This document shows positions 1-64,000 of a DNA stretch of 64,000 nucleotides, one piece after another. Within the stretch, counting starts at the first letter, position 1. Every line of letters starts with the position of its first letter. The notes under the pieces are model-generated. The model was not told the origin of the DNA. It saw nothing but the letters and a program-made list of their open reading frames with translations, and did no database searches. The position numbers and the translations under genes were made by a program. Source of the stretch: Nocardioides sp. S5 (GTDB lineage: Bacteria; Actinomycetota; Actinomycetes; Propionibacteriales; Nocardioidaceae); the NCBI RefSeq assembly GCF_017310035.1, contig NZ_CP022296.1:3844001-3908000 (forward strand), in the 5' to 3' direction.

Positions 1-596
1 GGCTCGGGCACCGACGCGCCGCCGGTGGCGGCGGCGACCATCTCCACCACGCGGACCACCTCGTCGGCGGGCGCGGCGAGCAGCAGCCGGACCCGGGCGT
101 CGTACGCCGTCTCGAGCACCGTCACGCCCCGCGACCTCAGCTCGCCCTCCACCCGCCCGGCGTCGGCGTGGTCGAGGTCGAGCGCGAGCTCGGTGAACAG
201 CGCACGTCGCAGCGTGCCCGCCTCGGCCAGCGCAGCGCGTACGGCGTCCCCGTAGGCCCGCACCAGTCCTCCGGCGCCGAGCAGCGTCCCGCCGAACCAC
301 CGGGTGACCACGGCCGCGACGTCACTGACCCCGGCACCGCGGAGCACGTCGAGCATCGGCGCACCGGCCGTGCCGGCGGGCTCACCGTCGTCGGAGGAGC
401 GCTGGACCGCGCCGCCCGGACCGAGCACGAAGGCCGAGCAGTGGTGGCGGGCGTCCCAGTGCTCGCGACGCAGCGACGCCACGAGCGCACGGGCCTCGTC
501 CTCCTCGGCGACGCGGCGCAGCGTGCACAGGAAGCGCGAGCCGCGGTCCTCCACCTCGCCGGTCGCGTCGCGGGCGACGGTGACGTAGGTCGTCAC
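1..596 (-). CDS. YigZ/IMPACT family protein (3' end cut by window edge)
   Basis: The gene runs off the left edge, so the C-terminal end is missing; 198 codons are visible. Family signatures can be read directly: DDGEPAGTAGAPML near residues 69-82 and WFGGTLLGAGGLVRAYG near residues 100-116. Members are small cytosolic proteins with an N-terminal UPF0029 domain; their bacterial function is not settled and a translation-related role is only suspected. The GTG start at 596 overlaps the stop codon of the upstream YihY-type gene by four bases (GTGA), so the two are probably translated together. No member-specific function can be inferred from the neighbour. Confidence 0.88.
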   Translation of the reverse strand, partial: MTTYVTVARDATGEVEDRGSRFLCTLRRVAEEDEARALVASLRREHWDARHHCSAFVLGPGGAVQRSSDDGEPAGTAGAPMLDVLRGAGVSDVAAVVTRWFGGTLLGAGGLVRAYGDAVRAALAEAGTLRRALFTELALDLDHADAGRVEGELRSRGVTVLETAYDARVRLLLAAPADEVVRVVEMVAAATGGASVPE

Positions 597-1606
597 GCCG
601 GCTTGTCGGACCGCTCGTCCGGCTCCCGCTCGGACGGCCCCGGCTCCCAGCGCACGACCACCTTCTCGAAGCCCTTGTGGCGCTGCATGCGGGCATAGAG
701 GGCGTACGCCTCGCGGTCGGCGTCGGTGAGCTGCACGTTGTCGGTGAAGGGCGTGAGCAGGGCCCGGGGCCACAGCCGCCGCGCGAGCACCACGTTGATC
801 TCGGTCGCGAGCACCGCCATCACCGCCCCGATCCAGAGGAAGCCGATGAGGCCGAGGACCAGTCCGAAGGTGCTGGTCATCGACGAGGTGTTGACCAGGA
901 CGCGGTCGACGTAGGCGGCGCCGCCGAGCTGGAGCAGCTGCCACAGCACCGCGAGGGTGAAGCCGCCGGGCGCGGCACGCCAGAACGAGTGCTGGCCGGT
1001 CGCGGCGAAGCGGAACAGGTAGCTGAGCCCGGTGCCGACGACCAGCACCGTCAGCACCGGGAGCAGGGCCTTGAGGCCGCCGCCGATGACCTCGGTGAAC
1101 ACGTCGGTGGTGCTGGCGATGGTGGAGACGATCGTGACGGCGAGCAGCGACAGGCCGGCGGTCAGGAGCAGCAACAGCGTCTTGACCCGGGCGTAGAACG
1201 GGTTGGGACGGCTGTTGCGCGGGACGGACCAGGCCACGTGCTGGGTGTTCTGCAGCGCCTGGCCGAGCCCCAGCGCGCCGTAGAGGGCGGCAAGCCCACC
1301 GACCGCGACACCGGCGAACGAACCCTGGAGTCCCTCGGGGCGACCGAGCTCGTCGCCGATGATCGGGAACTGGGCGAGCGCGGAGTCGAGGATGGACTCC
1401 TGCCAGTTGGGCTCGCCGCGCAGGATGATGCCGAGGATCGACGTGCCGAGCAGCATCAGCGGGAAGATCGCGATGAAGGCGTAGTAGGTCAGCGCCGCCG
1501 CGAGGTAGGGACCCTGGTCGTCGAAGTACTTGTAGACCACCGCGAGGGGGAAGCCGAGGACAGGGTGGCGGCGCTGGAACGCGTCGACTGACCCCACGGC
1601 TCCCAC
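593..1606 (-). CDS. YihY/virulence factor BrkB family membrane protein
   Basis: A 337-residue polytopic inner-membrane protein. The N-terminal block DQGPYLAAALTYYAFIAIFP (residues about 30-50) is the hallmark of the YihY/BrkB (formerly mis-called RNase BN) family, and roughly six hydrophobic segments follow. The charged C-terminal tail, rich in Arg, Glu and Asp, is probably cytosolic. The transported substrate of this family is unknown. The start is GTG at 1606; another GTG three codons in is possible, and neither has a strong ribosome-binding site. It is the first gene of a pair with the YigZ-like gene. Confidence 0.88.
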   Translation of the reverse strand: MGAVGSVDAFQRRHPVLGFPLAVVYKYFDDQGPYLAAALTYYAFIAIFPLMLLGTSILGIILRGEPNWQESILDSALAQFPIIGDELGRPEGLQGSFAGVAVGGLAALYGALGLGQALQNTQHVAWSVPRNSRPNPFYARVKTLLLLLTAGLSLLAVTIVSTIASTTDVFTEVIGGGLKALLPVLTVLVVGTGLSYLFRFAATGQHSFWRAAPGGFTLAVLWQLLQLGGAAYVDRVLVNTSSMTSTFGLVLGLIGFLWIGAVMAVLATEINVVLARRLWPRALLTPFTDNVQLTDADREAYALYARMQRHKGFEKVVVRWEPGPSEREPDERSDKPA

Positions 1607-1641
1607 GAGGGGAGGCTACCGCCTGGGTGAGCGGCGCCCGG

Positions 1642-2421
1642 TCACCACCAGCCGAGCAGCTGCCCGCCGAGCCGCACCACGAAGCCGGCGACGACGACGA
1701 GGAAGAACGCGCGGACGAACTTCGCGCCGCGCGCCATCGCCAGCCTCGCTCCGAGGTAGCCGCCGGTGATGTTGGCCGCCGCCATCGGCAGGGCCAGCTC
1801 CCAGATGACTGCGCCCTGCGGGACGAAGACGACCAGCGCGGCCAGGTTGGTCGCCCAGTTGGCGAGCTTGGCCTTGGCCGAGGCCTCGAGGAAGTTGTAA
1901 CCGAGCAGGCCGACGAGGGCGAAGACGAGGAACGAGCCGGTGCCGGGCCCGATGGCGCCGTCGTAGAAGCCGATCGTCAGGCCGGTGAGCACGACGACGG
2001 TCAGGTGCTGGCCGCCGGCGAAGCGCAGGCTGGTGAGCTCGCCGACGCTGGGGCGGAACCAGACGTAGCCGCCGACGAGCACCAGCACGGCCAGGATGAT
2101 CGGGTCGAAGGCGCTGCGCGGCAGCAGCGAGGCCACCAGCGCCCCGCCCGCCGAGCCGGCGAAGGCCGCACCCATCAGCGGCAGGAACGTCCGCGGGTCG
2201 GGGCGGATGCGCCGGACGTACGTCGCCGCGCTGATCGACGTGCCGCAGAAGGACGCCAGCTTGTTGGTGGCCGCGATCTGCACGACCGAGGCCCCCGGCA
2301 GGCCGACGAGCAGGGCGGGGAGCTGGACCAGTCCGCCGCCGCCGACCACGGCGTCGACGAAGCCAGCCACCAGGGCCGCGAGGACCAGGAAGCTGATGAC
2401 CTCGCCCGAGAGGTCCCCCAC
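1642..2421 (-). CDS. TauE/SafE family (sulfite exporter-type) permease
   Basis: A 259-residue membrane protein with about eight hydrophobic segments. The N-terminal repeat contains GFVDAVVGGGGLVQLPALL (residues about 20-38), the typical TauE/SafE motif, and the second half carries the matching GFYDGAIGPGTGSFLVFAL motif. The family moves sulfur-containing organic or inorganic anions, or other small anions; the exact substrate cannot be told here. The GTG start at 2421 lies one base past the end of the upstream lipoprotein gene. The neighbour two genes upstream is cystathionine beta-synthase, so a link to sulfur metabolism is possible but unproven. Confidence 0.88.
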   Translation of the reverse strand: MGDLSGEVISFLVLAALVAGFVDAVVGGGGLVQLPALLVGLPGASVVQIAATNKLASFCGTSISAATYVRRIRPDPRTFLPLMGAAFAGSAGGALVASLLPRSAFDPIILAVLVLVGGYVWFRPSVGELTSLRFAGGQHLTVVVLTGLTIGFYDGAIGPGTGSFLVFALVGLLGYNFLEASAKAKLANWATNLAALVVFVPQGAVIWELALPMAAANITGGYLGARLAMARGAKFVRAFFLVVVAGFVVRLGGQLLGWW

Positions 2422-2422
2422 G

Positions 2423-2836
2423 TCAGCGCACGAGCTCCTGGACGACCACGGCGTCGTACTCCTCCGGCATGACGGCGCCCAGGCCCGGGCACAGGAACTG
2501 CTGGGACTGGTCGGTGACCATGCTCGCGGCCGAGCAGCTCAGCGTCGCGACGGGCTCCCCGTCGGCGGAGAACACCATCTCGAAGATGGCCGTCCGCTCC
2601 TCCTCGAGGGTGTTGGTGATCGTGCCCTTGACCTCGGGGGTGGTCACCTCCTCCATGTTGACCGCGCGGTCAATGCCGTTGATCTCCCAGCCGTCGTCGA
2701 CGGTGAAGCCGTTCCACTCGAAGGCCTCGCCGACCTCGACCTCGACCGGGTCGGTGCTGGTGTTCACGTCGTCGCCGCACGCCGCGAGGGCGCCGAGGCA
2801 GGTGAGGGCGAGCAGCGCCCGCGTCAGGCGCGTCAC
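2423..2836 (-). CDS. Small lipoprotein of unknown function
   Basis: A 137-residue predicted lipoprotein. The start is the GTG at 2836, which overlaps the TGA of the cystathionine beta-synthase gene by four bases (GTGA). The N-terminus is a short basic stretch, a hydrophobic run and a lipobox ending LAAC near residue 18, followed by an acidic, soluble domain. The domain looks like the beta-rich FxLYD-type domains found in actinobacterial lipoproteins (conserved pattern of WEINGID, GTITNTL, and two late cysteines that could pair). Function is unknown. Longer readings upstream in this frame are antisense-free overlaps with cbs and not real. Confidence 0.75.
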   Translation of the reverse strand: MTRLTRALLALTCLGALAACGDDVNTSTDPVEVEVGEAFEWNGFTVDDGWEINGIDRAVNMEEVTTPEVKGTITNTLEEERTAIFEMVFSADGEPVATLSCSAASMVTDQSQQFLCPGLGAVMPEEYDAVVVQELVR

Positions 2837-4242
2837 GACGCCGCCACGAAGGTGAGGAGGTCCTGGCGGGTGAGCACCCCGATGGGCTTGCCGTCCTCGT
2901 GGACCAGGACGGCGTCGGCCTTCTCCAGCAGGGAGACGGCGTCGGCGGCCGACTCGGTCGAGCCGACGGTCGGCAGGGGCGCGGACATGTGGTCCTCCAC
3001 CTGGTCGGTCATCTTGGCGGTGCCGGTGAACAGCGCGTCGAGCAACGTCCGCTCGGACACCGACCCGGCGACCTCGGCGGCCACGATCGGCGGCTCGGCG
3101 CGCACGACGGGCATCTGCGAGACGCCGTACTCCTGCAGGATGTGGACCGCCTCGGCGATGGTCTCGCCGGGGTGCGTGTGCACCAGGTCGGGCAGCTGGC
3201 CGGACTTGCCGCGCAGCACCTCGCCGACGGTGCGCGAGTCGCCGCCGGCGCCGGTGGCGAAGCCGTACTGCGCGAGCCACTCGTCGTTGAAGATCTTGGT
3301 GAGGTAGCCGCGGCCCGAGTCGGGCAGCAGCACCACGATGACCGCGGACTCGCCCTCCGGGGTGCCGGCGAGCTCCTGCGCCACCTGGCGCGCGGCCCAG
3401 GCGGCCATGCCGCACGAGCCACCCACGAGCAGCGCCTCCTCACGGGCCAGGCGGCGGGTGAACGCGAAGGAGTCGGCGTCGGAGACCTCGATGACGCGGT
3501 CCGCGACCCCACGGTCGTAGGTGTCGGGCCAGAAGTCCTCGCCCACGCCCTCGACGAGGTAGGGGCGACCGGTGCCACCGGAGTAGACCGAGCCAGCCGG
3601 GTCGGCGCCGATCACCTGGATGTCGGGGTTCTTCTCCTTGAGGTAGCGACCGACGCCGCTGATCGTGCCGCCGGTGCCCATCCCGCACACGAAGTGGGTG
3701 ATGCGCCCCTCGGTCTGCTCCCAGATCTCCGGGCCGGTGGTCTCGTAGTGCGAGCGCGGGTTGTGCGGGTTGGAGTACTGGTCGGGCTTCCAGGCTCCGG
3801 GCGCAGAGGCGAGCCGGTCGCTGACGTTGTAGTAGGAGTCCGGGTGCTCCGGCGCGACGGCGGTCGGGCAGACCACGACCTCGGCGCCGTAGGCCTTGAG
3901 GACGTTGCGCTTGTCGACGCTGACCTTGTCGGGGCAGACGAAGACGCACTTGTAGCCCTTCTGCTGCGCCACCATCGCCAGGCCGACACCGGTGTTGCCG
4001 GAGGTGGGCTCGACGATCGTGCCGCCGGGCTGGAGCGCGCCCGAGGCCTCGGCCGCCTCGATCATCCGCGTCGCGATGCGGTCCTTCACCGACCCGCCGG
4101 GGTTGAGGTACTCGACCTTGGCGAGCACCAGCGGGCCTCCCACGGCGGTCGCGTCACCCCCCTCTGCGAGGTCGAGGGTGCGGCTGAGCCGGACCAGCGG
4201 GGTGTTGCCGATGAGGTCGAGGACGGAGTTCGCGTACTGCAC
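2833..4242 (-). CDS. cbs: Cystathionine beta-synthase
   Basis: A 469-residue cytosolic PLP enzyme that condenses serine (or O-acetylserine) with homocysteine to cystathionine, the first step of reverse transsulfuration. The fold-II PLP lysine is K53 in GGSVKDR, the phosphate-binding loop SGNTG is near residue 87, and the glycine-rich GMGTGGTISG loop is near residue 190. Two C-terminal CBS domains (from about residue 335) are present; these are absent from plain cysteine synthases and support this call. The mRNA looks leaderless: a TAGCCT -10 box lies seven bases before the GTG start at 4242. The downstream lipoprotein overlaps it by four bases. Confidence 0.93.
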   Translation of the reverse strand: MQYANSVLDLIGNTPLVRLSRTLDLAEGGDATAVGGPLVLAKVEYLNPGGSVKDRIATRMIEAAEASGALQPGGTIVEPTSGNTGVGLAMVAQQKGYKCVFVCPDKVSVDKRNVLKAYGAEVVVCPTAVAPEHPDSYYNVSDRLASAPGAWKPDQYSNPHNPRSHYETTGPEIWEQTEGRITHFVCGMGTGGTISGVGRYLKEKNPDIQVIGADPAGSVYSGGTGRPYLVEGVGEDFWPDTYDRGVADRVIEVSDADSFAFTRRLAREEALLVGGSCGMAAWAARQVAQELAGTPEGESAVIVVLLPDSGRGYLTKIFNDEWLAQYGFATGAGGDSRTVGEVLRGKSGQLPDLVHTHPGETIAEAVHILQEYGVSQMPVVRAEPPIVAAEVAGSVSERTLLDALFTGTAKMTDQVEDHMSAPLPTVGSTESAADAVSLLEKADAVLVHEDGKPIGVLTRQDLLTFVAAS

Positions 4243-4248
4243 CTGCTC

Positions 4249-4297
4249 AGGCTACCCATCCACCGATCCGGAGCGCGCAACGCCGCTTGCGTAGCAT
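4249..4297. promoter_or_regulatory. Divergent leaderless promoters for cbs and SGNH hydrolase
   Basis: On the minus strand TAGCCT (4254-4249) ends seven bases before the GTG of cbs. On the plus strand TAGCAT (4292-4297) ends seven bases before GTG 4305 of the SGNH hydrolase. Spacing of a -10 box to the start codon in both directions fits leaderless transcription, common in Actinobacteria. No ribosome-binding site is seen for either gene. This is why GTG 4305 is preferred as the hydrolase start. Confidence 0.5.
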
Positions 4298-4304
4298 CGT
4301 GGGC

Positions 4305-5333
4305 GTGGGGGCAACTGGAGCAGCACGCAAGCTGGCGTCGGCCGCCGCCCTGGGCGGGGGCGGACTGTCCGTGCTCGGGGCCGGGCTCTACGGCGTCCTG
4401 GTCGCCGAGGCGAGGTTCGCGCGCAAGGTGATCGGCGTGATCGGCGACGGCCCGCCGCCCGACGCGACCGGCTGGTACGGCCGCGGACGCCCCGGCCCGG
4501 CCATCCGGATCGCCCTGCTCGGCGACTCCAGCGCGGCCGGCTACGGCGTCGAGCGGGTCGAGGAGACCCCGGGCGCCCACCTGGCCAGCGGCATCGCCGC
4601 CCAGGCCCACCGACGGGTCCACCTGCGCTCGTTCGCCGTCGTCGGTGCCATGTCGAGTGCGCTCGCCGACCAGGTCGACACCGCGATCGCGACCCACCCC
4701 GACCTCGCCGTCGTGCTCATCGGGGCCAACGACGTCACCCACACCGTGCTGCCCTCCGCGTCCGTGCGCCACCTCGCCGAGGGCGTACGCCGCCTGCGTG
4801 AGGAGGGCATCCACGTCGTGGTCGGCACCTGCCCCGACCTCGGCACCATCCGGCCGATCCCACCGCCGCTCAAGCAGGTGGCCCGCGAGTGGTCGCGCCG
4901 GCTGGCGGCCGCCCAGACGATCACCGTGGTGGAGAACGGCGGTCGCACGGTCTCCCTCGGCGACGTCCTCGGCCCGGAGTTCGAGGCCGCGCCCGCCGTG
5001 CTGTTCGGCCCGGACCGCTTCCACCCCTCGGCCGACGGCTACGAGCAGCTCGCGGCCGTGCTGGTCCCCTCCTGCCTCGCGGCCCTCGACCTGCTCCCCG
5101 AGGACGAGGCACAGCCCGAGCCCCTGCGTCGCGAGGGCATCCTCCCCGTGGCGGCTGCGGCCGTGCGCGCCGCGCGTACGCCCGGCACCGAGGTCGACGG
5201 CACCGAGGTCGGTGGCAACCAGCGCGGCCTGCGCGGACGCTGGGTCGAGCTGCGCCACCGCCGCCGCCGCCCGTCCACGGACGCGGAGTCCCCGGGCGAG
5301 CACGAGGACGAGGCCGTCCAGCAGGACGCCTGA
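4305..5333 (+). CDS. SGNH/GDSL-family hydrolase, membrane-anchored or secreted
   Basis: About 342 residues if GTG 4305 is the start; the frame is open from TTG 4287. The N-terminus carries an uncleaved or signal-type hydrophobic stretch (AAALGGGGLSVLGAGLYGVLV). The SGNH blocks are visible: LLGDSSAAGYG with the nucleophilic serine, LIGANDVTH (block III with Asn), and DRFHPSADGY with the Asp-His pair. Such enzymes are esterases or lipases acting on small esters, lipids or acylated sugars. The C-terminal tail (last about 80 residues) is charged and low in complexity. It is transcribed divergently from cbs and ends at a strong hairpin terminator shared with the convergent gene. Confidence 0.85.
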   Translation: MGATGAARKLASAAALGGGGLSVLGAGLYGVLVAEARFARKVIGVIGDGPPPDATGWYGRGRPGPAIRIALLGDSSAAGYGVERVEETPGAHLASGIAAQAHRRVHLRSFAVVGAMSSALADQVDTAIATHPDLAVVLIGANDVTHTVLPSASVRHLAEGVRRLREEGIHVVVGTCPDLGTIRPIPPPLKQVAREWSRRLAAAQTITVVENGGRTVSLGDVLGPEFEAAPAVLFGPDRFHPSADGYEQLAAVLVPSCLAALDLLPEDEAQPEPLRREGILPVAAAAVRAARTPGTEVDGTEVGGNQRGLRGRWVELRHRRRRPSTDAESPGEHEDEAVQQDA

Positions 5334-5354
5334 GGTCCGACCCCTCCTGAAATG

Positions 5355-5392
5355 CCGCCGGCCCGCCCGAGAGGACTCGGGCGGGCCGGCGG
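5355..5392. terminator. Perfect 17-bp hairpin between convergent genes
   Basis: The arms 5355-5371 and 5376-5392 are perfectly complementary (CCGCCGGCCCGCCCGAG and its complement) with the 4-base loop AGGA. The hairpin lies between the stop of the SGNH hydrolase (5333) and the stop of the Bax-inhibitor-like gene (5414). There is no U-run, so it would act as an actinobacterial I-shaped terminator, in both directions. Confidence 0.85.
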
Positions 5393-5413
5393 ATCAGGCA
5401 GGTCGATCAGTGA

Positions 5414-6298
5414 TCAGTCGCCACCGCGGATGATCGCGAGGATGCGGAGCAGGTTGGTGTAGATCCACACCAGGCTGACCGTGAGGCCGAAGGCCGCACG
5501 CCACGACTCGCGCTCCGGCAGACCGGCGGCGACGCCGTTCTCGACGAAGTCGAAGTCGAGGATCAGCATGAAGACACCGAGCACGAGGCCGGCGACGGCC
5601 ATCAGCAGGCCGAGGGCACCGAAGCCGAAGAGGCCGGTGCTGATGCCGAAGAAGCTGAGCACCAGCGACAGCAGGCCGAGGCCCACCATGCCGAACATGC
5701 CGGCGATCACGAAGGTGCGGAACTTCTGGCCGACCTTGATGTCGAAGAACTTGTAGGCCGCGAGCGTGCCGGCGAAGGCCGCGAACGTGCCGAGCACGGC
5801 CTGCGTCACGATGCCGTCACCGAACTGGGCGTCGAAGAACTTGCTGATCGCGCCGAGGGCCACACCCTCGACCGCCGCGAACGCCATGACCAGCGCCGGG
5901 CTGATGACCTTCTTGAACGAGTTGACCAGCGACAGGATGAACGCACCACCGGCACCGATGACGGACAGCGTGGACGCGAGGGCGAAGGCGTCGTTGTCGA
6001 CGATCGTGTTGCCGAGCGAGTCCGTCGTGGTCATGTCGCCGATGAACCACCACGTGGCGAACGCGGTCGCGAACACCAGGGCGATCGAGATGGCGGTCTT
6101 CTGCACGACGGAGTCGACCGTCATCCGGCCCTGGTCGACCTGGCCGGGCGTGCCGGTGCCCCAGGTGGCGGGGTCGGTCGAGGTCTCGCCGTAGCCGGGG
6201 TAGGCGGCGCCCCCACCGGCGTACGTCTGGTTGCCGTAGGCGTTCGAGGAGCGGTTGAACTCCTCGGAACGGTTGAAAATGGGATTGCTGCTCTTCAT
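5414..6298 (-). CDS. Bax inhibitor-1/YccA family membrane protein
   Basis: A 294-residue protein with an approximately 85-residue soluble, Asn/Gly/Tyr-rich N-terminal part followed by seven hydrophobic segments, the Bax inhibitor-1-like (UPF0005) topology. Start is ATG 6298, preceded by AAGGAGAG at a good distance; the longer open frame up to 6433 crosses the promoter and is rejected. Family members form pH-sensitive calcium-leak channels in eukaryotes and some bacteria; the role here is not known. It is monocistronic, with its own promoter and a shared terminator. Confidence 0.88.
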   Translation of the reverse strand: MKSSNPIFNRSEEFNRSSNAYGNQTYAGGGAAYPGYGETSTDPATWGTGTPGQVDQGRMTVDSVVQKTAISIALVFATAFATWWFIGDMTTTDSLGNTIVDNDAFALASTLSVIGAGGAFILSLVNSFKKVISPALVMAFAAVEGVALGAISKFFDAQFGDGIVTQAVLGTFAAFAGTLAAYKFFDIKVGQKFRTFVIAGMFGMVGLGLLSLVLSFFGISTGLFGFGALGLLMAVAGLVLGVFMLILDFDFVENGVAAGLPERESWRAAFGLTVSLVWIYTNLLRILAIIRGGD

Positions 6299-6375
6299 GG
6301 TCTCTCCTTGGAGGCCGCCCCTGCGTGTCCGGGGCTCCGACGCCGTCGCGGTGACGGCACCTGTCGCGTCACACC

Positions 6376-6403
6376 ACTCTAGCCGGGGTGACACCAGGTC
6401 AAA
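6376..6403 (-). promoter_or_regulatory. Sigma-70-type promoter of the Bax-inhibitor-like gene
   Basis: Reading the minus strand, TTTGAC (6403-6398), 16 bases, then TAGAGT (6381-6376) gives a good housekeeping promoter about 80 bases upstream of ATG 6298. Confidence 0.55.
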
Positions 6404-6507
6404 CGTGCACCACGGGCCCGCTGTTCCCACCACAGGAACTTCTCAGGTCGGTCGCTCCTGCTGCGAGACTGGGCGCGGTACGCCGACGGACTGAGGGGGA
6501 CGGGGCG

Positions 6508-6879
6508 ATGGTGCTGGCACTGGTCGGTGCGTGGGGGCTGGTGACGGTGGCCGCGGCGATGTGGTTCGTCGCGCGGGCCGGTGGACGAGGTGATCTGCCG
6601 CGCAACGGGCTGGTCGGGATCCGTACGTCGGCCACGCGCGCCTCGGACCTCGCCTGGGCTGCCGGCCACCGCGCCGCGGCCGGGCCGGCCCGCGCGACGG
6701 CGCGGGTGGTCGTCGGGTTCGCCGTCGCGCTGGCGGCCTCGGCGCTGCTGCCCCAGGGCGAGCAACCGCACCCGGTCACGATCGGGCTCTTCGCCCTCGG
6801 CTACGCCACGGTCCTGCTCGGCGCCGTGCTGGTGACGCGTACGGCGAACCGGGCTGCGCGGGGCGCCAGCCGCGGCTGA
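6508..6879 (+). CDS. SdpI-family membrane protein
   Basis: A 123-residue protein with three hydrophobic segments. The start is ATG 6508 after a G-rich GAGGGGGACGGGG ribosome-binding region. The conserved SdpI motif is present around residues 30-50: RNGLVGIRTSATRAS, followed by W..GHRAA. In Bacillus, SdpI gives immunity to the SdpC toxin and signals to SdpR; actinobacterial members stand alone and their function is unknown. No toxin or SdpR homologue is seen nearby. It converges on the PASTA lipoprotein gene with only 20 bases between the stops. Confidence 0.82.
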   Translation: MVLALVGAWGLVTVAAAMWFVARAGGRGDLPRNGLVGIRTSATRASDLAWAAGHRAAAGPARATARVVVGFAVALAASALLPQGEQPHPVTIGLFALGYATVLLGAVLVTRTANRAARGASRG

Positions 6880-6899
6880 GGTGTGCAGCACGCGTCAGG

Positions 6900-8360
6900 T
6901 CAGGCCTCGGGCACGAGGAGGTTGACCGTGGTGATGCGTCCCCCTTCGTCGATCCAGAGCCAGATCGACCAGTCGTCGTCACAGGACTGCAGCTCGGCCG
7001 GGTACAACACGATCTGTCGCTCGACGAGAAGGCCGCTGGGCAGACCACCGAGGTCGATGAGCTCGCACGTCTCACCGTCGGGGAATCGGGTCACGTCGCT
7101 GAACTCATCGGTCTCGACCTCACCGTCGCGTGCGGCGACGAGCAAGGGCGAGACCGCACAGTCCTCCGGCGAGCCCGTGGAGCAGAGGGCCCACGTGGCC
7201 GGATCGTCGGCGGCGCTCGCGGCGACCGTGTCCCACAGGGCGTGGCCGAGCAGCTGCTGGACCTCCGGGGCCCACGCCGGAGGGGGTCCACCGCGTGCGA
7301 AGCGCAGGAACCCGTGCGCGGCCGCGTCGAGGCGGTCACAGTCGCGCACCGTGTGCGGCACCTCCACGACCAGGGTGACCGCCCCGTACCAGCTGGGGTC
7401 GTCATCACCGTCCTCGTCCACGGCCCGCTGGGTCGGCGCCTGCTCCACGACCCCACGGCGCGGATGACACGTCTCGAGCTCCTCGAGCAGGCTGGGGTAG
7501 CCAGCGGCAGTGACGTCGTCTCGCGCCTGCGCGAGGGACAGGCCGACCACGTCGGGGACCGGCTCCGGCCGACTGCCGCGCGCACTCTCCGACCAGGCGA
7601 CCACGGCGTCGATCGCCCCGGCGGTGTCGTACAACGCCACCCGGGCCGGACAGCGCGTCTTCGTGGCGGTCTCCGCGAAGGCCACGCTGAGAGTCAGCGC
7701 CTCGCGGTCGGCGAGCTCCTGCGGCCGCGCGACTCCGCACCAGGTGTCGGGCGGAGTCCCTGCGATCACCTGCAGCTCGGGCATGCGGTAGGTGTCCCCG
7801 ACGCGCAACACCTGCTCGCTGCCGCGACGGAGGATGTCCAACGCGGAGCCCTCTCCCCAACCGCCACGGGCCGCGTCCGCGCCGGACACCGTCGCAGTCC
7901 GCACGCCGTCCACGAAGAGGTTCACCTCGTCGGCGAAACGCGGGGACGGGCCCCGACCCGTGGCGAAGTCGACGAACAGCCACGGCTGCCGGAAGTCACC
8001 TGCGCAGTCGGTGGTGGCAGCCTGGTAGGACAACAGGACCGTGACGGCATCCCCGGGAGACACCGCGGTCCCGGCGGCGGGCTCGGTCCCCACTGGCCGA
8101 CCGGCCGGGGCACAGCTGACCTGCTCGCCGAAGCGCACATCCAGCCCCTGCTCCGCGAGCAGGAGGCCGGCCGACCCCCGGGTGTGCCCGAAGACGGACG
8201 GCACCGCGTTGTCCGGAGTGCCGGGAAGGACGACAGGGACCGCCCTCCCATCGGCCCCTCCATCGGCGGGGCTGTTGGAGGTGTCGGTGCCGCACCCCGC
8301 CAGGGCGACGACCAGAAGGGCGCACCCCGCAGTGACCGCTCGGCGGGTGCGCATGCTCAT
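6900..8360 (-). CDS. PASTA-domain lipoprotein of unknown function
   Basis: A 486-residue predicted lipoprotein with a basic N-terminus, hydrophobic run and lipobox LAGC near residue 22. Two PASTA-like modules can be seen: residues about 50-115 (VPSVFGHTRGSAGLLLAEQG) and about 270-340 (VPDVVGLSLAQARDDVTAAG). PASTA modules bind muropeptides or beta-lactams in penicillin-binding proteins and Ser/Thr kinases. Here there is no kinase or transpeptidase domain. The central part and the C-terminal 140 residues match no family I can name; the C-terminus ends with WLWIDEGGRITTVNLLV. Its place is probably outside the membrane, at the cell wall. Confidence 0.75.
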   Translation of the reverse strand: MSMRTRRAVTAGCALLVVALAGCGTDTSNSPADGGADGRAVPVVLPGTPDNAVPSVFGHTRGSAGLLLAEQGLDVRFGEQVSCAPAGRPVGTEPAAGTAVSPGDAVTVLLSYQAATTDCAGDFRQPWLFVDFATGRGPSPRFADEVNLFVDGVRTATVSGADAARGGWGEGSALDILRRGSEQVLRVGDTYRMPELQVIAGTPPDTWCGVARPQELADREALTLSVAFAETATKTRCPARVALYDTAGAIDAVVAWSESARGSRPEPVPDVVGLSLAQARDDVTAAGYPSLLEELETCHPRRGVVEQAPTQRAVDEDGDDDPSWYGAVTLVVEVPHTVRDCDRLDAAAHGFLRFARGGPPPAWAPEVQQLLGHALWDTVAASAADDPATWALCSTGSPEDCAVSPLLVAARDGEVETDEFSDVTRFPDGETCELIDLGGLPSGLLVERQIVLYPAELQSCDDDWSIWLWIDEGGRITTVNLLVPEA

Positions 8361-8441
8361 GGCCCCGATGATGACGTATCGGCCGCTTCTCCGGTCGTCG
8401 AACCACGGACCGGCTCGCGCCTCTCGCGAGGCGAACGCGCA

Positions 8442-8792
8442 CTAGGACGCGAGGGTGAAGCTGCTGGCGAGCTGGCGCTCGGCCGGTGAGTAGTCGGGGG
8501 CTCCCGCAGGCCCACCCGGGAGGGGTGGCGAGGTCGACCTGGTGATCCGGAGGTGCTCGGTGACGCCCTGGACCTCGTGGCGGGCGCCGGGAGGAAGAGT
8601 CGGCACCCAGGACGTCCAGCCGGGGCTCTCCTTGACGTAGTTGCAGCGCTCGCAGAGCCCCTGGCCGTTGACGGCAGTGGTGCGCCCACCGTCGGCGTCA
8701 CGCTGGACGTGGTCGAGGTGGCGGACGTGGGCGGCCGCGGCTGCGGCCTTGATCCGCTCCAGGGCCTCGAGCTGGTCGAGGAGGTCGACGGG
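8442..8792 (-). pseudogene. Remnant of a DUF222/HNH endonuclease, internally deleted
   Basis: In one frame, a short DUF222-like N-terminal helix (VDLLDQLEALERIKAAAAAA, about 8789-8730) is joined directly to the C-terminal HNH part (HLDHVQRDADGG, then NGQGLCERCNYVKESPGW, about 8729-8640) and the usual tail after it. In intact members these two parts are separated by some 250-350 residues, so the middle is deleted. The HNH core (DH, N, CxxC pattern) is partly kept. There is no own start: the frame is fused to the decayed solute-binding protein upstream. It is unlikely to be an active nuclease. Confidence 0.72.
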
Positions 8793-9329
8793 GGGCCCGG
8801 ACGCGACGGTGGCGGTGAGGGGCTGCCGGATGCCGGCCGCGACGTCCAGGCCCTTGTCGAGGAACACCGTCGAGCCCTACTCGCCCCGCACGATCTCGGC
8901 GTGCCGGAGGGTGCGGGTGAGGTAGAGGTCGTACGCCGAGCCACGCTTGACGCCGATGCGCACGCCCGGGCGGTCGACGTCGGCCGGCGCCTGCACGAGG
9001 GAGTCCGTGAGGACCGCGAACACGCCTTCGATCACAACGTAGGCGGGGGTGAACGCGACCTCGGCCTCCCGCGCGGGCTCGATCGCCAGGAAGCAGATGT
9101 CGGCGTCGCCGGCCACCATCGCCTCGTAGGAGCGGCGAGCCGCGTCGAAGCAGGAGAGCTCGACCGGCAGGCCCAGGCGCCGGCCGATCTCGCGCGCGAG
9201 GTCGACCGTGACGCCCGACGGGTCGGCAGCGGTGCCCTGCGCCAGCACCGGGTTGCCCAGGCTGATCGAGGCGCGGAGGACGCCCGTGGGCGCGAGGTCG
9301 GAGGCGATCTCCTGCAGGGTGGCGGCCAT
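8793..9329 (-). pseudogene. Solute-binding protein (family 3) gene with in-frame TAG, 3' end lost
   Basis: From ATG 9329 the frame encodes a cytosolic-type family-3 solute-binding domain (ASISLGNPVLAQGT, GVTVDLAREIG, FDAARRSYEAMVAGDADICF). It stops at TAG 8879-8877 after 150 codons, but the same frame continues with GSTV-FLDKGLDVAAGIRQPL, which is the normal next segment of this family. The protein is then cut at about 8793 where DUF222 sequence begins. So a nonsense codon and a deletion junction have both hit the gene. A leaderless-type promoter remains (TAGGGT at 9342-9337, seven bases before the ATG). The 150-residue product could still be made but lacks the second lobe. Confidence 0.75.
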
Positions 9330-9361
9330 TCCGGCGACCCTAGTCGGGCCCACCGACCCTG

Positions 9362-9435
9362 TGCCCCGGCTGGGGTTCGAACCCAGACTGTGCGGTTTTT
9401 AAGACCGCTTCCTCTACCGGTTGGGATACCGGGGC
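9362..9435 (-). tRNA. tRNA with UAA anticodon and short variable loop (Leu-type decoding)
   Basis: A 74-base cloverleaf is readable on the minus strand: acceptor GCCCCGG pairs with CCGGGGC, discriminator A, T arm CTGGG-TTCGAAC-CCCAG, and anticodon stem GCGGT/ACCGC enclosing CTTAAAA, which gives anticodon UAA (reads UUA, Leu). The variable region is only about five bases, while standard bacterial leucine tRNAs have a long variable arm. The D stem has one C-A mismatch. CCA is not encoded. Either an unusual leucine tRNA or a tRNA-like gene. Confidence 0.8.
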
Positions 9436-9453
9436 TGGCCTCCGGGCGACGCC

Positions 9454-10011
9454 CTAGAGGTAGGTCTTGCGAGCGTAGACCGCGTGCGCCCCGGCAGCGC
9501 GGTCGAGGAAGAGCAGGCCGTCGCAGTGGTCGATCTCGTGCTGGAGCGCGCGCGCCTCGAAGGCCTCCGCCTCGAGCTCGACCTCCTCGCCGGTGCCGGG
9601 CAGCTGGCCGCGTACGACGATGCGGCTGGGGCGCTTGACGTCTCCGGTGAAGTCCGGGACCGACATGCAGCCCTCACGGGCCTTCTCGTTGCGGCTGCCG
9701 GAGACGACCTCGGCGTTGCAGAGCACGAAGGTGCCGTGGTGCTCGCGGGTCTTGGGGTGCTCGGAGACGTCGACGCAGAAGACCTTCACGCCCACCCCGA
9801 CCTGCGGTGCGGCCAGACCGACGCAGCCGGGCGAGACCCGCATCGTGGCGACGAGGTCGGCGGCGAGCCGGACGACCTCGGGGGCGGTGGGGTCGACGCG
9901 CTCGCCGACGGTGGACAGCACCGGCGCGGGGGCCCGGACGACCTCGAGGAGCTCACCGGGCACGTCGAGCTCGGCCTCGGTCCAGTCACGGACCCGGGGG
10001 TTGGCGGTCAT
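9454..10011 (-). CDS. def: Peptide deformylase
   Basis: A 185-residue cytosolic metalloenzyme that removes the N-formyl group from new proteins. All three family motifs are present: GCVGLAAPQVG (motif 1, about residue 62), EGCMS (motif 2 with the metal-binding Cys, about residue 113) and QHEIDH (motif 3 with the two His ligands and catalytic Glu, about residue 157). The start at 10011 lies 9 bases after the stop of the ACT-domain gene. Actinobacteria often have two deformylases, so this need not be the only copy. The tRNA gene lies just downstream. Confidence 0.95.
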   Translation of the reverse strand: MTANPRVRDWTEAELDVPGELLEVVRAPAPVLSTVGERVDPTAPEVVRLAADLVATMRVSPGCVGLAAPQVGVGVKVFCVDVSEHPKTREHHGTFVLCNAEVVSGSRNEKAREGCMSVPDFTGDVKRPSRIVVRGQLPGTGEEVELEAEAFEARALQHEIDHCDGLLFLDRAAGAHAVYARKTYL

Positions 10012-10020
10012 CGGCGCGGC

Positions 10021-10539
10021 TCAGAGCTCGTCGGTCTCGGCGGCGCGCAACGTCACGCCGACGCCGAGGTCCGCGGCGACCTCGGTGAGGTCGCGCTCCA
10101 CGGCGGAGGCGTCCGCGTCCGCCGGCAGGTCGACCTCGGCGACGAGGAGGTAGAGGTCGCCGGCCAGGCGCGTGGTGAGGTCGGTGATGTTGCCGCCGAC
10201 GCCCGCGATCACCGCGACGACCGCGGACACGATGCCAGGGCGGTCGCCGCCGTGGACGGACAGGATCCACGACGTGCCGTCGGCGCTCGCTGTCTCCTCC
10301 GCCGGCACCTCGCGCACCGTCACCGTGAGGCTGCCGTCCGCGGCCAGCGGGGCGAGGGCCGACTCGATGGCCTCGGCGCCGGCATCACCGGCGCAGATGA
10401 GGGTCATCGCGAAGTGGCCGCGCAGCAGCGTCATCGTGGAGTCCTCGAGGTTGAGACCGAGGCCGGCGAGCCTGTCGGTGGTCTCGGCGATGATGCCGGG
10501 ACGGTCGTGGCCGAGGACGGTGATGGCGTGGAGGGTCAC
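10021..10539 (-). CDS. Tandem ACT-domain protein (GcvR-like)
   Basis: A 172-residue cytosolic protein made of two ACT domains: residues about 3-75 (ITVLGHDRPGIIAETTDRLAG) and about 92-170 (LSVHGGDRPGIVSAVVAVIAG). The DRPGI signature in both halves marks the GcvR-like group of amino-acid-binding regulators. In Escherichia coli GcvR controls the glycine cleavage regulator GcvA; no GcvA or gcv genes are near here, so only a sensory or regulatory role is inferred. The GTG start at 10539 lies 4 bases after the stop of the uracil-DNA glycosylase gene. Confidence 0.85.
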   Translation of the reverse strand: MTLHAITVLGHDRPGIIAETTDRLAGLGLNLEDSTMTLLRGHFAMTLICAGDAGAEAIESALAPLAADGSLTVTVREVPAEETASADGTSWILSVHGGDRPGIVSAVVAVIAGVGGNITDLTTRLAGDLYLLVAEVDLPADADASAVERDLTEVAADLGVGVTLRAAETDEL

Positions 10540-10543
10540 GGCG

Positions 10544-11356
10544 TCATTGTGTCAGCGCCCGCGCCCGCTCGAAGACCTCGTCCGTCATCTCGCGGGTGAG
10601 GCGTCCGGTGTAGGTGTTGTGCGGGGACGGGTGGTAGCAGCCGACGAGGGTCACGGCGCCCAGCGCGACCTCGACGCCGTGGCCGAACTTCGGGCGGCGT
10701 TCCGGCGCAGGCGCTCCTGCTGCGACCAGCGAGCGAAGGGCGCCGTCCCAGCCGAAGGAGCCCAGCGCGACCACCGCCCGCACGCTCGGCAGCAGCGCCA
10801 GCTCGGCGGCGATCCACGGGGCGCAGGTGTCGCGCTCGAGCGCCGTCGGCTTGTTCTCGGGTGGGGCGCAGCGAACGGTCGCGATCATCCGTGCGTCGAG
10901 GAGGCGCTGCCCGTCGCCGGCGTGCTCGCTGGTGGGCCGGCTCGCCCAGCCGGTGCGGTGCAGGCTGGCGAAGAGCCAGTCGGCGCTCGGGTCGCCGGTG
11001 AAGATGCGGCCGGTGCGGTTGCCGCCGTTGGCGGCCGGTGCGAGCCCGACGATCAGCAACGACGGGTCCGGATCGCCCCAACCCGGGATCGGCCGACCCC
11101 AGTAGGGCTGGTCGGCGAACGACGCCCGCTTCACCACCGCCACGTCCTCGCGCCACTGCACCAGCCGGGGGCAGGCCGCGCAGACGCTCACCCGGGCGTC
11201 GAGCTCGGCCAGGTCGTCGGTCCGCGCGAGACGGCGTACGTCGTCGGCGTCGCGCGCGACCGTCGTGCGGGGCGCGGCCGGGTCGTCGGGCCAGCCGGTG
11301 CCGGGCTCGACGGGGCTGGTGAACTCCTCCCCCGTCAGCGGGTGCGGGAGCATCAT
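10544..11356 (-). CDS. Uracil-DNA glycosylase, family 5-like (Fe-S type)
   Basis: A 270-residue DNA repair enzyme. Motif A reads [19 protein letters not shown] (about residues 100-118), with Ala/Asn in place of the Asp/Glu of other families, which is typical of UDGb (family 5). The second motif is [12 protein letters not shown] near residue 243. Cysteines in CAACP (about residue 57) and in VRCAPP...DTCAPW could hold the family's 4Fe-4S cluster. It excises uracil and other deaminated bases. The ATG at 11356 overlaps the stop of the Ppx/GppA gene by four bases (ATGA). Confidence 0.88.
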
Positions 11357-12273
11357 CGGCCGATGGCGGCAGCCATGCCGTGCAGGATGTCGGCCTCGGA
11401 GACCAGGTGCTCCGGCACCGGCACCCGCGCCAGGATGCGGCTCCAGATCAGCGCGCCGGCCCCGATCACGTCGGCGCGTCCGGGGTGCATGAAGGGCAGG
11501 CCTCGCCGCTCCTCGACCGTCATCGCCAGCAGCCGGTCGACGTGCGCCATCGTGTGGTCGTTGGAGAGCACCGCGCCGTCGAAGGCGTCGCGGTCGTAGG
11601 ACCCCAGGGCGAGGACCCCGCAGGCGATCGTCTTGATGGTCCCGGAGGTGCCGATGGCGGTGCGGGTGCGGCCGAGGTCGACGCCGCAGTCGTCGAGGTG
11701 GCGGTCGATGTCCGCGACGCACGCGGCGACCTCGGCCCGGGTGGGCGGATCGCCGTGCAGGTGGCGCTCGTGGAGGCGGACCGACCCGATGTCCATCGAG
11801 GTGGCCTGCCGCGCGCTCCCCTCCCCCAGCACCAGCTCGGTCGACCCACCGCCGATGTCGACCACGAGCACCGGCTCGGCCGGCAGCGGGTCCTGTGCCG
11901 CGATGGCACCGGCGAAGACCAGCGCGGCCTCCTCGTCGCCCGACAGCACCTCGGGCTCGACACCCAGGCGACGGCGTACGCCCTCCCGGAAGACGTCGGC
12001 GTTGCTCGCGTCGCGGCTCGCGGAGGTGGCGCAGAAGCGCACCCGGGCGGGGTCCACGCCGTGCTCGCGGATCACCGCGCCGAACTCGTCGACCGCGGCG
12101 AACGTTCGCTCGAGCGCCTCGTCGGCCAGCACCCCGGTCCGGTCGACGTCCTGGCCGAGGCGTACGACGCGGGAGTCGCGCAGCACCACGTCGAGCGTGC
12201 CGTCGGCGCGCACGTCGCCCACCAGGACCTTGATCGAGTTGGTCCCGCAGTCGATGGCCGCGACGGTGCTCAT
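11353..12273 (-). CDS. Ppx/GppA phosphatase family protein (exopolyphosphatase)
   Basis: A 306-residue member of the ASKHA (actin-like ATPase) superfamily. The first phosphate loop is [14 protein letters not shown] at residues 5-18 and the second is [12 protein letters not shown] near residue 142; [10 protein letters not shown] near residue 85 is also conserved. Such enzymes hydrolyse polyphosphate or pppGpp. Length matches the short two-domain actinobacterial Ppx group. The start is ATG 12273; the open frame to 12348 would run into the repeat cluster and is rejected. It is in a run with DUF501, DivIC and eno upstream, an order common in Actinobacteria. Confidence 0.9.
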
Positions 12274-12287
12274 GCGCCCATTGTGCC

Positions 12288-12410
12288 GACCGGGCACTTC
12301 GTGGCGGACAGAAGGCTCGAACGGGCACTTGCTTGCCATGGAGGGCAAGCCCGGACGAAAGGAAGTGCCCGGTCAGCGCCTCGCAGCGCGAGGAAGTGCC
12401 CGGTCAGCGC
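12288..12410. repeat. Cluster of GAAGTGCCCGGTC-type repeats, direct and inverted
   Basis: Two direct copies of GGAAGTGCCCGGTCAGCGC lie at 12361-12379 and 12392-12410. An inverted copy, GACCGGGCACTTC, lies at 12288-12300, and a partial inverted copy, ACGGGCACTT, near 12321-12330. The copies can fold into hairpins between the Ppx and DUF501 genes. The last copy contains the stop codon of the DUF501 gene. Role unknown: an intergenic palindromic repeat or a processing/termination structure. Confidence 0.8.
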
Positions 12411-12979
12411 GGGGATGAGTCCGGGCGCTGCACGCAGGGCCCCGACGCCCACCACTCGCCGAGGGCGTCGAGCACCTCGTCGCCCAGCGGGTTCACGCCA
12501 CGACCCATGGCCAGCGACTGGCCGGCCAGGACGTGCAGGCACTTGACCCGGTCGGGCATGCCACCGGCGGAGATGCCGTCGATCTCCGGGACGTCGAGCC
12601 CGGCCCGCTCGCCGACCTCGGCACGGAGCTCGAGGTAGCGCTCGTGGGCCCCGCGGTAGGCCGCTGCGAGCTCCTCGTCGGCGCCGAGGCGCTCCTCCAT
12701 CTCCTTCATCACGTGGGTGCCCTCGAGCGTGCCGATGCGCGAGGCCGCGCGCGGGCAGGTGAGGTAGAAGGTCGTCGGGAACGGCGTGCCGTCGGGCAGC
12801 CGCGGCTCGGTCGTGACGACGTCGGGATTGCCGCAGGGGCAGCGGTGGCCGACCGAGTCGATGCCACGGGGACGACGCTTGAGCTGCGCCTGGATGGCGG
12901 CCTCGTCGGCGGCGTCGATGCGGGGGTTGTCGCGGTGGACCACGCCCGGCTCGTGCGGGGGGACGTCCTTGTGGGTCAC
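12404..12979 (-). CDS. DUF501 domain-containing protein
   Basis: A 191-residue cytosolic protein of the actinobacterial DUF501 family. Typical features are GHRCPCGNPDVV (two Cys), PTTFYLTCPRA, and EGTHVMKEMEERL..., with a late ISAGGMPDRVKCLH motif. Function is unknown, although it is nearly always found beside FtsB/DivIC, enolase and Ppx. The GTG at 12979 overlaps the stop of the DivIC/FtsB gene by four bases (GTGA), which fixes the start. The last codons lie inside a copy of the local repeat, so the C-terminus (QRPDSSPR) may have been altered by it. Confidence 0.88.
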   Translation of the reverse strand: MTHKDVPPHEPGVVHRDNPRIDAADEAAIQAQLKRRPRGIDSVGHRCPCGNPDVVTTEPRLPDGTPFPTTFYLTCPRAASRIGTLEGTHVMKEMEERLGADEELAAAYRGAHERYLELRAEVGERAGLDVPEIDGISAGGMPDRVKCLHVLAGQSLAMGRGVNPLGDEVLDALGEWWASGPCVQRPDSSPR

Positions 12980-13581
12980 TGTCGGGTCCCGTCGATCAGG
13001 TCGGCCGGCTCCTGGTCCGGCGGGGGTGGGTTGCCGGCGAGCTCGACCGACTCCCACGCGGCGGTCCACCAGGCCTTCGGCACCGTGCGGATCACCTCGT
13101 CGGGGTCGTTGAGGCTCGCCTGGGCCTCGAGCGGCCTGCCGTCGGCGCCGATGACCTCGAAGCCGGACTCGCCGGGCATCAGGTAGCCGAAGCGCGCCCG
13201 CGCCTGCGCCTTGACGTACGCCGGGTCGTCCCAGCGACGCTTCTCGCGCTCGAGCTGGTCGATGCTGGCCTCGCGCTCGGCGATCTGCGCCTTCAGGTCA
13301 CCGATGTGGGAGCGCTGCTGGAGGTAGGCGCGCAGCGACGAGGCGTAGGACACCGTGAGCACGGCCAGCACCAGCACGAGCACCGCCGCACGCCCGGTGA
13401 ACCGGGGACGACGCGTGCCCGCAACGGGTCGCACCTGGGTGGACGCGGGGTCGGTGCGCGCGTCGGACCGGACCTGAGGCGTACGCACGCCCGTCCGCGG
13501 CCGGGAGCCGCGGACACCGGGGTGCGAGCTGCGCGGTCCACTGCCCGGCCCGTTGCGCGGAGATCGGCGCTGGGAAGGCAT
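12976..13581 (-). CDS. Septum formation initiator (FtsB/DivIC) family protein
   Basis: A 201-residue single-pass membrane protein. The first 60 residues are Pro/Arg/Gly-rich and cytosolic; a transmembrane segment follows (AAVLVLVLAVLTVSYASSLRA, here about residues 65-85), then a coiled coil (QRSHIGDLKAQIAEREASID, to QLEREKRRW) and the typical AQARARFGYLMPGE motif. FtsB/DivIC forms the FtsQLB-type complex that controls septal wall synthesis. Position between eno and DUF501 matches the actinobacterial order. The N-terminal extension is longer than in enterobacterial FtsB, as usual in this group. Confidence 0.9.
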   Translation of the reverse strand: MPSQRRSPRNGPGSGPRSSHPGVRGSRPRTGVRTPQVRSDARTDPASTQVRPVAGTRRPRFTGRAAVLVLVLAVLTVSYASSLRAYLQQRSHIGDLKAQIAEREASIDQLEREKRRWDDPAYVKAQARARFGYLMPGESGFEVIGADGRPLEAQASLNDPDEVIRTVPKAWWTAAWESVELAGNPPPPDQEPADLIDGTRQ

Positions 13582-13599
13582 GCGCCCCAGTCTGCCTGC

Positions 13600-14919
<1,320 letters not shown>

Positions 14920-14957
14920 CTAGCCACGTCGGTGCCCGGCGTCGTGGGGTGTCCGGG

Positions 14958-16268
14958 TCAGCGCACGTAGCGCGCCACCCGCGGCGCGGTCTGCTTGATC
15001 ACCCGTGTGTTGTCGGTCCTGTCGTTGTCGGCCAGCGGCTGTCCGCCGTAGGTGTTCGTGGGGCTGGAGAACCACGGGATCCGCACGCAGGAGTAGTTGC
15101 CCGCGTCGACGCACGGGTCGTAGTAGCCCATCACCGAGATGTAGTTGCCGGCCGGGTTGGCGAAGCCGCGGGCGTAGGGGACGCGCGAGGCACGGGTGAC
15201 GCCGGGGTAGGAGAAGTGGTCGGCGCCAAGGTTGTGGCCGATCTCGTGGGTGGCCACGAGGTAGGGCAGGCACCCCACGCGGGTCACCGAGGCGCCGGCC
15301 AGCGGCGTCGCCCGCCGCGGCGTGAGCGGGATCAGCCCGCCCCCGCAGATGCCGCTGGTCGGGCCGGTCGTGAGCAGGTGGACGATGTCGCCGCCCTTCT
15401 TCCGACGCACCCGCTGGAGGTTGTCGAAGTGGCCGTCGCGCGGGCGACCGACGCGGAAGGCGTCCTTGACCGCGTCGGCGCTCTCCTTGCCCCGCGCCTT
15501 GACCAGGCCGCGGTAGCGGAAGGTGGCCCTGACGCCGGAGTTGGACAGCGCCTCGTTGGTCTGCGCGACCACCAGGACGGCCGCCGCCTTCAGCGCCTCC
15601 TTGCTCCCGGCCTCCGCCTTGGCGCCGGCGGTGTAGCCGAACATCACGCCGATCCTCACCCGACGCGCACGGCGGTCGCCGGCGCCGGCCGCGGTGCGCG
15701 GAGTGACCTCGGCCGTACGCGTACGCGCAGACGCGACGACGCCCGCGGAGTCGTCGCCGTCGAGGCCCTCACGGTCCCGCAGCTCGGTCCACCAGTAGCG
15801 GTCGCCGCCCGCACCGGTGAGCGACCACAGGCCGTCGGGCGAGACGAGCGAGCCGCGGAAGGTGCCGTCGACCTCGACCAGCGTGAACGAGGCGAGGTCC
15901 TCACCGGGCACCCGGCCGCTCCAGGCGGTGAAGCCCGGCGCTGTCTCGACGTCGCCGATGCGTACGACGGTGCTGCCCGACGTCCCCGGGAGCGCGAGGC
16001 GCTGCCCGTCGGCCACCCGCGGCAGCACGTCGGCGTCGAGCTCGACGAGCTGGTGTCGCCCCGACAGCCCCGCCCGCTCGCCGCTCACGCGGGCGGTGGT
16101 GGCCACCCCGGAGAGCAGCGGTCGCACCGGTGCCGCGGCCCCGGCCCGCTCCCCCGGCCGTGCCTCGGCCGGCGTGGCGGTGGCCGCGCCGGCCAGCGCC
16201 GACGCGACGAGCGCGAGCAGCCCCAGGGCGAGGGCAGGACGGCGTCGGGCGGCGGCGAGTCGACTCAT
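14958..16268 (-). CDS. Secreted reprolysin-like zinc metalloprotease
   Basis: A 436-residue precursor with a signal peptide (RRRPALALGLLALVASALAG, then AATATPAEA), a propeptide-like region and a C-terminal metzincin domain from about residue 205. The zinc motif is HEIGHNLGADH (about residue 345; HExxHxxGxxH) and the Met-turn is SVMGYYDPC near residue 385, both required for the M12B/M84-type fold. Six or more cysteines suggest disulfides. It should act outside the cell; the substrate is unknown. It is a single gene between eno and mazG on the same strand. Confidence 0.88.
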   Translation of the reverse strand: MSRLAAARRRPALALGLLALVASALAGAATATPAEARPGERAGAAAPVRPLLSGVATTARVSGERAGLSGRHQLVELDADVLPRVADGQRLALPGTSGSTVVRIGDVETAPGFTAWSGRVPGEDLASFTLVEVDGTFRGSLVSPDGLWSLTGAGGDRYWWTELRDREGLDGDDSAGVVASARTRTAEVTPRTAAGAGDRRARRVRIGVMFGYTAGAKAEAGSKEALKAAAVLVVAQTNEALSNSGVRATFRYRGLVKARGKESADAVKDAFRVGRPRDGHFDNLQRVRRKKGGDIVHLLTTGPTSGICGGGLIPLTPRRATPLAGASVTRVGCLPYLVATHEIGHNLGADHFSYPGVTRASRVPYARGFANPAGNYISVMGYYDPCVDAGNYSCVRIPWFSSPTNTYGGQPLADNDRTDNTRVIKQTAPRVARYVR

Positions 16269-16298
16269 GCAGGGGCACCTACCGCTCCGGCCCGCGCC

Positions 16299-16721
16299 TC
16301 AAACCTCCCCGGCCTCCCCGTCTCGCTGGGCAGCAGCTGCTTTCTCGGCGGCCTTGGCCGCATTCCAGAGGGTCAGCACCTCGGCCGCGTCGGCCGCTAC
16401 GGCGTCGCCGAAGACATGCGGGTTGCGGCGCTCCATCTTGGCGATGACACCGCGGGCGACGTCGTCGAGCGTGAAGTGGCCCGCCTCCTCGGCGATCACC
16501 GCGTGGATGACCACCTGCAGGAGCAGGTCGCCGAGCTCGTCGCAGAGCGCCGCGGGGTCGCCGGACTCGATGGCCTCGACCACCTCCTCGGCCTCCTCGC
16601 GGACGAAAGGGACGAGCGAGGTGTGGGTCTGCTCGCGCTTCCAGGCGCACTCGCGCCGCAGGAGGCGCATCTGGTCGGCGAAGGCCTCCAGCGGCGAGTC
16701 CTGCCCGGCGGGCTCCGTCAC
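16299..16721 (-). CDS. mazG: MazG nucleotide pyrophosphohydrolase domain protein
   Basis: A 140-residue, single-domain MazG protein. The metal-binding pattern EEAEEVVEAIE (about residues 46-56) followed by DELGDLLLQVVIHA (about residues 66-79) is intact, as is KMERRNPHVFGD at about residue 110. It should hydrolyse non-canonical or excess NTPs to NMP and pyrophosphate. It sits 13 bases downstream of the SurA-like lipoprotein gene, completing an mfd - surA-like - mazG run that is common in Actinobacteria. Bacterial MazG can have two domains; this is the short form. Confidence 0.88.
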   Translation of the reverse strand: MTEPAGQDSPLEAFADQMRLLRRECAWKREQTHTSLVPFVREEAEEVVEAIESGDPAALCDELGDLLLQVVIHAVIAEEAGHFTLDDVARGVIAKMERRNPHVFGDAVAADAAEVLTLWNAAKAAEKAAAAQRDGEAGEV

Positions 16722-16734
16722 GACGACGGCCTGC

Positions 16735-17427
16735 TCAGCCGCAGCGGTGGGTCAGCGGCAGCGTCCGCGCGAAGGCGGGGTCGGGCTCGGTCGACAGGCC
16801 GGCCTTCGCCGTCTCGCCGACCGCGACGGAGGTGTTGGTGTCGATCGGGGTCAGCACGCCGTCGACGCTCTCGAGGCCGTAGCGCGGGTCGATCTCGATG
16901 CCGTTGGCGTCCGGCCACTGGTTGAACACGTCGACCCCGGCCTGGGTGACCTCGTCGGTGGTCGGCTCGGTGACACCACGGTCCTCGAGGACGATCTCGC
17001 CGACCTGGTTCACGATGTCGGTCGCGAGCGCGTTGGCCGAGGTGAGCTCGACGTAGGTGTCCTGCGCCTCCTCCGGCATCGTCGCGGCCGTACGGCTGCG
17101 CTGCGCCAGGTCATTGGCGTAGCCCGAGCCCGGCTCGACGCCGTACTCCTCGGCGATCTCCATCGCCTGGGCGCGCAGCGTCATCAGCTGGACGGTGCCC
17201 TGGCGCACGAAGCTCATCGGCAGGACGGTGTTCTGCGCGGCGAACTGCTCGCCGAGCGCGGTGCACATCTCCGCCGCCGCCGCGTCGACCTCGCGGACCG
17301 TGAGCTCCCGGTCTCCGACCTTGACCGCCACCCCCGGGGAGGCGCTGCCGCAGCCGGTCAGCAGCACGCCGGACAGGCCCACGGCCAGCCAGGTGGGCAC
17401 GGCCGTCATCAGGCGGGTCTTGCTCAC
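16735..17427 (-). CDS. SurA N-terminal-like lipoprotein
   Basis: A 230-residue predicted lipoprotein with lipobox LLTGC near residue 26. The region after the lipid anchor (VKVGDRELTVREVDAAAAEM) resembles the helical chaperone part of SurA/PrsA proteins; no PPIase (parvulin) domain follows in this short protein. A role as an extracytoplasmic folding factor is inferred from family only. The GTG start at 17427 lies 4 bases after the stop of mfd, and mazG follows, so the three genes are probably one operon. Confidence 0.78.
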   Translation of the reverse strand: MSKTRLMTAVPTWLAVGLSGVLLTGCGSASPGVAVKVGDRELTVREVDAAAAEMCTALGEQFAAQNTVLPMSFVRQGTVQLMTLRAQAMEIAEEYGVEPGSGYANDLAQRSRTAATMPEEAQDTYVELTSANALATDIVNQVGEIVLEDRGVTEPTTDEVTQAGVDVFNQWPDANGIEIDPRYGLESVDGVLTPIDTNTSVAVGETAKAGLSTEPDPAFARTLPLTHRCG

Positions 17428-17431
17428 GGGG

Positions 17432-21010
<3,579 letters not shown>

Positions 21011-21212
21011 GATCGAGCGGGTGGGGGGAGGGTGAAAGTCTACGGGGGCTGCCCGACACGGGCTCGCGGGGGACTCACGGGGAAAGAGGCGGTCACGACG
21101 GCCTCGATCAGGGGTTTGTCCCACGCGTCACGGGGGTAGCAGGCACCACAGCGTCCGGCGCCCGAGCGTCGGACGACATCGAACGTCCACCTTGAAGGGA
21201 AACAACGGGGAC

Positions 21213-21911
21213 ATGCGCATCACTCGTCTCGTGGCCGGCACGGTCACCGCCGGCCTGCTCGGCATCACGCCCATCGCGATCTCGGCTCCGGCCCAGGCCG
21301 CCGTCACGGTCGTCACCGCGACCTCGCTCAGCTCGGCCCAGGTCGAGTACACCTACGGCGACCGGATCTTCTTCGACGCCGCCGTCACCACGACCGACCC
21401 CAACAACGCCTACGCGCCCGGCAGCGCCACGCTCTACATGATGCGCGCCGGCTCCACCGCGTGGGAGGCCGTGTCGATCGACGAGGGCGTCAGCTACCTC
21501 TACTTCACCAACCTCACCGCCGTGGCGAACGCCCAGTACAAGGTCGTCTACCCCGGTGGCACCGACGGCACCGGTGACGTCTACCTGCCGAGCGAGTCCC
21601 CGATCTTCTCGATCTCGACCGCCCGCAAGATGACGATCAAGAACCCGCGCGGCACCTTCGTCAAGGGCAAGATCTCGCCGGACTACAAGAAGAAGAAGGT
21701 CCTGATCCAGAAGAAGGTCGGGAAGAAGTGGAAGAAGTTCCGCACCCTCAAGACCAACAAGAAGAGCAAGTTCCAGACCACGCTCCCCGCGACCCGCAAG
21801 CGCACCTACTGGCGCTTCCTGGTCAAGGGCAACACCGAGTTCGCGACCGCCACGTTCGAGGGCTCGACCATCCGCTACCGCTCCGCGGCCCCGCGCGTCA
21901 CGATCCGCTGA
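21213..21911 (+). CDS. Secreted protein of unknown function, paralogue 1
   Basis: A 232-residue exported protein with a Sec signal ending SAPAQA near residue 30. The mature part looks like one or two beta-sandwich (Ig-like) domains: a first half with GSATLYMMRAGSTAWEAV and a Lys-rich second half (SPDYKKKKVLIQKKVGKKWK) of the kind found in bacterial Ig-like adhesive proteins. The start ATG 21213 follows GGGGAC. The next gene is a clear paralogue with the same start (MRxxRLVxGxVxAxLLG) and layout. The second half of this copy is far richer in Lys than its partner, which uses Arg. Function unknown; extracellular. Confidence 0.75.
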   Translation: MRITRLVAGTVTAGLLGITPIAISAPAQAAVTVVTATSLSSAQVEYTYGDRIFFDAAVTTTDPNNAYAPGSATLYMMRAGSTAWEAVSIDEGVSYLYFTNLTAVANAQYKVVYPGGTDGTGDVYLPSESPIFSISTARKMTIKNPRGTFVKGKISPDYKKKKVLIQKKVGKKWKKFRTLKTNKKSKFQTTLPATRKRTYWRFLVKGNTEFATATFEGSTIRYRSAAPRVTIR

Positions 21912-21943
21912 CCACCAGCGGGTCGCTGCTCCACTCCTGAGCC

Positions 21944-21984
21944 GACCGGGCACCGGGTCGTCACCGACGACCGGGTGCCCGGTC
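21944..21984. terminator. Long hairpin between the tandem secreted paralogues
   Basis: Arms 21944-21962 and 21966-21984 (19 bases each, one mismatch) fold over a three-base loop ACC. It lies 33 bases after the stop of the first paralogue and 34 before the ATG of the second, so it may end the first transcript or set the ratio between the two. The outer arm GACCGGGCAC matches the repeat unit found near 12.3 kb. Confidence 0.75.
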
Positions 21985-22017
21985 GACTTCTCTCCCGACG
22001 CGGGAGAGGATCACCCC

Positions 22018-22692
22018 ATGCGCACCAGTCGTCTCGTCACCGGCGTCGTCGCCGCCAGCCTGCTCGGCGCCACCCCGCTGGCCGTCGCCGCGCCCGCCGA
22101 GGCACGCGAGACCTGGTCCACCACCACGACCGCCGAGCCGAGCGCGGACCTCGTCGAGTTCGGCGAGCAGATCGACGTCGGCCTCCAGGTCGACAGCGCG
22201 ACCGGGTCCTCGCCGCTGGTCGGCACCTCCACCCTCTACGCCCGCCGTGCGGGCACGACGGACTGGGTCGCCGTGGCCACCAGCTCCTTGCCCGGCGAGG
22301 ACTTCCTCGACGTGGCTCCCCGGATGACGACCACCTACAAGGTCGCCTACGGCGGTGGCACCGAGACCGACACCGCCAAGGGCGACCGCTACGCCCCGAG
22401 CGAGTCCGCGCCCTTCACCGTCGCGGTCAAGCGCCGCATCACGCACCCGTCGGCCGGCTTCGAGCTCGAGGGCCGGGTGACGCCGCGCTACCGGAGGAAG
22501 CCGGTGCGGATCCGGGCCAGCCGCGACCAGGAGGCGGGCTACGAGCTCGTCCGGGTGGTGCGCACCGACCGCCGCGGGCGCTACTCCTTCCGGCTCCCCC
22601 GGCGCAGCGGCACGTGGTACTGGATCATCAGCGTGCGCGGCGACAAGCGCTTCCGCGGCGCCGCGTTCGGCTACGAGACCAGCGTCTTCTGA
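22018..22692 (+). CDS. Secreted protein of unknown function, paralogue 2
   Basis: A 224-residue exported protein with a signal ending AAPAEA near residue 29. It aligns along its length with the preceding gene: TSTLYARRAGTTDWVAVA, TTYKVAYGGGTETD, RYAPSESAPFTVAV and a final beta-rich half. The mature protein is Arg-rich where its paralogue is Lys-rich. ATG 22018 follows GGGAGAGGA. The two genes probably arose by tandem duplication. Stop codons of this gene and the convergent VOC gene are four bases apart. Function unknown; a role at the cell surface is inferred. Confidence 0.75.
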   Translation: MRTSRLVTGVVAASLLGATPLAVAAPAEARETWSTTTTAEPSADLVEFGEQIDVGLQVDSATGSSPLVGTSTLYARRAGTTDWVAVATSSLPGEDFLDVAPRMTTTYKVAYGGGTETDTAKGDRYAPSESAPFTVAVKRRITHPSAGFELEGRVTPRYRRKPVRIRASRDQEAGYELVRVVRTDRRGRYSFRLPRRSGTWYWIISVRGDKRFRGAAFGYETSVF

Positions 22693-22696
22693 GCCG

Positions 22697-23107
22697 TCAC
22701 GGCGTCGCGGTTGCTGCCGCGTCGATCTCGCCCTGCGAGCGCAGCACGCAGAACTGGTTGCCCTCCGGGTCGGTGAGGACGACCCACCCGGCGCCCGGGC
22801 CGTGCACGTCGCGCTGGTCGTCCACCTGCACCGCGCCGAGGGCGCGCACCCGCTCGACCTCCTCGTCGCGGGTGCCCGTGCGCGGGCGTAGGTCGAAGTG
22901 GACCCTCTTGGCCGGCAGCTCGGCGTCGGGCACCTCGATGAACAGGATCGCGTGGCCGGTCCCCGGGTCCACGACCATGCACTCCTCGTGACCGGGCTCG
23001 TTCGGGTCCCCCTCGACGTCGACGTAGCCCAGCACCTGCTTCCACCACTCGGAGAGCTCGTAGGCGCGGTGGCAGTCGACGGTGGTGTGGGCGACGAAGG
23101 AGGTCAT
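22697..23107 (-). CDS. VOC-superfamily (glyoxalase/bleomycin resistance-like) protein
   Basis: A 136-residue single VOC protein with two beta-alpha-beta-beta-beta units: the first includes HTTVDCHRAYELSEWWKQVL and GYVDV, the second ends VVLTDPEGNQFCVL, the usual C-terminal VOC motif. Metal ligands are likely His8-type, Glu and Glu residues, but these cannot be fixed by eye. The enzyme substrate is unknown. ATG 23107 may be leaderless: TACCGT lies about six bases before it. It is divergent from the riboswitch-controlled SMR gene. Confidence 0.85.
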   Translation of the reverse strand: MTSFVAHTTVDCHRAYELSEWWKQVLGYVDVEGDPNEPGHEECMVVDPGTGHAILFIEVPDAELPAKRVHFDLRPRTGTRDEEVERVRALGAVQVDDQRDVHGPGAGWVVLTDPEGNQFCVLRSQGEIDAAATATP

Positions 23108-23147
23108 GGCGCCACGGTAGTCTCGGCTCGCCCCGCGACGTGGGCGA

Positions 23148-23188
23148 CCGGACGAGGGAGCCGTACCCGGAGAGCGACAAGACGGCCG
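23148..23188 (+). promoter_or_regulatory. Guanidine-III (ykkC-III) riboswitch aptamer
   Basis: The leader reads CCGGACGAGG..GCCGTACCCGG..GACAAGACGGC, which matches the guanidine-III consensus, including the invariant CCGGACGAGG, CCGUACCCGG and GACAAGACGG blocks. P1 (CCGG with CCGG) and P2 (GCCG with CGGC) can form a pseudoknot. The element ends a few bases before GAGGAG (23191-23196), the ribosome-binding site of the SMR gene, so control is probably at translation. A -10-like TAGTCT lies at 23118-23123. The downstream gene has the signature of guanidinium exporters. Confidence 0.88.
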
Positions 23189-23202
23189 TCGAGGAGATGG
23201 TC

Positions 23203-23517
23203 ATGTCGTGGTTCGTGCTCGTGCTCTCAGGCGTCCTGGAGGCGGTGTGGGCCACCGCCCTCGGTCGCTCCGAGGGCCTCACCCGTCCGGTGCCGACCGC
23301 CACCTTCCTGGTGGCGCTGGTGCTCAGCATGGGCGGCCTGGGCTACGCCATGCGGACGCTGCCCGTCGGCACGTCGTACGCCGTCTGGGTCGGGATCGGC
23401 GCGGTGCTGACGGTGGTGGTCGCCATGGTCACCGGCACCGAGTCGTTCTCGGTCGTGAAGGCGCTGCTGCTGACCGGGCTCGTGGCGTGCATCGTGGGCC
23501 TCAAGCTCGTGCACTGA
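23203..23517 (+). CDS. gdx: SMR-family guanidinium exporter (Gdx/SugE type)
   Basis: A 104-residue protein with four transmembrane helices, the usual SMR length. The start is ATG 23203, six bases after GAGGAG; ATG 23197 is too close to that site. The proton- and substrate-binding Glu is E13 in SGVLEAVWA, as in known Gdx proteins. The loop GRSEGLTRP matches the SxGFT-type signature that separates Gdx (SugE) from the polyaromatic-cation EmrE group. It should work as a dual-topology homodimer exchanging guanidinium for protons. The upstream guanidine-III riboswitch supports this strongly. Confidence 0.92.
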   Translation: MSWFVLVLSGVLEAVWATALGRSEGLTRPVPTATFLVALVLSMGGLGYAMRTLPVGTSYAVWVGIGAVLTVVVAMVTGTESFSVVKALLLTGLVACIVGLKLVH

Positions 23518-23529
23518 GAGCCCGGGTGC

Positions 23530-24300
23530 CTACTCCGTTCCGTGGCGGCGGACGAAGTCGACGATCTGCTCGGCCAGCTCGGGACGGCACACGATGAGGT
23601 CCGGCAGCGAGGTGTCGTCCTCGTTGTAGACCAACGGTGAGCCGTCGACGCGGCTGCAGTGGAGGCCGGCGGCGCGGGCGACCGCGACGGGAGCGGCGTT
23701 GTCCCACTGGTACTGACCACCGGCGTGGACGTAGGCGTCGGCGACGTCGCGCACCACGCTCATCACCTTCACCCCGGCGCTGCCCATCGGGACCAGCTCG
23801 GCGTCGAGCTCGGCGGCCAGCGCCTCCACGAAGGCCGGCGGACGGCTGCGCGAGACCGCGATGCGCGGGCGCTGCGAGGTGCGGGGCGGCACCACGCTGG
23901 GGCGCCCGGTGCTGAAGGTCTCCCCCAGCGCCGGCTGCGCGACGGCGCCGGCGACGAGGTCGCCGTCGGCCCACAGCGCGACGTGGACGGCCCAGTCGTC
24001 GCGCGGGGGCTCGGAGAACTCTCGGGTGCCGTCGAGGGGGTCGATGATCCAGACCCGCGGGGCCGTGAGCCGCGACTTGTCGTCGGCCGCCTCCTCCGAC
24101 AGCACCGCGTCGTCGGGTCGGTGCGCGGTGAGGAGGCGGTCGAGCTCAGCCTGCGCGGCGGCGTCGCCGGCGTCCTTGAGGGCCTTGCCCTCCAGACCGT
24201 CCGCGGCGGCTCCGGCGCGTACGTCGAGCAGCACGGCGCCGGCTCGCTCGGCCGCCCAGACGGCGAAGGCGTGGTCGTCGAGCGTGGTGGGATCGATCAT
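23530..24300 (-). CDS. cysQ: 3'(2'),5'-bisphosphate nucleotidase / inositol monophosphatase family
   Basis: A 256-residue magnesium-dependent, lithium-sensitive phosphatase. Metal-binding motifs are SEEAADD (about residue 68) and WIIDPLDGTREF (about residues 83-94), and the second signature region is GGQYQWDNAAPVAVARAAG (about residue 195; WDxAA type). The closest group appears to be the actinobacterial CysQ type, which removes the 3'-phosphate from PAP or PAPS in sulfate assimilation; an inositol-phosphatase role cannot be excluded. Start is ATG 24300. The gene lies at the left border of the exopolysaccharide locus, 9 bases from the end of the LuxR gene. Confidence 0.85.
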   Translation of the reverse strand: MIDPTTLDDHAFAVWAAERAGAVLLDVRAGAAADGLEGKALKDAGDAAAQAELDRLLTAHRPDDAVLSEEAADDKSRLTAPRVWIIDPLDGTREFSEPPRDDWAVHVALWADGDLVAGAVAQPALGETFSTGRPSVVPPRTSQRPRIAVSRSRPPAFVEALAAELDAELVPMGSAGVKVMSVVRDVADAYVHAGGQYQWDNAAPVAVARAAGLHCSRVDGSPLVYNEDDTSLPDLIVCRPELAEQIVDFVRRHGTE

Positions 24301-24309
24301 GCGCGAACC

Positions 24310-25101
24310 CTATCGATGCGGTGCCGTGACCCGTGGCCTCCCCTGCAGGGCCAGCGGGGCCCGGCGCGGGCGGGGCACCAGGTCGGCGGTTCCCCCGGCG
24401 TCGTAGACCTGGCGGAGCATCGCCACCGCCTCGAGCTGCGTCCTGGCCCCGAGCTTGGCCCGCAGCGCCTTCACGTGGCTGCGGACGGTGCCGACGCTGA
24501 CGTCCATGAGCGCCGCCACCTCGACGACGCGTTGACCCGCGGCGAGCAGCTCGAGCACCCGCATCTGCTGCGGCGACAGCGTCCGCATCAGCGCGATGAG
24601 CACGCGACGGCTGTCAAGGGCCTGCACCCACGCCGCTCGCAGGGCCAGACGCCGGGCGGGGTCCATCAGCAGGTCGCCCGTGGTGAGCCGCTCGACGACC
24701 TCGAGCAACTGACTGATCGAGGTCGCCCCGGTGACCACGTCGACGGCCCCTCCCTCGAGGAGGCCGCCCCACCAGATCGCCGTCTGTCCGGGGGCCACCA
24801 CCGCCACGCGCACGTCACCGACCGCCACCAGCCGACTGATCTCCTCCACGACGGTCAGGCTGTCCTCGCCCTCGAAGATCGCCACGATGTAGCGCGTGAT
24901 GCCGGTGTCCCGACCCTCCCAGGCATTGCGCGCCACCGTCTCCCACGGCCGGACGGCCACTGCGGCGCCTGCGGAGGTGAGGGCCGCGGCCACCGCCTGC
25001 GCCACCAGCAGGTGCGGCGAGACGATCCACGTGGTCGCGCGGTCGTCAGGGGCAGGTGCTGCTCCGGCGCCGGTGCCGATGCCGGACGGTGGACCGTCCA
25101 T
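24310..25101 (-). CDS. LuxR/NarL-type regulator with degenerate receiver domain
   Basis: A 263-residue DNA-binding protein. The C-terminal HTH (about residues 185-250) is canonical: LSPQQMRVLELLAAGQRVVE, VSVGTVRSHVKALRAKLG. The N-terminal half has the pattern of a receiver domain (TTWIVSPHLLVAQAVAAAL), but SP stands where the acidic DD pair belongs, and no phosphoacceptor Asp is seen in VAIFEGE. So it is probably not controlled by phosphorylation. ATG 25101 follows GGAGGAGGG. A dyad of the locus-wide type (CACCGAATTGGGG) lies about 80 bases upstream, suggesting autoregulation. It is divergent from the kinase operon and is a candidate master regulator. Confidence 0.85.
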   Translation of the reverse strand: MDGPPSGIGTGAGAAPAPDDRATTWIVSPHLLVAQAVAAALTSAGAAVAVRPWETVARNAWEGRDTGITRYIVAIFEGEDSLTVVEEISRLVAVGDVRVAVVAPGQTAIWWGGLLEGGAVDVVTGATSISQLLEVVERLTTGDLLMDPARRLALRAAWVQALDSRRVLIALMRTLSPQQMRVLELLAAGQRVVEVAALMDVSVGTVRSHVKALRAKLGARTQLEAVAMLRQVYDAGGTADLVPRPRRAPLALQGRPRVTAPHR

Positions 25102-25176
25102 CCCTCCTCCTCGGGCCGAGATGGGACAAACCCTTGCCGTGCTGAGCGGGTGACGGGCGTTCACGGGCGCAAGGTG

Positions 25177-25190
25177 CACCGAATTGGGGA
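25177..25190. promoter_or_regulatory. Candidate operator dyad upstream of luxR-type gene
   Basis: CACCGAATTGGGGA matches the locus-wide dyad (consensus about CCCCAATTTGGGG) and is centred about 83 bases upstream of ATG 25101. Confidence 0.5.
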
Positions 25191-25332
25191 CGTGGAGCGC
25201 CTGCCTCGACGGTCCGCGGGCCACGACGACTTGCCTCAATTCTTGTCGCGGGCTAGCGCCCTGCTGGGAGGACAGTGGGACAGGACTTGACCAAGACTGC
25301 AGGAGCCCTGAACCAGGCGGACCAGACCGCCG

Positions 25333-25350
25333 TTGCCCCATTTGAGGTAC
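25333..25350. promoter_or_regulatory. Candidate operator dyad upstream of kinase operon
   Basis: TTGCCCCATTTGAGGTAC is an imperfect dyad of the locus-wide type, centred about 164 bases upstream of the histidine kinase start. The 404-base region 25102-25505 between the divergent regulators holds this and the 25177 site and no gene. Confidence 0.55.
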
Positions 25351-25505
25351 GCGCCACACACTCGCTGGATCGCCCCGGGAGAAGGTGGTTTCACTGATCC
25401 CGGGCACCTGCTCAGCGGGTGTTCCTGGTCCGGCAGCACGGGAGAGCCGTCGGACATGCACCACAGGGAGCTCGGGGAAACGCTTCACGCACAGGGGGGA
25501 TGGCC

Positions 25506-26474
25506 ATGCACAGGCCGTTCAGGGAGAACGTACGTCACAGGGTCGGGATGCAGGTCGCCACGGCGGCCTCGTTCGCGGTCCTCATCTGGCTCGGCACACG
25601 AGACGCCCACGAGTGGTACGTCTGGCCGGTCGTCCGGACGCTGTCGTCGCTCGGCGACGGCGTCGTCAGCGTGGCCTTCATCATCGGCGCCATCTGCGCC
25701 GCCGTGGTGACCTGGCGACGCCATGCGGGTCTCCAGCGCGACGCGGGTGTCGGCGACCAGCTCGAGGCTCGCATGGCGGCCGAGATCGACCTCGCCGTGC
25801 AGGCCAGCAGCCGCGACCAGAGCGAGCGGCTGCACGAGCTGCGCAGCACGGTGGCCGGCCTGGTCAACGGTTCCGCGCTGCTCGACAACGCCGACATCCC
25901 CGACGAGGCGCGCCGCCACCTCTGCGGGTCGGTGCACCGCGAGCTCCTGCGCATGCAGCGCCTGCTCGCGGGTGAGCACGGCGCCACCACCGACCTCGAC
26001 CTCGACGAGACGCTGCGCCTGATCCTGGACCTCCAGCGGCTGAAGGGCCGCCACGTCGAGCTCCACACCAGCGGCGGCACCGTGCGGGCGCGCTACGACT
26101 CCCTCGCTGAGGTGGTCAACATCCTCATGGACAACGCCGCCACCCACGGCGGCTGCGACACCAGCCTGGTCGAGGTGGTGCGTCGCGACGAGGAGACGGT
26201 GGACATCACGGTCTCGGACAACGGGCGCGGCATCCCCGAGGACCAGCGCGAGCGGATCTTCGACTGGGGCAACCGCGGCACGGACTCCCCCGGCCAGGGG
26301 ATCGGGCTGCACGTCGCCCAGCGCCTCATGGCCGAGGACGGCGGCACGCTGCGCCTCGCCGAGGCCCGGGGCCCGGGGTCGGCTTTCGTCATCTCACTGC
26401 CCTCGGCACGCCGCTCACCCGAGAATCACGTCCCCCGGGAGGACTTCCATGGCGCCTGGCGCATCTCGGGCTGA
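25506..26474 (+). CDS. Sensor histidine kinase
   Basis: About 322 residues. Two hydrophobic segments near the N-terminus (about residues 14-30 and 45-65) with almost no external loop suggest an intramembrane-sensing or membrane-anchored kinase. The phosphoacceptor region is SERLHELRSTVAGLVNGS (His in HELR, about residue 115). ATPase motifs are complete: N box DNAATHGG, G1 DNGRGIP, and G2 GQGIGLHVAQ. ATG 25506 is preferred because AGGGGGG lies six bases before it. The gene overlaps the response regulator start by 26 bases, so the pair is co-expressed. Confidence 0.9.
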   Translation: MHRPFRENVRHRVGMQVATAASFAVLIWLGTRDAHEWYVWPVVRTLSSLGDGVVSVAFIIGAICAAVVTWRRHAGLQRDAGVGDQLEARMAAEIDLAVQASSRDQSERLHELRSTVAGLVNGSALLDNADIPDEARRHLCGSVHRELLRMQRLLAGEHGATTDLDLDETLRLILDLQRLKGRHVELHTSGGTVRARYDSLAEVVNILMDNAATHGGCDTSLVEVVRRDEETVDITVSDNGRGIPEDQRERIFDWGNRGTDSPGQGIGLHVAQRLMAEDGGTLRLAEARGPGSAFVISLPSARRSPENHVPREDFHGAWRISG

Positions 26475-27135
26475 GCACCGCGTCCTGATCCTCGACGACC
26501 ACGTGCTCTTCGCGGAGGCGCTCGAGCTCGCGCTGTCGCTGGAGCAGTACGACGTACGCCGCCTCGAGCTGCCCGAGGAGGGTGGGTCCATGGCGACCTT
26601 GCGGTCGATGGCGCTGCGCGCCAACCCCCGCACCGTGATCCTCGACCTCGACCTCGGCCGCTTCGGCGACGGCGTCAACCTCGTGGCCCCCCTGGCCCGG
26701 GCGCACGTCAACGTCGTCGTGGTCACGGCGTCGCAGGACATCGGCCGATGGGGCGAGTGCATGCGGCTGGGGGCGCGCAAGGTGCTCACCAAGAGCGGGG
26801 CGCTCCAGCAAGCCCTCTCGACCGTGCGCCGGCTGCACCAGGGCCTGCCCGTGGTGACGCGGGAGGAGCTGGAGTCGCTCCTGGACGCGTGGTCGCAGCA
26901 GAGCCGTGCCGACGAGGACATCCGCCGGCGGCTAGACCGGCTCACCCCGCGCGAGCGCCAGGTGCTCGGCGCGCTCATCGAGGGGCGCACCGTGCGCGCC
27001 ATCTCCCAGGACAGCGTCGTCTCCGAGGCGACGGTGCGCACGCAGGTGAAGTCGATCCTCAACAAGCTCGAGGTGTCGTCGCAGCTGGCGGCGGTCGGGA
27101 TGGCCAACCAGATCCGGTGGAGGCAGGGCGCGTGA
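26449..27135 (+). CDS. LuxR/NarL-family response regulator
   Basis: A 228-residue regulator. The receiver is intact: RVLILDDHVLFAEAL (acidic pair), phosphoacceptor Asp in VILDLDLGRFGDG (about residue 63), Thr in VVTASQ and Lys in KVLTKSG. The C-terminal HTH (about residues 165-225) contains LTPRERQVLGALIEGRTVRA and VSEATVRTQVKSILNKLEV. ATG 26449 follows GGGAGGA. It is the cognate partner of the overlapping kinase gene. Together with the divergent LuxR-type protein it is a candidate binder of the dyads found across the locus. Confidence 0.92.
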   Translation: MAPGASRAEHRVLILDDHVLFAEALELALSLEQYDVRRLELPEEGGSMATLRSMALRANPRTVILDLDLGRFGDGVNLVAPLARAHVNVVVVTASQDIGRWGECMRLGARKVLTKSGALQQALSTVRRLHQGLPVVTREELESLLDAWSQQSRADEDIRRRLDRLTPRERQVLGALIEGRTVRAISQDSVVSEATVRTQVKSILNKLEVSSQLAAVGMANQIRWRQGA

Positions 27136-28886
27136 GCGGGCTGAGCGGCGTCCGCTCGTTCTCCCCCTCCGGGCCCACCCGCGACGTCCTCGACCGGATG
27201 GCCGCGGCGCAGGAGCACCGCGGGACCGACGGCTTCGAGGCGTGGGTCGGCCCCGGCGTCGGGCTGTCCGGTCCGGTGCACTCGGTCGACGGGCGCTGGG
27301 TGGTGGTGCTCGACGGCCGCATCCACCATCTCGTCCGGCTGCGGTCCCACCTGAACCACCGCTTCCGCACCGACGACCCGGGCGAGGTGGTGGCGGCCGG
27401 CCTCGCCGTGGAGGGCATCAGCTTCGTCGATCGGCTGCAGGGAGCGTTCAGCCTCGTCGCGCACGACCTGCGCGCCAACACCACGTACCTGGTGCGCGAC
27501 CGCCTCGGTGTGCTCCCGCTGCACTACCGGCACCTCCCGGGCGGCATCGCGTTCGCCTCGGAGGTCAAGGCGCTGCTCACGGTCGGGGCCGCCCCGGAGG
27601 TCGACCACCGCAGCCTCGACGCCTACCTGGCCTTCCGCGTGGTGCCGGCCCCCGACACCCTCTTCGAGGGCGTCAAGACGGTGCGCCCGGCCCACCGACT
27701 TGCGATCATGTCGGGCGGCCACCTCGAGGAGGTCGCCTGGTGGTCCGCGCCGGAGACCGACCCTGGCGGCACATGGGAGGCGGACGACGCGATCGAGGCC
27801 GTCCGCGACGGCGTACGCGTGGCGGTCGGGTCCGCGCTCGACCCGGGCGTCCCGACCGGGGTCAACCTGACCGGGGGGCTCGCCAGCAGCCTGCTCACCG
27901 CCCAGGCCCAACAGCTGTGCGGCGAGGAGCCGGTGCACACCTACACGGTGGCGTTCGGCGACGAAGACCCGGACGAGCAGGCCCGAACCGGTCGACTCAG
28001 CAGTCTGCTCGGCACCCGCCACCACGTCGTCCGACTGCATCGTGACGACCTGAAGGATCTCTGGGGCCCTCTCACATGGCACCGCGACACACCCCTTTCC
28101 CACGCGGCGGACCTCGCCACGTACGTCCTCGCCCGAGCGGCGGGCCGGCACGTCTCGGCGCTCCTGTGCGCGGAGGGAGCCGACGAGCTCTTCGGCGGCC
28201 AGCCGCGACACCGACTGGCAGGGCTCGCGAGGCGCTCGTCCGTGCTGAACGGCCTGCCTTCACCGGTGCGCTCGAGCTTGGCCCAGCGCGTCGAGCGCCG
28301 CCTCGGCGCCACCTTCTCCGCGGCCGAGCGCCGACGGCTCCTCGGCCACGCGCCCACTCCTGAGCGGCGAACGGCACCGGTCGTCGGCGTCGACGACGTC
28401 GACGCCGACCCCGGGCTGCGCCACGGCCTGCGCCACACCTTTCCCGACGACGCCCTCCAACGACTCGACCGGATGTCTGCGGCGGCGTCGCTGGAGGTGC
28501 GCCTGCCCCTGCTCGACCACCGTTTGGTCGACCTCGCGTTCCGCTTGCCGACGTCGGCGAGGTCGCGCGCGGGGTGCCCCTCCTGGGTCCTGCGGGAGGC
28601 CGCCCGCACCCTGCTGCCAGACGAGATCATCGAGCGTCGGGTGCCGGAGCGAGGCGCCGGGTCATGGTGGTACGCCGGCCATCGCGACAACATTCGGGAG
28701 CACCTCACCGCGTCCGACTCGTGGGTAGCGGCGACCTTCGACCCCACGATGCTGCGTGAGCTCCTGCATCGCCACGAGCACGGAGGGCACGAGCAGGAGC
28801 GCATCTGGGCGCTCGTGTCCCTCGAGATCTGGCACCAGACCTTCTTCTCCGACCCTCCGTCCGTACCACGCCCACGTGGGACATGA
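27132..28886 (+). CDS. Asparagine synthase-like amidotransferase with altered active sites
   Basis: A 584-residue AsnB-type protein translated from GTG 27132, which overlaps the regulator stop by four bases (GTGA). The N-terminal glutaminase-like domain lacks the nucleophilic Cys2 (MSGLSG...) and the usual RLSIID segment, although HRGTDG (HRGPDG) remains. In the synthetase domain the pyrophosphate loop SGGLDS reads TGGLAS (residues about 247-252), losing the Asp; GADELFGG is intact near residue 350. So both half-reactions may be lost or changed. Similar amidotransferases occur in exopolysaccharide loci and are thought to amidate sugar acids. Coupling to the kinase and regulator suggests a regulatory or sensing role here. 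Confidence 0.85.
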   Translation: MSGLSGVRSFSPSGPTRDVLDRMAAAQEHRGTDGFEAWVGPGVGLSGPVHSVDGRWVVVLDGRIHHLVRLRSHLNHRFRTDDPGEVVAAGLAVEGISFVDRLQGAFSLVAHDLRANTTYLVRDRLGVLPLHYRHLPGGIAFASEVKALLTVGAAPEVDHRSLDAYLAFRVVPAPDTLFEGVKTVRPAHRLAIMSGGHLEEVAWWSAPETDPGGTWEADDAIEAVRDGVRVAVGSALDPGVPTGVNLTGGLASSLLTAQAQQLCGEEPVHTYTVAFGDEDPDEQARTGRLSSLLGTRHHVVRLHRDDLKDLWGPLTWHRDTPLSHAADLATYVLARAAGRHVSALLCAEGADELFGGQPRHRLAGLARRSSVLNGLPSPVRSSLAQRVERRLGATFSAAERRRLLGHAPTPERRTAPVVGVDDVDADPGLRHGLRHTFPDDALQRLDRMSAAASLEVRLPLLDHRLVDLAFRLPTSARSRAGCPSWVLREAARTLLPDEIIERRVPERGAGSWWYAGHRDNIREHLTASDSWVAATFDPTMLRELLHRHEHGGHEQERIWALVSLEIWHQTFFSDPPSVPRPRGT

Positions 28887-29310
28887 CGGCGCGGCACCGG
28901 GGCCTCGTCCGGACCTCGTGACGTACTGCGGCGGCCGAGGAGGGGGAGCCTCGACCGCCGCCGCCGGTGCGCTTCGTCGTCCCTGGCGAGGTGTGGGGCC
29001 ACTCGCCATCAACTCGGTCACACAGACCATCTGCTGGGAGAATCAGCGTCGCGAACCAGCGTGGTGCACCTCTTCGAGGGTAGGGCCCCGGACGGGGTCG
29101 GGCCAATCCCACGTACTGGGTAACTCCCCCGTGTCCGTAGCCGCACGCGTGTCCGCAGCCGCCCGCGTGTCCCCAGCCGCACCCGAGATCGCCCCGTGCA
29201 GGCCTTTCGTTGATTTGCGGCATGAGCCGAAGGTGCCATCTCCCTAGGCTCGCAAGCACTGTCAGCACAGGGTGACCACCGGGGGGCACCTCGCAAGAGG
29301 TTGGGAAGCG
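28887..29310. other. 424-base intergenic region with three 18-base repeats
   Basis: No gene is supported. At 29131-29184 three imperfect 18-base repeats stand head to tail: GTGTCCGTAGCCGCACGC, GTGTCCGCAGCCGCCCGC, GTGTCCCCAGCCGCACCC. Just before them, CCCACGTACTGGGTAACTC (29109-29127) is a weak relative of the locus dyad and shares CTGGGTAACTC with the site at 38.98 kb. The region probably holds the promoter of the sugar-transferase operon. Confidence 0.6.
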
Positions 29311-30837
29311 ATGACGCAGATCTCGTTGGGGACCGCCAGGCTCGGCCTCGAGTCGGTCACGACCGTTCCCAGGCCCCGGGAGTCGGTACCGGGTCGCCCG
29401 TCGCACCACCCTGTCGACCTCCTGCCTCCCCGGGGCGGTCCCAGGGACGACGCAGACCCGCCACGCACTGCTTCGGTCGAACCGTGCCGGCCCGTCTCCC
29501 CTGCGGGAACCCGTGGCCACAACGTCAGCGTGCGATCACTGGGCGTCGATGCGCTCCTGGCGGCCGGGCTGGCTGCCAGCTGGGCCACCTCAGGTGCGCT
29601 GTCGACCGGCGCGGCGGGTGCAGCCGCCCTCGCCTGGCCGGTGCTCCTGCTCGCGACAGGCCACTACCGACGCGGAGCGCTCGGCGAGAGCCGCGCCGGC
29701 CGCGTGCGCGCCATCCTCGGAGCTGGGGTGCGCGGGTCGATCCTGGCCCTCGCCGCCTCGCCCTTCCTCACCACCATCGACCTGGTCCCGCTCGCGCAGC
29801 TGGTGGTCGCCTTCGCCGTGGCGAGCGGTGTCCACCACCTCGTCGACGTACGCCGCTCGCGCCCGCGGCTGGTGCTCGCCGGGGAGGACTCCGACGTACG
29901 CGCCGCGGTGGCCGAGCTCGACGCGGCCGGGATCCACGAGGTGGTGGCGGTCTGTCTGACCCCGGGCTCGCGGAACACCAGCAATGAGCTTCCAGCCTAC
30001 GACGGCCTCGAGTCCGCGGTCCGGGCTGCGGACGAGCACCAAGCCGACGCCCTGGTGGTCCTGCCGAGCGCACGCCCCACGCCGGTCGAGATGCGTCGCC
30101 TCCACTGGGCGTTGGCCGGCATCGGCGCTGAGCTGTGTGTCGGCACCGGGCTCCTGGACGTCGGGCCGCAACGAACCCGGGTGCTGTCCGGGGCGGGGCT
30201 CGACGTCCTGCACGTCAGCGGACCCGTCCTCGACGGTCCGCGGCGACTCCTCAAGGACGTCCTGGAACGCTGGGCCGCCCTGGTCGCCATCGTCCTCGCC
30301 CTGCCGCTGCTCGCCGCCCTCGCACTGGCGATCCGCCTCGAGACCCCGGGCGCCGCCCTCTTCCGGCAGCAGCGCATCGGACGCGACGGGGTGCCCTTCA
30401 CGATGCTGAAGCTGCGCTCGATGGGCGTGGACGCCGAGGCGCAGCGCATCGCGCTCAACGGGAGCAACGAGAAGGACGCCGTGCTCTTCAAGATCCAGCT
30501 CGACCCCCGGGTCACGCCGATCGGTCGGGTGCTCCGCAAGTACTCCCTCGACGAGCTGCCCCAGCTGTGGAACGTCGTGCGCGGCGACATGTCCCTCGTC
30601 GGACCGCGACCGGCCCTGCCCGGCGAGGTGGCCCGCTACGACGTGGACCCCCACCGGCGCCTCGTCGTCAAGCCCGGCGTCACCGGCCTCTGGCAGGTGT
30701 CCGGACGGTCGGACCTGAGCTGGGAAGAGTCCGTGCGCCTCGACCTCAGGTACGTCGACAACTGGTCGCTCGGCCTCGACCTCTCCATCCTGGTCCGCAC
30801 CGTCCGGGCCGTGCTGGGGCACCGCGGTGCGTACTGA
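29311..30837 (+). CDS. Exopolysaccharide initiating sugar phosphotransferase (WbaP/WcaJ-like)
   Basis: A 508-residue polyprenyl-phosphate sugar-1-phosphate transferase that starts repeat-unit assembly on the lipid carrier. An N-terminal disordered stretch of about 70 residues is followed by four hydrophobic segments, a nucleotide-binding-like fold (RLVLAGEDSDVRAAVAEL) and the C-terminal catalytic domain from about residue 313, with FRQQRIGRDGVPFTMLKLRS, KYSLDELPQLWNVVRGDMS and VGPRPALPGEV. ATG 29311 follows GGGAAG. It heads a plus-strand run with a lipoprotein, an MFS protein and a propeller-like protein. Confidence 0.92.
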   Translation: MTQISLGTARLGLESVTTVPRPRESVPGRPSHHPVDLLPPRGGPRDDADPPRTASVEPCRPVSPAGTRGHNVSVRSLGVDALLAAGLAASWATSGALSTGAAGAAALAWPVLLLATGHYRRGALGESRAGRVRAILGAGVRGSILALAASPFLTTIDLVPLAQLVVAFAVASGVHHLVDVRRSRPRLVLAGEDSDVRAAVAELDAAGIHEVVAVCLTPGSRNTSNELPAYDGLESAVRAADEHQADALVVLPSARPTPVEMRRLHWALAGIGAELCVGTGLLDVGPQRTRVLSGAGLDVLHVSGPVLDGPRRLLKDVLERWAALVAIVLALPLLAALALAIRLETPGAALFRQQRIGRDGVPFTMLKLRSMGVDAEAQRIALNGSNEKDAVLFKIQLDPRVTPIGRVLRKYSLDELPQLWNVVRGDMSLVGPRPALPGEVARYDVDPHRRLVVKPGVTGLWQVSGRSDLSWEESVRLDLRYVDNWSLGLDLSILVRTVRAVLGHRGAY

Positions 30838-30891
30838 CTCGCCCGCCATCCGCTGCACCGCGTGCAGCCCGGCTGCAGGGGGCGCTCAACC

Positions 30892-31656
30892 ATGACGACG
30901 ACCAGCACCCTCCTGCGGCGCACCCTCAGCCTGTTGACGGCGTCCGTCGTGGCGGGCACCGTGCTCACGGCCTGCAGCGGCGTGTCACCCCGGCCGGCGG
31001 ACGAGACCCCGAACACCCGGGCGTCGGGAGATACGACAGCCACGACGAGCCCCTCCCACGACGGCGCCACGCCGGCAGACGACCCCCGAGCCTCTCCGAG
31101 CGGGTCTTCCGTCGGCGACGACGGCGATGCGGGCGATGCCGGAGGCAACGACGGGAGCGACGGGAGCGACAACGGCGACGGTGACGGCGGCGGCGGCGGT
31201 GCAGACTCCGGTGCGGGCCTCGAGATGCCCGAGGTGCCCGAGGAGGAGGTGGCCAGCCTGTCCGAGCTGCTCGAGCCCGCCAGCACCGCGCCCCTCGTCA
31301 GCGCTCCCCTCCCTCGCCCGGCGAGCGCACGTGGCCGCCTGGTCGTGGGCTTCCCCGCCGTGCTCCGGCCGACGCCGGGCACCGCTGTGGAGTCCAGCAG
31401 CGTGTCACCGTCCGGCCACCGGCTACAGGCGGGACTGACCGGCTCCAGCTCACGGTCACCCGACGCGGTGCTGCTGGGCTACCGGACCAGGTGGACACGA
31501 CGAGGGCTGCTCGAGCAGGCGGCGCCAGTCGCCGCTCCCGGCTCGTGGGCGGCAGCCTTCCGACGTGGACGCAGCGTCGTCACCCTCACCGTCTCGACCC
31601 GCGGGTCGCGCACGACGTACGTCGTCCACGCGAGCCTGCGCGCGGAGGACGACTGA
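30892..31656 (+). CDS. Lipoprotein with Gly/Asp/Ser-rich linker, unknown function
   Basis: A 254-residue predicted lipoprotein; lipobox LTAC lies near residue 27. A low-complexity linker of about 70 residues rich in Gly, Asp, Ser and Asn (DGSDGSDNGDGDGGGGG) joins the anchor to a C-terminal domain of about 120 residues with predicted beta structure (RLVVGFPAVLRPTPG, SVVTLTVSTRGSRTTYVVHA). The pattern suggests a surface domain held away from the membrane through the wall. It follows the initiating transferase by 54 bases and the MFS gene begins 4 bases after it, so it is in the polysaccharide operon. No family is recognised. Confidence 0.7.
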   Translation: MTTTSTLLRRTLSLLTASVVAGTVLTACSGVSPRPADETPNTRASGDTTATTSPSHDGATPADDPRASPSGSSVGDDGDAGDAGGNDGSDGSDNGDGDGGGGGADSGAGLEMPEVPEEEVASLSELLEPASTAPLVSAPLPRPASARGRLVVGFPAVLRPTPGTAVESSSVSPSGHRLQAGLTGSSSRSPDAVLLGYRTRWTRRGLLEQAAPVAAPGSWAAAFRRGRSVVTLTVSTRGSRTTYVVHASLRAEDD

Positions 31657-31659
31657 CAG

Positions 31660-32919
31660 ATGTACATCAGTCTGCGCGACCGGCCGGTCCACGACGAGCT
31701 CACGTCCCCCCGATCGACCCGCTCTCCTGTGGGCCGGGTGGTCATCGTCCTCGGCCTCGTGTCGCTGCTCACCGACGTCTCGTCCGAGTCCGTCTCGGCC
31801 ATCCTGCCGCTCTACCTCACGATGGTCGTCGGCCTCACGCCAGTGGCGTACGGCCTCATCGACGGTCTCTACCAAGGCGTCAGTGCCCTGGTCCGCCTCG
31901 GCGGCGGTTGGCTCTCCGACGCCACCGACCGACCCAAGTGGGTGGCGTTCCTCGGTTACGGGCTGTCCGCGGTGGCCCGGGTGTTCCTCCTGTTCGCCTC
32001 GGGTGCGGCCGGAATCGCGGCCGTCGTGACCACCGACCGCATCGGCAAGGGCATCCGTACGGCTCCGCGCGACGCGATGATCAGCTCGTCGACACCCACC
32101 GAGCACCTCGGTCGTGCGTTCGGGGTGCACCGGATGCTCGACACGATCGGGGCCGCGCTCGGGCCGCTGATCGCCTTTGTTCTGCTGTGGCTCGTGCCGG
32201 GCGGCTACTCCGTGGTCCTCGTCGTCTCGCTCGCCTTCGCCCTCGCGGGAGTCGCCCTGCTCGGCCTCCTCGGGCCCGACATACGCACCCGCCGAGAAGA
32301 GGCGGAGAAGACCGGACCGACTCCCCCTCCGTTCCGGTGGCGCGACCTGACCGACCGCCGGCTGCGTCCACTGCTCGCCGTGTGCGGCCTGCTCGGCCTG
32401 CTGACGGTGGGCGACGGCTTCATCTACCTCGCGCTCCTCGACCACGGTGACGTCAACGTCTACTGGTTCCCGCTGTTCTACGTCGGCACCAACCTCGCCT
32501 ACCTGCTGCTCGCCGTGCCGGTGGGCCGGCTGGCCGACCGTGTCGGACGGGCCCGGATCCTGGTCATGGGCCACCTTGCGCTGGTCGGCGCCTACCTGTG
32601 CTCGGTGCTGCCCACGTCGATGGCCGCAGCAACCGTCGGGACGCTGCTCCTTCTCGGCACCTTCTACGCCGCGACGGACGGCGTGGTCGCCGCTCTCGCC
32701 GGTAGGCTCGTCCCCGTGCAGGCACGCACCAGCGGCATCGCCGCTGCGCAGACAGTGGTCGCGCTGACCCGGATGTTCGCTTCCGCAGGCTTCGGGATGC
32801 TGTGGTACCTGCTGGGCCCAGGAGCCGCCATGATGACCGTGGCCGCTCTCCTTGCGGGGGCTGTGCTCCTCGCGGCCACGCGGATCGCCCGCCTCGATCA
32901 TGCGGTGGTCACGCCGTGA
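31660..32919 (+). CDS. Major facilitator superfamily transporter
   Basis: A 419-residue membrane protein with about 12 hydrophobic segments. The loop between helices 2 and 3 carries GGGWLSDATDRPKW, the standard MFS motif A region, and a related motif GRLADRVGRARI occurs in the second half. The early SLLTDVSSESVSAILPLYL is typical of a group of bacterial MFS proteins of unknown substrate. GGAGG lies about ten bases before ATG 31660. Location in the exopolysaccharide locus suggests export of a precursor or small molecule, but nothing in the sequence shows the substrate. Confidence 0.88.
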   Translation: MYISLRDRPVHDELTSPRSTRSPVGRVVIVLGLVSLLTDVSSESVSAILPLYLTMVVGLTPVAYGLIDGLYQGVSALVRLGGGWLSDATDRPKWVAFLGYGLSAVARVFLLFASGAAGIAAVVTTDRIGKGIRTAPRDAMISSSTPTEHLGRAFGVHRMLDTIGAALGPLIAFVLLWLVPGGYSVVLVVSLAFALAGVALLGLLGPDIRTRREEAEKTGPTPPPFRWRDLTDRRLRPLLAVCGLLGLLTVGDGFIYLALLDHGDVNVYWFPLFYVGTNLAYLLLAVPVGRLADRVGRARILVMGHLALVGAYLCSVLPTSMAAATVGTLLLLGTFYAATDGVVAALAGRLVPVQARTSGIAAAQTVVALTRMFASAGFGMLWYLLGPGAAMMTVAALLAGAVLLAATRIARLDHAVVTP

Positions 32920-32926
32920 GCCGGTC

Positions 32927-33943
32927 GTGACCGCGCGCGTACGACTCCTGGCGTTCGTCGTGGTCGTGGTCGCCCTGGTCGTCGCTGCCGGCGTCTATGC
33001 GGTCACTGAGGGGCGCGAGGTTCGTGCCCAGCGGAGCGCAGAGCCCGAGGCCCCCCAGACTCCCGTGATGTCCGTGGTCGACGAACCAAGGATCGTCTTC
33101 CGCCACACCGGTTTGGACAACGAGTACGGCACCGTCGCCGTGGTCCCGCTGGATGACCCGGGCGGCGCCCGCGCGTTCACCGGCGCGGCCTGCGACCGGG
33201 TGGCGGCCAGGGCCGAAGGCGTGTCCTGCCTCATCACCGACCCCGGCGTCGCGACGTCCTTCGAGGTGCAGGAACTCGACGCGGACTGGAACGAGGTCGC
33301 GTCCACCCCCCTTCCGGGCGTGCCCAGCCGGACCCGGCTGTCCCCGGACGGGACGCTGGTCGCCACGACCGTGTTCGTGAGCGGCCACTCCTACATGTCG
33401 ACCGGCTTCTCCACCGCCACGGAGGTGCACGAGTTCGGTGGCGGCACCCGCTGGGGCAACCTGGAGAAGTTCGACCTCGTTCTCGACGGCCGCGCGGTCA
33501 ACCCGGTCGACCGCAACATCTGGGGCGTGACGTTCGCGGACAACGAGACCTTCTACGCGACAGCAGCGACCGGCGGCCGCACCTGGCTGGTGGAAGGCAA
33601 CCTCACCGAACGGACCCTGACGTCGGTGTCCGCAGACGCCGAGTGCCCTGCCCTGTCACCGGACGGCTCCCGGGTTGCCTTCAAGGTCGACGTGGACCCG
33701 GGGCGAGCCGTGGTGTGGCAGATCGCCGTGCAGGACCTGGCCACCGGCGAGCGGACGTTGCTGGAGCGGGGTCCGCGCGGTCTCGACGACCAGGTGGAGT
33801 GGCTCGACGACGACACCATCCTCTACGGGCTTCCCCGCGCCGACCAGCCCGGCGTGACCGACGTATGGTCGGTCGACGCGGATGCTGATGCCGAGCCCGA
33901 GCTGCTCATCGAGCAGGCGTGGTCGCCCACGGTCGTGCGCTGA
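32927..33943 (+). CDS. Membrane-anchored beta-propeller-like (TolB/WD40-type) protein
   Basis: About 338 residues from GTG 32927, eight bases after the MFS stop; the frame is open further upstream but that part overlaps the MFS gene. One N-terminal hydrophobic anchor (LLAFVVVVVALVVAAGVYAV) is followed by an extracytoplasmic domain with repeated blades of the type RLSPDGTLVATTVF, ALSPDGSRVAFKVD and WLDDDTILYGLP, which resemble TolB/PD40 repeats. Such proteins bind partners or ligands in the periplasm or wall. Function unknown; last gene of the sugar-transferase operon. Confidence 0.75.
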   Translation: MTARVRLLAFVVVVVALVVAAGVYAVTEGREVRAQRSAEPEAPQTPVMSVVDEPRIVFRHTGLDNEYGTVAVVPLDDPGGARAFTGAACDRVAARAEGVSCLITDPGVATSFEVQELDADWNEVASTPLPGVPSRTRLSPDGTLVATTVFVSGHSYMSTGFSTATEVHEFGGGTRWGNLEKFDLVLDGRAVNPVDRNIWGVTFADNETFYATAATGGRTWLVEGNLTERTLTSVSADAECPALSPDGSRVAFKVDVDPGRAVVWQIAVQDLATGERTLLERGPRGLDDQVEWLDDDTILYGLPRADQPGVTDVWSVDADADAEPELLIEQAWSPTVVR

Positions 33944-33960
33944 CCGACCTGCCTGCCTCT

Positions 33961-33979
33961 CCACCAATTGGGGGAAATG
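33961..33979. promoter_or_regulatory. Candidate operator dyad upstream of 2OG oxygenase gene
   Basis: CCACCAATTGGGGGAAATG, locus-type dyad, centred about 128 bases before ATG 34096. Confidence 0.55.
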
Positions 33980-34095
33980 GCGGAGACCGCGCGCTGGCCC
34001 CCACCGCTGCCGACAAGACTGGCTCGTGACGTAGGTCGATCCGCTGATCATGTCAGGGGGACGGTCGACCTGAACTTCGAGAGGGGAAACGTTCC

Positions 34096-34908
34096 ATGCT
34101 TGTCGACCAGACCTTCACCTTCCGGCGCGAACAACTCTTTCCGCTGGCAGACGCCCACCGTGAGGAGTTCCTCGCGGCGGACCCGTTCCCGCACGTGGTG
34201 TTCGACGACTTCCTGCCGCCCGACGTCCTTGAAGGGGTGCTGAGCGAGTTCCCGGCTCCTGAGCAGCCCGACTGGGACACCTACGACAACTCGCGCGAGG
34301 TGAAGCTCGCCCTCGCCGACACCGAGCAGATGGGACCGGCGACGCGGCACCTGCTCGCAGAGTTCAACTCCGGTCCCTTCGTGGACTTCATGGAGCGCCT
34401 CACCGGCATCGACGCGCTGATCCCAGACCCGCACTACTTCGGTGGTGGCCTTCACCAGATCAGGCCCGGAGGATTCCTCAAGGTGCACGCCGACTTCAAC
34501 CGGCACACGCGCCTTGACCTCGAGCGCCGGCTCAACGCCATCCTCTATCTCAACAAGGACTGGGAGGAGAGCTACGGCGGCCACCTGCAGATCTGGGACA
34601 ACGACATGGCCCGGTGCGTGGAGAAGGTGCTGCCCGTCTTCAACAGGCTGCTGGTGTTCGCCACGCTCGACACGGCCAACCACGGTCACCCGGACCCGCT
34701 GACGTGCCCGTCCGACCGCGCTCGCCGGTCGATGGCCCTGTACTACTACACCAGCGACCGCCCCAAGCACGAGCAGAACAGCGAGCACACCACCATCTTC
34801 CGGCAGCGGCCGGGTGAGGAGTGGAACAGCAACGCGCGCCAGATCGCGAAGCGCTGGCTGCCTCCGGCCCTGGTCGACCTGGCACGGTCCCGCAAGCGCA
34901 ACGACTGA
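34096..34908 (+). CDS. 2-oxoglutarate/Fe(II)-dependent oxygenase
   Basis: A 270-residue protein of the prolyl-4-hydroxylase-like 2OG-Fe(II) oxygenase superfamily. The iron ligands are visible: H and D in KVHADFNRH (about residues 133-136), and the distal His in TANHGHPDP (about residue 197). The Arg that binds 2-oxoglutarate is in RRSMALYYY (about residue 212). The family hydroxylates amino acids, peptides or small molecules; members are frequent in polysaccharide loci, where they may hydroxylate an amino-acid or sugar substituent. It is monocistronic, downstream of a locus-type dyad and upstream of a bidirectional hairpin. Confidence 0.88.
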   Translation: MLVDQTFTFRREQLFPLADAHREEFLAADPFPHVVFDDFLPPDVLEGVLSEFPAPEQPDWDTYDNSREVKLALADTEQMGPATRHLLAEFNSGPFVDFMERLTGIDALIPDPHYFGGGLHQIRPGGFLKVHADFNRHTRLDLERRLNAILYLNKDWEESYGGHLQIWDNDMARCVEKVLPVFNRLLVFATLDTANHGHPDPLTCPSDRARRSMALYYYTSDRPKHEQNSEHTTIFRQRPGEEWNSNARQIAKRWLPPALVDLARSRKRND

Positions 34909-34921
34909 CGGACACGCGCGA

Positions 34922-34969
34922 AGGTCGGCTGTCCTCCTGCGCAGACAAGCGGGGGGCAGCAGCCGACCT
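34922..34969. terminator. Hairpin between convergent genes
   Basis: AGGTCGGCTG (34922-34931) and CAGCCGACCT (34960-34969) form a 10-bp stem with a 28-base loop, between the oxygenase stop (34908) and the convergent glycosyltransferase stop (35014). Likely terminator, though the loop is long. Confidence 0.5.
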
Positions 34970-35013
34970 GCCGCGTCCGGGCGGCAGCCGCTCGAACCGG
35001 GTGGGGATGGTGG

Positions 35014-36276
35014 TCAGCTGATGCTGGGTGCGTACGACGCCACGCTGCCGCGGATCGCTGCGAGCACCTGGTCCCCGGCGCCATCCCAGCTGCGCGACGT
35101 CACGCTGGCCGCCGCGGCCTGCGCCCGCGAAGCCCGCTCCTGGTCGGAGGCCGACACGAGGTCACCGAGGGCGGCGGCTAGGCCGAAGGGCGAGGCGTAA
35201 CGCACGTGGTCGTTGTCCAGCACCAGACGGCTGTGCTCGCCCTCGTTGACGACCGGGATGCACCCGGCAGCCAGCATCTCGTGCGGCACGAGGGAGACGT
35301 TGGTCGCCGAGAGCGTCAGTCCTGCGATGCAGGTGTTGTAGAGCTCGCCGAGGTCCGCAGGCGTCAGCAGTCCGTGGTGCGTGGCCTCGAAGCCCGGGTC
35401 GGGGACGGCCTCCCCGTAGAGATGGATGTCGACGTCCGGGTGCTGCTCTGCGAAGACCCCCAGGGCCACGAGCGCGAGCTCGTGCGCACGCCGAGGCGTG
35501 GATGGTCGGCAGTAGTAGGCGACGCCGGTCCGTCTGGCCGCCGCGCCCGGCGACTGGTCGATCCGGTAGTGGGTGAGGTCGCAGCCGAAGTCGAAGTGGT
35601 CGGCGATCATGCCGTGCTCGCGTGCCAGACGCTCGGAGAGCCACCTGCCAGCGGTGATCGCGCGGAAGCCGAAGTCGTAGGTCGCCTCGGCCAGCATTGC
35701 CAGCGAGCCCGCCGGGTAGAACATCGGCTCGTAGTCCTGGACGAAGTACATGCGCGCCCCCAGGGCCGGTGAGGCAAGGACCGGGTAGGCGCTCTCCCAG
35801 CACGTGGCCATCACGACGTGGGCGTCCTCGATGCCGTCGGCCAGGTCGCGGACCTCGGCCCGCACGCCGGGCCACCAGGTGACAATCGTGCGACGGTGTG
35901 TCTCCAGGTCCCACCCGTGGTGGTCCATGAGATACATCGTGCACTCGACGCCGTTGCGCTCGAGGTGCTCGATCATCCGGTAGATCGTCGTCTGCCCGCC
36001 CGAACCCTTGCTGGGCGGGACGTCCACCCAGGCGACGCGGAGCGGCTCCCCCGGCGTCACGTGGGCCGGCCCCGGAAGCGGGAGCCCGCTGGAAAGCACC
36101 CGGGAGGCGCCCACCAGGTCCGCCTGCTCTACGGGCAGGGGCGTGCCCGTAGACGGGGCCACGAGCTGGGCGCCGCGGGAACGGACGCGCCGCACCACGC
36201 CGGCGGTTCCCTCACGCTCGATCAAGCGCCGGGTCTGCCGGACGCGTTCGACCGCGGTGACGTCGTGCCGCTTCAT
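35014..36276 (-). CDS. Glycosyltransferase, WsaF-like (GT4-type)
   Basis: A 420-residue GT-B fold enzyme. The N-terminal domain has WVDVPPSKGSGGQTTIYRM (nucleotide-sugar transferase of the rhamnan WsaF type), and the segment YFVQDYEPMFYPAGS is highly typical of that group. The C-terminal nucleotide-binding half has VSLVPHEMLAAGCIPVVNEG, the E-rich motif of GT4 enzymes. WsaF is a beta-1,2-rhamnosyltransferase, so a deoxysugar donor is possible but not shown. It is cytosolic, perhaps membrane-associated. ATG 36276 lies about 75 bases from a locus-type dyad and it is monocistronic. Confidence 0.86.
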   Translation of the reverse strand: MKRHDVTAVERVRQTRRLIEREGTAGVVRRVRSRGAQLVAPSTGTPLPVEQADLVGASRVLSSGLPLPGPAHVTPGEPLRVAWVDVPPSKGSGGQTTIYRMIEHLERNGVECTMYLMDHHGWDLETHRRTIVTWWPGVRAEVRDLADGIEDAHVVMATCWESAYPVLASPALGARMYFVQDYEPMFYPAGSLAMLAEATYDFGFRAITAGRWLSERLAREHGMIADHFDFGCDLTHYRIDQSPGAAARRTGVAYYCRPSTPRRAHELALVALGVFAEQHPDVDIHLYGEAVPDPGFEATHHGLLTPADLGELYNTCIAGLTLSATNVSLVPHEMLAAGCIPVVNEGEHSRLVLDNDHVRYASPFGLAAALGDLVSASDQERASRAQAAAASVTSRSWDGAGDQVLAAIRGSVASYAPSIS

Positions 36277-36342
36277 GTAGGACCCCCCATCACAGGGGAC
36301 GTTAACGAGCCTCGGCGCTCACCGCGGTCGACGACGCTGGCC

Positions 36343-36360
36343 TTACCCAATTGGGGCTAG
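36343..36360. promoter_or_regulatory. Candidate operator dyad upstream of WsaF-like gene
   Basis: TTACCCAATTGGGGCTAG, one of the best dyads of the set, centred about 75 bases before ATG 36276. Confidence 0.6.
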
Positions 36361-36379
36361 GCCGCCGGTGCGCAGGGGT

Positions 36380-37321
36380 CTACTGCCCACCTTCGGTGTT
36401 GCAGCGCTGGCGCCGCAGGGTGACGGGCTGGCCGGCCTTGTCCAACCGGACGATCTCGGCCTGCCACTCGTCGAGAACGGAGCACTTGACGTCGATGGGG
36501 CCGTAGAAGTACCCGCCACGGACCACCTTGAGACCCGTGACCCGGCCGGGCGTGCCCAGGCGGAACGAGTAGCCGCCACCTTCCACGAGGAGCCCGTCGA
36601 TGTCGACGCGGGTGTTGCCCTGGTCGGCGGGGTAGAAGAACGGCGCGGTGCCACCACACGAGTCCCGCTCCACGAGCTCCAGCCTGCTTGTCCTCAGCGT
36701 GAGGTGGCCACCGTCGTATCCCTGCAGCGCGTCGCCGTGCCAGTCGCCGCAGACATCTGGAGACACCACGGTCGCGTAGGAGCGCTGGATGACGACCGGA
36801 CCGCACTCGTCCTTGCCACCGACCCTGAACCCCTCGGGCAGTCCGTCGATGCGGACGCGGTAGGCCCGGTAGCCCCCGGCGTTGAAGGTCGGCTCGTCGC
36901 CGGAAGTGGTCTGCCCCGGAGCCCGGCGGATGGTCGTACGACGCACCTTCAGCCCGGACTGGCACACCGAGCCCGCCCAATTGTTGATCTGGCCGCCCAC
37001 CACGTCGGTGCGTTCGACCGTCACGTTCGGGGCGGCGATGACCAGGTCGCCGTTGATGCGCAGGTCCTTCACGACGGTACCTGCTCGGCGCACCACGTAG
37101 TCACCGTTGACGGTGCGACGCGGGCTCCACCCGCGGGGAACGCCCGTGTTGCGTGCGGTGGGGAACGCCGCGGCGCGCTTCGCCGACCGGTGCCCGCTCG
37201 ACACGTCGACGTCAGCACTGGTCGTCGCGGACGCGCGCGTCGCGATCGCCTCGGCGGAGGCGGTCGACAGCAGGGCACCACCCAGGACCAGGCCGCAGGT
37301 CATGGCCAGTAACCGCCGCAT
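36380..37321 (-). CDS. Secreted parallel beta-helix protein, paralogue A
   Basis: A 313-residue exported protein with a signal peptide (MTCGLVLGGALLSTASAEA). The mature part shows repeating short strands such as LVIAAPNVTVERTDVVGG, LKVRRTTIRRA and HLTLRTSRLELV, as in right-handed parallel beta-helices (pectate lyase-like fold). It shares many blocks with the next gene, including GDWHGDALQGYDG, CGGTAPFFYPADQGNT and VDIDGLLVEGGGYSFRLG. Such proteins often bind or cut polysaccharide, which would fit the locus; no catalytic residues can be assigned. ATG 37321 overlaps the stop of the upstream paralogue (ATGA). Confidence 0.78.
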   Translation of the reverse strand: MRRLLAMTCGLVLGGALLSTASAEAIATRASATTSADVDVSSGHRSAKRAAAFPTARNTGVPRGWSPRRTVNGDYVVRRAGTVVKDLRINGDLVIAAPNVTVERTDVVGGQINNWAGSVCQSGLKVRRTTIRRAPGQTTSGDEPTFNAGGYRAYRVRIDGLPEGFRVGGKDECGPVVIQRSYATVVSPDVCGDWHGDALQGYDGGHLTLRTSRLELVERDSCGGTAPFFYPADQGNTRVDIDGLLVEGGGYSFRLGTPGRVTGLKVVRGGYFYGPIDVKCSVLDEWQAEIVRLDKAGQPVTLRRQRCNTEGGQ

Positions 37322-38874
37322 CAGTTTCCCTCCTCCGTCGTGCAGCCCACGGCGCGAACCGGCGTGGCCACTCCGTCGGCGGCAACGGTGACGACGTCTG
37401 CCTGCCACTCGCCCACGGCCGAGCACTTGACGTTGATCGGACCGTAATACCAGCTCTTGTCGACGATCGCCAGGTTGCGGACCGATCCGGGCATCCCGAG
37501 CCGGAACGCGTAGCCTCCGCCGTCGACGAGGAGTCCGTCGATGTCGACGCTGGTGTTCCCCTGGCTGTGCGGGTAGAAGAACGGCGCGGTGCCGCCACAG
37601 CCCGTCTCGTCGAGGATCAGGCTGGTCTGTCGAACCGTGAGCGCCGGGCCGTCGTACCCCTGGATCCCGTCCCCGTGCCAGTCGCCGCACTCGTCGGGTC
37701 GCACGACGCGGGCCCACGAGCTCTCGATCACGACGGGGCCGCAGCCTGAGGCACGCCCGCCGACGCGGAAGCCTTCGGGCTTCCCGTCGATCTCGACGCG
37801 CCTGGCGGTGTAGCCGCCCGCGCCCAGTGCCGGCGGATCGGTGGCGCGGGTCGTGCCGGTCCCGCGCCGGATCGTGGTGTCCTCGACGAGCAGTCCACCT
37901 TGGCACGTCGGACCGACGAAGTTGTCGATCGATCCTCCGATGACCTCCACGCGGCGGATCGTCACGTTCGGGGCCGCGACCTCGATGCTGCCGCTGACGC
38001 GGAGGTCCTCGACGACCGCTCCGGGCGTGGTGATGCGGTAGGCGCCGTCCACGACCTGCGTGGGGGACCAACCGGCGGGAACGCCCGTGGTGTCCTGCGT
38101 GGGAAAGGCACCCTCGTTGGTCGTCGGGGTGGCAGTCGGGGTGGCAGTCGGGGTGGGCATCGGGGTCGGGGCGTTACCCGACCGCCGGAACAGGACGTCC
38201 ACCCAGTGGTTGGAGTCCTGAGCGGCCCTGCGCGGGAACCTGGAAGAGGTGCTGTAGGCGTGGACGCCGCCAAGCTTGCCGCCAGCGGTGAGCGGTCCGC
38301 GCTGCTTCGGCTTGCGGAGGCCGCCCTTCGTGATGGCGGTCCTGCCCTTCGGTGCGAACACCGAGACGGTGTAGGTGCGGTTGGCCTTGATCGCGACGGC
38401 AGTCGGGAAGCGGACACTCACCCAGCCCGCACCTCGACGGGGGGTGAGCCGAGCCGCGGCGAGCCGCTCGCCGCGAGCGTTCCACAGCGAGGCACGTCGT
38501 GGCGTCGCGCCCTTGCCCCGGGCGGTCTTGTAGACCTGCGCGCCCGTCACGACGCCGGTCGCTCTGGACCGGAACTGAAGGCCCACCTCGACAGGGCGGC
38601 GGCCACGGCTCGTGACGGCACGGCGAGGCTCGGTGTCGGCGAACAGCCCGACCTCGTCGGCGCGGGCACGGGTGGTGTCGACAGCGTCGGCGGGGGCTGC
38701 CGACAGCGGCGTCAGCGCGGCGGCACCGAGTCCGAAGGCGGCCACCAGGGCTGCGGCCGACACACCCAGCAGACCGCGCCGCTGCCGATCGGGGGCGGGT
38801 ACGGGGGGGCGCTCGTGGGGGTGGGGGGCATGCGTGTACGACCTCTGGCTGTAGGGGGTGTCCAGTCGGGTCAC
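37321..38874 (-). CDS. Secreted DUF4082-like plus beta-helix protein, paralogue B
   Basis: About 517 residues from GTG 38874; GTG 38895 is also possible. A signal-type segment (RRGLLGVSAAALVAAFGLGA) is followed by a DUF4082-like beta-sandwich (VEVGLQFRSRATGVVTGAQV, to YKTARGKG..ASLWNARGERLAAARL, ending HWVDVLFR), then a Pro/Thr linker and a C-terminal beta-helix of about 270 residues that is a paralogue of the next gene (CGDWHGDGIQGYDG, CGGTAPFFYPHSQGNT). The same DUF4082-like module occurs four times in the 1593-residue protein further on. It probably acts on or binds the polymer outside the cell. It heads a two-gene operon with paralogue A. Confidence 0.76.
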   Translation of the reverse strand: MTRLDTPYSQRSYTHAPHPHERPPVPAPDRQRRGLLGVSAAALVAAFGLGAAALTPLSAAPADAVDTTRARADEVGLFADTEPRRAVTSRGRRPVEVGLQFRSRATGVVTGAQVYKTARGKGATPRRASLWNARGERLAAARLTPRRGAGWVSVRFPTAVAIKANRTYTVSVFAPKGRTAITKGGLRKPKQRGPLTAGGKLGGVHAYSTSSRFPRRAAQDSNHWVDVLFRRSGNAPTPMPTPTATPTATPTTNEGAFPTQDTTGVPAGWSPTQVVDGAYRITTPGAVVEDLRVSGSIEVAAPNVTIRRVEVIGGSIDNFVGPTCQGGLLVEDTTIRRGTGTTRATDPPALGAGGYTARRVEIDGKPEGFRVGGRASGCGPVVIESSWARVVRPDECGDWHGDGIQGYDGPALTVRQTSLILDETGCGGTAPFFYPHSQGNTSVDIDGLLVDGGGYAFRLGMPGSVRNLAIVDKSWYYGPINVKCSAVGEWQADVVTVAADGVATPVRAVGCTTEEGN

Positions 38875-38970
38875 TATGGCCACGGGCTCCGTCACGCACA
38901 AAATGTCTGCCGCGCCACACGCGCCGTCCCGGCCGGGAGACCGCGGCATCTGCGCAGGTCACCCGCTCGG

Positions 38971-38990
38971 GTTCCCCCAATCTGGGTAAC
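38971..38990. promoter_or_regulatory. Candidate operator dyad upstream of beta-helix operon
   Basis: GTTCCCCCAATCTGGGTAAC, locus-type dyad, centred about 107 bases before GTG 38874 in the gap to the methyltransferase gene. Confidence 0.55.
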
Positions 38991-39006
38991 TCGCTGCTCG
39001 CCGCGT

Positions 39007-39714
39007 TCAGTCACGGCCCGCCGGGAACGAACGGCTCCCGGCGATGGCGATGATCGACTTCGTCAGTCCGCCGATGCGCTCGTGGTGAACGGCTGAGTCA
39101 GGGAAGTACGAGCGCAGTTCGGCGACGCCGACCAGCTCGGTCCACTGCACCTCCGCCATCGAGTCCTCCAACGAGTCCGGGCGACTGTGTGCCAGCGGCC
39201 ATGCGGCAGCAAGGCGCGCCCGTGCCGGCATCGGCAGGAACTGCAGCCCCGGGAAGAGCCAGTGCGGTTCCAGGGGGAAGTAGCGGTAGGGCGTCTGGAC
39301 CCAGTGACACGGGGCCAACGACCGGATCTCCCGGGCCAGCGCCACGCGCTGGGCATGACCACCGACGTGCTCGAGCAGGGAGTTGGAGAACACCACGTCG
39401 TACGACGTCGCTGCACCGGCCGTTGCCAGGGCCTGCGTAGCGGCGCAGGCGTCGCCACGGACCGGGTGGACGGACGGCTCGTCCGACTCGCCGGGCTCGA
39501 AGAGGTTCAGCACAGTGACGTCCTTGGGACGGACGGGCGCACGTCGCCACCACTCGACCGTCCCGCCGAGGTCGAGGACCGACATGGTCGCGAGGTCGGG
39601 GAACGCCCGCTCGACCAGCTGCCACCGGCGTGCGCGCATCCGGGCACCGGCAGACCCCGGGGCATCGACCAGCGTGTGCCTGAGGCGGCCCGCGACGCCT
39701 CCAGCGGCTGTCAT
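39007..39714 (-). CDS. Class I SAM-dependent methyltransferase-like protein
   Basis: A 235-residue protein with a Rossmann-like methyltransferase pattern: motif I SVLDLGGTVEWW (about residue 50), an acidic region, then VVFSNSLLEHVGGHAQRV (motif IV-type, about residue 105), the usual methyltransferase_11 layout. The end of motif I departs from the common GxGxG. It probably methylates a sugar or lipid intermediate, but nothing shows the substrate. ATG 39714 is the start; upstream frame is shared with the acyl carrier gene spacer. It is the last gene of the GNAT - ligase - decarboxylase - ACP run. Confidence 0.78.
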   Translation of the reverse strand: MTAAGGVAGRLRHTLVDAPGSAGARMRARRWQLVERAFPDLATMSVLDLGGTVEWWRRAPVRPKDVTVLNLFEPGESDEPSVHPVRGDACAATQALATAGAATSYDVVFSNSLLEHVGGHAQRVALAREIRSLAPCHWVQTPYRYFPLEPHWLFPGLQFLPMPARARLAAAWPLAHSRPDSLEDSMAEVQWTELVGVAELRSYFPDSAVHHERIGGLTKSIIAIAGSRSFPAGRD

Positions 39715-39739
39715 CGCCGCCGTCCCGCGCTCGCCCCGG

Positions 39740-40006
39740 TCATCGCTCGGTCCGCTTCTGGGCGACGAACCCGGCCAGGCTCCCGACCGTCTGGAAGACG
39801 TCACCGGTGACGTCGTCGTCGGCGACCTCGATGTCGAATCGCTCCTCGAGCGCTGCGGCCAGCTCGACCACGCCGAGCGAGTCGAGCTCGGGGAGCTCGC
39901 CGAAGAGGGGCGTCGAGGCGTCGAGGCTCTGGGCCTGGTCCTCGATCCCTAGCGTGCTGACGAGCACATCGATCACGGCGCTGACGTCATGCTGGGTGGT
40001 CTGCAC
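39740..40006 (-). CDS. Acyl carrier protein
   Basis: An 88-residue carrier protein. Start is GTG 40006, which follows GGAGG by five bases and gives a normal length. The phosphopantetheine attachment site is LPELDSLGVVELAAALEERF, with the modified Ser in DSL at about residue 41. It is not a fatty-acid synthase ACP by context: it lies between a PLP decarboxylase and a methyltransferase, with an AMP-ligase one gene up. The likely job is to hold an amino-acid- or acyl-thioester for transfer onto the polysaccharide or a precursor. Confidence 0.9.
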   Translation of the reverse strand: MQTTQHDVSAVIDVLVSTLGIEDQAQSLDASTPLFGELPELDSLGVVELAAALEERFDIEVADDDVTGDVFQTVGSLAGFVAQKRTER

Positions 40007-40057
40007 GGTTCCTCCACGGGGTGCTGGTTCTGTCATCGGGTCTGTCTGCTCGAGCAC

Positions 40058-41278
40058 TCACACGAGGACCTCGGTCGGCGCGGGGTGACCCAGGAACGCC
40101 GTCGGGCTGGCGCTGAGACCGTAGGCGCCGGCCTGGAACACGACGACCAGGTCGCCCACCTCCACGCGCGGGAGCCGCAGCCGGTCGCCGAGCAGGTCCA
40201 GGGGCGTGCAGAGGCAGCCCACCACCGTCACCTCCTCGGCGTCCCGGCCCACGACGTCGGCCGCGAGCGGGTAGTTGCGACGGATCACCTGCCCGAAGTT
40301 CCCGGAGGCGGCGAGCTGGTGGTGCATGCCGCCGTCAACGACGGCGTACGTCGTGCCTCGCGACACCTTCCGGTCGACGACCCGCGTGACGTAGAGGCCC
40401 GACTCGCCCACGAGGTAGCGACCCAGCTCCACCCCGATCCGGACGTCGCCGAGGACGGGGCGTAGCCGCTCGGCGCACAGACGTTCGAGGTTCGCGCCGA
40501 CCGCGGCCAGGTCGAGGGGCTCGTCCTTCTCGAAGTAGGGGATGCCGAAGCCGCCGCCGAGGTTGACGTAGCGGATCGGCTCGGGCGAACGCTTGGCCAG
40601 GTCCAGCACGAGGTCCACCGTGCGCTTCTGCGCCTCGACCAGGATCGGGGCGTGCAGGTTCTGCGAGCCTGCAAAGACGTGGAACCCCTCGAGGGGCAGC
40701 TCCAGACCGGCCATCAGGTCCATCAGGTCCGGGACCGCTTCGGCGTCCACGCCGAACTGCTGCGGGCCACCACCCATGCGCATGCCCGACCCCTTCACCG
40801 CGAAGTCCGGGTTGACCCGTACTGCGGCACGCGGCGTGAGTCCGAGCTCGCGCCCGGCGTCGACGAGCCGACGTGCCTCGCCCTCCGACTCCACCTCGAC
40901 GAGTGCGCCCGCGGCGACCGCGCGCCTCAACTCGTCGGTCGTCTTGCCCGGTCCGGCGAAGGTGATCCGCTCGGCCGAGGTGCCGGTGTCCAAGGCGACC
41001 GCCATCTCACCGGCGGAGGCGACGTCGAGCGTGTCGACCAGGCCGGCCAGGTGCTGGACCACGGCCGGCATGGGGTTCGCCTTGACGGCGTAGCCGAGGT
41101 CGAGGTCGTCCGGCAGCGCCTCTCGGACCTCGGCAACACGCCGGGAGATGGCTGCGCGGTCGTAGGCGAAGAACGGCGTCGAGCCGACGCGCGCTGCCAG
41201 CCGCTCGAGGGCGACCCCGCCGACCTCCAACCGGTCCCCCGAGCGCATGAAGACGCTGGCGTGCTCCTCCGCGATCAC
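40058..41278 (-). CDS. PLP-dependent decarboxylase (DapDC/ornithine decarboxylase type)
   Basis: A 406-residue fold-III (alanine-racemase-like) decarboxylase. The PLP lysine is in LGYAVKANPMP (about residue 64); YVNLGGGFGIPYF is the phosphate-binding glycine motif, and GCLCTPLDLL contains the active-site Cys of the dimer partner. The set AMP-ligase, this decarboxylase and ACP matches the gene trio associated with exosortase-A exopolysaccharide loci. It is likely to act on an amino acid tied to the ACP pathway; lysA-type biosynthesis is less likely given the place. ATG 41278 overlaps the ligase stop by four bases. Confidence 0.88.
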   Translation of the reverse strand: MIAEEHASVFMRSGDRLEVGGVALERLAARVGSTPFFAYDRAAISRRVAEVREALPDDLDLGYAVKANPMPAVVQHLAGLVDTLDVASAGEMAVALDTGTSAERITFAGPGKTTDELRRAVAAGALVEVESEGEARRLVDAGRELGLTPRAAVRVNPDFAVKGSGMRMGGGPQQFGVDAEAVPDLMDLMAGLELPLEGFHVFAGSQNLHAPILVEAQKRTVDLVLDLAKRSPEPIRYVNLGGGFGIPYFEKDEPLDLAAVGANLERLCAERLRPVLGDVRIGVELGRYLVGESGLYVTRVVDRKVSRGTTYAVVDGGMHHQLAASGNFGQVIRRNYPLAADVVGRDAEEVTVVGCLCTPLDLLGDRLRLPRVEVGDLVVVFQAGAYGLSASPTAFLGHPAPTEVLV

Positions 41279-42867
41279 GACGCCACGCCCTCCCGCTCCG
41301 TGCGGTCCATCGACATCCCGGCCACCTCCCGCGCGAGCCCCACGCGGTCGAACTTGCCGTTCGGCGAGCGCGGCAGCTCCGCGCGCACGACGACCTCGGC
41401 AGGGACCATGAAGAGGGGCAGGTCGCGGCGCAGCGCCTTGAGCAGGACGGCCGTGTCGACCCCGTCCCCGGCGACTGCGAGGACGATCCGGTGGCCGAGT
41501 CCCTCCTCCGGCACGCCGAGCGCGACGGCGTCTCGGACCAACCCTGTCTGGTAGGCCGCCTCCTCGATCTCGGTGGGGCTCACCCGGTAGCCCGAGGTCT
41601 TGATCATCTCGTCGCTCCGGCCGACGAAGTAGAGGAACCCCTCGTCGTCGGCGACGACCGTGTCACCGGACCACACGGCCAGCTCGGGCGTCTGCCAGTC
41701 GGCCGCGCCGGGCAGGGGACGGAATCGTTGCGCGGTGCGCTCGGGGTCGTTCCAGTAGCCGAGGGCGACCAGAGGTCCGCGGTGGACCAGCTCGCCCTCC
41801 TCGCCGGGCCCGCACTCGGTGCCGTCCGGGCGCAGCACGAGGATCTCGGCGTTGGGGATGGCCTTGCCGATGGAGTCGGGGCGTCGGTCCACCTCGGCTG
41901 GGTCGAGGTAGGTCGAGCGGAAGGCCTCGGTGAGCCCGTACATGAGGAAGGGTGCGGCCGAAGGGAAGACGCGTCGCAAGCGCCCCAGCGTGGCGGCCGG
42001 CATCTTGCCGCCGGTGTTGGCGAAGTAGCGCAACGATCGGGTCGCCTCCGCGGGCCACTGCTGGTCGACGAGCTGGATCCACAGGGGTGGCACGCAGGTC
42101 AGTCCGGTGACCCGGTGACGCGCGCAAAGGGCGACGAGTTCGCGGGCGACCAGGTAGTTCGCCAGGACGACGTGGGCGCCCACGGCCATCGCGGTGGTGA
42201 CCTGGCTGAGACCTGCGTCGAAGCTCAGCGGCAGCGCTGCCAGCACCACGTCGTCGGCGGTGTTGCCGAGATAGGTGCTGACACTCTCCGCCCCGACCAG
42301 CAGGTTGCGGTGGCTCAGCACGACGCCCTTGGGCGACCCCGTGCTGCCCGACGTGTAGAGGATGGCCGCCAGGTCACCGTCCGGGGGTCGGGGTGTGGGG
42401 GCATGGAGCGGGTCGTGGCCCGACAGCGTGGCGTAGCTGTGCACGGCCACCGGACCGGGGGCGGCCGGCACGTCGTCGTCGACCAGGACGACGTGGCGGA
42501 GCCCGGTCCCCACGAGCGAGTCGGCCAGGGTCGCCCAGCGGCGCCCCGTGGTTACCAGGACTGCAGCACCGCTGTCCGCGACCACGTGCGTGACCTGGCG
42601 AGGCTTGAAGACCGGGTTGACCGGCACGAAGACCGCGTCCGCCACGGACGCGGCGAGCAGGCTGCACACCGTCTCGATGCGCTTGTCCAGGAACACCGCG
42701 ACCCGGTCACCGGGACTGACGCCGAGCCGGACCAGGCCCGCGGCGACGGCCCGTACGTCGCGCCACGCGTGCTCGTAGGTGAGTGTCGTCTCCCCAGCCG
42801 TCAGGGCCGGACGGCTGGCGTGGAGCGTGACCGCTTGCTCGAGGAGGTGGTGCACGCGCGTCCTCAT
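41275..42867 (-). CDS. AMP-forming acyl-CoA/ACP ligase
   Basis: A 530-residue ANL-superfamily adenylating enzyme. Core motifs are present: the AMP-binding loop ILYTSGSTGSPKGVV (about residues 170-184), MYGLTEAF (about residue 310), the hinge YFVGRSDEMIKTSGYRVS (about residue 425) and the C-terminal Lys in SPNGKFDR (about residue 510). It activates a carboxylic or amino acid as adenylate and loads it on CoA or, more probably, the ACP three genes on. ATG 42867 has GAGGG eight bases before it. Equivalent ligases are known from exosortase-A-linked exopolysaccharide loci. Confidence 0.92.
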   Translation of the reverse strand: MRTRVHHLLEQAVTLHASRPALTAGETTLTYEHAWRDVRAVAAGLVRLGVSPGDRVAVFLDKRIETVCSLLAASVADAVFVPVNPVFKPRQVTHVVADSGAAVLVTTGRRWATLADSLVGTGLRHVVLVDDDVPAAPGPVAVHSYATLSGHDPLHAPTPRPPDGDLAAILYTSGSTGSPKGVVLSHRNLLVGAESVSTYLGNTADDVVLAALPLSFDAGLSQVTTAMAVGAHVVLANYLVARELVALCARHRVTGLTCVPPLWIQLVDQQWPAEATRSLRYFANTGGKMPAATLGRLRRVFPSAAPFLMYGLTEAFRSTYLDPAEVDRRPDSIGKAIPNAEILVLRPDGTECGPGEEGELVHRGPLVALGYWNDPERTAQRFRPLPGAADWQTPELAVWSGDTVVADDEGFLYFVGRSDEMIKTSGYRVSPTEIEEAAYQTGLVRDAVALGVPEEGLGHRIVLAVAGDGVDTAVLLKALRRDLPLFMVPAEVVVRAELPRSPNGKFDRVGLAREVAGMSMDRTEREGVAS

Positions 42868-42907
42868 CGTCGGTTCCCTCTCATCTGCGCGTCTTTCCTT
42901 CCAGCGC

Positions 42908-43765
42908 TCACCAGGCCACGCACGTGAGCTCGCTGTAGAGGTAGTCGATGTCATCGGCCACGAGGTCGTCGCTGCGGAACATCTTGGGGCGGGGACGAGC
43001 GACGAGCCGCGCGCCCGGTGGTGCCCAACCGGTCACACGCTCCTCCACCAGCGTGGCCACGGCCCCGTGCGCGAGCAGGTGGCCGGACAGCCGGGCCCAG
43101 GCCCGCGGCAGCAGCTCCGGGCGGGACACGTGCAGAAGCGAGGCGAAGACCGGCAGGCCCTTGCGGCGGTCCCTCCGGTAGAGGACGTACAGCGGGACGC
43201 CGTCGACGTCGAGCACGACGTGGCGGGAAGCGCCCGCCTCGCGGTGGTCGTCGAAGATCCGGCGCTGCCTGCCGGAGAGGCGGTCCGCGATCCGGTCCGG
43301 ATCGGTGATCGCCCGCACTCCGCGTGGCGGCAGCGGCACGTTCAGAGCCAGCGTGGTCGACGTGTCGAGGTGCTGGAACTTTAGCCGCTCGTTGAGCGCC
43401 ACCACGTTGCCGCTCGGCGAGAGGTCCGTGAAGGTGTAGCCGCGCTGGCCCAGGAGCGCGCGCAGCAACCTCAGGCCGTGCGACCGGTGCTCGTCGTCAA
43501 CGCACCACGCCGCGAGGTTGCACACCATCTCGGGCCGACCGGCCACGGTGCGGTCCGCGTAGAACGCCAGCGCCGCACCCACGACCGCCCCACCGTCACG
43601 CAGGTGGAAACCGTGGTTGGGCGCGTCGCACGACCACGACGGCACCATCGACCGTGCCCACTGCTCGGCAGTGAGCCGGCTGTTCAGCGCGCGGTGCAGG
43701 TACGCCGCCACGTCCGGCACGTCTGCCGCGGTGGTAGGCGCAACCACGACGGTCGAGTCCCCCAT
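42908..43765 (-). CDS. GNAT-family N-acetyltransferase-like protein
   Basis: A 285-residue protein with one clear GNAT domain in its first half: TTAADVPDVAAYLHRAL, AAWCVDDEHRSHGLRLLRAL (the acyl-CoA-binding region, about residues 100-120) and FTDLSPSGNVVALNERLKF. The C-terminal half (from about residue 155) may be a second, divergent GNAT unit. Two ATG starts lie four codons apart; 43765 is used. Acceptor unknown. It is the first gene of the run that holds the ligase, decarboxylase and ACP, and its promoter region, with a locus-type dyad, is shared with the divergent deacetylase gene. Confidence 0.78.
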   Translation of the reverse strand: MGDSTVVVAPTTAADVPDVAAYLHRALNSRLTAEQWARSMVPSWSCDAPNHGFHLRDGGAVVGAALAFYADRTVAGRPEMVCNLAAWCVDDEHRSHGLRLLRALLGQRGYTFTDLSPSGNVVALNERLKFQHLDTSTTLALNVPLPPRGVRAITDPDRIADRLSGRQRRIFDDHREAGASRHVVLDVDGVPLYVLYRRDRRKGLPVFASLLHVSRPELLPRAWARLSGHLLAHGAVATLVEERVTGWAPPGARLVARPRPKMFRSDDLVADDIDYLYSELTCVAW

Positions 43766-43815
43766 GACGTCGAGCATCCTGCGAGACCGTTGCCCACCGC
43801 CGCACTGGGCCCGGG

Positions 43816-43835
43816 TTACCCCCATTTGGGGTATC
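43816..43835. promoter_or_regulatory. Candidate operator dyad between divergent GNAT and deacetylase genes
   Basis: TTACCCCCATTTGGGGTATC is the most symmetric dyad of the set. It is centred about 60 bases from each of the two divergent starts (43765 on minus, 43886 on plus). Confidence 0.65.
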
Positions 43836-43885
43836 GCCCTCCACGGCCGCCGCGCTCGACGGGCACCGGTCCTAGCGTCTGCGGC

Positions 43886-44560
43886 ATGACTGCGGGGGGA
43901 CGGACGCGCATCAACGTGTGCTTCCACGGCATCGGCACGCCCGCCCGCTCGCTCGAGCCGGGTGAGGCGCCCTACTGGGTGGCCCACGACGTCTTCCTCG
44001 AGATCCTCGACGTGCTAGCCGAGGAGCCACAGGTGCACATCAGCTTCGACGACGGCAACGCCTCCGACGTGCAGCTCGGCCTTCCTGCCCTCGTCGAGCG
44101 AGACCTGCGGGCCACGTTCTTCGTGCTCGCCGGACGACTCGATCGGCCGGGCAGCCTGTCGGACGCGGACGTGAAGTCGCTCGCAACCGCGGGCATGGCC
44201 ATCGGCACGCACGGCATGGACCACCGACCGTGGCGGGGCCTGGACCCCGGTGGCCGGCGGCGAGAGCTCGAGCACGCCAGGAGGGTCCTCGCCGACGTGG
44301 TGGGCAGACCGGTGGACGAAGCCGCGCTCCCGCTCGGTCGCTATGACCGAGAGCTGCTCGACCGCCTGCGGCGGCTGCGCTACACCGCCGTCCACACGAG
44401 CGACCGCCGCTGGGCCCAGGAGGGGGACTGGCTCCAGCCACGGTTCTCCGTGCGCGACGGCGACACCGCGGACAGCGTCCGGTCCGGCATGCTCCGCCGC
44501 CAGCACCTCGGGCGCCGCGCGGAGCGTTCCCTGGTGGGCACGGTCAAGCGCTGGCGCTGA
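43886..44560 (+). CDS. Polysaccharide deacetylase family protein (NodB-type)
   Basis: A 224-residue carbohydrate esterase 4-like protein. Motif 1 is HISFDDGNASD (catalytic base and metal Asp, about residue 52) and motif 2 is GTHGMDHRPW (HxxxH metal ligands, about residue 110). Motif 3 may be ALPLGRYDREL. There is no signal peptide, so the protein is cytosolic or leaves by another route; this is unusual for a polymer deacetylase and may mean it works on lipid-linked intermediates. ATG 43886. It overlaps the convergent glycosyltransferase gene by 17 bases at the 3' end. Confidence 0.85.
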   Translation: MTAGGRTRINVCFHGIGTPARSLEPGEAPYWVAHDVFLEILDVLAEEPQVHISFDDGNASDVQLGLPALVERDLRATFFVLAGRLDRPGSLSDADVKSLATAGMAIGTHGMDHRPWRGLDPGGRRRELEHARRVLADVVGRPVDEAALPLGRYDRELLDRLRRLRYTAVHTSDRRWAQEGDWLQPRFSVRDGDTADSVRSGMLRRQHLGRRAERSLVGTVKRWR

Positions 44561-45476
44561 CCGCGTCGAGCCACTCCGGGCCACGCGGCGCGCGCATCAG
44601 CGACGGCCGCAGGAGGACGCGTGCGGCGCGCCGGCACGTCACGTGTCCCAGCACGGCGCGGCTGCCCTCGCGGGCGAGCAGCGCTGCCCAGAAAGCGGCG
44701 CTGTGGGCAGCGCCGTGCCGGGCGCGGAAGAGTCGCCATCGGTTGGCCACCAGCAGGGGCCACAGCCGGGTCGACGTCGCCGATGCGCCCTCGAGGTGGA
44801 CCGCCCCGGCTGACGGTACGTACCGGACGGCCAGGCCCCGGTCTCCTGCTCGCAGATGGAACTCCGTCTCCTCGGAGTACAGGAAGTAGCCCTCGTCCCA
44901 GGCTCCGCACGTCTGCCAGCACTCGGCGTCGACGAGCTGGGTGGACCCCTCGGCCCAGTCGACGTCCTGCTCGTGCTCGTAGGCACGCGGATCGGTGACC
45001 ACTTCACCGAGCAGCGGTCGGCGCCCCGCCCGGGTGGCGCCGAGGAACGCGTCGCCGAGCGTGCGCAGGACCGTAGGCTCCCGACGCATCGAGTGGATCA
45101 GCTCGCCGCGGGCGTCCTGCAGCCGTGGCACGACGATGCCGGCCCGGGTTCGTCGCATGGCGGCGAGCAGGGTCGGAACACACTCGGGCTGCAGCCGGAC
45201 GTCCGGGTTGAGCACGAGGACGGCCGAGTGGGGTGGGGCCGCAGCCACGGCGGCGTTGATTCCCGCGGCGTAGCCACGGTTGTCGGGGAGGTCGAGGACC
45301 GTGGCATCCGGCGCCACCCGACGCACGACGGCGAGGGTGTCGTCCGTGGACGCGTTGTCGGCGACCACGAGGTGCCAGGGCACCTCACCCATCCCCGGCC
45401 CGAGGGAGGCGACGAGGCCCGGGACCACGTCGGCACTGCCGAACGTGACGACCACGACGACTACGTGCTCGCTCAC
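44544..45476 (-). CDS. Glycosyltransferase family 2
   Basis: A 310-residue GT-A fold enzyme. The start reads VVVVVVTFGSADVVPGLVAS, followed by VVADNASTDDTLAVVRR (nucleotide-sugar binding) and VLVLNPDVRLQPEC, where DxD-like residues should hold the metal. Members of this group include rhamnosyl- and galactofuranosyltransferases. Start GTG 45476 overlaps the polymerase/ligase stop by four bases. It is the last gene of the five-gene run that begins at 50316. Overlap at the 3' end with the convergent deacetylase gene means transcripts would collide. Confidence 0.88.
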   Translation of the reverse strand: MSEHVVVVVVTFGSADVVPGLVASLGPGMGEVPWHLVVADNASTDDTLAVVRRVAPDATVLDLPDNRGYAAGINAAVAAAPPHSAVLVLNPDVRLQPECVPTLLAAMRRTRAGIVVPRLQDARGELIHSMRREPTVLRTLGDAFLGATRAGRRPLLGEVVTDPRAYEHEQDVDWAEGSTQLVDAECWQTCGAWDEGYFLYSEETEFHLRAGDRGLAVRYVPSAGAVHLEGASATSTRLWPLLVANRWRLFRARHGAAHSAAFWAALLAREGSRAVLGHVTCRRAARVLLRPSLMRAPRGPEWLDAVSASA

Positions 45477-46951
45477 GCGACGCCCCTCGCGTGGACGGGG
45501 GACATCGAGCGCAAACCCGGGCGGTCACCGGCCGTGCGGAGGTCGTGCGGCCGGTAGGGGCTGTCGGGGTCCTCGACCGTGCTGAGCCGCCAGCACGCCC
45601 CGGCGAGGCCGACCAGCGTCATCGTCAGTCCGGATGCCATCGGGTAGGCGAGGGCGTCGAAGGTGACGAAGCTGACCATGATGCCGAGGAGCGAGGCGGA
45701 CACGGCCAGGCTCAGGTACTGCGAGGACGTCTGCAACGCCCTCCGACGAGCAGCCACTGCCTGGAAGAACGCCCCACCCAGGAAGAGCAGCACGGCCACC
45801 AGGCCGATGACACCGAGCTCGACGGCGAACATGAGGTACTGGTTGTCGACGATCCGGTAGTAGCGCGGGACGAAGGTGAACAACCCGCGGCCGAGGAGCG
45901 GATTGTCCGCCATGACTCCGAAGACGACGCCGTAGTCGCTGGTGCGTCCGCTGATGCTCGGGTCGTTGGCGAGGTTCTTGAACAACGAGATCAGCGTGCC
46001 CACGAGCCCGGGGATCGCCAGCCGGAGGCCCACGATGGCGAACGGCATGGTCAACAGGGCGTTGATCCGCCACCGCGCGGGCCACCCGACGAGCAGCACG
46101 ATGAACGCCACGCCGACCACGAGCACCGCCGACCGCGACACGGACATGAAGCACCCAACGAAGATGACGAGCGCAGGCAGTGCGGCGAGGGGGCGGCCCC
46201 AACGGTGGATCATCCGGTGCGCCGCCAGCGGGAGCAGTCCCCCCAGCACGACCCCGTACTCGATCGGGTGAACCGCCGTCGCGGACACACGATTGAGGAC
46301 GGACCGGGAGTCCACGCCCCCGAAGTCGGAGTTGGCGCTCAGCCCCGGGATGGTGAAGAAGGAGGCGATGTTGAGCCCGGTGGTGAACTGCAGGATGCCG
46401 ATGGCGCCGACGAAGGCGCCGAGCCAGACCAGCCACTCGACCACCAGCTCGACGTCGCGCCAGGACCGCAGCCCCTCAGCCGTCATCAGGACGATTCCCA
46501 TCCATCCCGCGAACGACAGCAGCCCTCGGTCGGCGGCACTGATCATGACCCCCGTGGTCTCACCGACGCTCGGAGGCACCAGGGTCCAGAACTCGTCCGT
46601 GGCCTGACGGACGTCCGGCGGTGCGTACCAGCCTTGCACCATCCCGCTCGCGTAACTTGCGAGCACGGTCGCGGCGAGCAGGCCGACAGCGATGCGCGTG
46701 GGCGTGAACCGCTTGACGGGGTTGAGGCCACCGATCGTCGCTGCCAGCCACCACGCCAGCGCGCACATGCCCAGCATGTTGGCGGGCGTGCCCGGGGCGC
46801 CCAGGGGGCGGAAGACCAGCTGCGAGGGGATGCACAGCAGCAGCACCGCGTAGAGGGCGACGAACCCGCACGCGGGCAGGCGCAACGGGGGGTGACCCCT
46901 CCGGGTCGGGTCGGTCGCGCCGCGTTCTCGGCGCGCGCGCCGCACCTTCAC
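45473..46951 (-). CDS. O-antigen ligase/polymerase family membrane protein (Wzy-like)
   Basis: A 492-residue integral membrane protein with about ten to twelve hydrophobic segments. The long external loop and the GRTSDYGVVFGVMADNPLLG segment (about residues 325-345) are typical of Wzy_C/WaaL proteins. In a locus with a Wzx flippase and Wzz-like protein it should be the polymerase. GTG 46951 overlaps the Wzz-like stop by four bases. The cytosolic C-terminal tail (about 50 residues) is Pro/Arg-rich. Confidence 0.85.
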   Translation of the reverse strand: MKVRRARRERGATDPTRRGHPPLRLPACGFVALYAVLLLCIPSQLVFRPLGAPGTPANMLGMCALAWWLAATIGGLNPVKRFTPTRIAVGLLAATVLASYASGMVQGWYAPPDVRQATDEFWTLVPPSVGETTGVMISAADRGLLSFAGWMGIVLMTAEGLRSWRDVELVVEWLVWLGAFVGAIGILQFTTGLNIASFFTIPGLSANSDFGGVDSRSVLNRVSATAVHPIEYGVVLGGLLPLAAHRMIHRWGRPLAALPALVIFVGCFMSVSRSAVLVVGVAFIVLLVGWPARWRINALLTMPFAIVGLRLAIPGLVGTLISLFKNLANDPSISGRTSDYGVVFGVMADNPLLGRGLFTFVPRYYRIVDNQYLMFAVELGVIGLVAVLLFLGGAFFQAVAARRRALQTSSQYLSLAVSASLLGIMVSFVTFDALAYPMASGLTMTLVGLAGACWRLSTVEDPDSPYRPHDLRTAGDRPGLRSMSPVHARGVA

Positions 46952-47781
46952 CCGTCTGACCCAAGCCGTGGCGTCCCGTTGAGGCTGGTCTGGGCGCCGG
47001 CCGGCTCGCGCTGCTCGGCGGGAGTCGGCCGCTTGGAGTGGAACCGGAGCACCAGACCGTCCCGACCCACGCTGTCCGGCGCGTCGTCGCCGGTCCCCGG
47101 ATCCGGCATCGACCCGTCGGTCACATCCTGGCCGGTGTCGTCTTCCGTGTCGACGTCCGGACGGGGCGCACGCCGCGCCGGGCGCCGTGACAGCAGCCGG
47201 TCGATGCCGAAGGTGAGCGCCAGGGTCAGCAGGCCCACCACGGCGCCGAGCGCCGCCAGCGCACGCAGCTTGCTGCCGGGCAGGGCCTCGGCCGTGCTGC
47301 TGACGCTGGACCTGGTGGCGCTGATGTATTGCGCCTGAGGGACGTCGACCTCGACCTGGATCCGCTGCAGCTCACGGTCCACCCAGGCCATCAGGGCGTC
47401 CCGTGTGGCGGTCGCGAGAGCCGGGTCGCTGTCCTTGGCCGTGATGCTGATGACCGGACCAGCGCCCGGCACCACGGCGATGGCGTATTCCGCGTCGTGG
47501 CCCTGGTCCTTCATCGCCTCCTCGACGTCCTTGGTCGAGGCGGAGCCCGAGACCAGCGACGCCGCAGTGGTGAGACCGGTCTGGAGGTTGAGCCAGGGGC
47601 TGACGGGCCTTCCCGTACCCGAGGCGCCCGGCGGGAGGAGCAGCACCATCTGCCCCGAGGCCTGGTAGGTGGTCGGGACGTACTTCACCACCACCGCCGC
47701 ACCTCCGGCCAGGACCAGGACGCCGGCGAGCACGATGTACCACCGCCGCACGAGGACGGTCAGAGCATCAACGAGGTACAC
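46948..47781 (-). CDS. Wzz-like polysaccharide chain-length protein
   Basis: A 277-residue protein with two membrane segments (about residues 14-32 and 180-200) flanking an extracellular domain of about 150 residues, the Wzz/PCP layout without a tyrosine-kinase domain. The start VDALTVLVRRWYIVLAGVLV is typical of actinobacterial Wzz-like proteins. The C-terminal cytosolic tail of about 75 residues is acidic and Pro-rich. It should control polymer length with the neighbouring polymerase. No tyrosine kinase (Wzc-type) was found in the window, so control may be kinase-free or the kinase lies elsewhere. The gene overlaps the flippase gene by 14 bases. Confidence 0.82.
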   Translation of the reverse strand: MYLVDALTVLVRRWYIVLAGVLVLAGGAAVVVKYVPTTYQASGQMVLLLPPGASGTGRPVSPWLNLQTGLTTAASLVSGSASTKDVEEAMKDQGHDAEYAIAVVPGAGPVISITAKDSDPALATATRDALMAWVDRELQRIQVEVDVPQAQYISATRSSVSSTAEALPGSKLRALAALGAVVGLLTLALTFGIDRLLSRRPARRAPRPDVDTEDDTGQDVTDGSMPDPGTGDDAPDSVGRDGLVLRFHSKRPTPAEQREPAGAQTSLNGTPRLGSDG

Positions 47782-49267
47782 GGTCGGTCACTCCCTCAAC
47801 GTGGTAGACAACAGCGGGCAGGTTGCGCAGCTCGCCCAGGCGCTTCCGGCACCACGGGGCAAGGGGAGCCAGGTACAGGAGCAGTGCGGCTGCGCTGCCG
47901 AGCAGCAGGGCCGCCGGTGCCGGTAGGGCGGAGGAGCCGATCCACCAGCACGCCGCAGTGGCCGGGATGCAGGCGAGCAGCGGGACGGCGCTCCCCCGGG
48001 CGAGGCGGACGACGTCGACCCCCGCCTTGTGCAGGTAGTGGCCGTAGGCCGGGAGCACCACGAGGACCGTCACCGCAACGTGGGCCCACCCCGCACCCAC
48101 GAGTCCCCACTGCCGCACGGCGAGCACCATCGACGGCACCATCGCCGCGAGCCACACGACCTGCACGACGAGGACCTGCCTGGTCGCACCGGCCGCGATG
48201 AGGAAGGTCGCAAACAGGTCGAGCACCACCCGGGTGGCACCGAAGACCGCGAGTCCGGTCAGCGCGGTCGCGGCCGCGCTCCAGCGGTCCCCGAAGAGGA
48301 CGGCCACGACCGGTTCGGCGAGCGTCGCGAGCCCCAGTCCCATGAAAGCGGCGACCAGCACGACCGGCCCCATGCAGCGGACCAGGCCGTCGTTGCGCTG
48401 CCGGACCGACTCGGTGTCCGAGAAGGCCGGCAGTGCCACCACCCGGACGGCCTGGCCCACGGCCGACATCGGCCACGACGAGACGTTGAAGGCCAGCACG
48501 TAGACACCCAGGGCGACCGGTGAGAGCTCGCGCGACACGATGAGGTTGTCGAGCGTGATCAACAACCACGACACGAGGTTGGCGACCGCGAGCGGGGCAG
48601 AGAATGCCAACGACTCCCGCGCGATGGCGCTGTCGAACCCGAAACGGGGACGCCACCGACAGGCGACGTGCAGCCCGAGGAGCACCACCGCCTGGCTGGC
48701 GACCTGGCCCCACGCCAGGGCGACCGGACCGACGTCGGCGAGCGTCAGGGCGATGATCGTGGTCGCCGAGACGAGGAGCCCTGCACCGTTCACCGCGAAC
48801 AACGCGCGCTGCCGGTAGGCCCGCTGCAGCAACGCCGCCGGAACTATGGTGAGGCCGAACAGGGCAGGCGCGAGCGCCATCACGACGAGGACCTCGTCAG
48901 ACTCAGGACTGCGGAAGGCAGCCGCGATCGGGCTCGCTCCGAAGGCCATCGCCAGCGCCGCGACCAGGCCGATCACGCCGCCGAGGGTCGCCACGGTCGG
49001 CGCCCGACGCTCGGGGTCACGGGCCCGGACCAGGTCAGCACCCAGACCGAACTCGGACAGCGCGCTCAACACGGTCCACACGGTGAGCGACACCGCAAAC
49101 ACGCCGTAGGCCTCAGGGGCCACCAGGCGGGCGATGACGATGCTCAGCAGCAGGTTGCCCATGCGGAGCGCGATGCTGCTGACCAGGCTCCACCCCAGGC
49201 CCCTGGCGACCTGCTGCGCCTTGTCGGCCTGCGTCGCCGTGCCCGTCCCACCCTCCGCGAGGCTCAC
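47768..49267 (-). CDS. Polysaccharide flippase (Wzx-like, MATE/MVF superfamily)
   Basis: A 499-residue membrane protein with about 14 hydrophobic segments. The N-terminal GLGWSLVSSIALRMGNLLLS and APEAYGVFAVSLTVWTVLSA are typical of polysaccharide_synt_3-type flippases. It should turn lipid-linked repeat units to the outside. GTG 49267 overlaps the stop of the upstream glycosyltransferase gene by four bases (GTGA), which fixes the start; the frame is open further upstream. It lies in the run from glycosyltransferase 50316 to glycosyltransferase 44544. Confidence 0.9.
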   Translation of the reverse strand: MSLAEGGTGTATQADKAQQVARGLGWSLVSSIALRMGNLLLSIVIARLVAPEAYGVFAVSLTVWTVLSALSEFGLGADLVRARDPERRAPTVATLGGVIGLVAALAMAFGASPIAAAFRSPESDEVLVVMALAPALFGLTIVPAALLQRAYRQRALFAVNGAGLLVSATTIIALTLADVGPVALAWGQVASQAVVLLGLHVACRWRPRFGFDSAIARESLAFSAPLAVANLVSWLLITLDNLIVSRELSPVALGVYVLAFNVSSWPMSAVGQAVRVVALPAFSDTESVRQRNDGLVRCMGPVVLVAAFMGLGLATLAEPVVAVLFGDRWSAAATALTGLAVFGATRVVLDLFATFLIAAGATRQVLVVQVVWLAAMVPSMVLAVRQWGLVGAGWAHVAVTVLVVLPAYGHYLHKAGVDVVRLARGSAVPLLACIPATAACWWIGSSALPAPAALLLGSAAALLLYLAPLAPWCRKRLGELRNLPAVVYHVEGVTDRVPR

Positions 49268-50316
49268 ACTCCCCACCGCCGCTCGCGTCGCCACGCCAGG
49301 TGGTCGTGGACGCGCGTGGCCTGCCGTCGGGCGGCGGCGGCGCGCGCGTGGTTGCCGCCGGTGAGCGTGAGGCGGGTGGCGTGCCACCCAGCCGTCGAGG
49401 TGATCGCCTGCCAGGTCTCACGAGCGAAACCCACGTAGGCCTCGGCCGCGTCCGCGGAGCCCTGCTCGCGGGCGGCGTGTCTGGCCCGGCGCAGGGCCTC
49501 GCGCGCGAGCGCACGGTGGGCGACGGGGCTCAGCGCCGTCACGGCCGGGACGTCGGGCGCCCGCTCCTCGAAGAGGATGTCGAAGGTGAGCCGCCTCGCC
49601 TCGAGGTCGGTGAGCCATCCCGCGTACGAAGTGAGGTGCATGTTGGCGGCGTGGACACGGTAGTGCGCCTGGATCGGCCCGTTGACCCGGCCCACGTCCC
49701 AGCGCGCTGCGGTGCGCATCCACATGTCGAAGTCACCGGAGTGCGGGAGCCGAGGGTCGTAGAGGTCGGTCTCTGCGAGCGCCTCGCGGCGCATGACGGC
49801 CTCCGGGCTGGCCAGGAAGCACCGGCCGGACCGCGCGGTGCGGCGCAGCCAGTCGTGCCCCTGCCACACCGTCCAGCTCCGCGTCGTGTCGGGCACGGCC
49901 TCGGGCTCGTCGGTGAACGAGCGGGCGTACCCGTAGACGAGCCCGACGCGGGGGTGCGCCTCCATCAGGGCGACTGCGCGAGTCAGCGAGTTGCGCGGGA
50001 GCAGGTCGTCGGCCGACAGCAGCACCACGTAGTCACCGGTCGCCCGGGACAGACCGTCGTTGTAGGTCTGGATGTGCCCGGCGTTGCGCTCGTGCACCAG
50101 CACCGAGACCCGGGGATCCGTGGCTGCGAGCCTGCGGGCGACCTCGGCACTGTCGTCGGGCGACGCGTCGTCGACGACCAGCACGTCGACGTCAAGGCCG
50201 TCCTGGTCGAGCACGCTGGCGACGGCGTCCGGGAGGTAGCCGCCGTAGCGGTAGCAGGGGATGACGACCGACACGCGCGGCGCGCCGTAGAACGGCGTGG
50301 GCCTGTGCAACCGCAT
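49264..50316 (-). CDS. Glycosyltransferase family 2
   Basis: A 350-residue enzyme. The GT-A domain shows VSVVIPCYRYGGYLPDAVAS, VLVVDDASPDDSAEVARRL, VLLSADDLLPRNS (DxD-type) and SGDFDMWMR (the ED-type motif). A helical C-terminal region of about 110 residues may bind the membrane. The substrate is unknown. ATG 50316 follows a G-rich region AGGGGAAGGG. The frame open upstream to 50703 crosses the promoter and is rejected. It is the first gene of the five-gene polymer run, with a locus-type dyad 122 bases upstream. Confidence 0.9.
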   Translation of the reverse strand: MRLHRPTPFYGAPRVSVVIPCYRYGGYLPDAVASVLDQDGLDVDVLVVDDASPDDSAEVARRLAATDPRVSVLVHERNAGHIQTYNDGLSRATGDYVVLLSADDLLPRNSLTRAVALMEAHPRVGLVYGYARSFTDEPEAVPDTTRSWTVWQGHDWLRRTARSGRCFLASPEAVMRREALAETDLYDPRLPHSGDFDMWMRTAARWDVGRVNGPIQAHYRVHAANMHLTSYAGWLTDLEARRLTFDILFEERAPDVPAVTALSPVAHRALAREALRRARHAAREQGSADAAEAYVGFARETWQAITSTAGWHATRLTLTGGNHARAAAARRQATRVHDHLAWRRERRWGV

Positions 50317-50428
50317 GGCTTCGCCCTCCCCTTGTCCCCTGTGTGCTGTCCCCTGGGCGAGGGCATGGACCCCTCGCCGCCGCCATCGTCGTCGCGCCCG
50401 TGCCACTCCTGCGCCCGGTTGCCTCGCA

Positions 50429-50447
50429 TATCCCCAAATTGGGTGGG
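50429..50447. promoter_or_regulatory. Candidate operator dyad upstream of polymer-assembly operon
   Basis: TATCCCCAAATTGGGTGGG, locus-type dyad, centred about 122 bases before ATG 50316. It lies two bases from the end of the large secreted-protein gene, in the short gap between the two genes. Confidence 0.6.
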
Positions 50448-50450
50448 CCC

Positions 50451-53400
50451 TCAGCCGCCAGCCCGGAACAGCACGTCCACGAAGTAGTTCGTGGAGTTCC
50501 ACGAGCCGGTCGGGAACCCGCCTCCCGCGCCGTAGCGGTAGAGGCCGTTGTTGCCCGCCGGGGCCGTGAGCGGCCCCACCGTCCGCAGGCTCGCGAAGTA
50601 GGCGCCCGTCGCCGAGAACCGTCCGGTGGGCGAGTAGTAGGAAACGACGTAGGTCTGGCCCGCGGCGACGGGGACGGGGCTGGAGAAGTCGGCTGCCTGC
50701 CAACCGTCGGTGGTCTCGTCGGTGAACGTGACCGTCCCCACCCGGGTGCCGTCACTGCTCCACAGCGACCCCGTGTGGGTGCCCGTGTTGCCGGTGCCCT
50801 TCCAGAAGCGCACGCCGGTCACCACCCCGGCGGTCGAGGGGGTGAAGGCCATGCCGAGCTCGATCGGGTCGGAGTCTTGGGCGTGGATCGCGGGCGTCTC
50901 GCCGTCGAGCAACCGCGAGATCGGCGCTGTGACGGCCGCCGTCGTGAAGGACCACGACTGCGAGGACAGGGCGATCCCGTCGGTCGACCTCACCTCGGTC
51001 ACCTCGACGGTGTAGGTGGTGCTGGCCGCCAGCGCGGCGGACGGCCTGAACGTCAGCTGCTTCCCGTCGGACGACAGCGCCGCCGATCCCAGCACCGTGG
51101 TGGTGCCTCGACGCATCGTCATCGACCAGCCCGAGGCCTGGATGGCGTCGGAGAAGGTCATCCTCGGCGTCACGTCGGTCGCTACGCCGGTGGCGTCCGC
51201 CCCCGGCGTACGCGACGCGACCGTCACGGCGCTCGGGTCCTTCTCGAAGACGACGTCGACCCAGTAGTTCGTCGCGTTCCAGGAGTACGTCGGGAAGCCT
51301 CCGCCGCCGTAGAGGTACCTGCCGTTCGTGCCGGCGGGGGCAGTCAGGTCACCGCTGGTGAAGGCGTTGGCGAAGAACCCGCCCGAAGTCGCGTAGTGGC
51401 CGTTGGGGGCGTGGTAGGACACGACGTACGTCGTGCCGGCGGCGAGCTGGACCGGTGATGCCAGCATCGCGGTCTGCCATCCGGAGGCGGTCTCGCCTAC
51501 GAAGGTCACCCCGGCCAGCTTGGTGCCGGTCGCGGACCACAGCGACCCCTTGTGCGTCCCCGTGTTGCCGGGACCCTTGAAGAAGCGGATCCCAGTGACC
51601 TGCCCGGCCTTCGAGGGCACGAACGACACCCCGACCTCCACCGGCGAGCTGTCGTCGGCCGCCGCCTGCGCGGGCTGCTGGCTGCTGAAGAGCGTCTGCT
51701 CGGCTGGCGGCTCGCCGGAGCGGGTGGTGAAGCTCCATGCCTGGTTCGCCAGGGTGATGCCCTCGGTCGAGCGGAGCCCGGTGACGTTGACGGTGACGAC
51801 GGCGCCGTCCGGGAGCAGGCCGGAAGGGGTGAACGTCAGCCGCGTGCCGTCGTCGCTCAACGCGGTGCTGCCGGGCACGGTCGTCCCGCTCGACGTCACC
51901 GACATGCCCCAGCCGGAGGCCAGCGGCGTGCTGACCTCGAGGACGACCGAACTGGCACGACGCACCATCGTTGCTCCGGAAGCGGGTGACTGCCCGACCA
52001 CGGTCAGCGGGGCCGGTGCCCGCTCGAAGACGACGTCGACTAGGTAGCTGGTCGACGAGCTGGACGAGGGGTAGCCGGATCCGTAGGTGTAGGCGCCCGA
52101 GCTGCTCTCCACCACCAGCGGCGCGCGTGACATCCCGCTGAAGCCACCAGGGGTCGCGGAGTAGCGTCCGCCCGGCGCGCGGTAGGAGGCGACGTACTCC
52201 GTGTTGCGGGTGATGGGCACGGGCTGGTCGAAGACCAGGGTCTGCCAGCCTGCCGTGGTCTCGCCGCTGAAGGTGCCGGTGGCGAGCTGGGTGCCGTTCG
52301 CAGACCACAGCGTGCCGGTGTGGGTGCCGGTGTTGGAAGGGCCCTTGTAGAACCGGATCGCGGTCACGGTTCCGTCGACAGTCGCACTGAACCGGGTGCC
52401 GAGCGTCACCGGTGACCGGTCGGCGTCCTCGAGGAGGGTGGGCTGCGTGGCGTCGTCGTAGAGCGTGCACGGGCAGACGCCGGGCGCCGCTGCGGGCTTC
52501 GCGGTCCGGAATGACCAGGTCTTGCCCGTGCTCACCTGCTGCCCGAGGCTGTCGGTGGCCGAGATCGTCGCCGTGTGGTCGACGAACCCCGCGAGGGGTG
52601 CGGTGGGCGTGAAGGTCACTGTGCGGGTGGTCGCGTCGTACGACGTGGAGCCCGCGACGGTCTGGCCGAGGGCGTCCTTGAGCACCAGCGACGCCGAGCC
52701 GGCCGTGACCGGCTTGGAGAAGGTCGCCTTGACGGCGGTACTGCTGGGCACGCTGCTCGACCCGGCGAGGGGCCACTGGCTCGTCGCCACCAGCGGCGAG
52801 GTGTCCACGGTCGTGAAGAGCACGTCCACGTAGTAGTTGCTGCTCTCGTGACTCCCTGCGGGGAACCGTCCGGGCGACCCGAACACGCCGGCCGGCGCGG
52901 CCCCGAACCCCCCGGCTACCGTGAGAGGGGGAGCAGATCGGGGTGCGCTCCAGAACGCGTCGGACTCGAGCGAGTAGCGGCCCTGGGGCGCGGTGTAGGA
53001 CGAGACGTAGGTCTGGTCGGCGCTCACCGGGACGGCGGACGTGAAGCTCAGCGTCTGCCATCCGGTCGCGCTCTCGTCGGTGAAGGTGCCGGTGGTCAAA
53101 AGCTCACCGCTCGAGCTCCACAACGAGCCCTGGTGCGTGCCACCGTTGCCGGTACCCTTGTAGAAGCGGACGCCGGAGATGTAGCCGTTGGCGGTCGGGG
53201 AGAACCGCAGGCCGAGCTCGACGGCACCCCCGTCATCGGTGGCCGGGACCGGAGGGACCTCCGCGCCGAAGATCGAGCACGGGCACGTGACCGTGACCGT
53301 GCGGGTGGCCACCGACCCGATATTGGCGCTGTCGTCGGTGGCGCGCACGCGCAGGTCCACGCCGCCCATGCCCTTCTGCGCGTATGTGTAGGTCCACGAG

Positions 53401-55232
53401 GTCGTTCCCGTCGCGCGGTGCCACGTGTCACCGCCGTTGGTCGACACCTCGACACCCGCGACACGGCCGCCGCCGGTGTCCGTCGCCGTGCCGGTGACGG
53501 TGCGCTGCGACCCGTTGGCGATCGTTGCGGCGGCGCTGGGTGACGCGATGGTCACCGAGGGCCCGGTGGTGTCCGCCGACTTGGTGGCCGCGACCAGACC
53601 CGCCATCAAGGTGCTCGGCTGGGCGTCCATGTCGGCGAGGAGGTTGACCTGCGCCTGCTGCATCCGGATGTCGGCAGGTTCGGCGACGTACGGCGTGTCG
53701 TGCTCCGCGTCCAGGCCCCACGTCCATTGCACCGACCCGGCGCTGAACACCAGGGCACCGCTCGGTGCCCGGTAGAGGGTGACGTTGTGCGTCGTCGTGC
53801 CGGGCGTGACCTTGTTGCCGTAGTCCCGCAGGTACTCCGGGGTCGGGCCCACCGTGGTCGACAGGCGCACGAGGCCCGCCGGTCTGTGCCCATTGTCGAT
53901 GTCCTCGTTGGACTCGTATCCCACGGTGTGCGGTGCCAGCTCCTGCTTCTGGCCTGCGGACAGGCTCGCCAGCGAGGTGTGGCGCCACAGGCGGTACTTG
54001 CCCTCCTCGGCGCTCACCGTGACGGGGAGGTCGCTGTAGTTGGCCTGGTACATCGTTCCGGTCAGCCCGTTCTCCGGGCGGCCACCACCCTGGGAAGGTG
54101 GCGCGAAGCGCGGGTCGCGCCACGTGCCGGTCCACTCCGAGGTCGGGTCGGACTTCCTCCGGTCCCAGGTCTCCTTGTAGCTGACCAGGGTCCGGTACGC
54201 AGTGCGGCTGGCGTCGAGCGACGGCTCGTACCGCGTGCGCCAGTAGACCTCGTTGCCACTGAGGAATTGCAGGTTCACCCCGGCGTCACGGGCAGCCTCG
54301 ACGTTGGCCCGCTGAGCGCCGCTCCAGTACTCGTCGTGGCCCACCGAGAGGAAGACCTTGTGATTCTTGATCAGGTGTCCGCGGCGGTCTGTGTCGACGC
54401 CCGCCAGGTAGGAGACGTCGTAGCCGTTGCGCTCGAGGAAGCGCACCATCGGGTACTCGTTGGAGAAGAAGAAGTCGCGCCCCCCGACGCCGCCGCGCGT
54501 GAGCATCGGGCGGTTGTAGGACACCTTGTACGCGCGACCGTTCGCGCCGCCCCAGTAGAAGTTCGAGCCGCCGTAGGTGTTGTAGGCGACCCAGGTGGGG
54601 TCAGACGTCTGGAACACCACGTCGGAGGTGCTCGCGTCGTCACGCACGACGAAGGTGATGTGGCTGGCGTCGCCGTTGCTGCGCTTGAGGTGGGCGAGGT
54701 AGACGCCCGACACGGCGGTTGACGGCACGTTCCAGGAGGCCGAGACGGCCCAGTTGCCGCAGTCGAGCGTCTCGGTCGTCACGTCGTTAATGCAGTTGGG
54801 CTGGTTCTGCGGGAGCGAGGCGGAGGGGGCGATCGAGGTGATCTTGCGAGCGCCGTCGCCCTGGTAGTAGCCGATGCGGTAGATGTCGATCGTGTACGCC
54901 GACGCGTCGGTGTCGATCTTGAAGTCGACCCGCTGGCCGACGTTGACCGAGATATCGGTGGAGAAGCCCTGGATGGACTCGTCGCCGGCACCCCAGATCG
55001 CGTCCCACACGGCGGGGTCCGTGCCGGGCTTGGAGTTCTCGCACGCGATCTTGTTGCCGCCGGGGGCGCAGGGATCGGCTGCGGTGGCGGAGGTGGGACC
55101 GCCCAGCGCCACGGGACCCACCAGCGCGTTGAGTGCTGCGACGAGCGCGAGCACCACGAGCTTCAACATCCACGCACGCCCGAGACCCCGCTTGCGATCG
55201 CCCGCAACCACCATGTCTTCCCAACCCTTCAT
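50451..55232 (-). CDS. Large secreted multidomain protein (dimethylformamidase-beta-like, Ig-like and DUF4082-like domains)
   Basis: A 1593-residue exported protein. After a long signal/anchor (VLALVAALNALVGPVALGGP) the first 500 residues match the N,N-dimethylformamidase beta-subunit-like family (GYYQGDGARK, DPTWVAYNTYGGSNFYWGG, VGHDEYWSGAQRANVEAARD, FLSGNEVYWRTR). An Ig-like module follows (about residues 550-645), then four DUF4082-like beta-sandwiches beginning near 655, 920, 1180 and 1435, each ending NYxVDVxF, alternating with Ig-like modules typical of SbsA. ATG 55232 follows GGGAGG. No sortase or PEP-CTERM-type tail is seen. Probably a wall- or polymer-associated hydrolase or adhesin. 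Confidence 0.85.
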   Translation of the reverse strand: MKGWEDMVVAGDRKRGLGRAWMLKLVVLALVAALNALVGPVALGGPTSATAADPCAPGGNKIACENSKPGTDPAVWDAIWGAGDESIQGFSTDISVNVGQRVDFKIDTDASAYTIDIYRIGYYQGDGARKITSIAPSASLPQNQPNCINDVTTETLDCGNWAVSASWNVPSTAVSGVYLAHLKRSNGDASHITFVVRDDASTSDVVFQTSDPTWVAYNTYGGSNFYWGGANGRAYKVSYNRPMLTRGGVGGRDFFFSNEYPMVRFLERNGYDVSYLAGVDTDRRGHLIKNHKVFLSVGHDEYWSGAQRANVEAARDAGVNLQFLSGNEVYWRTRYEPSLDASRTAYRTLVSYKETWDRRKSDPTSEWTGTWRDPRFAPPSQGGGRPENGLTGTMYQANYSDLPVTVSAEEGKYRLWRHTSLASLSAGQKQELAPHTVGYESNEDIDNGHRPAGLVRLSTTVGPTPEYLRDYGNKVTPGTTTHNVTLYRAPSGALVFSAGSVQWTWGLDAEHDTPYVAEPADIRMQQAQVNLLADMDAQPSTLMAGLVAATKSADTTGPSVTIASPSAAATIANGSQRTVTGTATDTGGGRVAGVEVSTNGGDTWHRATGTTSWTYTYAQKGMGGVDLRVRATDDSANIGSVATRTVTVTCPCSIFGAEVPPVPATDDGGAVELGLRFSPTANGYISGVRFYKGTGNGGTHQGSLWSSSGELLTTGTFTDESATGWQTLSFTSAVPVSADQTYVSSYTAPQGRYSLESDAFWSAPRSAPPLTVAGGFGAAPAGVFGSPGRFPAGSHESSNYYVDVLFTTVDTSPLVATSQWPLAGSSSVPSSTAVKATFSKPVTAGSASLVLKDALGQTVAGSTSYDATTRTVTFTPTAPLAGFVDHTATISATDSLGQQVSTGKTWSFRTAKPAAAPGVCPCTLYDDATQPTLLEDADRSPVTLGTRFSATVDGTVTAIRFYKGPSNTGTHTGTLWSANGTQLATGTFSGETTAGWQTLVFDQPVPITRNTEYVASYRAPGGRYSATPGGFSGMSRAPLVVESSSGAYTYGSGYPSSSSSTSYLVDVVFERAPAPLTVVGQSPASGATMVRRASSVVLEVSTPLASGWGMSVTSSGTTVPGSTALSDDGTRLTFTPSGLLPDGAVVTVNVTGLRSTEGITLANQAWSFTTRSGEPPAEQTLFSSQQPAQAAADDSSPVEVGVSFVPSKAGQVTGIRFFKGPGNTGTHKGSLWSATGTKLAGVTFVGETASGWQTAMLASPVQLAAGTTYVVSYHAPNGHYATSGGFFANAFTSGDLTAPAGTNGRYLYGGGGFPTYSWNATNYWVDVVFEKDPSAVTVASRTPGADATGVATDVTPRMTFSDAIQASGWSMTMRRGTTTVLGSAALSSDGKQLTFRPSAALAASTTYTVEVTEVRSTDGIALSSQSWSFTTAAVTAPISRLLDGETPAIHAQDSDPIELGMAFTPSTAGVVTGVRFWKGTGNTGTHTGSLWSSDGTRVGTVTFTDETTDGWQAADFSSPVPVAAGQTYVVSYYSPTGRFSATGAYFASLRTVGPLTAPAGNNGLYRYGAGGGFPTGSWNSTNYFVDVLFRAGG

Positions 55233-55300
55233 GGCGCCCTCCCAGGGCACCCGATGCTGATCTTCTTGACGCGGCGTCCCCAGTGGGCAGCGATGGACCT

Positions 55301-55320
55301 GATATCCCCAATTTGAGTGC
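55301..55320. promoter_or_regulatory. Candidate operator dyad upstream of large secreted protein
   Basis: GATATCCCCAATTTGAGTGC, locus-type dyad, centred about 79 bases before ATG 55232, in the gap to the Alg14/Alg13-like gene. Confidence 0.55.
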
Positions 55321-55335
55321 GCGCTCGTGCGGGCC

Positions 55336-56349
55336 TCAGAGCTTGGCCACGGACGCGACGCCAGCAGCCGCCCCACCCGGGGCGTGTCGCGCGCGCTGGC
55401 GCGGGATCCGCAACCCGCTGATGTGGAGCGGCGGCGGGTCGGAGACCTTGGTGACCGTACGGCTCGCGGCGGCCACGAGGTCGCGCTGCTTGAGGCTATC
55501 GGCGTCGCGCGAGATGCAGAGGTCGCGCAGCGCCAGGTCGAGCGCGATGGTCAGCTGGTGGTCGTCGACGTGCTCGCCGTGCTTGGCCCGTCGCGGCACC
55601 AGGATCGGGAACTTGCCGTTCTCCAGCGCCATCAACGCGATGCCGGTGCCGGCGTGCGCGACAACGACGTCGGAGTCGCGGATCGACGTCCGCATCTCCT
55701 CGGCGGGCACCCGTTCCCTGCCCTCGATGCCGAGGCCGGCCGTGTCGGTGCCCCCGGTCTGCCAGAGCACCTCGGCGTCCTGCGGCACCAAGGGGACCAG
55801 ACGCTCGAGGAGCCGCCGGAAGCCGTAGTCGGACTGCGTGCCGAGGCTGACCACCATCGACCGGACCGGCCGCGGGGCCGTCGGGGTGACGTCGTACAGG
55901 TCCCAGGGCGAGGCGAGGTAGGTCCACCCGCCTCGGGCCAGGTCGCTCGACTGGCTGAAGGTGGTGATGCCCGGCATCGCCGCCATGATCCGTCCCGACA
56001 GGGACGGCTGGTCGCGACGGGTCGCGCTCTCGATGTAGACCGTCTCGATCCCGCGCAGCCGCGCCTGGGGCAGCACCGCGAGCGCCAGCGCGGCGCCGGT
56101 GCTGACCACGAGATGCACGTCGTGCTCGCCGAAGAGCCGCCGGGCGGTGACGGCGTTGCGCGCCACCGCGGCGGTGTCGCGGGGCGGGCACGGTGCCATC
56201 CAGTGCACCCTCTCGCCGATGAGCATCGACTCCGACTGCGGCGTCCGGACGGTGACCCACACGACGTCCTCGCCCACGCCGAGGCGCGGACGCAGCGTGT
56301 GCAGCTGCATCAGGTGGCCGCCGTCGTTGGCGACGAGCAGGGTGGTCAC
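55336..56349 (-). CDS. Glycosyltransferase, fused Alg14-Alg13-like (GT28 type)
   Basis: A 337-residue GT-B enzyme. The N-terminal half (TTLLVANDGGHLMQLHTLRP, VVSTGAALALAVLPQARLRG) resembles Alg14/PssD, the membrane-recruiting acceptor domain; the C-terminal half (VVSLGTQSDYGFRRLLERLV, VVAHAGTGIALMALENGKFP, PRRAKHGEHVDDHQ) resembles Alg13/PssE, the UDP-sugar-binding domain. In many bacteria these are separate proteins. A GlcNAc or glucuronic acid donor is typical of the family. GTG 56349 overlaps the aminotransferase stop by four bases. It is the last gene of an eight-gene coupled run. Confidence 0.87.
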   Translation of the reverse strand: MTTLLVANDGGHLMQLHTLRPRLGVGEDVVWVTVRTPQSESMLIGERVHWMAPCPPRDTAAVARNAVTARRLFGEHDVHLVVSTGAALALAVLPQARLRGIETVYIESATRRDQPSLSGRIMAAMPGITTFSQSSDLARGGWTYLASPWDLYDVTPTAPRPVRSMVVSLGTQSDYGFRRLLERLVPLVPQDAEVLWQTGGTDTAGLGIEGRERVPAEEMRTSIRDSDVVVAHAGTGIALMALENGKFPILVPRRAKHGEHVDDHQLTIALDLALRDLCISRDADSLKQRDLVAAASRTVTKVSDPPPLHISGLRIPRQRARHAPGGAAAGVASVAKL

Positions 56350-57503
56350 TCCTGCCCCCTCTCCACGTTGTACTCGGTGCCCTCGACCGCGCTTGCCAGC
56401 ACCTCGACGACACGGTCCTGCATGGCCTCGGTGAGGTGGGGGTGCATCGGGAGTGAGAGGATCTCCCCGGCTGCGGCCTCGGCCACGGGAGCCGTCCCGC
56501 GACCCATCCCCAGGTCCGCGTAGGCGCCGGTCAGGTGCACCGGGTAGGGGTAGTGGATGCCCGCACCGATCCCCGCCCGGCCGAGCTCGGCCAGGACGCG
56601 GTCCCGCTCGGCGACGCGGACGACGTAGAGGTGCCACACGTGCTGCCCCTCCACGCCGAGCAGCGGGCGGCGTACGCCCTCCACGCCGGCGAGGAGGCGG
56701 TCATACCGGGCAGCCGCACGCACGCGGAGCTCGTTCCACTTCTCCAAGCGGTCGAGCTTGGCCCGGAGGTAGACGGCCTGGATGGTGTCGAGGCGGGAGT
56801 TCATCCCGACCACGTCGTGGACGTAGCGCACGGACGAGCCGTGGCTGCGCAGCCGACGGATCTCGGCCGCGATGGTCGCGTCGTTGGTGGTCACGGCGCC
56901 CGCGTCGCCGGCCGCACCGAGGTTCTTGCCGGGGTAGAAGCTCGTGGCACCGACGGTGCCGATCGCCCCGGCCCCGAGGCCCCCGGTGCGCGCGCCCTGG
57001 GACTGGGCGGCGTCCTCGACCAGGGCGACGCCGGCGTCGCGGCAGATGGCGGCGAGTCGTTGCATCGGGGCGAGCTGGCCGAACAGGTGGACGGCGGCCA
57101 CGGCCTGGGTCCGGTCATTGATCGCGGCCTCGACCTGCGTGGGGTCGATCAACAGGCGTTCGTCGTCCACATCGACCGGCACCGGCACGGCACCGATGCG
57201 CGAGGCCGCCTCCGCCGTCGCGATGAACGTGTTGGCCGGGACGATGACCTCGCCGCCCGGACGGACGCCGGCGGCGCGCAACGCCAGCTCGATGGCGTCG
57301 GTGCCGTTGGCGACCCCGACGCAGTGGTCGACCCCGACGAAGTCGGCGTACTGCTGCTCGAAGGCGGCGACCGGGGGGCCGTCGACGAACGCGGTGGTGG
57401 CGAAGACCGCGGCGATCCCTGCCTCGATCTCGTCGGCGATCTCCGCGTGTTGCGAAGCGAGGTCGACGAAGGGGACCTGGGGTGGGGTGGTGCTGGTGCT
57501 CAT
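56346..57503 (-). CDS. DegT/DnrJ/EryC1-family sugar aminotransferase (WbpE/FdtB-like)
   Basis: A 385-residue PLP enzyme. The PLP lysine is in TSFYPGKNLGAAGDAGA (about residue 190), with substrate residues VPANTFIATAEA (about residue 88) and EDAAQSQGA (about residue 163). The opening VPFVDLASQHAEI fits the group that makes 3-amino-sugar nucleotides (WbpE and FdtB). With the Gfo/Idh oxidoreductase and hexapeptide acetyltransferase in the same run it fits a UDP-diacetamido-uronic acid-type route. ATG 57503 overlaps the previous gene by four bases. Confidence 0.9.
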   Translation of the reverse strand: MSTSTTPPQVPFVDLASQHAEIADEIEAGIAAVFATTAFVDGPPVAAFEQQYADFVGVDHCVGVANGTDAIELALRAAGVRPGGEVIVPANTFIATAEAASRIGAVPVPVDVDDERLLIDPTQVEAAINDRTQAVAAVHLFGQLAPMQRLAAICRDAGVALVEDAAQSQGARTGGLGAGAIGTVGATSFYPGKNLGAAGDAGAVTTNDATIAAEIRRLRSHGSSVRYVHDVVGMNSRLDTIQAVYLRAKLDRLEKWNELRVRAAARYDRLLAGVEGVRRPLLGVEGQHVWHLYVVRVAERDRVLAELGRAGIGAGIHYPYPVHLTGAYADLGMGRGTAPVAEAAAGEILSLPMHPHLTEAMQDRVVEVLASAVEGTEYNVERGQE

Positions 57504-58144
57504 GCGGTGACTCCTGTCCGGACGGGTCGGGCAGGAACGCCCACCCAGGTCTCTCCTGCGGGGACGTCGTGGAGGACGACGGCGCCCATCCCGATGGTGG
57601 CGTCGGCACCGATGCGTACGCCCTCGCGGATGGCGGCGTTCATGCCCACGTAGGCGGCCTCACCGACCTCGACGCCACCCCCGAGCGAGACGCCGGCGCA
57701 GAGCGTCGCGAAGTCGTGGACCCGGCAGCCGTGGGTCAGCGTTGTGTGGGGCATCAGCACCACGTGGCGGCCGACCTCGACGTCGGCGGTCAGCACCACT
57801 CCGTCGAGGGCGATCGAGCCGACCCCGATCGAGCAGCTGCCCGGCAGCACGACGCGGGGGTGGACGAGCGAGGTGTAGCGCTCCGGCGCCAGCCCGAACA
57901 TGTCGAGTCGCACGGCAACCCGGCGCCGCACGCGTCCTTTGCCGAGCGTCAGCACCACGTCGTGGTCGACCACGTCCGGGACGAGGTCGACCGACCCGAG
58001 GACCGGGGTGAGCCCGTGCAGCGTGCCCCACGTGGCGGGGTTGTCGTCGACGACGCTGACCGGACCCGGGTCGTGCAGCAGCACGGCCACGGCCGTGACC
58101 TCCCTGGCCAGGCCGCTCGCGCCGACGAGCAGCAGCCCGCTCAC
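57500..58144 (-). CDS. Sugar O/N-acyltransferase (NeuD/PglD-like)
   Basis: A 214-residue left-handed beta-helix acetyltransferase. The N-terminal part is a small Rossmann-like domain (LLLVGASGLAREVTAVAVLL), and the hexapeptide repeats follow (SIGVGSIALDGVVLTADVEV, HTTLTHGCRVHDFATLCAGV), with the catalytic His in that segment. The protein closely follows PglD, which acetylates the C4 amino group of UDP-4-amino sugars, or NeuD of sialic-acid loci. The aminotransferase that would feed it is the next gene upstream (58141-59292). GTG 58144 overlaps that gene by four bases. Confidence 0.88.
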   Translation of the reverse strand: MSGLLLVGASGLAREVTAVAVLLHDPGPVSVVDDNPATWGTLHGLTPVLGSVDLVPDVVDHDVVLTLGKGRVRRRVAVRLDMFGLAPERYTSLVHPRVVLPGSCSIGVGSIALDGVVLTADVEVGRHVVLMPHTTLTHGCRVHDFATLCAGVSLGGGVEVGEAAYVGMNAAIREGVRIGADATIGMGAVVLHDVPAGETWVGVPARPVRTGVTA

Positions 58145-59292
58145 GGTCGCCACGCCGTGGTGAGCGCGTCGCACACGCGCGCCTGCTCACCGTCGGTCAT
58201 CTGGTGGAAGAGGGGCAGGATCAACGTGCGGTCGTTCAACCGCTCGGTGACCGGCAGCGGCGCATGGGACCGGTGGGAGTGGGCGGGCTGTCGGTGGGCC
58301 GCCATGATGCCGCGGCGCGCGGAGATGCCGGCCTCCGCCAGGTGGACCATCAGCTCCTCGCGGTCCAGCGGGTGCTCGTCCAGGACCTCAACCCAGCACG
58401 ACTGGAAGTTGGTGGTGCCCCAGGCGGGGTCGGCGACGATACGCAGTCCCGGCAGGTCGGCGACCACCGCTGCGTACGTCGCAGCGACCTCGCGGCGCCG
58501 GGCGACCATCGCCGGGAGGCGGCCGAGCTGGACGAGGCCGACCGCGGCCTGCAGGTCGGTCATCCTGAAGTTGAAGCCGACCTCGGCATAGGACTCCGGC
58601 GGCGCCAGCACACTGGCGTGCCGGTCCGCGGCCGAGACGGACATCGCATGCTCCCGCAGCCGCCGGGCGCGCTCCGCCCAGTCGTCCCGCGACGTGGTGA
58701 GCATGCCCCCCTCCCCCGTGGTGAGCAGCTTGCGGGGGTGGAACGACCAGGCGGCGATCTCGGCACCCGCACCTACGGGACGTCCGTGCGCGGTGGAGCC
58801 CGCCGCGCATGCGGCATCCTCGATGACGGTGATGCCGCGCGGGTCGCACCAGCTGCGGACGGCTCGCAGGTCGAGAGGCACCCCGCCCTGGTCCACGGCG
58901 ATCACCGCGCGGGTCCGCGCGGTGACCACCGTGGCGATCGTGGCGGGGGTGAGGTTGCCTGTGTGGGCGTCCACATCGGCGAAGACGGGCGTGGCGCCGA
59001 CGTAGGTCGGTGCGTTGGCGGTGGCCACGAAGGAGAAGGACGGGACGACCACCTCGTCGTCGGGGCCGATCCCGGCGACGACGAGCGCGAGGTGCAACGC
59101 AGTGGTGCAGTTGCTGACCGCCACTGCGTGCGTGGCCTGCTGCGATCGGGCGAAGGCGTCCTCGAACGCCGCCACCCGCGGCCCCTGCGCGACCCAGCCG
59201 GAGCGGATGACCTCCGCGACGGCGGCCACCTCCTCCTCGCCGAGCCACGGCTGCATCACGTTGATGCGCGTCAGCTGCTGGTCGAGGCTCAT
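58141..59292 (-). CDS. DegT/DnrJ/EryC1-family sugar aminotransferase (PglE/WecE-like)
   Basis: A 383-residue PLP enzyme. The lysine is in AAWSFHPRKLLTTGEGGML (about residue 185), with VVPSFSFVATANAPTYVGA (about residue 80) and EDAACAAGS (about residue 157). It begins with NVMQPWLGEEEVAAVAEVIR, like PglE/ArnB/WecE enzymes that aminate the C4 keto position of UDP-sugars. Pairing with the PglD-like acetyltransferase supports a 4-acetamido-sugar product. A UDP-sugar 4,6-dehydratase was not clearly seen, unless the NAD-epimerase below serves. ATG 59292 overlaps the epimerase stop by four bases. Confidence 0.9.
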   Translation of the reverse strand: MSLDQQLTRINVMQPWLGEEEVAAVAEVIRSGWVAQGPRVAAFEDAFARSQQATHAVAVSNCTTALHLALVVAGIGPDDEVVVPSFSFVATANAPTYVGATPVFADVDAHTGNLTPATIATVVTARTRAVIAVDQGGVPLDLRAVRSWCDPRGITVIEDAACAAGSTAHGRPVGAGAEIAAWSFHPRKLLTTGEGGMLTTSRDDWAERARRLREHAMSVSAADRHASVLAPPESYAEVGFNFRMTDLQAAVGLVQLGRLPAMVARRREVAATYAAVVADLPGLRIVADPAWGTTNFQSCWVEVLDEHPLDREELMVHLAEAGISARRGIMAAHRQPAHSHRSHAPLPVTERLNDRTLILPLFHQMTDGEQARVCDALTTAWRP

Positions 59293-60290
59293 CTCGCGAC
59301 CGCCGTCACGAGACGTCCTGCGGCGATCTCCTCGCGCTGCGGACGCCACCACTCCACGAGGGCGCGGAGCCCGTCCTCGAGACCGGTCTGGGCGACGAAA
59401 CCGAGGTCCCGCTCGGCGGCGCCGATGTCGGCGAGGCGTCGTACGACACCGTTGACACCCCGCTCCGGACCGTGCTCGACGGGGAGGTCGGAGCCCATCA
59501 CCCTCAGCAGTGCCTGCGCCAGCGCGAGCAGACTGGTCTCCTCACCCCGCGCCACGTTGTAGACGCCTTCGACGACCGTCGACGAGGCCGCCAGCACGTT
59601 GGCCCGCGCGATGTCGGTGGTGAAGACGAAGTCCATGGTCTGCAGGCCGTCGCCGAAGATGAGCGGCGCCCGACCGTCGTCGATCCGCTCCATCCACCGC
59701 ACGAGCACCTCGGTGTAGAGCCCGTGGACGTCCATCCGCGGTCCGTAGACGTTGAAGTAGCGCAGCGCGACGTAGTCCAGGCCGTGCATCGCTCGGAAGC
59801 TGCGCAACATGCCTTCGTTGAAGGTCTTCGCGGCGCCGTAGAAGGTGTCGTTGTCGTAGGGGTGCTGCGACTCCGGCGTCGGGAACTGCTCGGCCAGTCC
59901 GTAGACGGACGCGGACGAGGCGGCGACCACCTTGTCGACGCCCCGCGAGGAGGCCGCCTCGATCACGTTGAAGGTGCCGTCCACGAGGACCTCGAGCGCG
60001 AGACGGGGCTCCTCCGCACACTGGGTGATCCGGATGGCCGCCTGGTGGAAGACCAGGTCACAGCCGCGGGTGAGGTCGTGGACGAGGTCACGGTCACGGA
60101 TGTCGCCGCGGACCAGCTCGATGCCCCCACGCACGAGGGCGTCCTCGAGGTTGTGCTCGCGTCCGCGGACCATGTTGTCGAGGACCCGCACCCGGGAGAC
60201 GCCGGCGTCGAGCAGCTGGTCGACGAGCGTGGAGCCGATGGTGCCGGCGCCGCCGGTGACGAGCACCGTCGACCCGGTCAGTGTGGTCAT
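59289..60290 (-). CDS. NAD-dependent epimerase/dehydratase (SDR, sugar nucleotide)
   Basis: A 333-residue extended SDR enzyme. The NAD motif is VTGGAGTIGSTLVDQLL (about residues 11-27). Catalytic residues are visible as Ser in SSASVYG (about residue 120) and YxxxK in FYGAAKTFNEG (about residue 145). It belongs to the UDP-glucose 4-epimerase-like group; both epimerase and decarboxylase/dehydratase functions exist in this group. ATG 60290 overlaps the oxidoreductase stop by four bases. It may make the 4-epi or 4-keto sugar for the neighbouring aminotransferases. Confidence 0.9.
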   Translation of the reverse strand: MTTLTGSTVLVTGGAGTIGSTLVDQLLDAGVSRVRVLDNMVRGREHNLEDALVRGGIELVRGDIRDRDLVHDLTRGCDLVFHQAAIRITQCAEEPRLALEVLVDGTFNVIEAASSRGVDKVVAASSASVYGLAEQFPTPESQHPYDNDTFYGAAKTFNEGMLRSFRAMHGLDYVALRYFNVYGPRMDVHGLYTEVLVRWMERIDDGRAPLIFGDGLQTMDFVFTTDIARANVLAASSTVVEGVYNVARGEETSLLALAQALLRVMGSDLPVEHGPERGVNGVVRRLADIGAAERDLGFVAQTGLEDGLRALVEWWRPQREEIAAGRLVTAVAR

Positions 60291-61357
60291 CGGCTGACCT
60301 CCAGGACCCGCTCGTACGCGGCCTGCCGCGGCACCGGGGGCGGCGACACCGCCTGCTCGGCGAGCCGCAGGGACGCCTGTTCGAGCACCTCGAGGACCCG
60401 CAGCCCGGAGTGGCCGTTGGTCAGTGCTGGACGACCCTCGTGGATCGCGGCTGCGAACTCGGTGACCATCGAGCCCAGCGCCTCTCGCTCGGGCAGGGCA
60501 GGCGACCAGGTGTCGCCCAGACGGTAGGAAACCGTCGAGGCAGCGCGGTCCGAACCGGCCACCGACGTACGAGCCAGGTCGACGCCACGGTCGAAGACGC
60601 TGAGGCGCTGCTGGGGGTTGAGGTCGTCCCACACGAGCGTGCGGCGAGAGCCACCGATCACCATCTGGCGAATCTTCGTCGGGCTTAGCCAGTTGACATG
60701 AACGTGCGCCAGCCCGTCGTCGGGCAGCGGGAGGGTCAGGTGGCCGACACAGGCGCGACCGGCGCCGATGGGGTCGGCGCCGGTCGCGCCGATGCCGGCC
60801 GTAGGGAGCCCGCCGGGCAGGACGAAGTCGAGGATCGCGAGGTCGTGGGGAGCGAGGTCCCACAGGACGTCGATGTCCGGCTGGATGAGGCCGAGGTTGA
60901 TCCGCACCGAGTCGATGAAGTGCACCTGGCCGAGCTCCCCGCTGACCACGAGGTCGCGCATCTTCTGCACCACGGGCGTGTAGCAGTAGGTGTGGTCGGT
61001 CATCAGCACCAGGCCCTGCTGCTCGGCCAGCTCGACCATGGCACGTCCACGCGCCACGCTGTCAGCCAGCGGCTTCTCCACCAGCACGTGCTTGCCCGCA
61101 CGCAGCGCCTCGAGGGCAAGCCCGTGGTGGGTGCGCGCCGGGGTCGCGATGGCCACCGCGTCGATGGACGGGTCGTCCAGCACCCGCTGCAGGCTGTCGG
61201 TGACGGCGACGTGCGGACCGGCGACCTTGCGAGCGCGGTCGAGGTCGAGGTCGCACACCATCGCCAGGTCCCAGTCCGTCGACCCGCCGAAGTTCCGCAC
61301 CAGGTTGGGGCCCCAGTAGCCGGCGCCGATGACGGCGATGCCCAGGTTGTCGCTCAT
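60287..61357 (-). CDS. Gfo/Idh/MocA-family oxidoreductase (WbpB-like)
   Basis: A 356-residue NAD(P) enzyme. The nucleotide motif is IAVIGAGYWGPNLVRNFGG (residues 6-24), followed by ATPARTHHGLALEALRAGKH and LVEKPLADS (the EKP motif, Lys about residue 95), and WDLAPHDLAI (catalytic Asp/His region, about residue 170). WbpB-like enzymes oxidise C3 of UDP-GlcNAcA to give the 3-keto substrate for WbpE. The acetyltransferase just upstream and the DegT protein downstream complete this picture. ATG 61357 overlaps the acetyltransferase stop by four bases. Confidence 0.88.
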   Translation of the reverse strand: MSDNLGIAVIGAGYWGPNLVRNFGGSTDWDLAMVCDLDLDRARKVAGPHVAVTDSLQRVLDDPSIDAVAIATPARTHHGLALEALRAGKHVLVEKPLADSVARGRAMVELAEQQGLVLMTDHTYCYTPVVQKMRDLVVSGELGQVHFIDSVRINLGLIQPDIDVLWDLAPHDLAILDFVLPGGLPTAGIGATGADPIGAGRACVGHLTLPLPDDGLAHVHVNWLSPTKIRQMVIGGSRRTLVWDDLNPQQRLSVFDRGVDLARTSVAGSDRAASTVSYRLGDTWSPALPEREALGSMVTEFAAAIHEGRPALTNGHSGLRVLEVLEQASLRLAEQAVSPPPVPRQAAYERVLEVSR

Positions 61358-61983
61358 CGAGCTTCCTCCAGTCGTCCTTCGAGCTCTGTGTAGACCTCGC
61401 CCGAGGCCGGGCAGATCCATCGGTCGTGCGTGTCGGACACGAGCGGGACACCGCTGCGCCCGACCCAGCCGACGCGACGTGCCGGAGCGCCGACGACGAG
61501 TGCGTGGTCGGGGACGTCGCGCGTCACCACGGCTCCTGCACCCACGGATGCCCAGCGGCCGATGATGACCGGCGCGACGCAGACCGCGCGGGCGCCGATC
61601 GAGGCTCCCTCGCGGACGGTGACCCCGACGGGTTCCCAGTCCTGCGCTCCCTTGAGGCGACCTTCCGGTGTGACCGCACGCGGATACGTGTCGTTCGTGA
61701 GCACTACAGCCGGACCGACGAAGACGCCGTCCTCCAGGACGGCGGGCTCGTAGATCAGTGCTTGGTTCTGCACCTTGCACCGCTCGCCGAGCCGAGCCCC
61801 CGGCCCGATGTAGACGTTGCGGCCCACGATGGTGTCGGCACCGACGTGGGCTCCGGCACGGACGACTGACTGGTCCCAGACCTGGGCGCCGGGACCCACC
61901 TCGGCGTCGTCCTCGATCGTGGCGGTTGCGGCAACGACGGTGCCGGTCCCGCGGGTGGCCCTCGAGCTGTTCAGCGTGGTCAT
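61354..61983 (-). CDS. Hexapeptide-repeat acetyltransferase (WbpD-like)
   Basis: A 209-residue left-handed beta-helix enzyme. Hexapeptide units include TATIEDDAEVGPGAQVWDQ, NVYIGPGARLGERCKVQNQA, and VFVGPAVVLTNDTYPRA, a block seen in WbpD and related UDP-3-amino-sugar N-acetyltransferases. The segment after residue 170 (GRSGVPLVSDTHDRWICPAS) contains Cys and may be a small extra zinc- or tail-domain. Together with the WbpB-like and WbpE-like genes it suggests a 2,3-diacetamido uronic acid-type product. ATG 61983 overlaps the glycosyltransferase stop by four bases. Confidence 0.87.
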   Translation of the reverse strand: MTTLNSSRATRGTGTVVAATATIEDDAEVGPGAQVWDQSVVRAGAHVGADTIVGRNVYIGPGARLGERCKVQNQALIYEPAVLEDGVFVGPAVVLTNDTYPRAVTPEGRLKGAQDWEPVGVTVREGASIGARAVCVAPVIIGRWASVGAGAVVTRDVPDHALVVGAPARRVGWVGRSGVPLVSDTHDRWICPASGEVYTELEGRLEEAR

Positions 61984-62822
61984 GAGCGTGAGCTTTCGTC
62001 TCGTTGCCAGGTGGTGAAGTCGCCGGACCGCAGCGCACGTCGAGCACCGATCCGCGCGGCCGCGTGGACACCCAGGAAGACGGGGAGGCGGAGGACCAGC
62101 GCGGGGCGCCGAGCCGTGAGGCCCAGGAGGGTGGCAGCAGTGGTGCGCGAGGACTCACGCCGCAGGCCGAGCTCGCCGGCCTGGGCGTTGCCCGTGGCGA
62201 TCCGGATGCGACGGCGCAGCAGGTCGCCCAGGGTGCGCGGCGGGCGGACCACGGCGACGGCCCCCGGGACGACGCGGCGCTCGGCACCGGTGAACGAGTC
62301 GGACATGCCGAGGTCGTCGCTCATCATCCGGGGCAGCGCGGTGATGCGGGCCTGCGCCTGTTCGGAGAGCACGACCACGCCGCGGCCGAAGAGGCCCGAC
62401 TCGACCTGCGGGAGGGACTCCCAGACGTCGTAGTACCAACGCACCCAGCAGGAGCAGCCGGCGCGGGGCACGTCGCGGTGGGGTGCGGTGGCGAGGACGT
62501 CGTCGCGCATGATCGGCTCGAGCAGCTGCATGACGTCGCTGCCGGTCAGCTCGATGTCCGCGTCGAGGTGCACCCGCGGGAACACGTCCGACGTGGCGTT
62601 CCCCACCCGGACGGCCTCGGCCTTTGATGGCTGATCGATCTCGATGACCCTGGCCAGCGGGTCTGCGTGACGGGCGACCTCGGCCGTGCGGTCGGTGCAC
62701 CCGTTGCAGACGACGACCACATCGAGGTCTTCGTCGCGAGTGCCCCGACGGAGAGCACGGAGGTTGCGGCCGATGCCCGCTGCCTCGTTGTGCGCCGGAA
62801 TGATGACGCTGGCAACCGCCAT
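61980..62822 (-). CDS. Glycosyltransferase family 2
   Basis: A 280-residue GT-A enzyme. The start VASVIIPAHNEAAGIGRNLR is canonical; VVVVCNGCTDRTAEVARHAD and RVHLDADIELTGSDVMQLLE (with the DxD-like LDAD, about residue 90) follow. The C-terminal region has one or two hydrophobic segments that could anchor it. ATG 62822 follows GGAGTGGGG. It is the first gene of the eight-gene coupled run ending at 55336 and has a locus-type dyad 100 bases upstream. Confidence 0.88.
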   Translation of the reverse strand: MAVASVIIPAHNEAAGIGRNLRALRRGTRDEDLDVVVVCNGCTDRTAEVARHADPLARVIEIDQPSKAEAVRVGNATSDVFPRVHLDADIELTGSDVMQLLEPIMRDDVLATAPHRDVPRAGCSCWVRWYYDVWESLPQVESGLFGRGVVVLSEQAQARITALPRMMSDDLGMSDSFTGAERRVVPGAVAVVRPPRTLGDLLRRRIRIATGNAQAGELGLRRESSRTTAATLLGLTARRPALVLRLPVFLGVHAAARIGARRALRSGDFTTWQRDESSRS

Positions 62823-62912
62823 CCCCACTCCCCCAAGTCGTGTACCGGTCGGACGACCGACACGATCAGATCTTGGGGATCGCGGATGGCTGCGCGGACG
62901 CCCGTCGGACCC

Positions 62913-62929
62913 TTTCGCCAATATTGGTG
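62913..62929. promoter_or_regulatory. Candidate operator dyad upstream of the eight-gene sugar operon
   Basis: TTCGCCAATATTGGTGA, a symmetric dyad related to the locus motif, centred about 100 bases before ATG 62822. It has C/G in place of the full CCCC/GGGG arms and is a weaker match. Confidence 0.45.
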
Positions 62930-62954
62930 AGCAGGGTCGAGCCGGGTCCGGATG

Positions 62955-63647
62955 TCATCGCGGACGAGCCATCGAGAACGTGATCTCGTGGGACCTCAGG
63001 TTGCGCAGTGACAGCAGGACCGCGTCGAGTGCCACGACCGACCACTCGTCGTCGACAGCCGTCCCGTCGGCGGTGGTGCTGAGCACCTGCAGCAGGTCGA
63101 GCGGCTGCCTTCGCAGCTCGGCGTGCAGGGTTCCCTCCATGACGCGGCGCAGGAAGTCGTGCTGTGCGGCGGGCCCGGATCCGTAGACGTAGGAGGGGTC
63201 GACGGCGTTGACGTCGGCCAGCTGGACGAACGTGGTCCAGTCGATGGCGATCAGGTGATCGATGCGACGGCCGGACCACGCCTCGACGGCCGCGACGCTC
63301 GAGCTCGGCGCAGGCTGGTTGACGTGAGGACGGACCCGGCTACTGGCGGGCAACGTCGCAACCTCGGCCGACATGCCGTCCGGAGGGATCTCGACGAGCA
63401 TCACGGCCTCGACGGACTGCTCGTCCACCAGCCATGGCACGTCGTTTCCGGTGCCCCCGGGTCGGGTCGCGACCATCAGGATCGTCTGGCCTTCGTCGGG
63501 CGGTGGTCGGTCCGACAGGCCGGCGAAGGCACCCTCGATCCGGTCCAACCGGCTCACCAGCGCGACGTTGGTCGCCAGCACCACCAGCACGCCCACCAGT
63601 CCGAGCATGGACAGCACCTTGGCGCACCGGCGTACGACTCTCGCCAT
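62955..63647 (-). CDS. Short LytR-CpsA-Psr-like membrane protein, catalytic residues missing
   Basis: A 230-residue protein with one N-terminal membrane segment (VLSMLGLVGVLVVLATNVAL). The rest follows the LCP pattern in order: RLDRIEGAFAGL, GQTILMVATRPGG where LLVGSDxR stands in true LCP enzymes, VEAVMLVEIPPDGMSAEVAT, then AVEAWSGRRIDHLIAIDWTT and LADVNAVD. The Asp/Arg residues that bind the pyrophosphate and magnesium (GSDxR, RD in SIPRD) are not present, and the domain is short. So it is probably a non-catalytic relative that may bind the lipid-linked polymer. Start is ATG 63647, with a dyad-like site about 64 bases upstream. Confidence 0.65.
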   Translation of the reverse strand: MARVVRRCAKVLSMLGLVGVLVVLATNVALVSRLDRIEGAFAGLSDRPPPDEGQTILMVATRPGGTGNDVPWLVDEQSVEAVMLVEIPPDGMSAEVATLPASSRVRPHVNQPAPSSSVAAVEAWSGRRIDHLIAIDWTTFVQLADVNAVDPSYVYGSGPAAQHDFLRRVMEGTLHAELRRQPLDLLQVLSTTADGTAVDDEWSVVALDAVLLSLRNLRSHEITFSMARPR

Positions 63648-63702
63648 CCGCCTCCCCCTCGTGCCGATGCCCAGACGCTAGGTCAGCCCGCTCAGGCGCA
63701 CA

Positions 63703-63718
63703 TGCCCTGAATCGGGGA
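63703..63718. promoter_or_regulatory. Weak candidate operator dyad upstream of LCP-like gene
   Basis: TGCCCTGAATCGGGGA resembles the locus dyad but has a longer, altered centre. It lies about 64 bases before ATG 63647 and 10 bases before the pth stop. Confidence 0.35.
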
Positions 63719-63727
63719 GACCGCACC

Positions 63728-64000
63728 TCAGGAGTTGAAGCGCTGCTGCGTCTTCTCGAGGCCCTCGGTGATCAGGGACTCGACTGCGTCGGCGGCGTCG
63801 CCGACCTGGAACGGCAGCTCCTTGCGCTCGACGGTCGAGTAGTTCGACAGCACGAAGTCGGCCACGTCCTGGCGCCCGGGCGGGCGGCCGATGCCGGCGC
63901 GGACGCGGTAGAAGTCGCCCGTGCCGAGCGAGGAGCGCATCGACTTCAGCCCGTTGTGGCCGTTGTCTCCGCCGCCGAGCTTGACGCGCAGCGTCCCGAA
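63728..64000 (-). CDS. pth: Peptidyl-tRNA hydrolase, C-terminal part (cut by window edge)
   Basis: The last 90 codons are visible; the N-terminal half lies outside. The segment [19 protein letters not shown] contains the conserved Asn/His region of Pth, followed by [14 protein letters not shown] and the family's C-terminal helix [18 protein letters not shown]. Pth releases peptides from peptidyl-tRNA after premature termination. It is on the same strand as the LCP-like gene upstream in position but is a housekeeping gene that borders the exopolysaccharide locus. No 50S rplY gene is visible in the window. Confidence 0.9.

Follow-up and report, generated by a model that had tools for sequence, protein, structure and literature searches.

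A predicted operator dyad at the promoters of an exopolysaccharide locus in Nocardioides

The right-hand part of the window (the whole stretch of DNA analyzed, 64,000 nucleotides of Nocardioides sp. S5) holds an exopolysaccharide (EPS) locus, and the question that it raises is whether its transcription units share an operator and, if so, which protein would bind it. A preliminary description had reported dyads upstream of nearly every unit, with none noticed in the first 24 kb, and had proposed a locus-wide operator bound by one of two LuxR-type proteins encoded at the left end. In the literature searched, no earlier description of the dyad element was found, nor was any description of the control of EPS synthesis in Nocardioides.

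Dyads in the window

De novo EM over the 16 intergenic stretches that lie right of 23.5 kb recovered TTCCCCCAATTTGGGTAA with a log-likelihood of 81.1, compared with 64.4 for the best of 20 dinucleotide shuffles of the same stretches. The 13 intergenic stretches on the left gave a motif unrelated to the dyad (log-likelihood 48.6, from less sequence and not strictly comparable). At up to three mismatches, CCCCAATTTGGGG gave 25 rows on both strands, where 7.8 ± 3.7 are expected, and none of 100 shuffles reached 25. The element has dyad symmetry, with information content nearly limited to 16 to 17 bp, and is laid out as T-M-CCC-M-A / WW / T-K-GGG-K-A, two 7-bp halves around 2 bp; its consensus across Nocardioides loci is TCCCCAAATTTGGGGA.

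A scan of the window with a 16-bp matrix built from 80 other Nocardioides loci (threshold, 12.5 bits) found 11 to 12 copies between 25.1 and 63.7 kb, every one intergenic by the gene calls made here, and no site left of 24 kb, in agreement with the preliminary description on both counts. All dyads in Table 1 except that at 29207 reach the threshold. Each of the three described earlier as weaker relatives (near 29109, 62913, and 63703) is present, but the second is not weak, and the extra match at 62829 may be due to chance. The distance of 60 to 195 bases given for the sites is shifted by measurement from site end to called start codon, which gave 40 to 135 bp in 10 site-gene pairs; the kinase lies 198 bp from its site, and the sugar-transferase gene 407 bp from the 29107 site. 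Judging from the alignment, the kinase probably starts near 25500. The true start of the sugar-transferase gene may lie well upstream of the called one. The working site of the sugar-transferase operon is probably not the 29107 site listed earlier but the weaker dyad at 29207 to 29222, which bears a -10 box conserved in orthologous promoters.

Table 1. Dyads, -10 boxes, and regulatory genes of the locus (offsets are counted from dyad to box; key bases are those of TANNNT)
Feature	Position	Strand	Bits	Sequence	Unit and remarks
LuxR-type protein, atypical response regulator with degenerate receiver	24310-25101	-			GerE match
Dyad	25175-25190		15.8	TGCACCGAATTGGGGA	Upstream of LuxR gene (24310-25101); -10-like AAGGGT, 2/3 key bases, offset 39 in LuxR direction
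Dyad	25334-25349		19.5	TGCCCCATTTGAGGTA	Upstream of kinase-RR-AsnB operon; weak -10-like TTCACT, offset 40
Histidine kinase	25548-26474	+			HATPase_c
NarL/FixJ-type response regulator (RR)	26449-27135	+			Response_reg and GerE
Dyad	29107-29122		14.5	TCCCACGTACTGGGTA	Previously placed at 29109; no -10 at standard offsets toward sugar-transferase gene
Weak dyad	29207-29222		9.0	TCGTTGATTTGCGGCA	Upstream of sugar-transferase operon; CCTAGGCT at offset 22, matching orthologous promoters
-10 box	29245-29250	+		TAGGCT	Sugar-transferase operon
Dyad	33960-33975		19.1	TCCACCAATTGGGGGA	Upstream of 2OG-Fe(II) oxygenase gene 34096; AAGACT, 2/3 key bases, offset 39
Dyad	36344-36359		15.3	TACCCAATTGGGGCTA	Upstream of WsaF-like gene (35014-36276, -)
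-10 box	36299-36304	-		TAACGT	Offset 39 from 36344 dyad
Dyad	38973-38988		20.3	TCCCCCAATCTGGGTA	Upstream of DUF4082 operon (38895 leftwards); standard offsets without a -10 match
Dyad	43818-43833		15.5	ACCCCCATTTGGGGTA	Common to two divergent units, hyp289-ligase-decarboxylase-ACP operon (-) and polysaccharide deacetylase gene (+); at offset 39, TAGCGT on + side and GATGCT (2/3 key bases) on - side
-10 box	43873-43878	+		TAGCGT	Deacetylase gene
Dyad	50431-50446		15.8	TCCCCAAATTGGGTGG	Upstream of GT2-Wzx-Wzy-GT2 operon (50316 leftwards); GACGAT, 2/3 key bases, offset 40
Dyad	55305-55320		13.4	TCCCCAATTTGAGTGC	Upstream of large protein gene (50451-55169, -); GAAGAT, 2/3 key bases, offset 39
Dyad-like	62829-62844		12.7	TCCCCCAAGTCGTGTA	6 bp before called GT2c start
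Dyad	62915-62930		18.8	TCGCCAATATTGGTGA	Upstream of sugar operon (62822 leftwards); CAAGAT, 2/3 key bases, offset 39
Dyad	63703-63718		13.0	TGCCCTGAATCGGGGA	Upstream of hyp220 (62955-63617, -)
-10 box	63675-63680	-		TAGCGT	Offset 22 from 63703 dyad

Specificity, conservation, and promoter geometry

The same dyad was obtained de novo from 43 non-redundant distant Nocardioides loci with the window sequence excluded. Across the 80 loci (the best 80 of 341, some near-identical, found with search patterns that included the RR helix ATVRTQVK), a matrix built from the window gave 119 intergenic and no genic matches at ≥14 bits, against 0 to 6 intergenic matches for eight permuted control matrices; at ≥13 bits, 3 genic matches stood against 275 intergenic ones. 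Eight of the 14 relatives fetched are also among these loci. With those eight counted twice, sites preceded 389 genes in 64 clusters, and after removal of the doubled genomes and of identical proteins they preceded 328 genes in 57 sequence clusters, 30 of them with at least two members.

Within its own genome, a palindromic pattern with up to two mismatches, which had been selected by how often it occurred in the window and the 80 loci before it was counted genome-wide and which misses the sites at 29107, 55305, and 63703, occurs at 8 places in the locus of about 39 kb versus 15 in the other 4.71 Mb. The latter number is about equal to the 17 places found genome-wide with the reversed control. 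Simple IUPAC patterns at three mismatches did not separate the signal genome-wide (97 forward versus 114 control matches), and neither did two further such patterns (49 and 32 versus 42 and 46). Around six candidates outside the locus (4623310, 3508364, 3014052, 1145755, 1701832, and 2140228), a reading that took in 4 of the 15 two-mismatch places, no strict TANNNT was seen at the standard offsets given below, which is weak evidence, as most window sites also lack one. Four genes beside outside candidates were scanned; three have Pfam matches unrelated to EPS (acetyltransferase, FAD oxidoreductase, and helicase), and one has no Pfam match. In 6 of the 14 relatives, those in which the interval from IMPase to pth could be delimited, 34 sites lie inside it and none outside; the gene content of the interval varies between relatives. 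Both density and conservation thus bear out the locus-wide operator first proposed.

The distance between the dyad and a sigma70-type -10 box has preferred values, the dyad being centered at -42.5 or at about -59.5. From 541 segments read in both directions, TANNNT was found 86 times at the six standard offsets (22 to 23 and 38 to 41) versus 48 times at the other 48 offsets, and the spacing in one class is kept within 2 bases and in the other within 4. A single distance of 22 to 23, taken from a first histogram of unambiguous orientations only, was abandoned, as many of its cases were one orthologous promoter; the second distance became clear only once divergent sites were included. Further occurrences of TANNNT lie outside the standard offsets, at 27 (13 cases), 29 (6), and 0 (7). 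In the window, 7 of the 13 gene-ward orientations have N-A-NNN-T at offset 39, the mean for other offsets being 0.22. The full TANNNT is found gene-ward at a standard offset only for 29207, 36344, 43818 (+ side), and 63703, seven other gene-ward orientations match two of three key bases (62829 left aside), and 38973 has no match. The deacetylase ATG at 43886 is at most 1 base from the start expected from its -10 box (leaderless).

Among 52 non-redundant promoters from 14 gene clusters, a -35-like hexamer is absent from the -59.5 class, while in the -42.5 class the dyad overlaps the -35 region; in neither class does it cover the -10 box or the transcription start. On these sequence grounds the geometry is activator-like. 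A fixed distance alone is also compatible with a repressor. The two dyad positions prefer different half-sites, promoter-proximal TGC being linked to the -42.5 class (4/9 versus 1/49 with the sugar-transferase family excluded; Fisher p = 0.0014, on small numbers). The activator geometry, the two promoter classes, and the genus-wide distribution go beyond the preliminary description.

The candidate regulator and its paralogue

The RR has both domains of the NarL/FixJ type, Response_reg (44 bits; cut-off, 30.2) and GerE (46.9 bits; cut-off, 23.5). Its phosphorylation pocket (D17, D66, D68, T93, and K115) is intact in 20 of 20 aligned orthologs, in all of which the helix ATVRTQVK is invariant; among the 80 loci, conservation of this helix is partly the result of selection, because it was used in finding them. 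In 77 of the 80 loci, the 3 kb upstream of RR contain a dyad. In summed counts that ignore kinship among genomes, the 28 genomes with an RR ortholog gave 578 motif matches versus 322 for the control (552 versus 305 with the genome analyzed here excluded), and the nine without gave 77 versus 76. The excess is absent in three of the 28 (G013, -1; G026, -6; G034, 0), and a small one is present in four of the nine (G009, +3; G019, +2; G025, +5; G031, +7). Of 21 genomes from other families, 10 have an excess and 10 a deficit. The sensor region of the kinase is shorter in alignment than that of its nearest relative.

The second LuxR-type protein gave no Response_reg match in the Pfam domain scan. 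Its family aligns with that of RR over 217 columns (hhalign, E = 6e-39), as a full-length paralogue, and its predicted fold is a receiver plus an HTH (pLDDT, 87.5), with the residues of the phosphorylation pocket not conserved. From the spacing, its gene is probably cotranscribed with the IMPase gene (23530 to 24300). The proposal that one of the two LuxR-type proteins binds the dyads is supported indirectly and can be sharpened: RR is the better candidate, the other being its degenerate paralogue.

We consider it likely that the dyads are operators of RR, which when phosphorylated would activate all EPS promoters; the identity of the binder, activation, and phosphorylation as the trigger are what we infer. 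RR and the histidine kinase, both encoded at the left end of the locus, would be made together. RR would be phosphorylated in response to a signal, and its dimer would bind the 16-bp dyad and recruit sigma70-type RNA polymerase to promoters with a -10 box, acting either from beside sigma (-42.5) or at a greater distance upstream (about -59.5), the class that lacks a -35-like box. As each transcription unit, including the RR operon itself and the divergent paralogue, has one dyad, the locus would form a single positively autoregulated regulon nearly limited to itself.

It is rather unlikely that the main binder is instead the paralogue, or an obligatory heterodimer of both proteins resembling BldM-WhiI or RcsB-RcsA, with phosphorylation not the trigger. 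The paralogue is full length, its DNA-binding domain is of the same type, and it could share the site or be its sole binder; it adjoins the RR region, a dyad precedes its gene too, a gene of its type lies within 4 kb upstream in 64 of the 80 loci, and the half-sites come in two flavors. However, the 3 kb upstream of RR contain a dyad not only in all 64 loci with the divergent paralogue but also in 13 of the 16 without (as judged by HMM on the called genes of the locus alone), and in nine of these 13 RR is the sole LuxR-type gene in the stretch of DNA covered (L103, L117, L130, L141, L145, L148, L150, L151, and L152, of which L150 spans 4 kb only). The HTH of the paralogue is also less conserved than that of RR, in loci that had been selected for RR. 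In L141 and L148, a neighbor without a Pfam match might be a decayed paralogue. A code of two proteins, with RR homodimers on symmetric TGCC-type dyads at -42.5 and RR plus the phosphorylation-blind paralogue on TCCC/TACC-type dyads at about -59.5, is speculative and, in our estimate, unlikely. The TGCC-type set at -42.5 consists of the sugar-transferase promoter and a few others. A heterodimer code read from half-site pairing alone was rejected, as, among the pair types compared, the excesses over expectation (TGC/TGC, 19 versus 9.4 expected; TAC/TCA, 14 versus 7.7) and the deficit (TCA/TGC, 2 versus 5.5) are all open to orthology.

LuxR-type proteins are also capable of repression, and the dyads could be repressor operators, with a protein upstream of or over the promoters silencing the locus in the absence of a signal. 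Overlap of the site with the -35 region, seen for the -42.5 class, would suit this, but the site covers neither -10 nor start in either class, the lack of a -35-like box in the other class is consistent with a dependent promoter, and the spacing is closely held; we regard repression as very unlikely. That the motif is inherited baggage of orthologous promoters copied along with their genes, with no present function, is least credible of all. Many matches in the 80 loci do come from the kinase promoter region, yet the non-redundant sites still precede many gene clusters, the genes between IMPase and pth differ among relatives, and genic copies are rare.

Relation to known systems and significance

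NarL heptamers are paired as 7-2-7, the layout found here, and the dyad also shares with NarL/FixJ operators the outer T and A and a C-run followed by a G-run; RcsB/RcsA operators differ from it. The E. coli NarL heptamer is TACYYMT (PMC4886647), whereas the dyad has A rather than T as inner base, C-rich halves (TCCCCAA, TACCCCA, and TGCCNCA), and use in one locus. Streptomyces BldM homodimers bind a 16-bp palindrome, TCACcCgnncGgGTGA, and BldM-WhiI heterodimers an asymmetric site, TGnnCCGnnCGGGTGA (PMC4125116). Both systems have an actinobacterial pair of paralogous LuxR-type response regulators, one with a degenerate pocket, but BldM and WhiI are orphans acting on development genes, and here RR is kinase linked, with an intact pocket and a regulon nearly limited to one EPS locus. 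Half-site flavors here vary with promoter class, and no link between them and the presence of the paralogue emerged. As with RcsB/RcsA, a canonical RR and a partner that is not a typical one would control a surface polysaccharide; unlike RcsA, whose N-terminal domain is described as not a typical receiver (PMC4125116), the partner here is a paralogue with a predicted receiver fold.

The locus resembles XrtA/PEP-CTERM EPS loci in its TIGR03098 ligase and TIGR03099 decarboxylase, both above cut-off, and in the best NCBIfam name for its kinase, XrtA-system PrsK (TIGR02916), which falls far below cut-off (53 versus 300 bits). A search for exosortase (PF09721) gave no match in the genome and a control match in 1 of 14 control genomes. 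A PEP-CTERM gene in the XrtA system is RpoN dependent, probably with PrsK-PrsR (PMC9850573), whereas here RR is NarL type rather than sigma54 type and the -10 boxes are sigma70 type.

What results is a defined predicted operator with a named pair of regulators, together with two promoter geometries and predicted starts of transcription, which by calculation from the -10 boxes would fall near 43885 (+), 36292 (-), 63668 (-), and 29257 (+). If the two-protein code were true, the spelling and position of the operator would give the early steps of polymer synthesis a switch separate from that of the late ones. The genus-wide loci form a natural series in which to study the use of one operator at two promoter positions. 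The dyad keeps its place while neighboring genes vary by species and can therefore serve to delimit variable polysaccharide loci, and the units within them, across a large genus.

An intergenic palindrome of the exopolysaccharide locus

The window (C1:3844001-3908000 of the 4.75-Mb single-contig genome; G+C content, 71.6%) contains an exopolysaccharide (EPS) locus with genes for an EPS glycosyl-phosphotransferase, Wzx, Wzy, several glycosyltransferases, DegT aminotransferases, a polysaccharide deacetylase and a 1,572-aa DMFA2_C/DUF4082 protein, together with an acyl-CoA ligase and a decarboxylase of "exosortase A system-associated" families. Gene strand and spacing suggest about 12 transcription units. 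The ligase and decarboxylase recall XrtA/PEP-CTERM loci; however, no exosortase was found in a genome search, although the TIGR03098 and TIGR03099 genes scored above cut-off, and the regulator is not PrsR-like (compare PMC9850573). In nearer relatives the flanks (mfd, IMPase and pth) are kept and the contents vary; the interval looks like a variable EPS island.

Features of the EPS locus (window positions)
Feature	Position	Strand	Remark
EPS locus	between IMPase (23530-24300) and pth (from 63728)
IMPase-to-pth interval	23530-63940
Paralogue (divergent LuxR-type gene)	24310-25101	-
Histidine kinase	25419-26474	+
Response regulator (RR)	26449-27135	+	receiver and GerE domains
Decarboxylase (TIGR03099) and ligase (TIGR03098)	40058-42855	-	both above cut-off
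Region of the 43818 dyad	43765-43886

A motif finder (EM) run on the 16 right-hand intergenic stretches of the window returned TTCCCCCAATTTGGGTAA with a log-likelihood of 81.1, compared with at most 64.4 for 20 dinucleotide shuffles, while the 13 left-hand stretches yielded a different motif (48.6). All 10 sites of at least 14 bits in the window were intergenic and to the right of 25 kb, confining the dyads to the EPS side as the preliminary description had it; the matrix was built from these same sites, and relatives therefore carry more weight as evidence. Of 341 loci that encode RR relatives, the best 80 (1.52 Mb, 87.6% coding by gene calls made here) all bore the label Nocardioides, except for one Marmoricola MAG. 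Here the window matrix gave 119 intergenic and no genic matches at ≥14 bits (65 of 80 loci) and 197 and 5, respectively, at ≥12 bits (76 loci), compared with 0 to 6 intergenic and 0 to 12 genic matches at ≥14 bits for eight column-permuted matrices. From 43 distant loci, with the window sequence excluded, EM produced TCCCCAAtTTGgGGTAT, on which the best 8 of 80 starts concurred; the input was non-coding stretches up to 3.2 kb upstream of RR from 43 of the 49 loci L104 to L152 (six redundant loci removed), and the gene caller alone had been trained on the window. The matrix obtained by refinement on these 80 loci recovered the window sites, which were absent from its final training set, although the first matrix had been seeded from them.

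In a whole-genome scan for equal motif density elsewhere, TNCCCMAWWTKGGGNA with one mismatch occurred at four places, all in the EPS locus, and with up to two mismatches at 8 places in the locus versus 15 in the other 4.71 Mb (reversed control, 17 genome-wide). Comparison of related genomes located 34 sites of at least 13 bits (one genic) within IMPase-pth (225 kb) and none in the other 135 kb, in the six of 14 fetched relatives where these genes bound the locus, four of which are partly among the 80 training loci. Across 37 genomes of the genus, the 28 with an RR ortholog (E ≤ 1e-40; own genome included) had 578 motif matches versus 322 reversed-pattern matches, and the nine without had 77 versus 76. 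By Mann-Whitney test the excess differed between the groups at p = 4e-4, or 5e-4 with the own genome left out and 6e-4 when G023, an outlier, was removed as well. The excess was absent in 3 of the 28, a small excess (+2 to +7) was present in four of the nine, and control counts averaged 11.5 and 8.4, respectively (p = 0.06). Genome G023, with 46 matches versus 6 control matches, lies far above the remaining genus members and may have a wider regulon. Among 21 genomes from other families, 10 had an excess, 10 a deficit and one neither. The dyad is a real, strongly conserved and specific motif.

Position of the dyad relative to promoters

The dyad matches NarL-type sites in geometry, which are arranged 7-2-7. 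The NarL heptamer is given as TACYYMT in PMC4886647; among actinobacterial systems, BldM and BldM-WhiI, which use 16-bp sites, come closest (PMC4125116). Of five core strings, CCCAAATTTGGG alone had a match among the papers searched, in one on Salmonella SsrB. Judged by titles and opening lines of abstracts, literature on Nocardioides EPS and response regulators, exosortases in Actinobacteria and LuxR binding motifs and promoters contained no description of the dyad, and a wider exosortase search led only off topic, most subscription journals lying outside coverage.

In 541 segments beside intergenic sites of ≥13 bits, taken in both directions, TANNNT followed the dyad 25 times at offsets of 22 to 23 bases, 61 times at 38 to 41 and, over the 48 remaining offsets combined, 48 times; segments were merged only when identical over 40 bases, and orthologous promoters therefore add weight to this count. 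Among those 48 (L073 to L152, intergenic), 13 lie at offset 27, six at 29 and seven at 0; these may be additional promoter classes or individual orthologous promoters. Once near-duplicates (72% identity) had been removed, the first class comprised 25 gene-ward promoters from 10 gene clusters, whose dyads span -50 to -35 (center, -42.5), and the second comprised 52 from 14 clusters, whose dyads span about -67 to -52 (center, about -59.5). In both classes, T, A and T in the -10 box are a product of the selection criterion; independent of it are CC ahead of the -10 box, A at +1 in the -42.5 class and the lack of a -35-like hexamer in the 52 promoters of the -59.5 class. Of the 23 distinct -42.5 sites, 16 had TGC as the promoter-proximal half-site, versus 1 of 49 distinct -59.5 sites (4 of 9 versus 1 of 49 with the sugar-transferase family excluded). 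An operator with two positions and two half-site flavors is unusual. The motif, its conservation and its geometry are established by computation.

Within the window, 7 of the 13 gene-ward orientations carried N-A-NNN-T at offset 39 (mean at other offsets, 0.22), and the sites at 29207 and 63703 had TANNNT at offset 22; the dyad at 38973 had neither -10 match at the offsets examined. The predicted transcription start of the deacetylase gene coincides with its ATG within a base. At the 43818 dyad, the ATG of both divergent genes follows the -10 position by about 7 nt and both look leaderless; given this spacing, the left gene probably starts at 43765 rather than at the called 43777.

Candidate binding proteins

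Two LuxR-type proteins are encoded at the left end of the locus. The pocket residues and helix ATVRTQVK of RR were invariant in 20 aligned orthologs, and the helix was mostly 80 to 95% conserved in 78 HTH domains of the 80 loci, a set found partly through this peptide itself. The paralogue had no Response_reg match; its family aligned with that of RR over 217 columns (E = 6e-39), and its predicted model (pLDDT, 87.5) matched the NarL/FixJ-type regulators VraR, VpsT, RcsB and LiaR in Foldseek, with low whole-chain TM-scores (mostly 0.3 to 0.5) that leave domain orientation uncertain. In 41 aligned family members, the first acidic pocket position was Ser in 31 and the second kept its acid in 19; around the lysine position, the commonest residues in the columns inspected did not include Lys.

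A divergent LuxR-type gene lay within 4 kb upstream of RR in 64 of the 80 loci. In all 64, and in 13 of the 16 loci without such a gene, a dyad of at least 13 bits occurred within 3 kb upstream of RR. The remaining three (L109, L120 and L125) had no such dyad there, and in L125 a divergent gene sits just past 4 kb. Of the 13, L094 and L121 have a LuxR-type gene on the opposite flank of RR, L129 and L131 have another on the same strand, and in nine RR is the sole LuxR-type gene in the DNA examined. None of ten neighboring genes scanned at such loci matched GerE; those of L117, L131, L141 and L148 matched nothing in Pfam, and decayed paralogues are therefore possible there. As dyads persist at loci with no divergent paralogue within 4 kb, and the RR pocket and helix are conserved, sequence comparison favors RR as the binder; the paralogue may be a partner, decoy or modulator.

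Compared with its counterpart in the near relative L073 (N. furvisabuli), the kinase lacks about 180 residues, and in the part of the alignment examined the gap falls in the membrane sensor region, where kinases of L074, L075, L087 and L103 are likewise short or diverged.

We infer a pathway in which the kinase would phosphorylate RR, and phosphorylated RR would bind the dyad and activate the sigma70 promoters of every EPS-locus unit, its own operon included. The earlier reading of the dyads as a locus-wide operator is supported and refined: the element is conserved and specific, with two positions and two half-site flavors. Such a two-position, two-flavor operator merits test.
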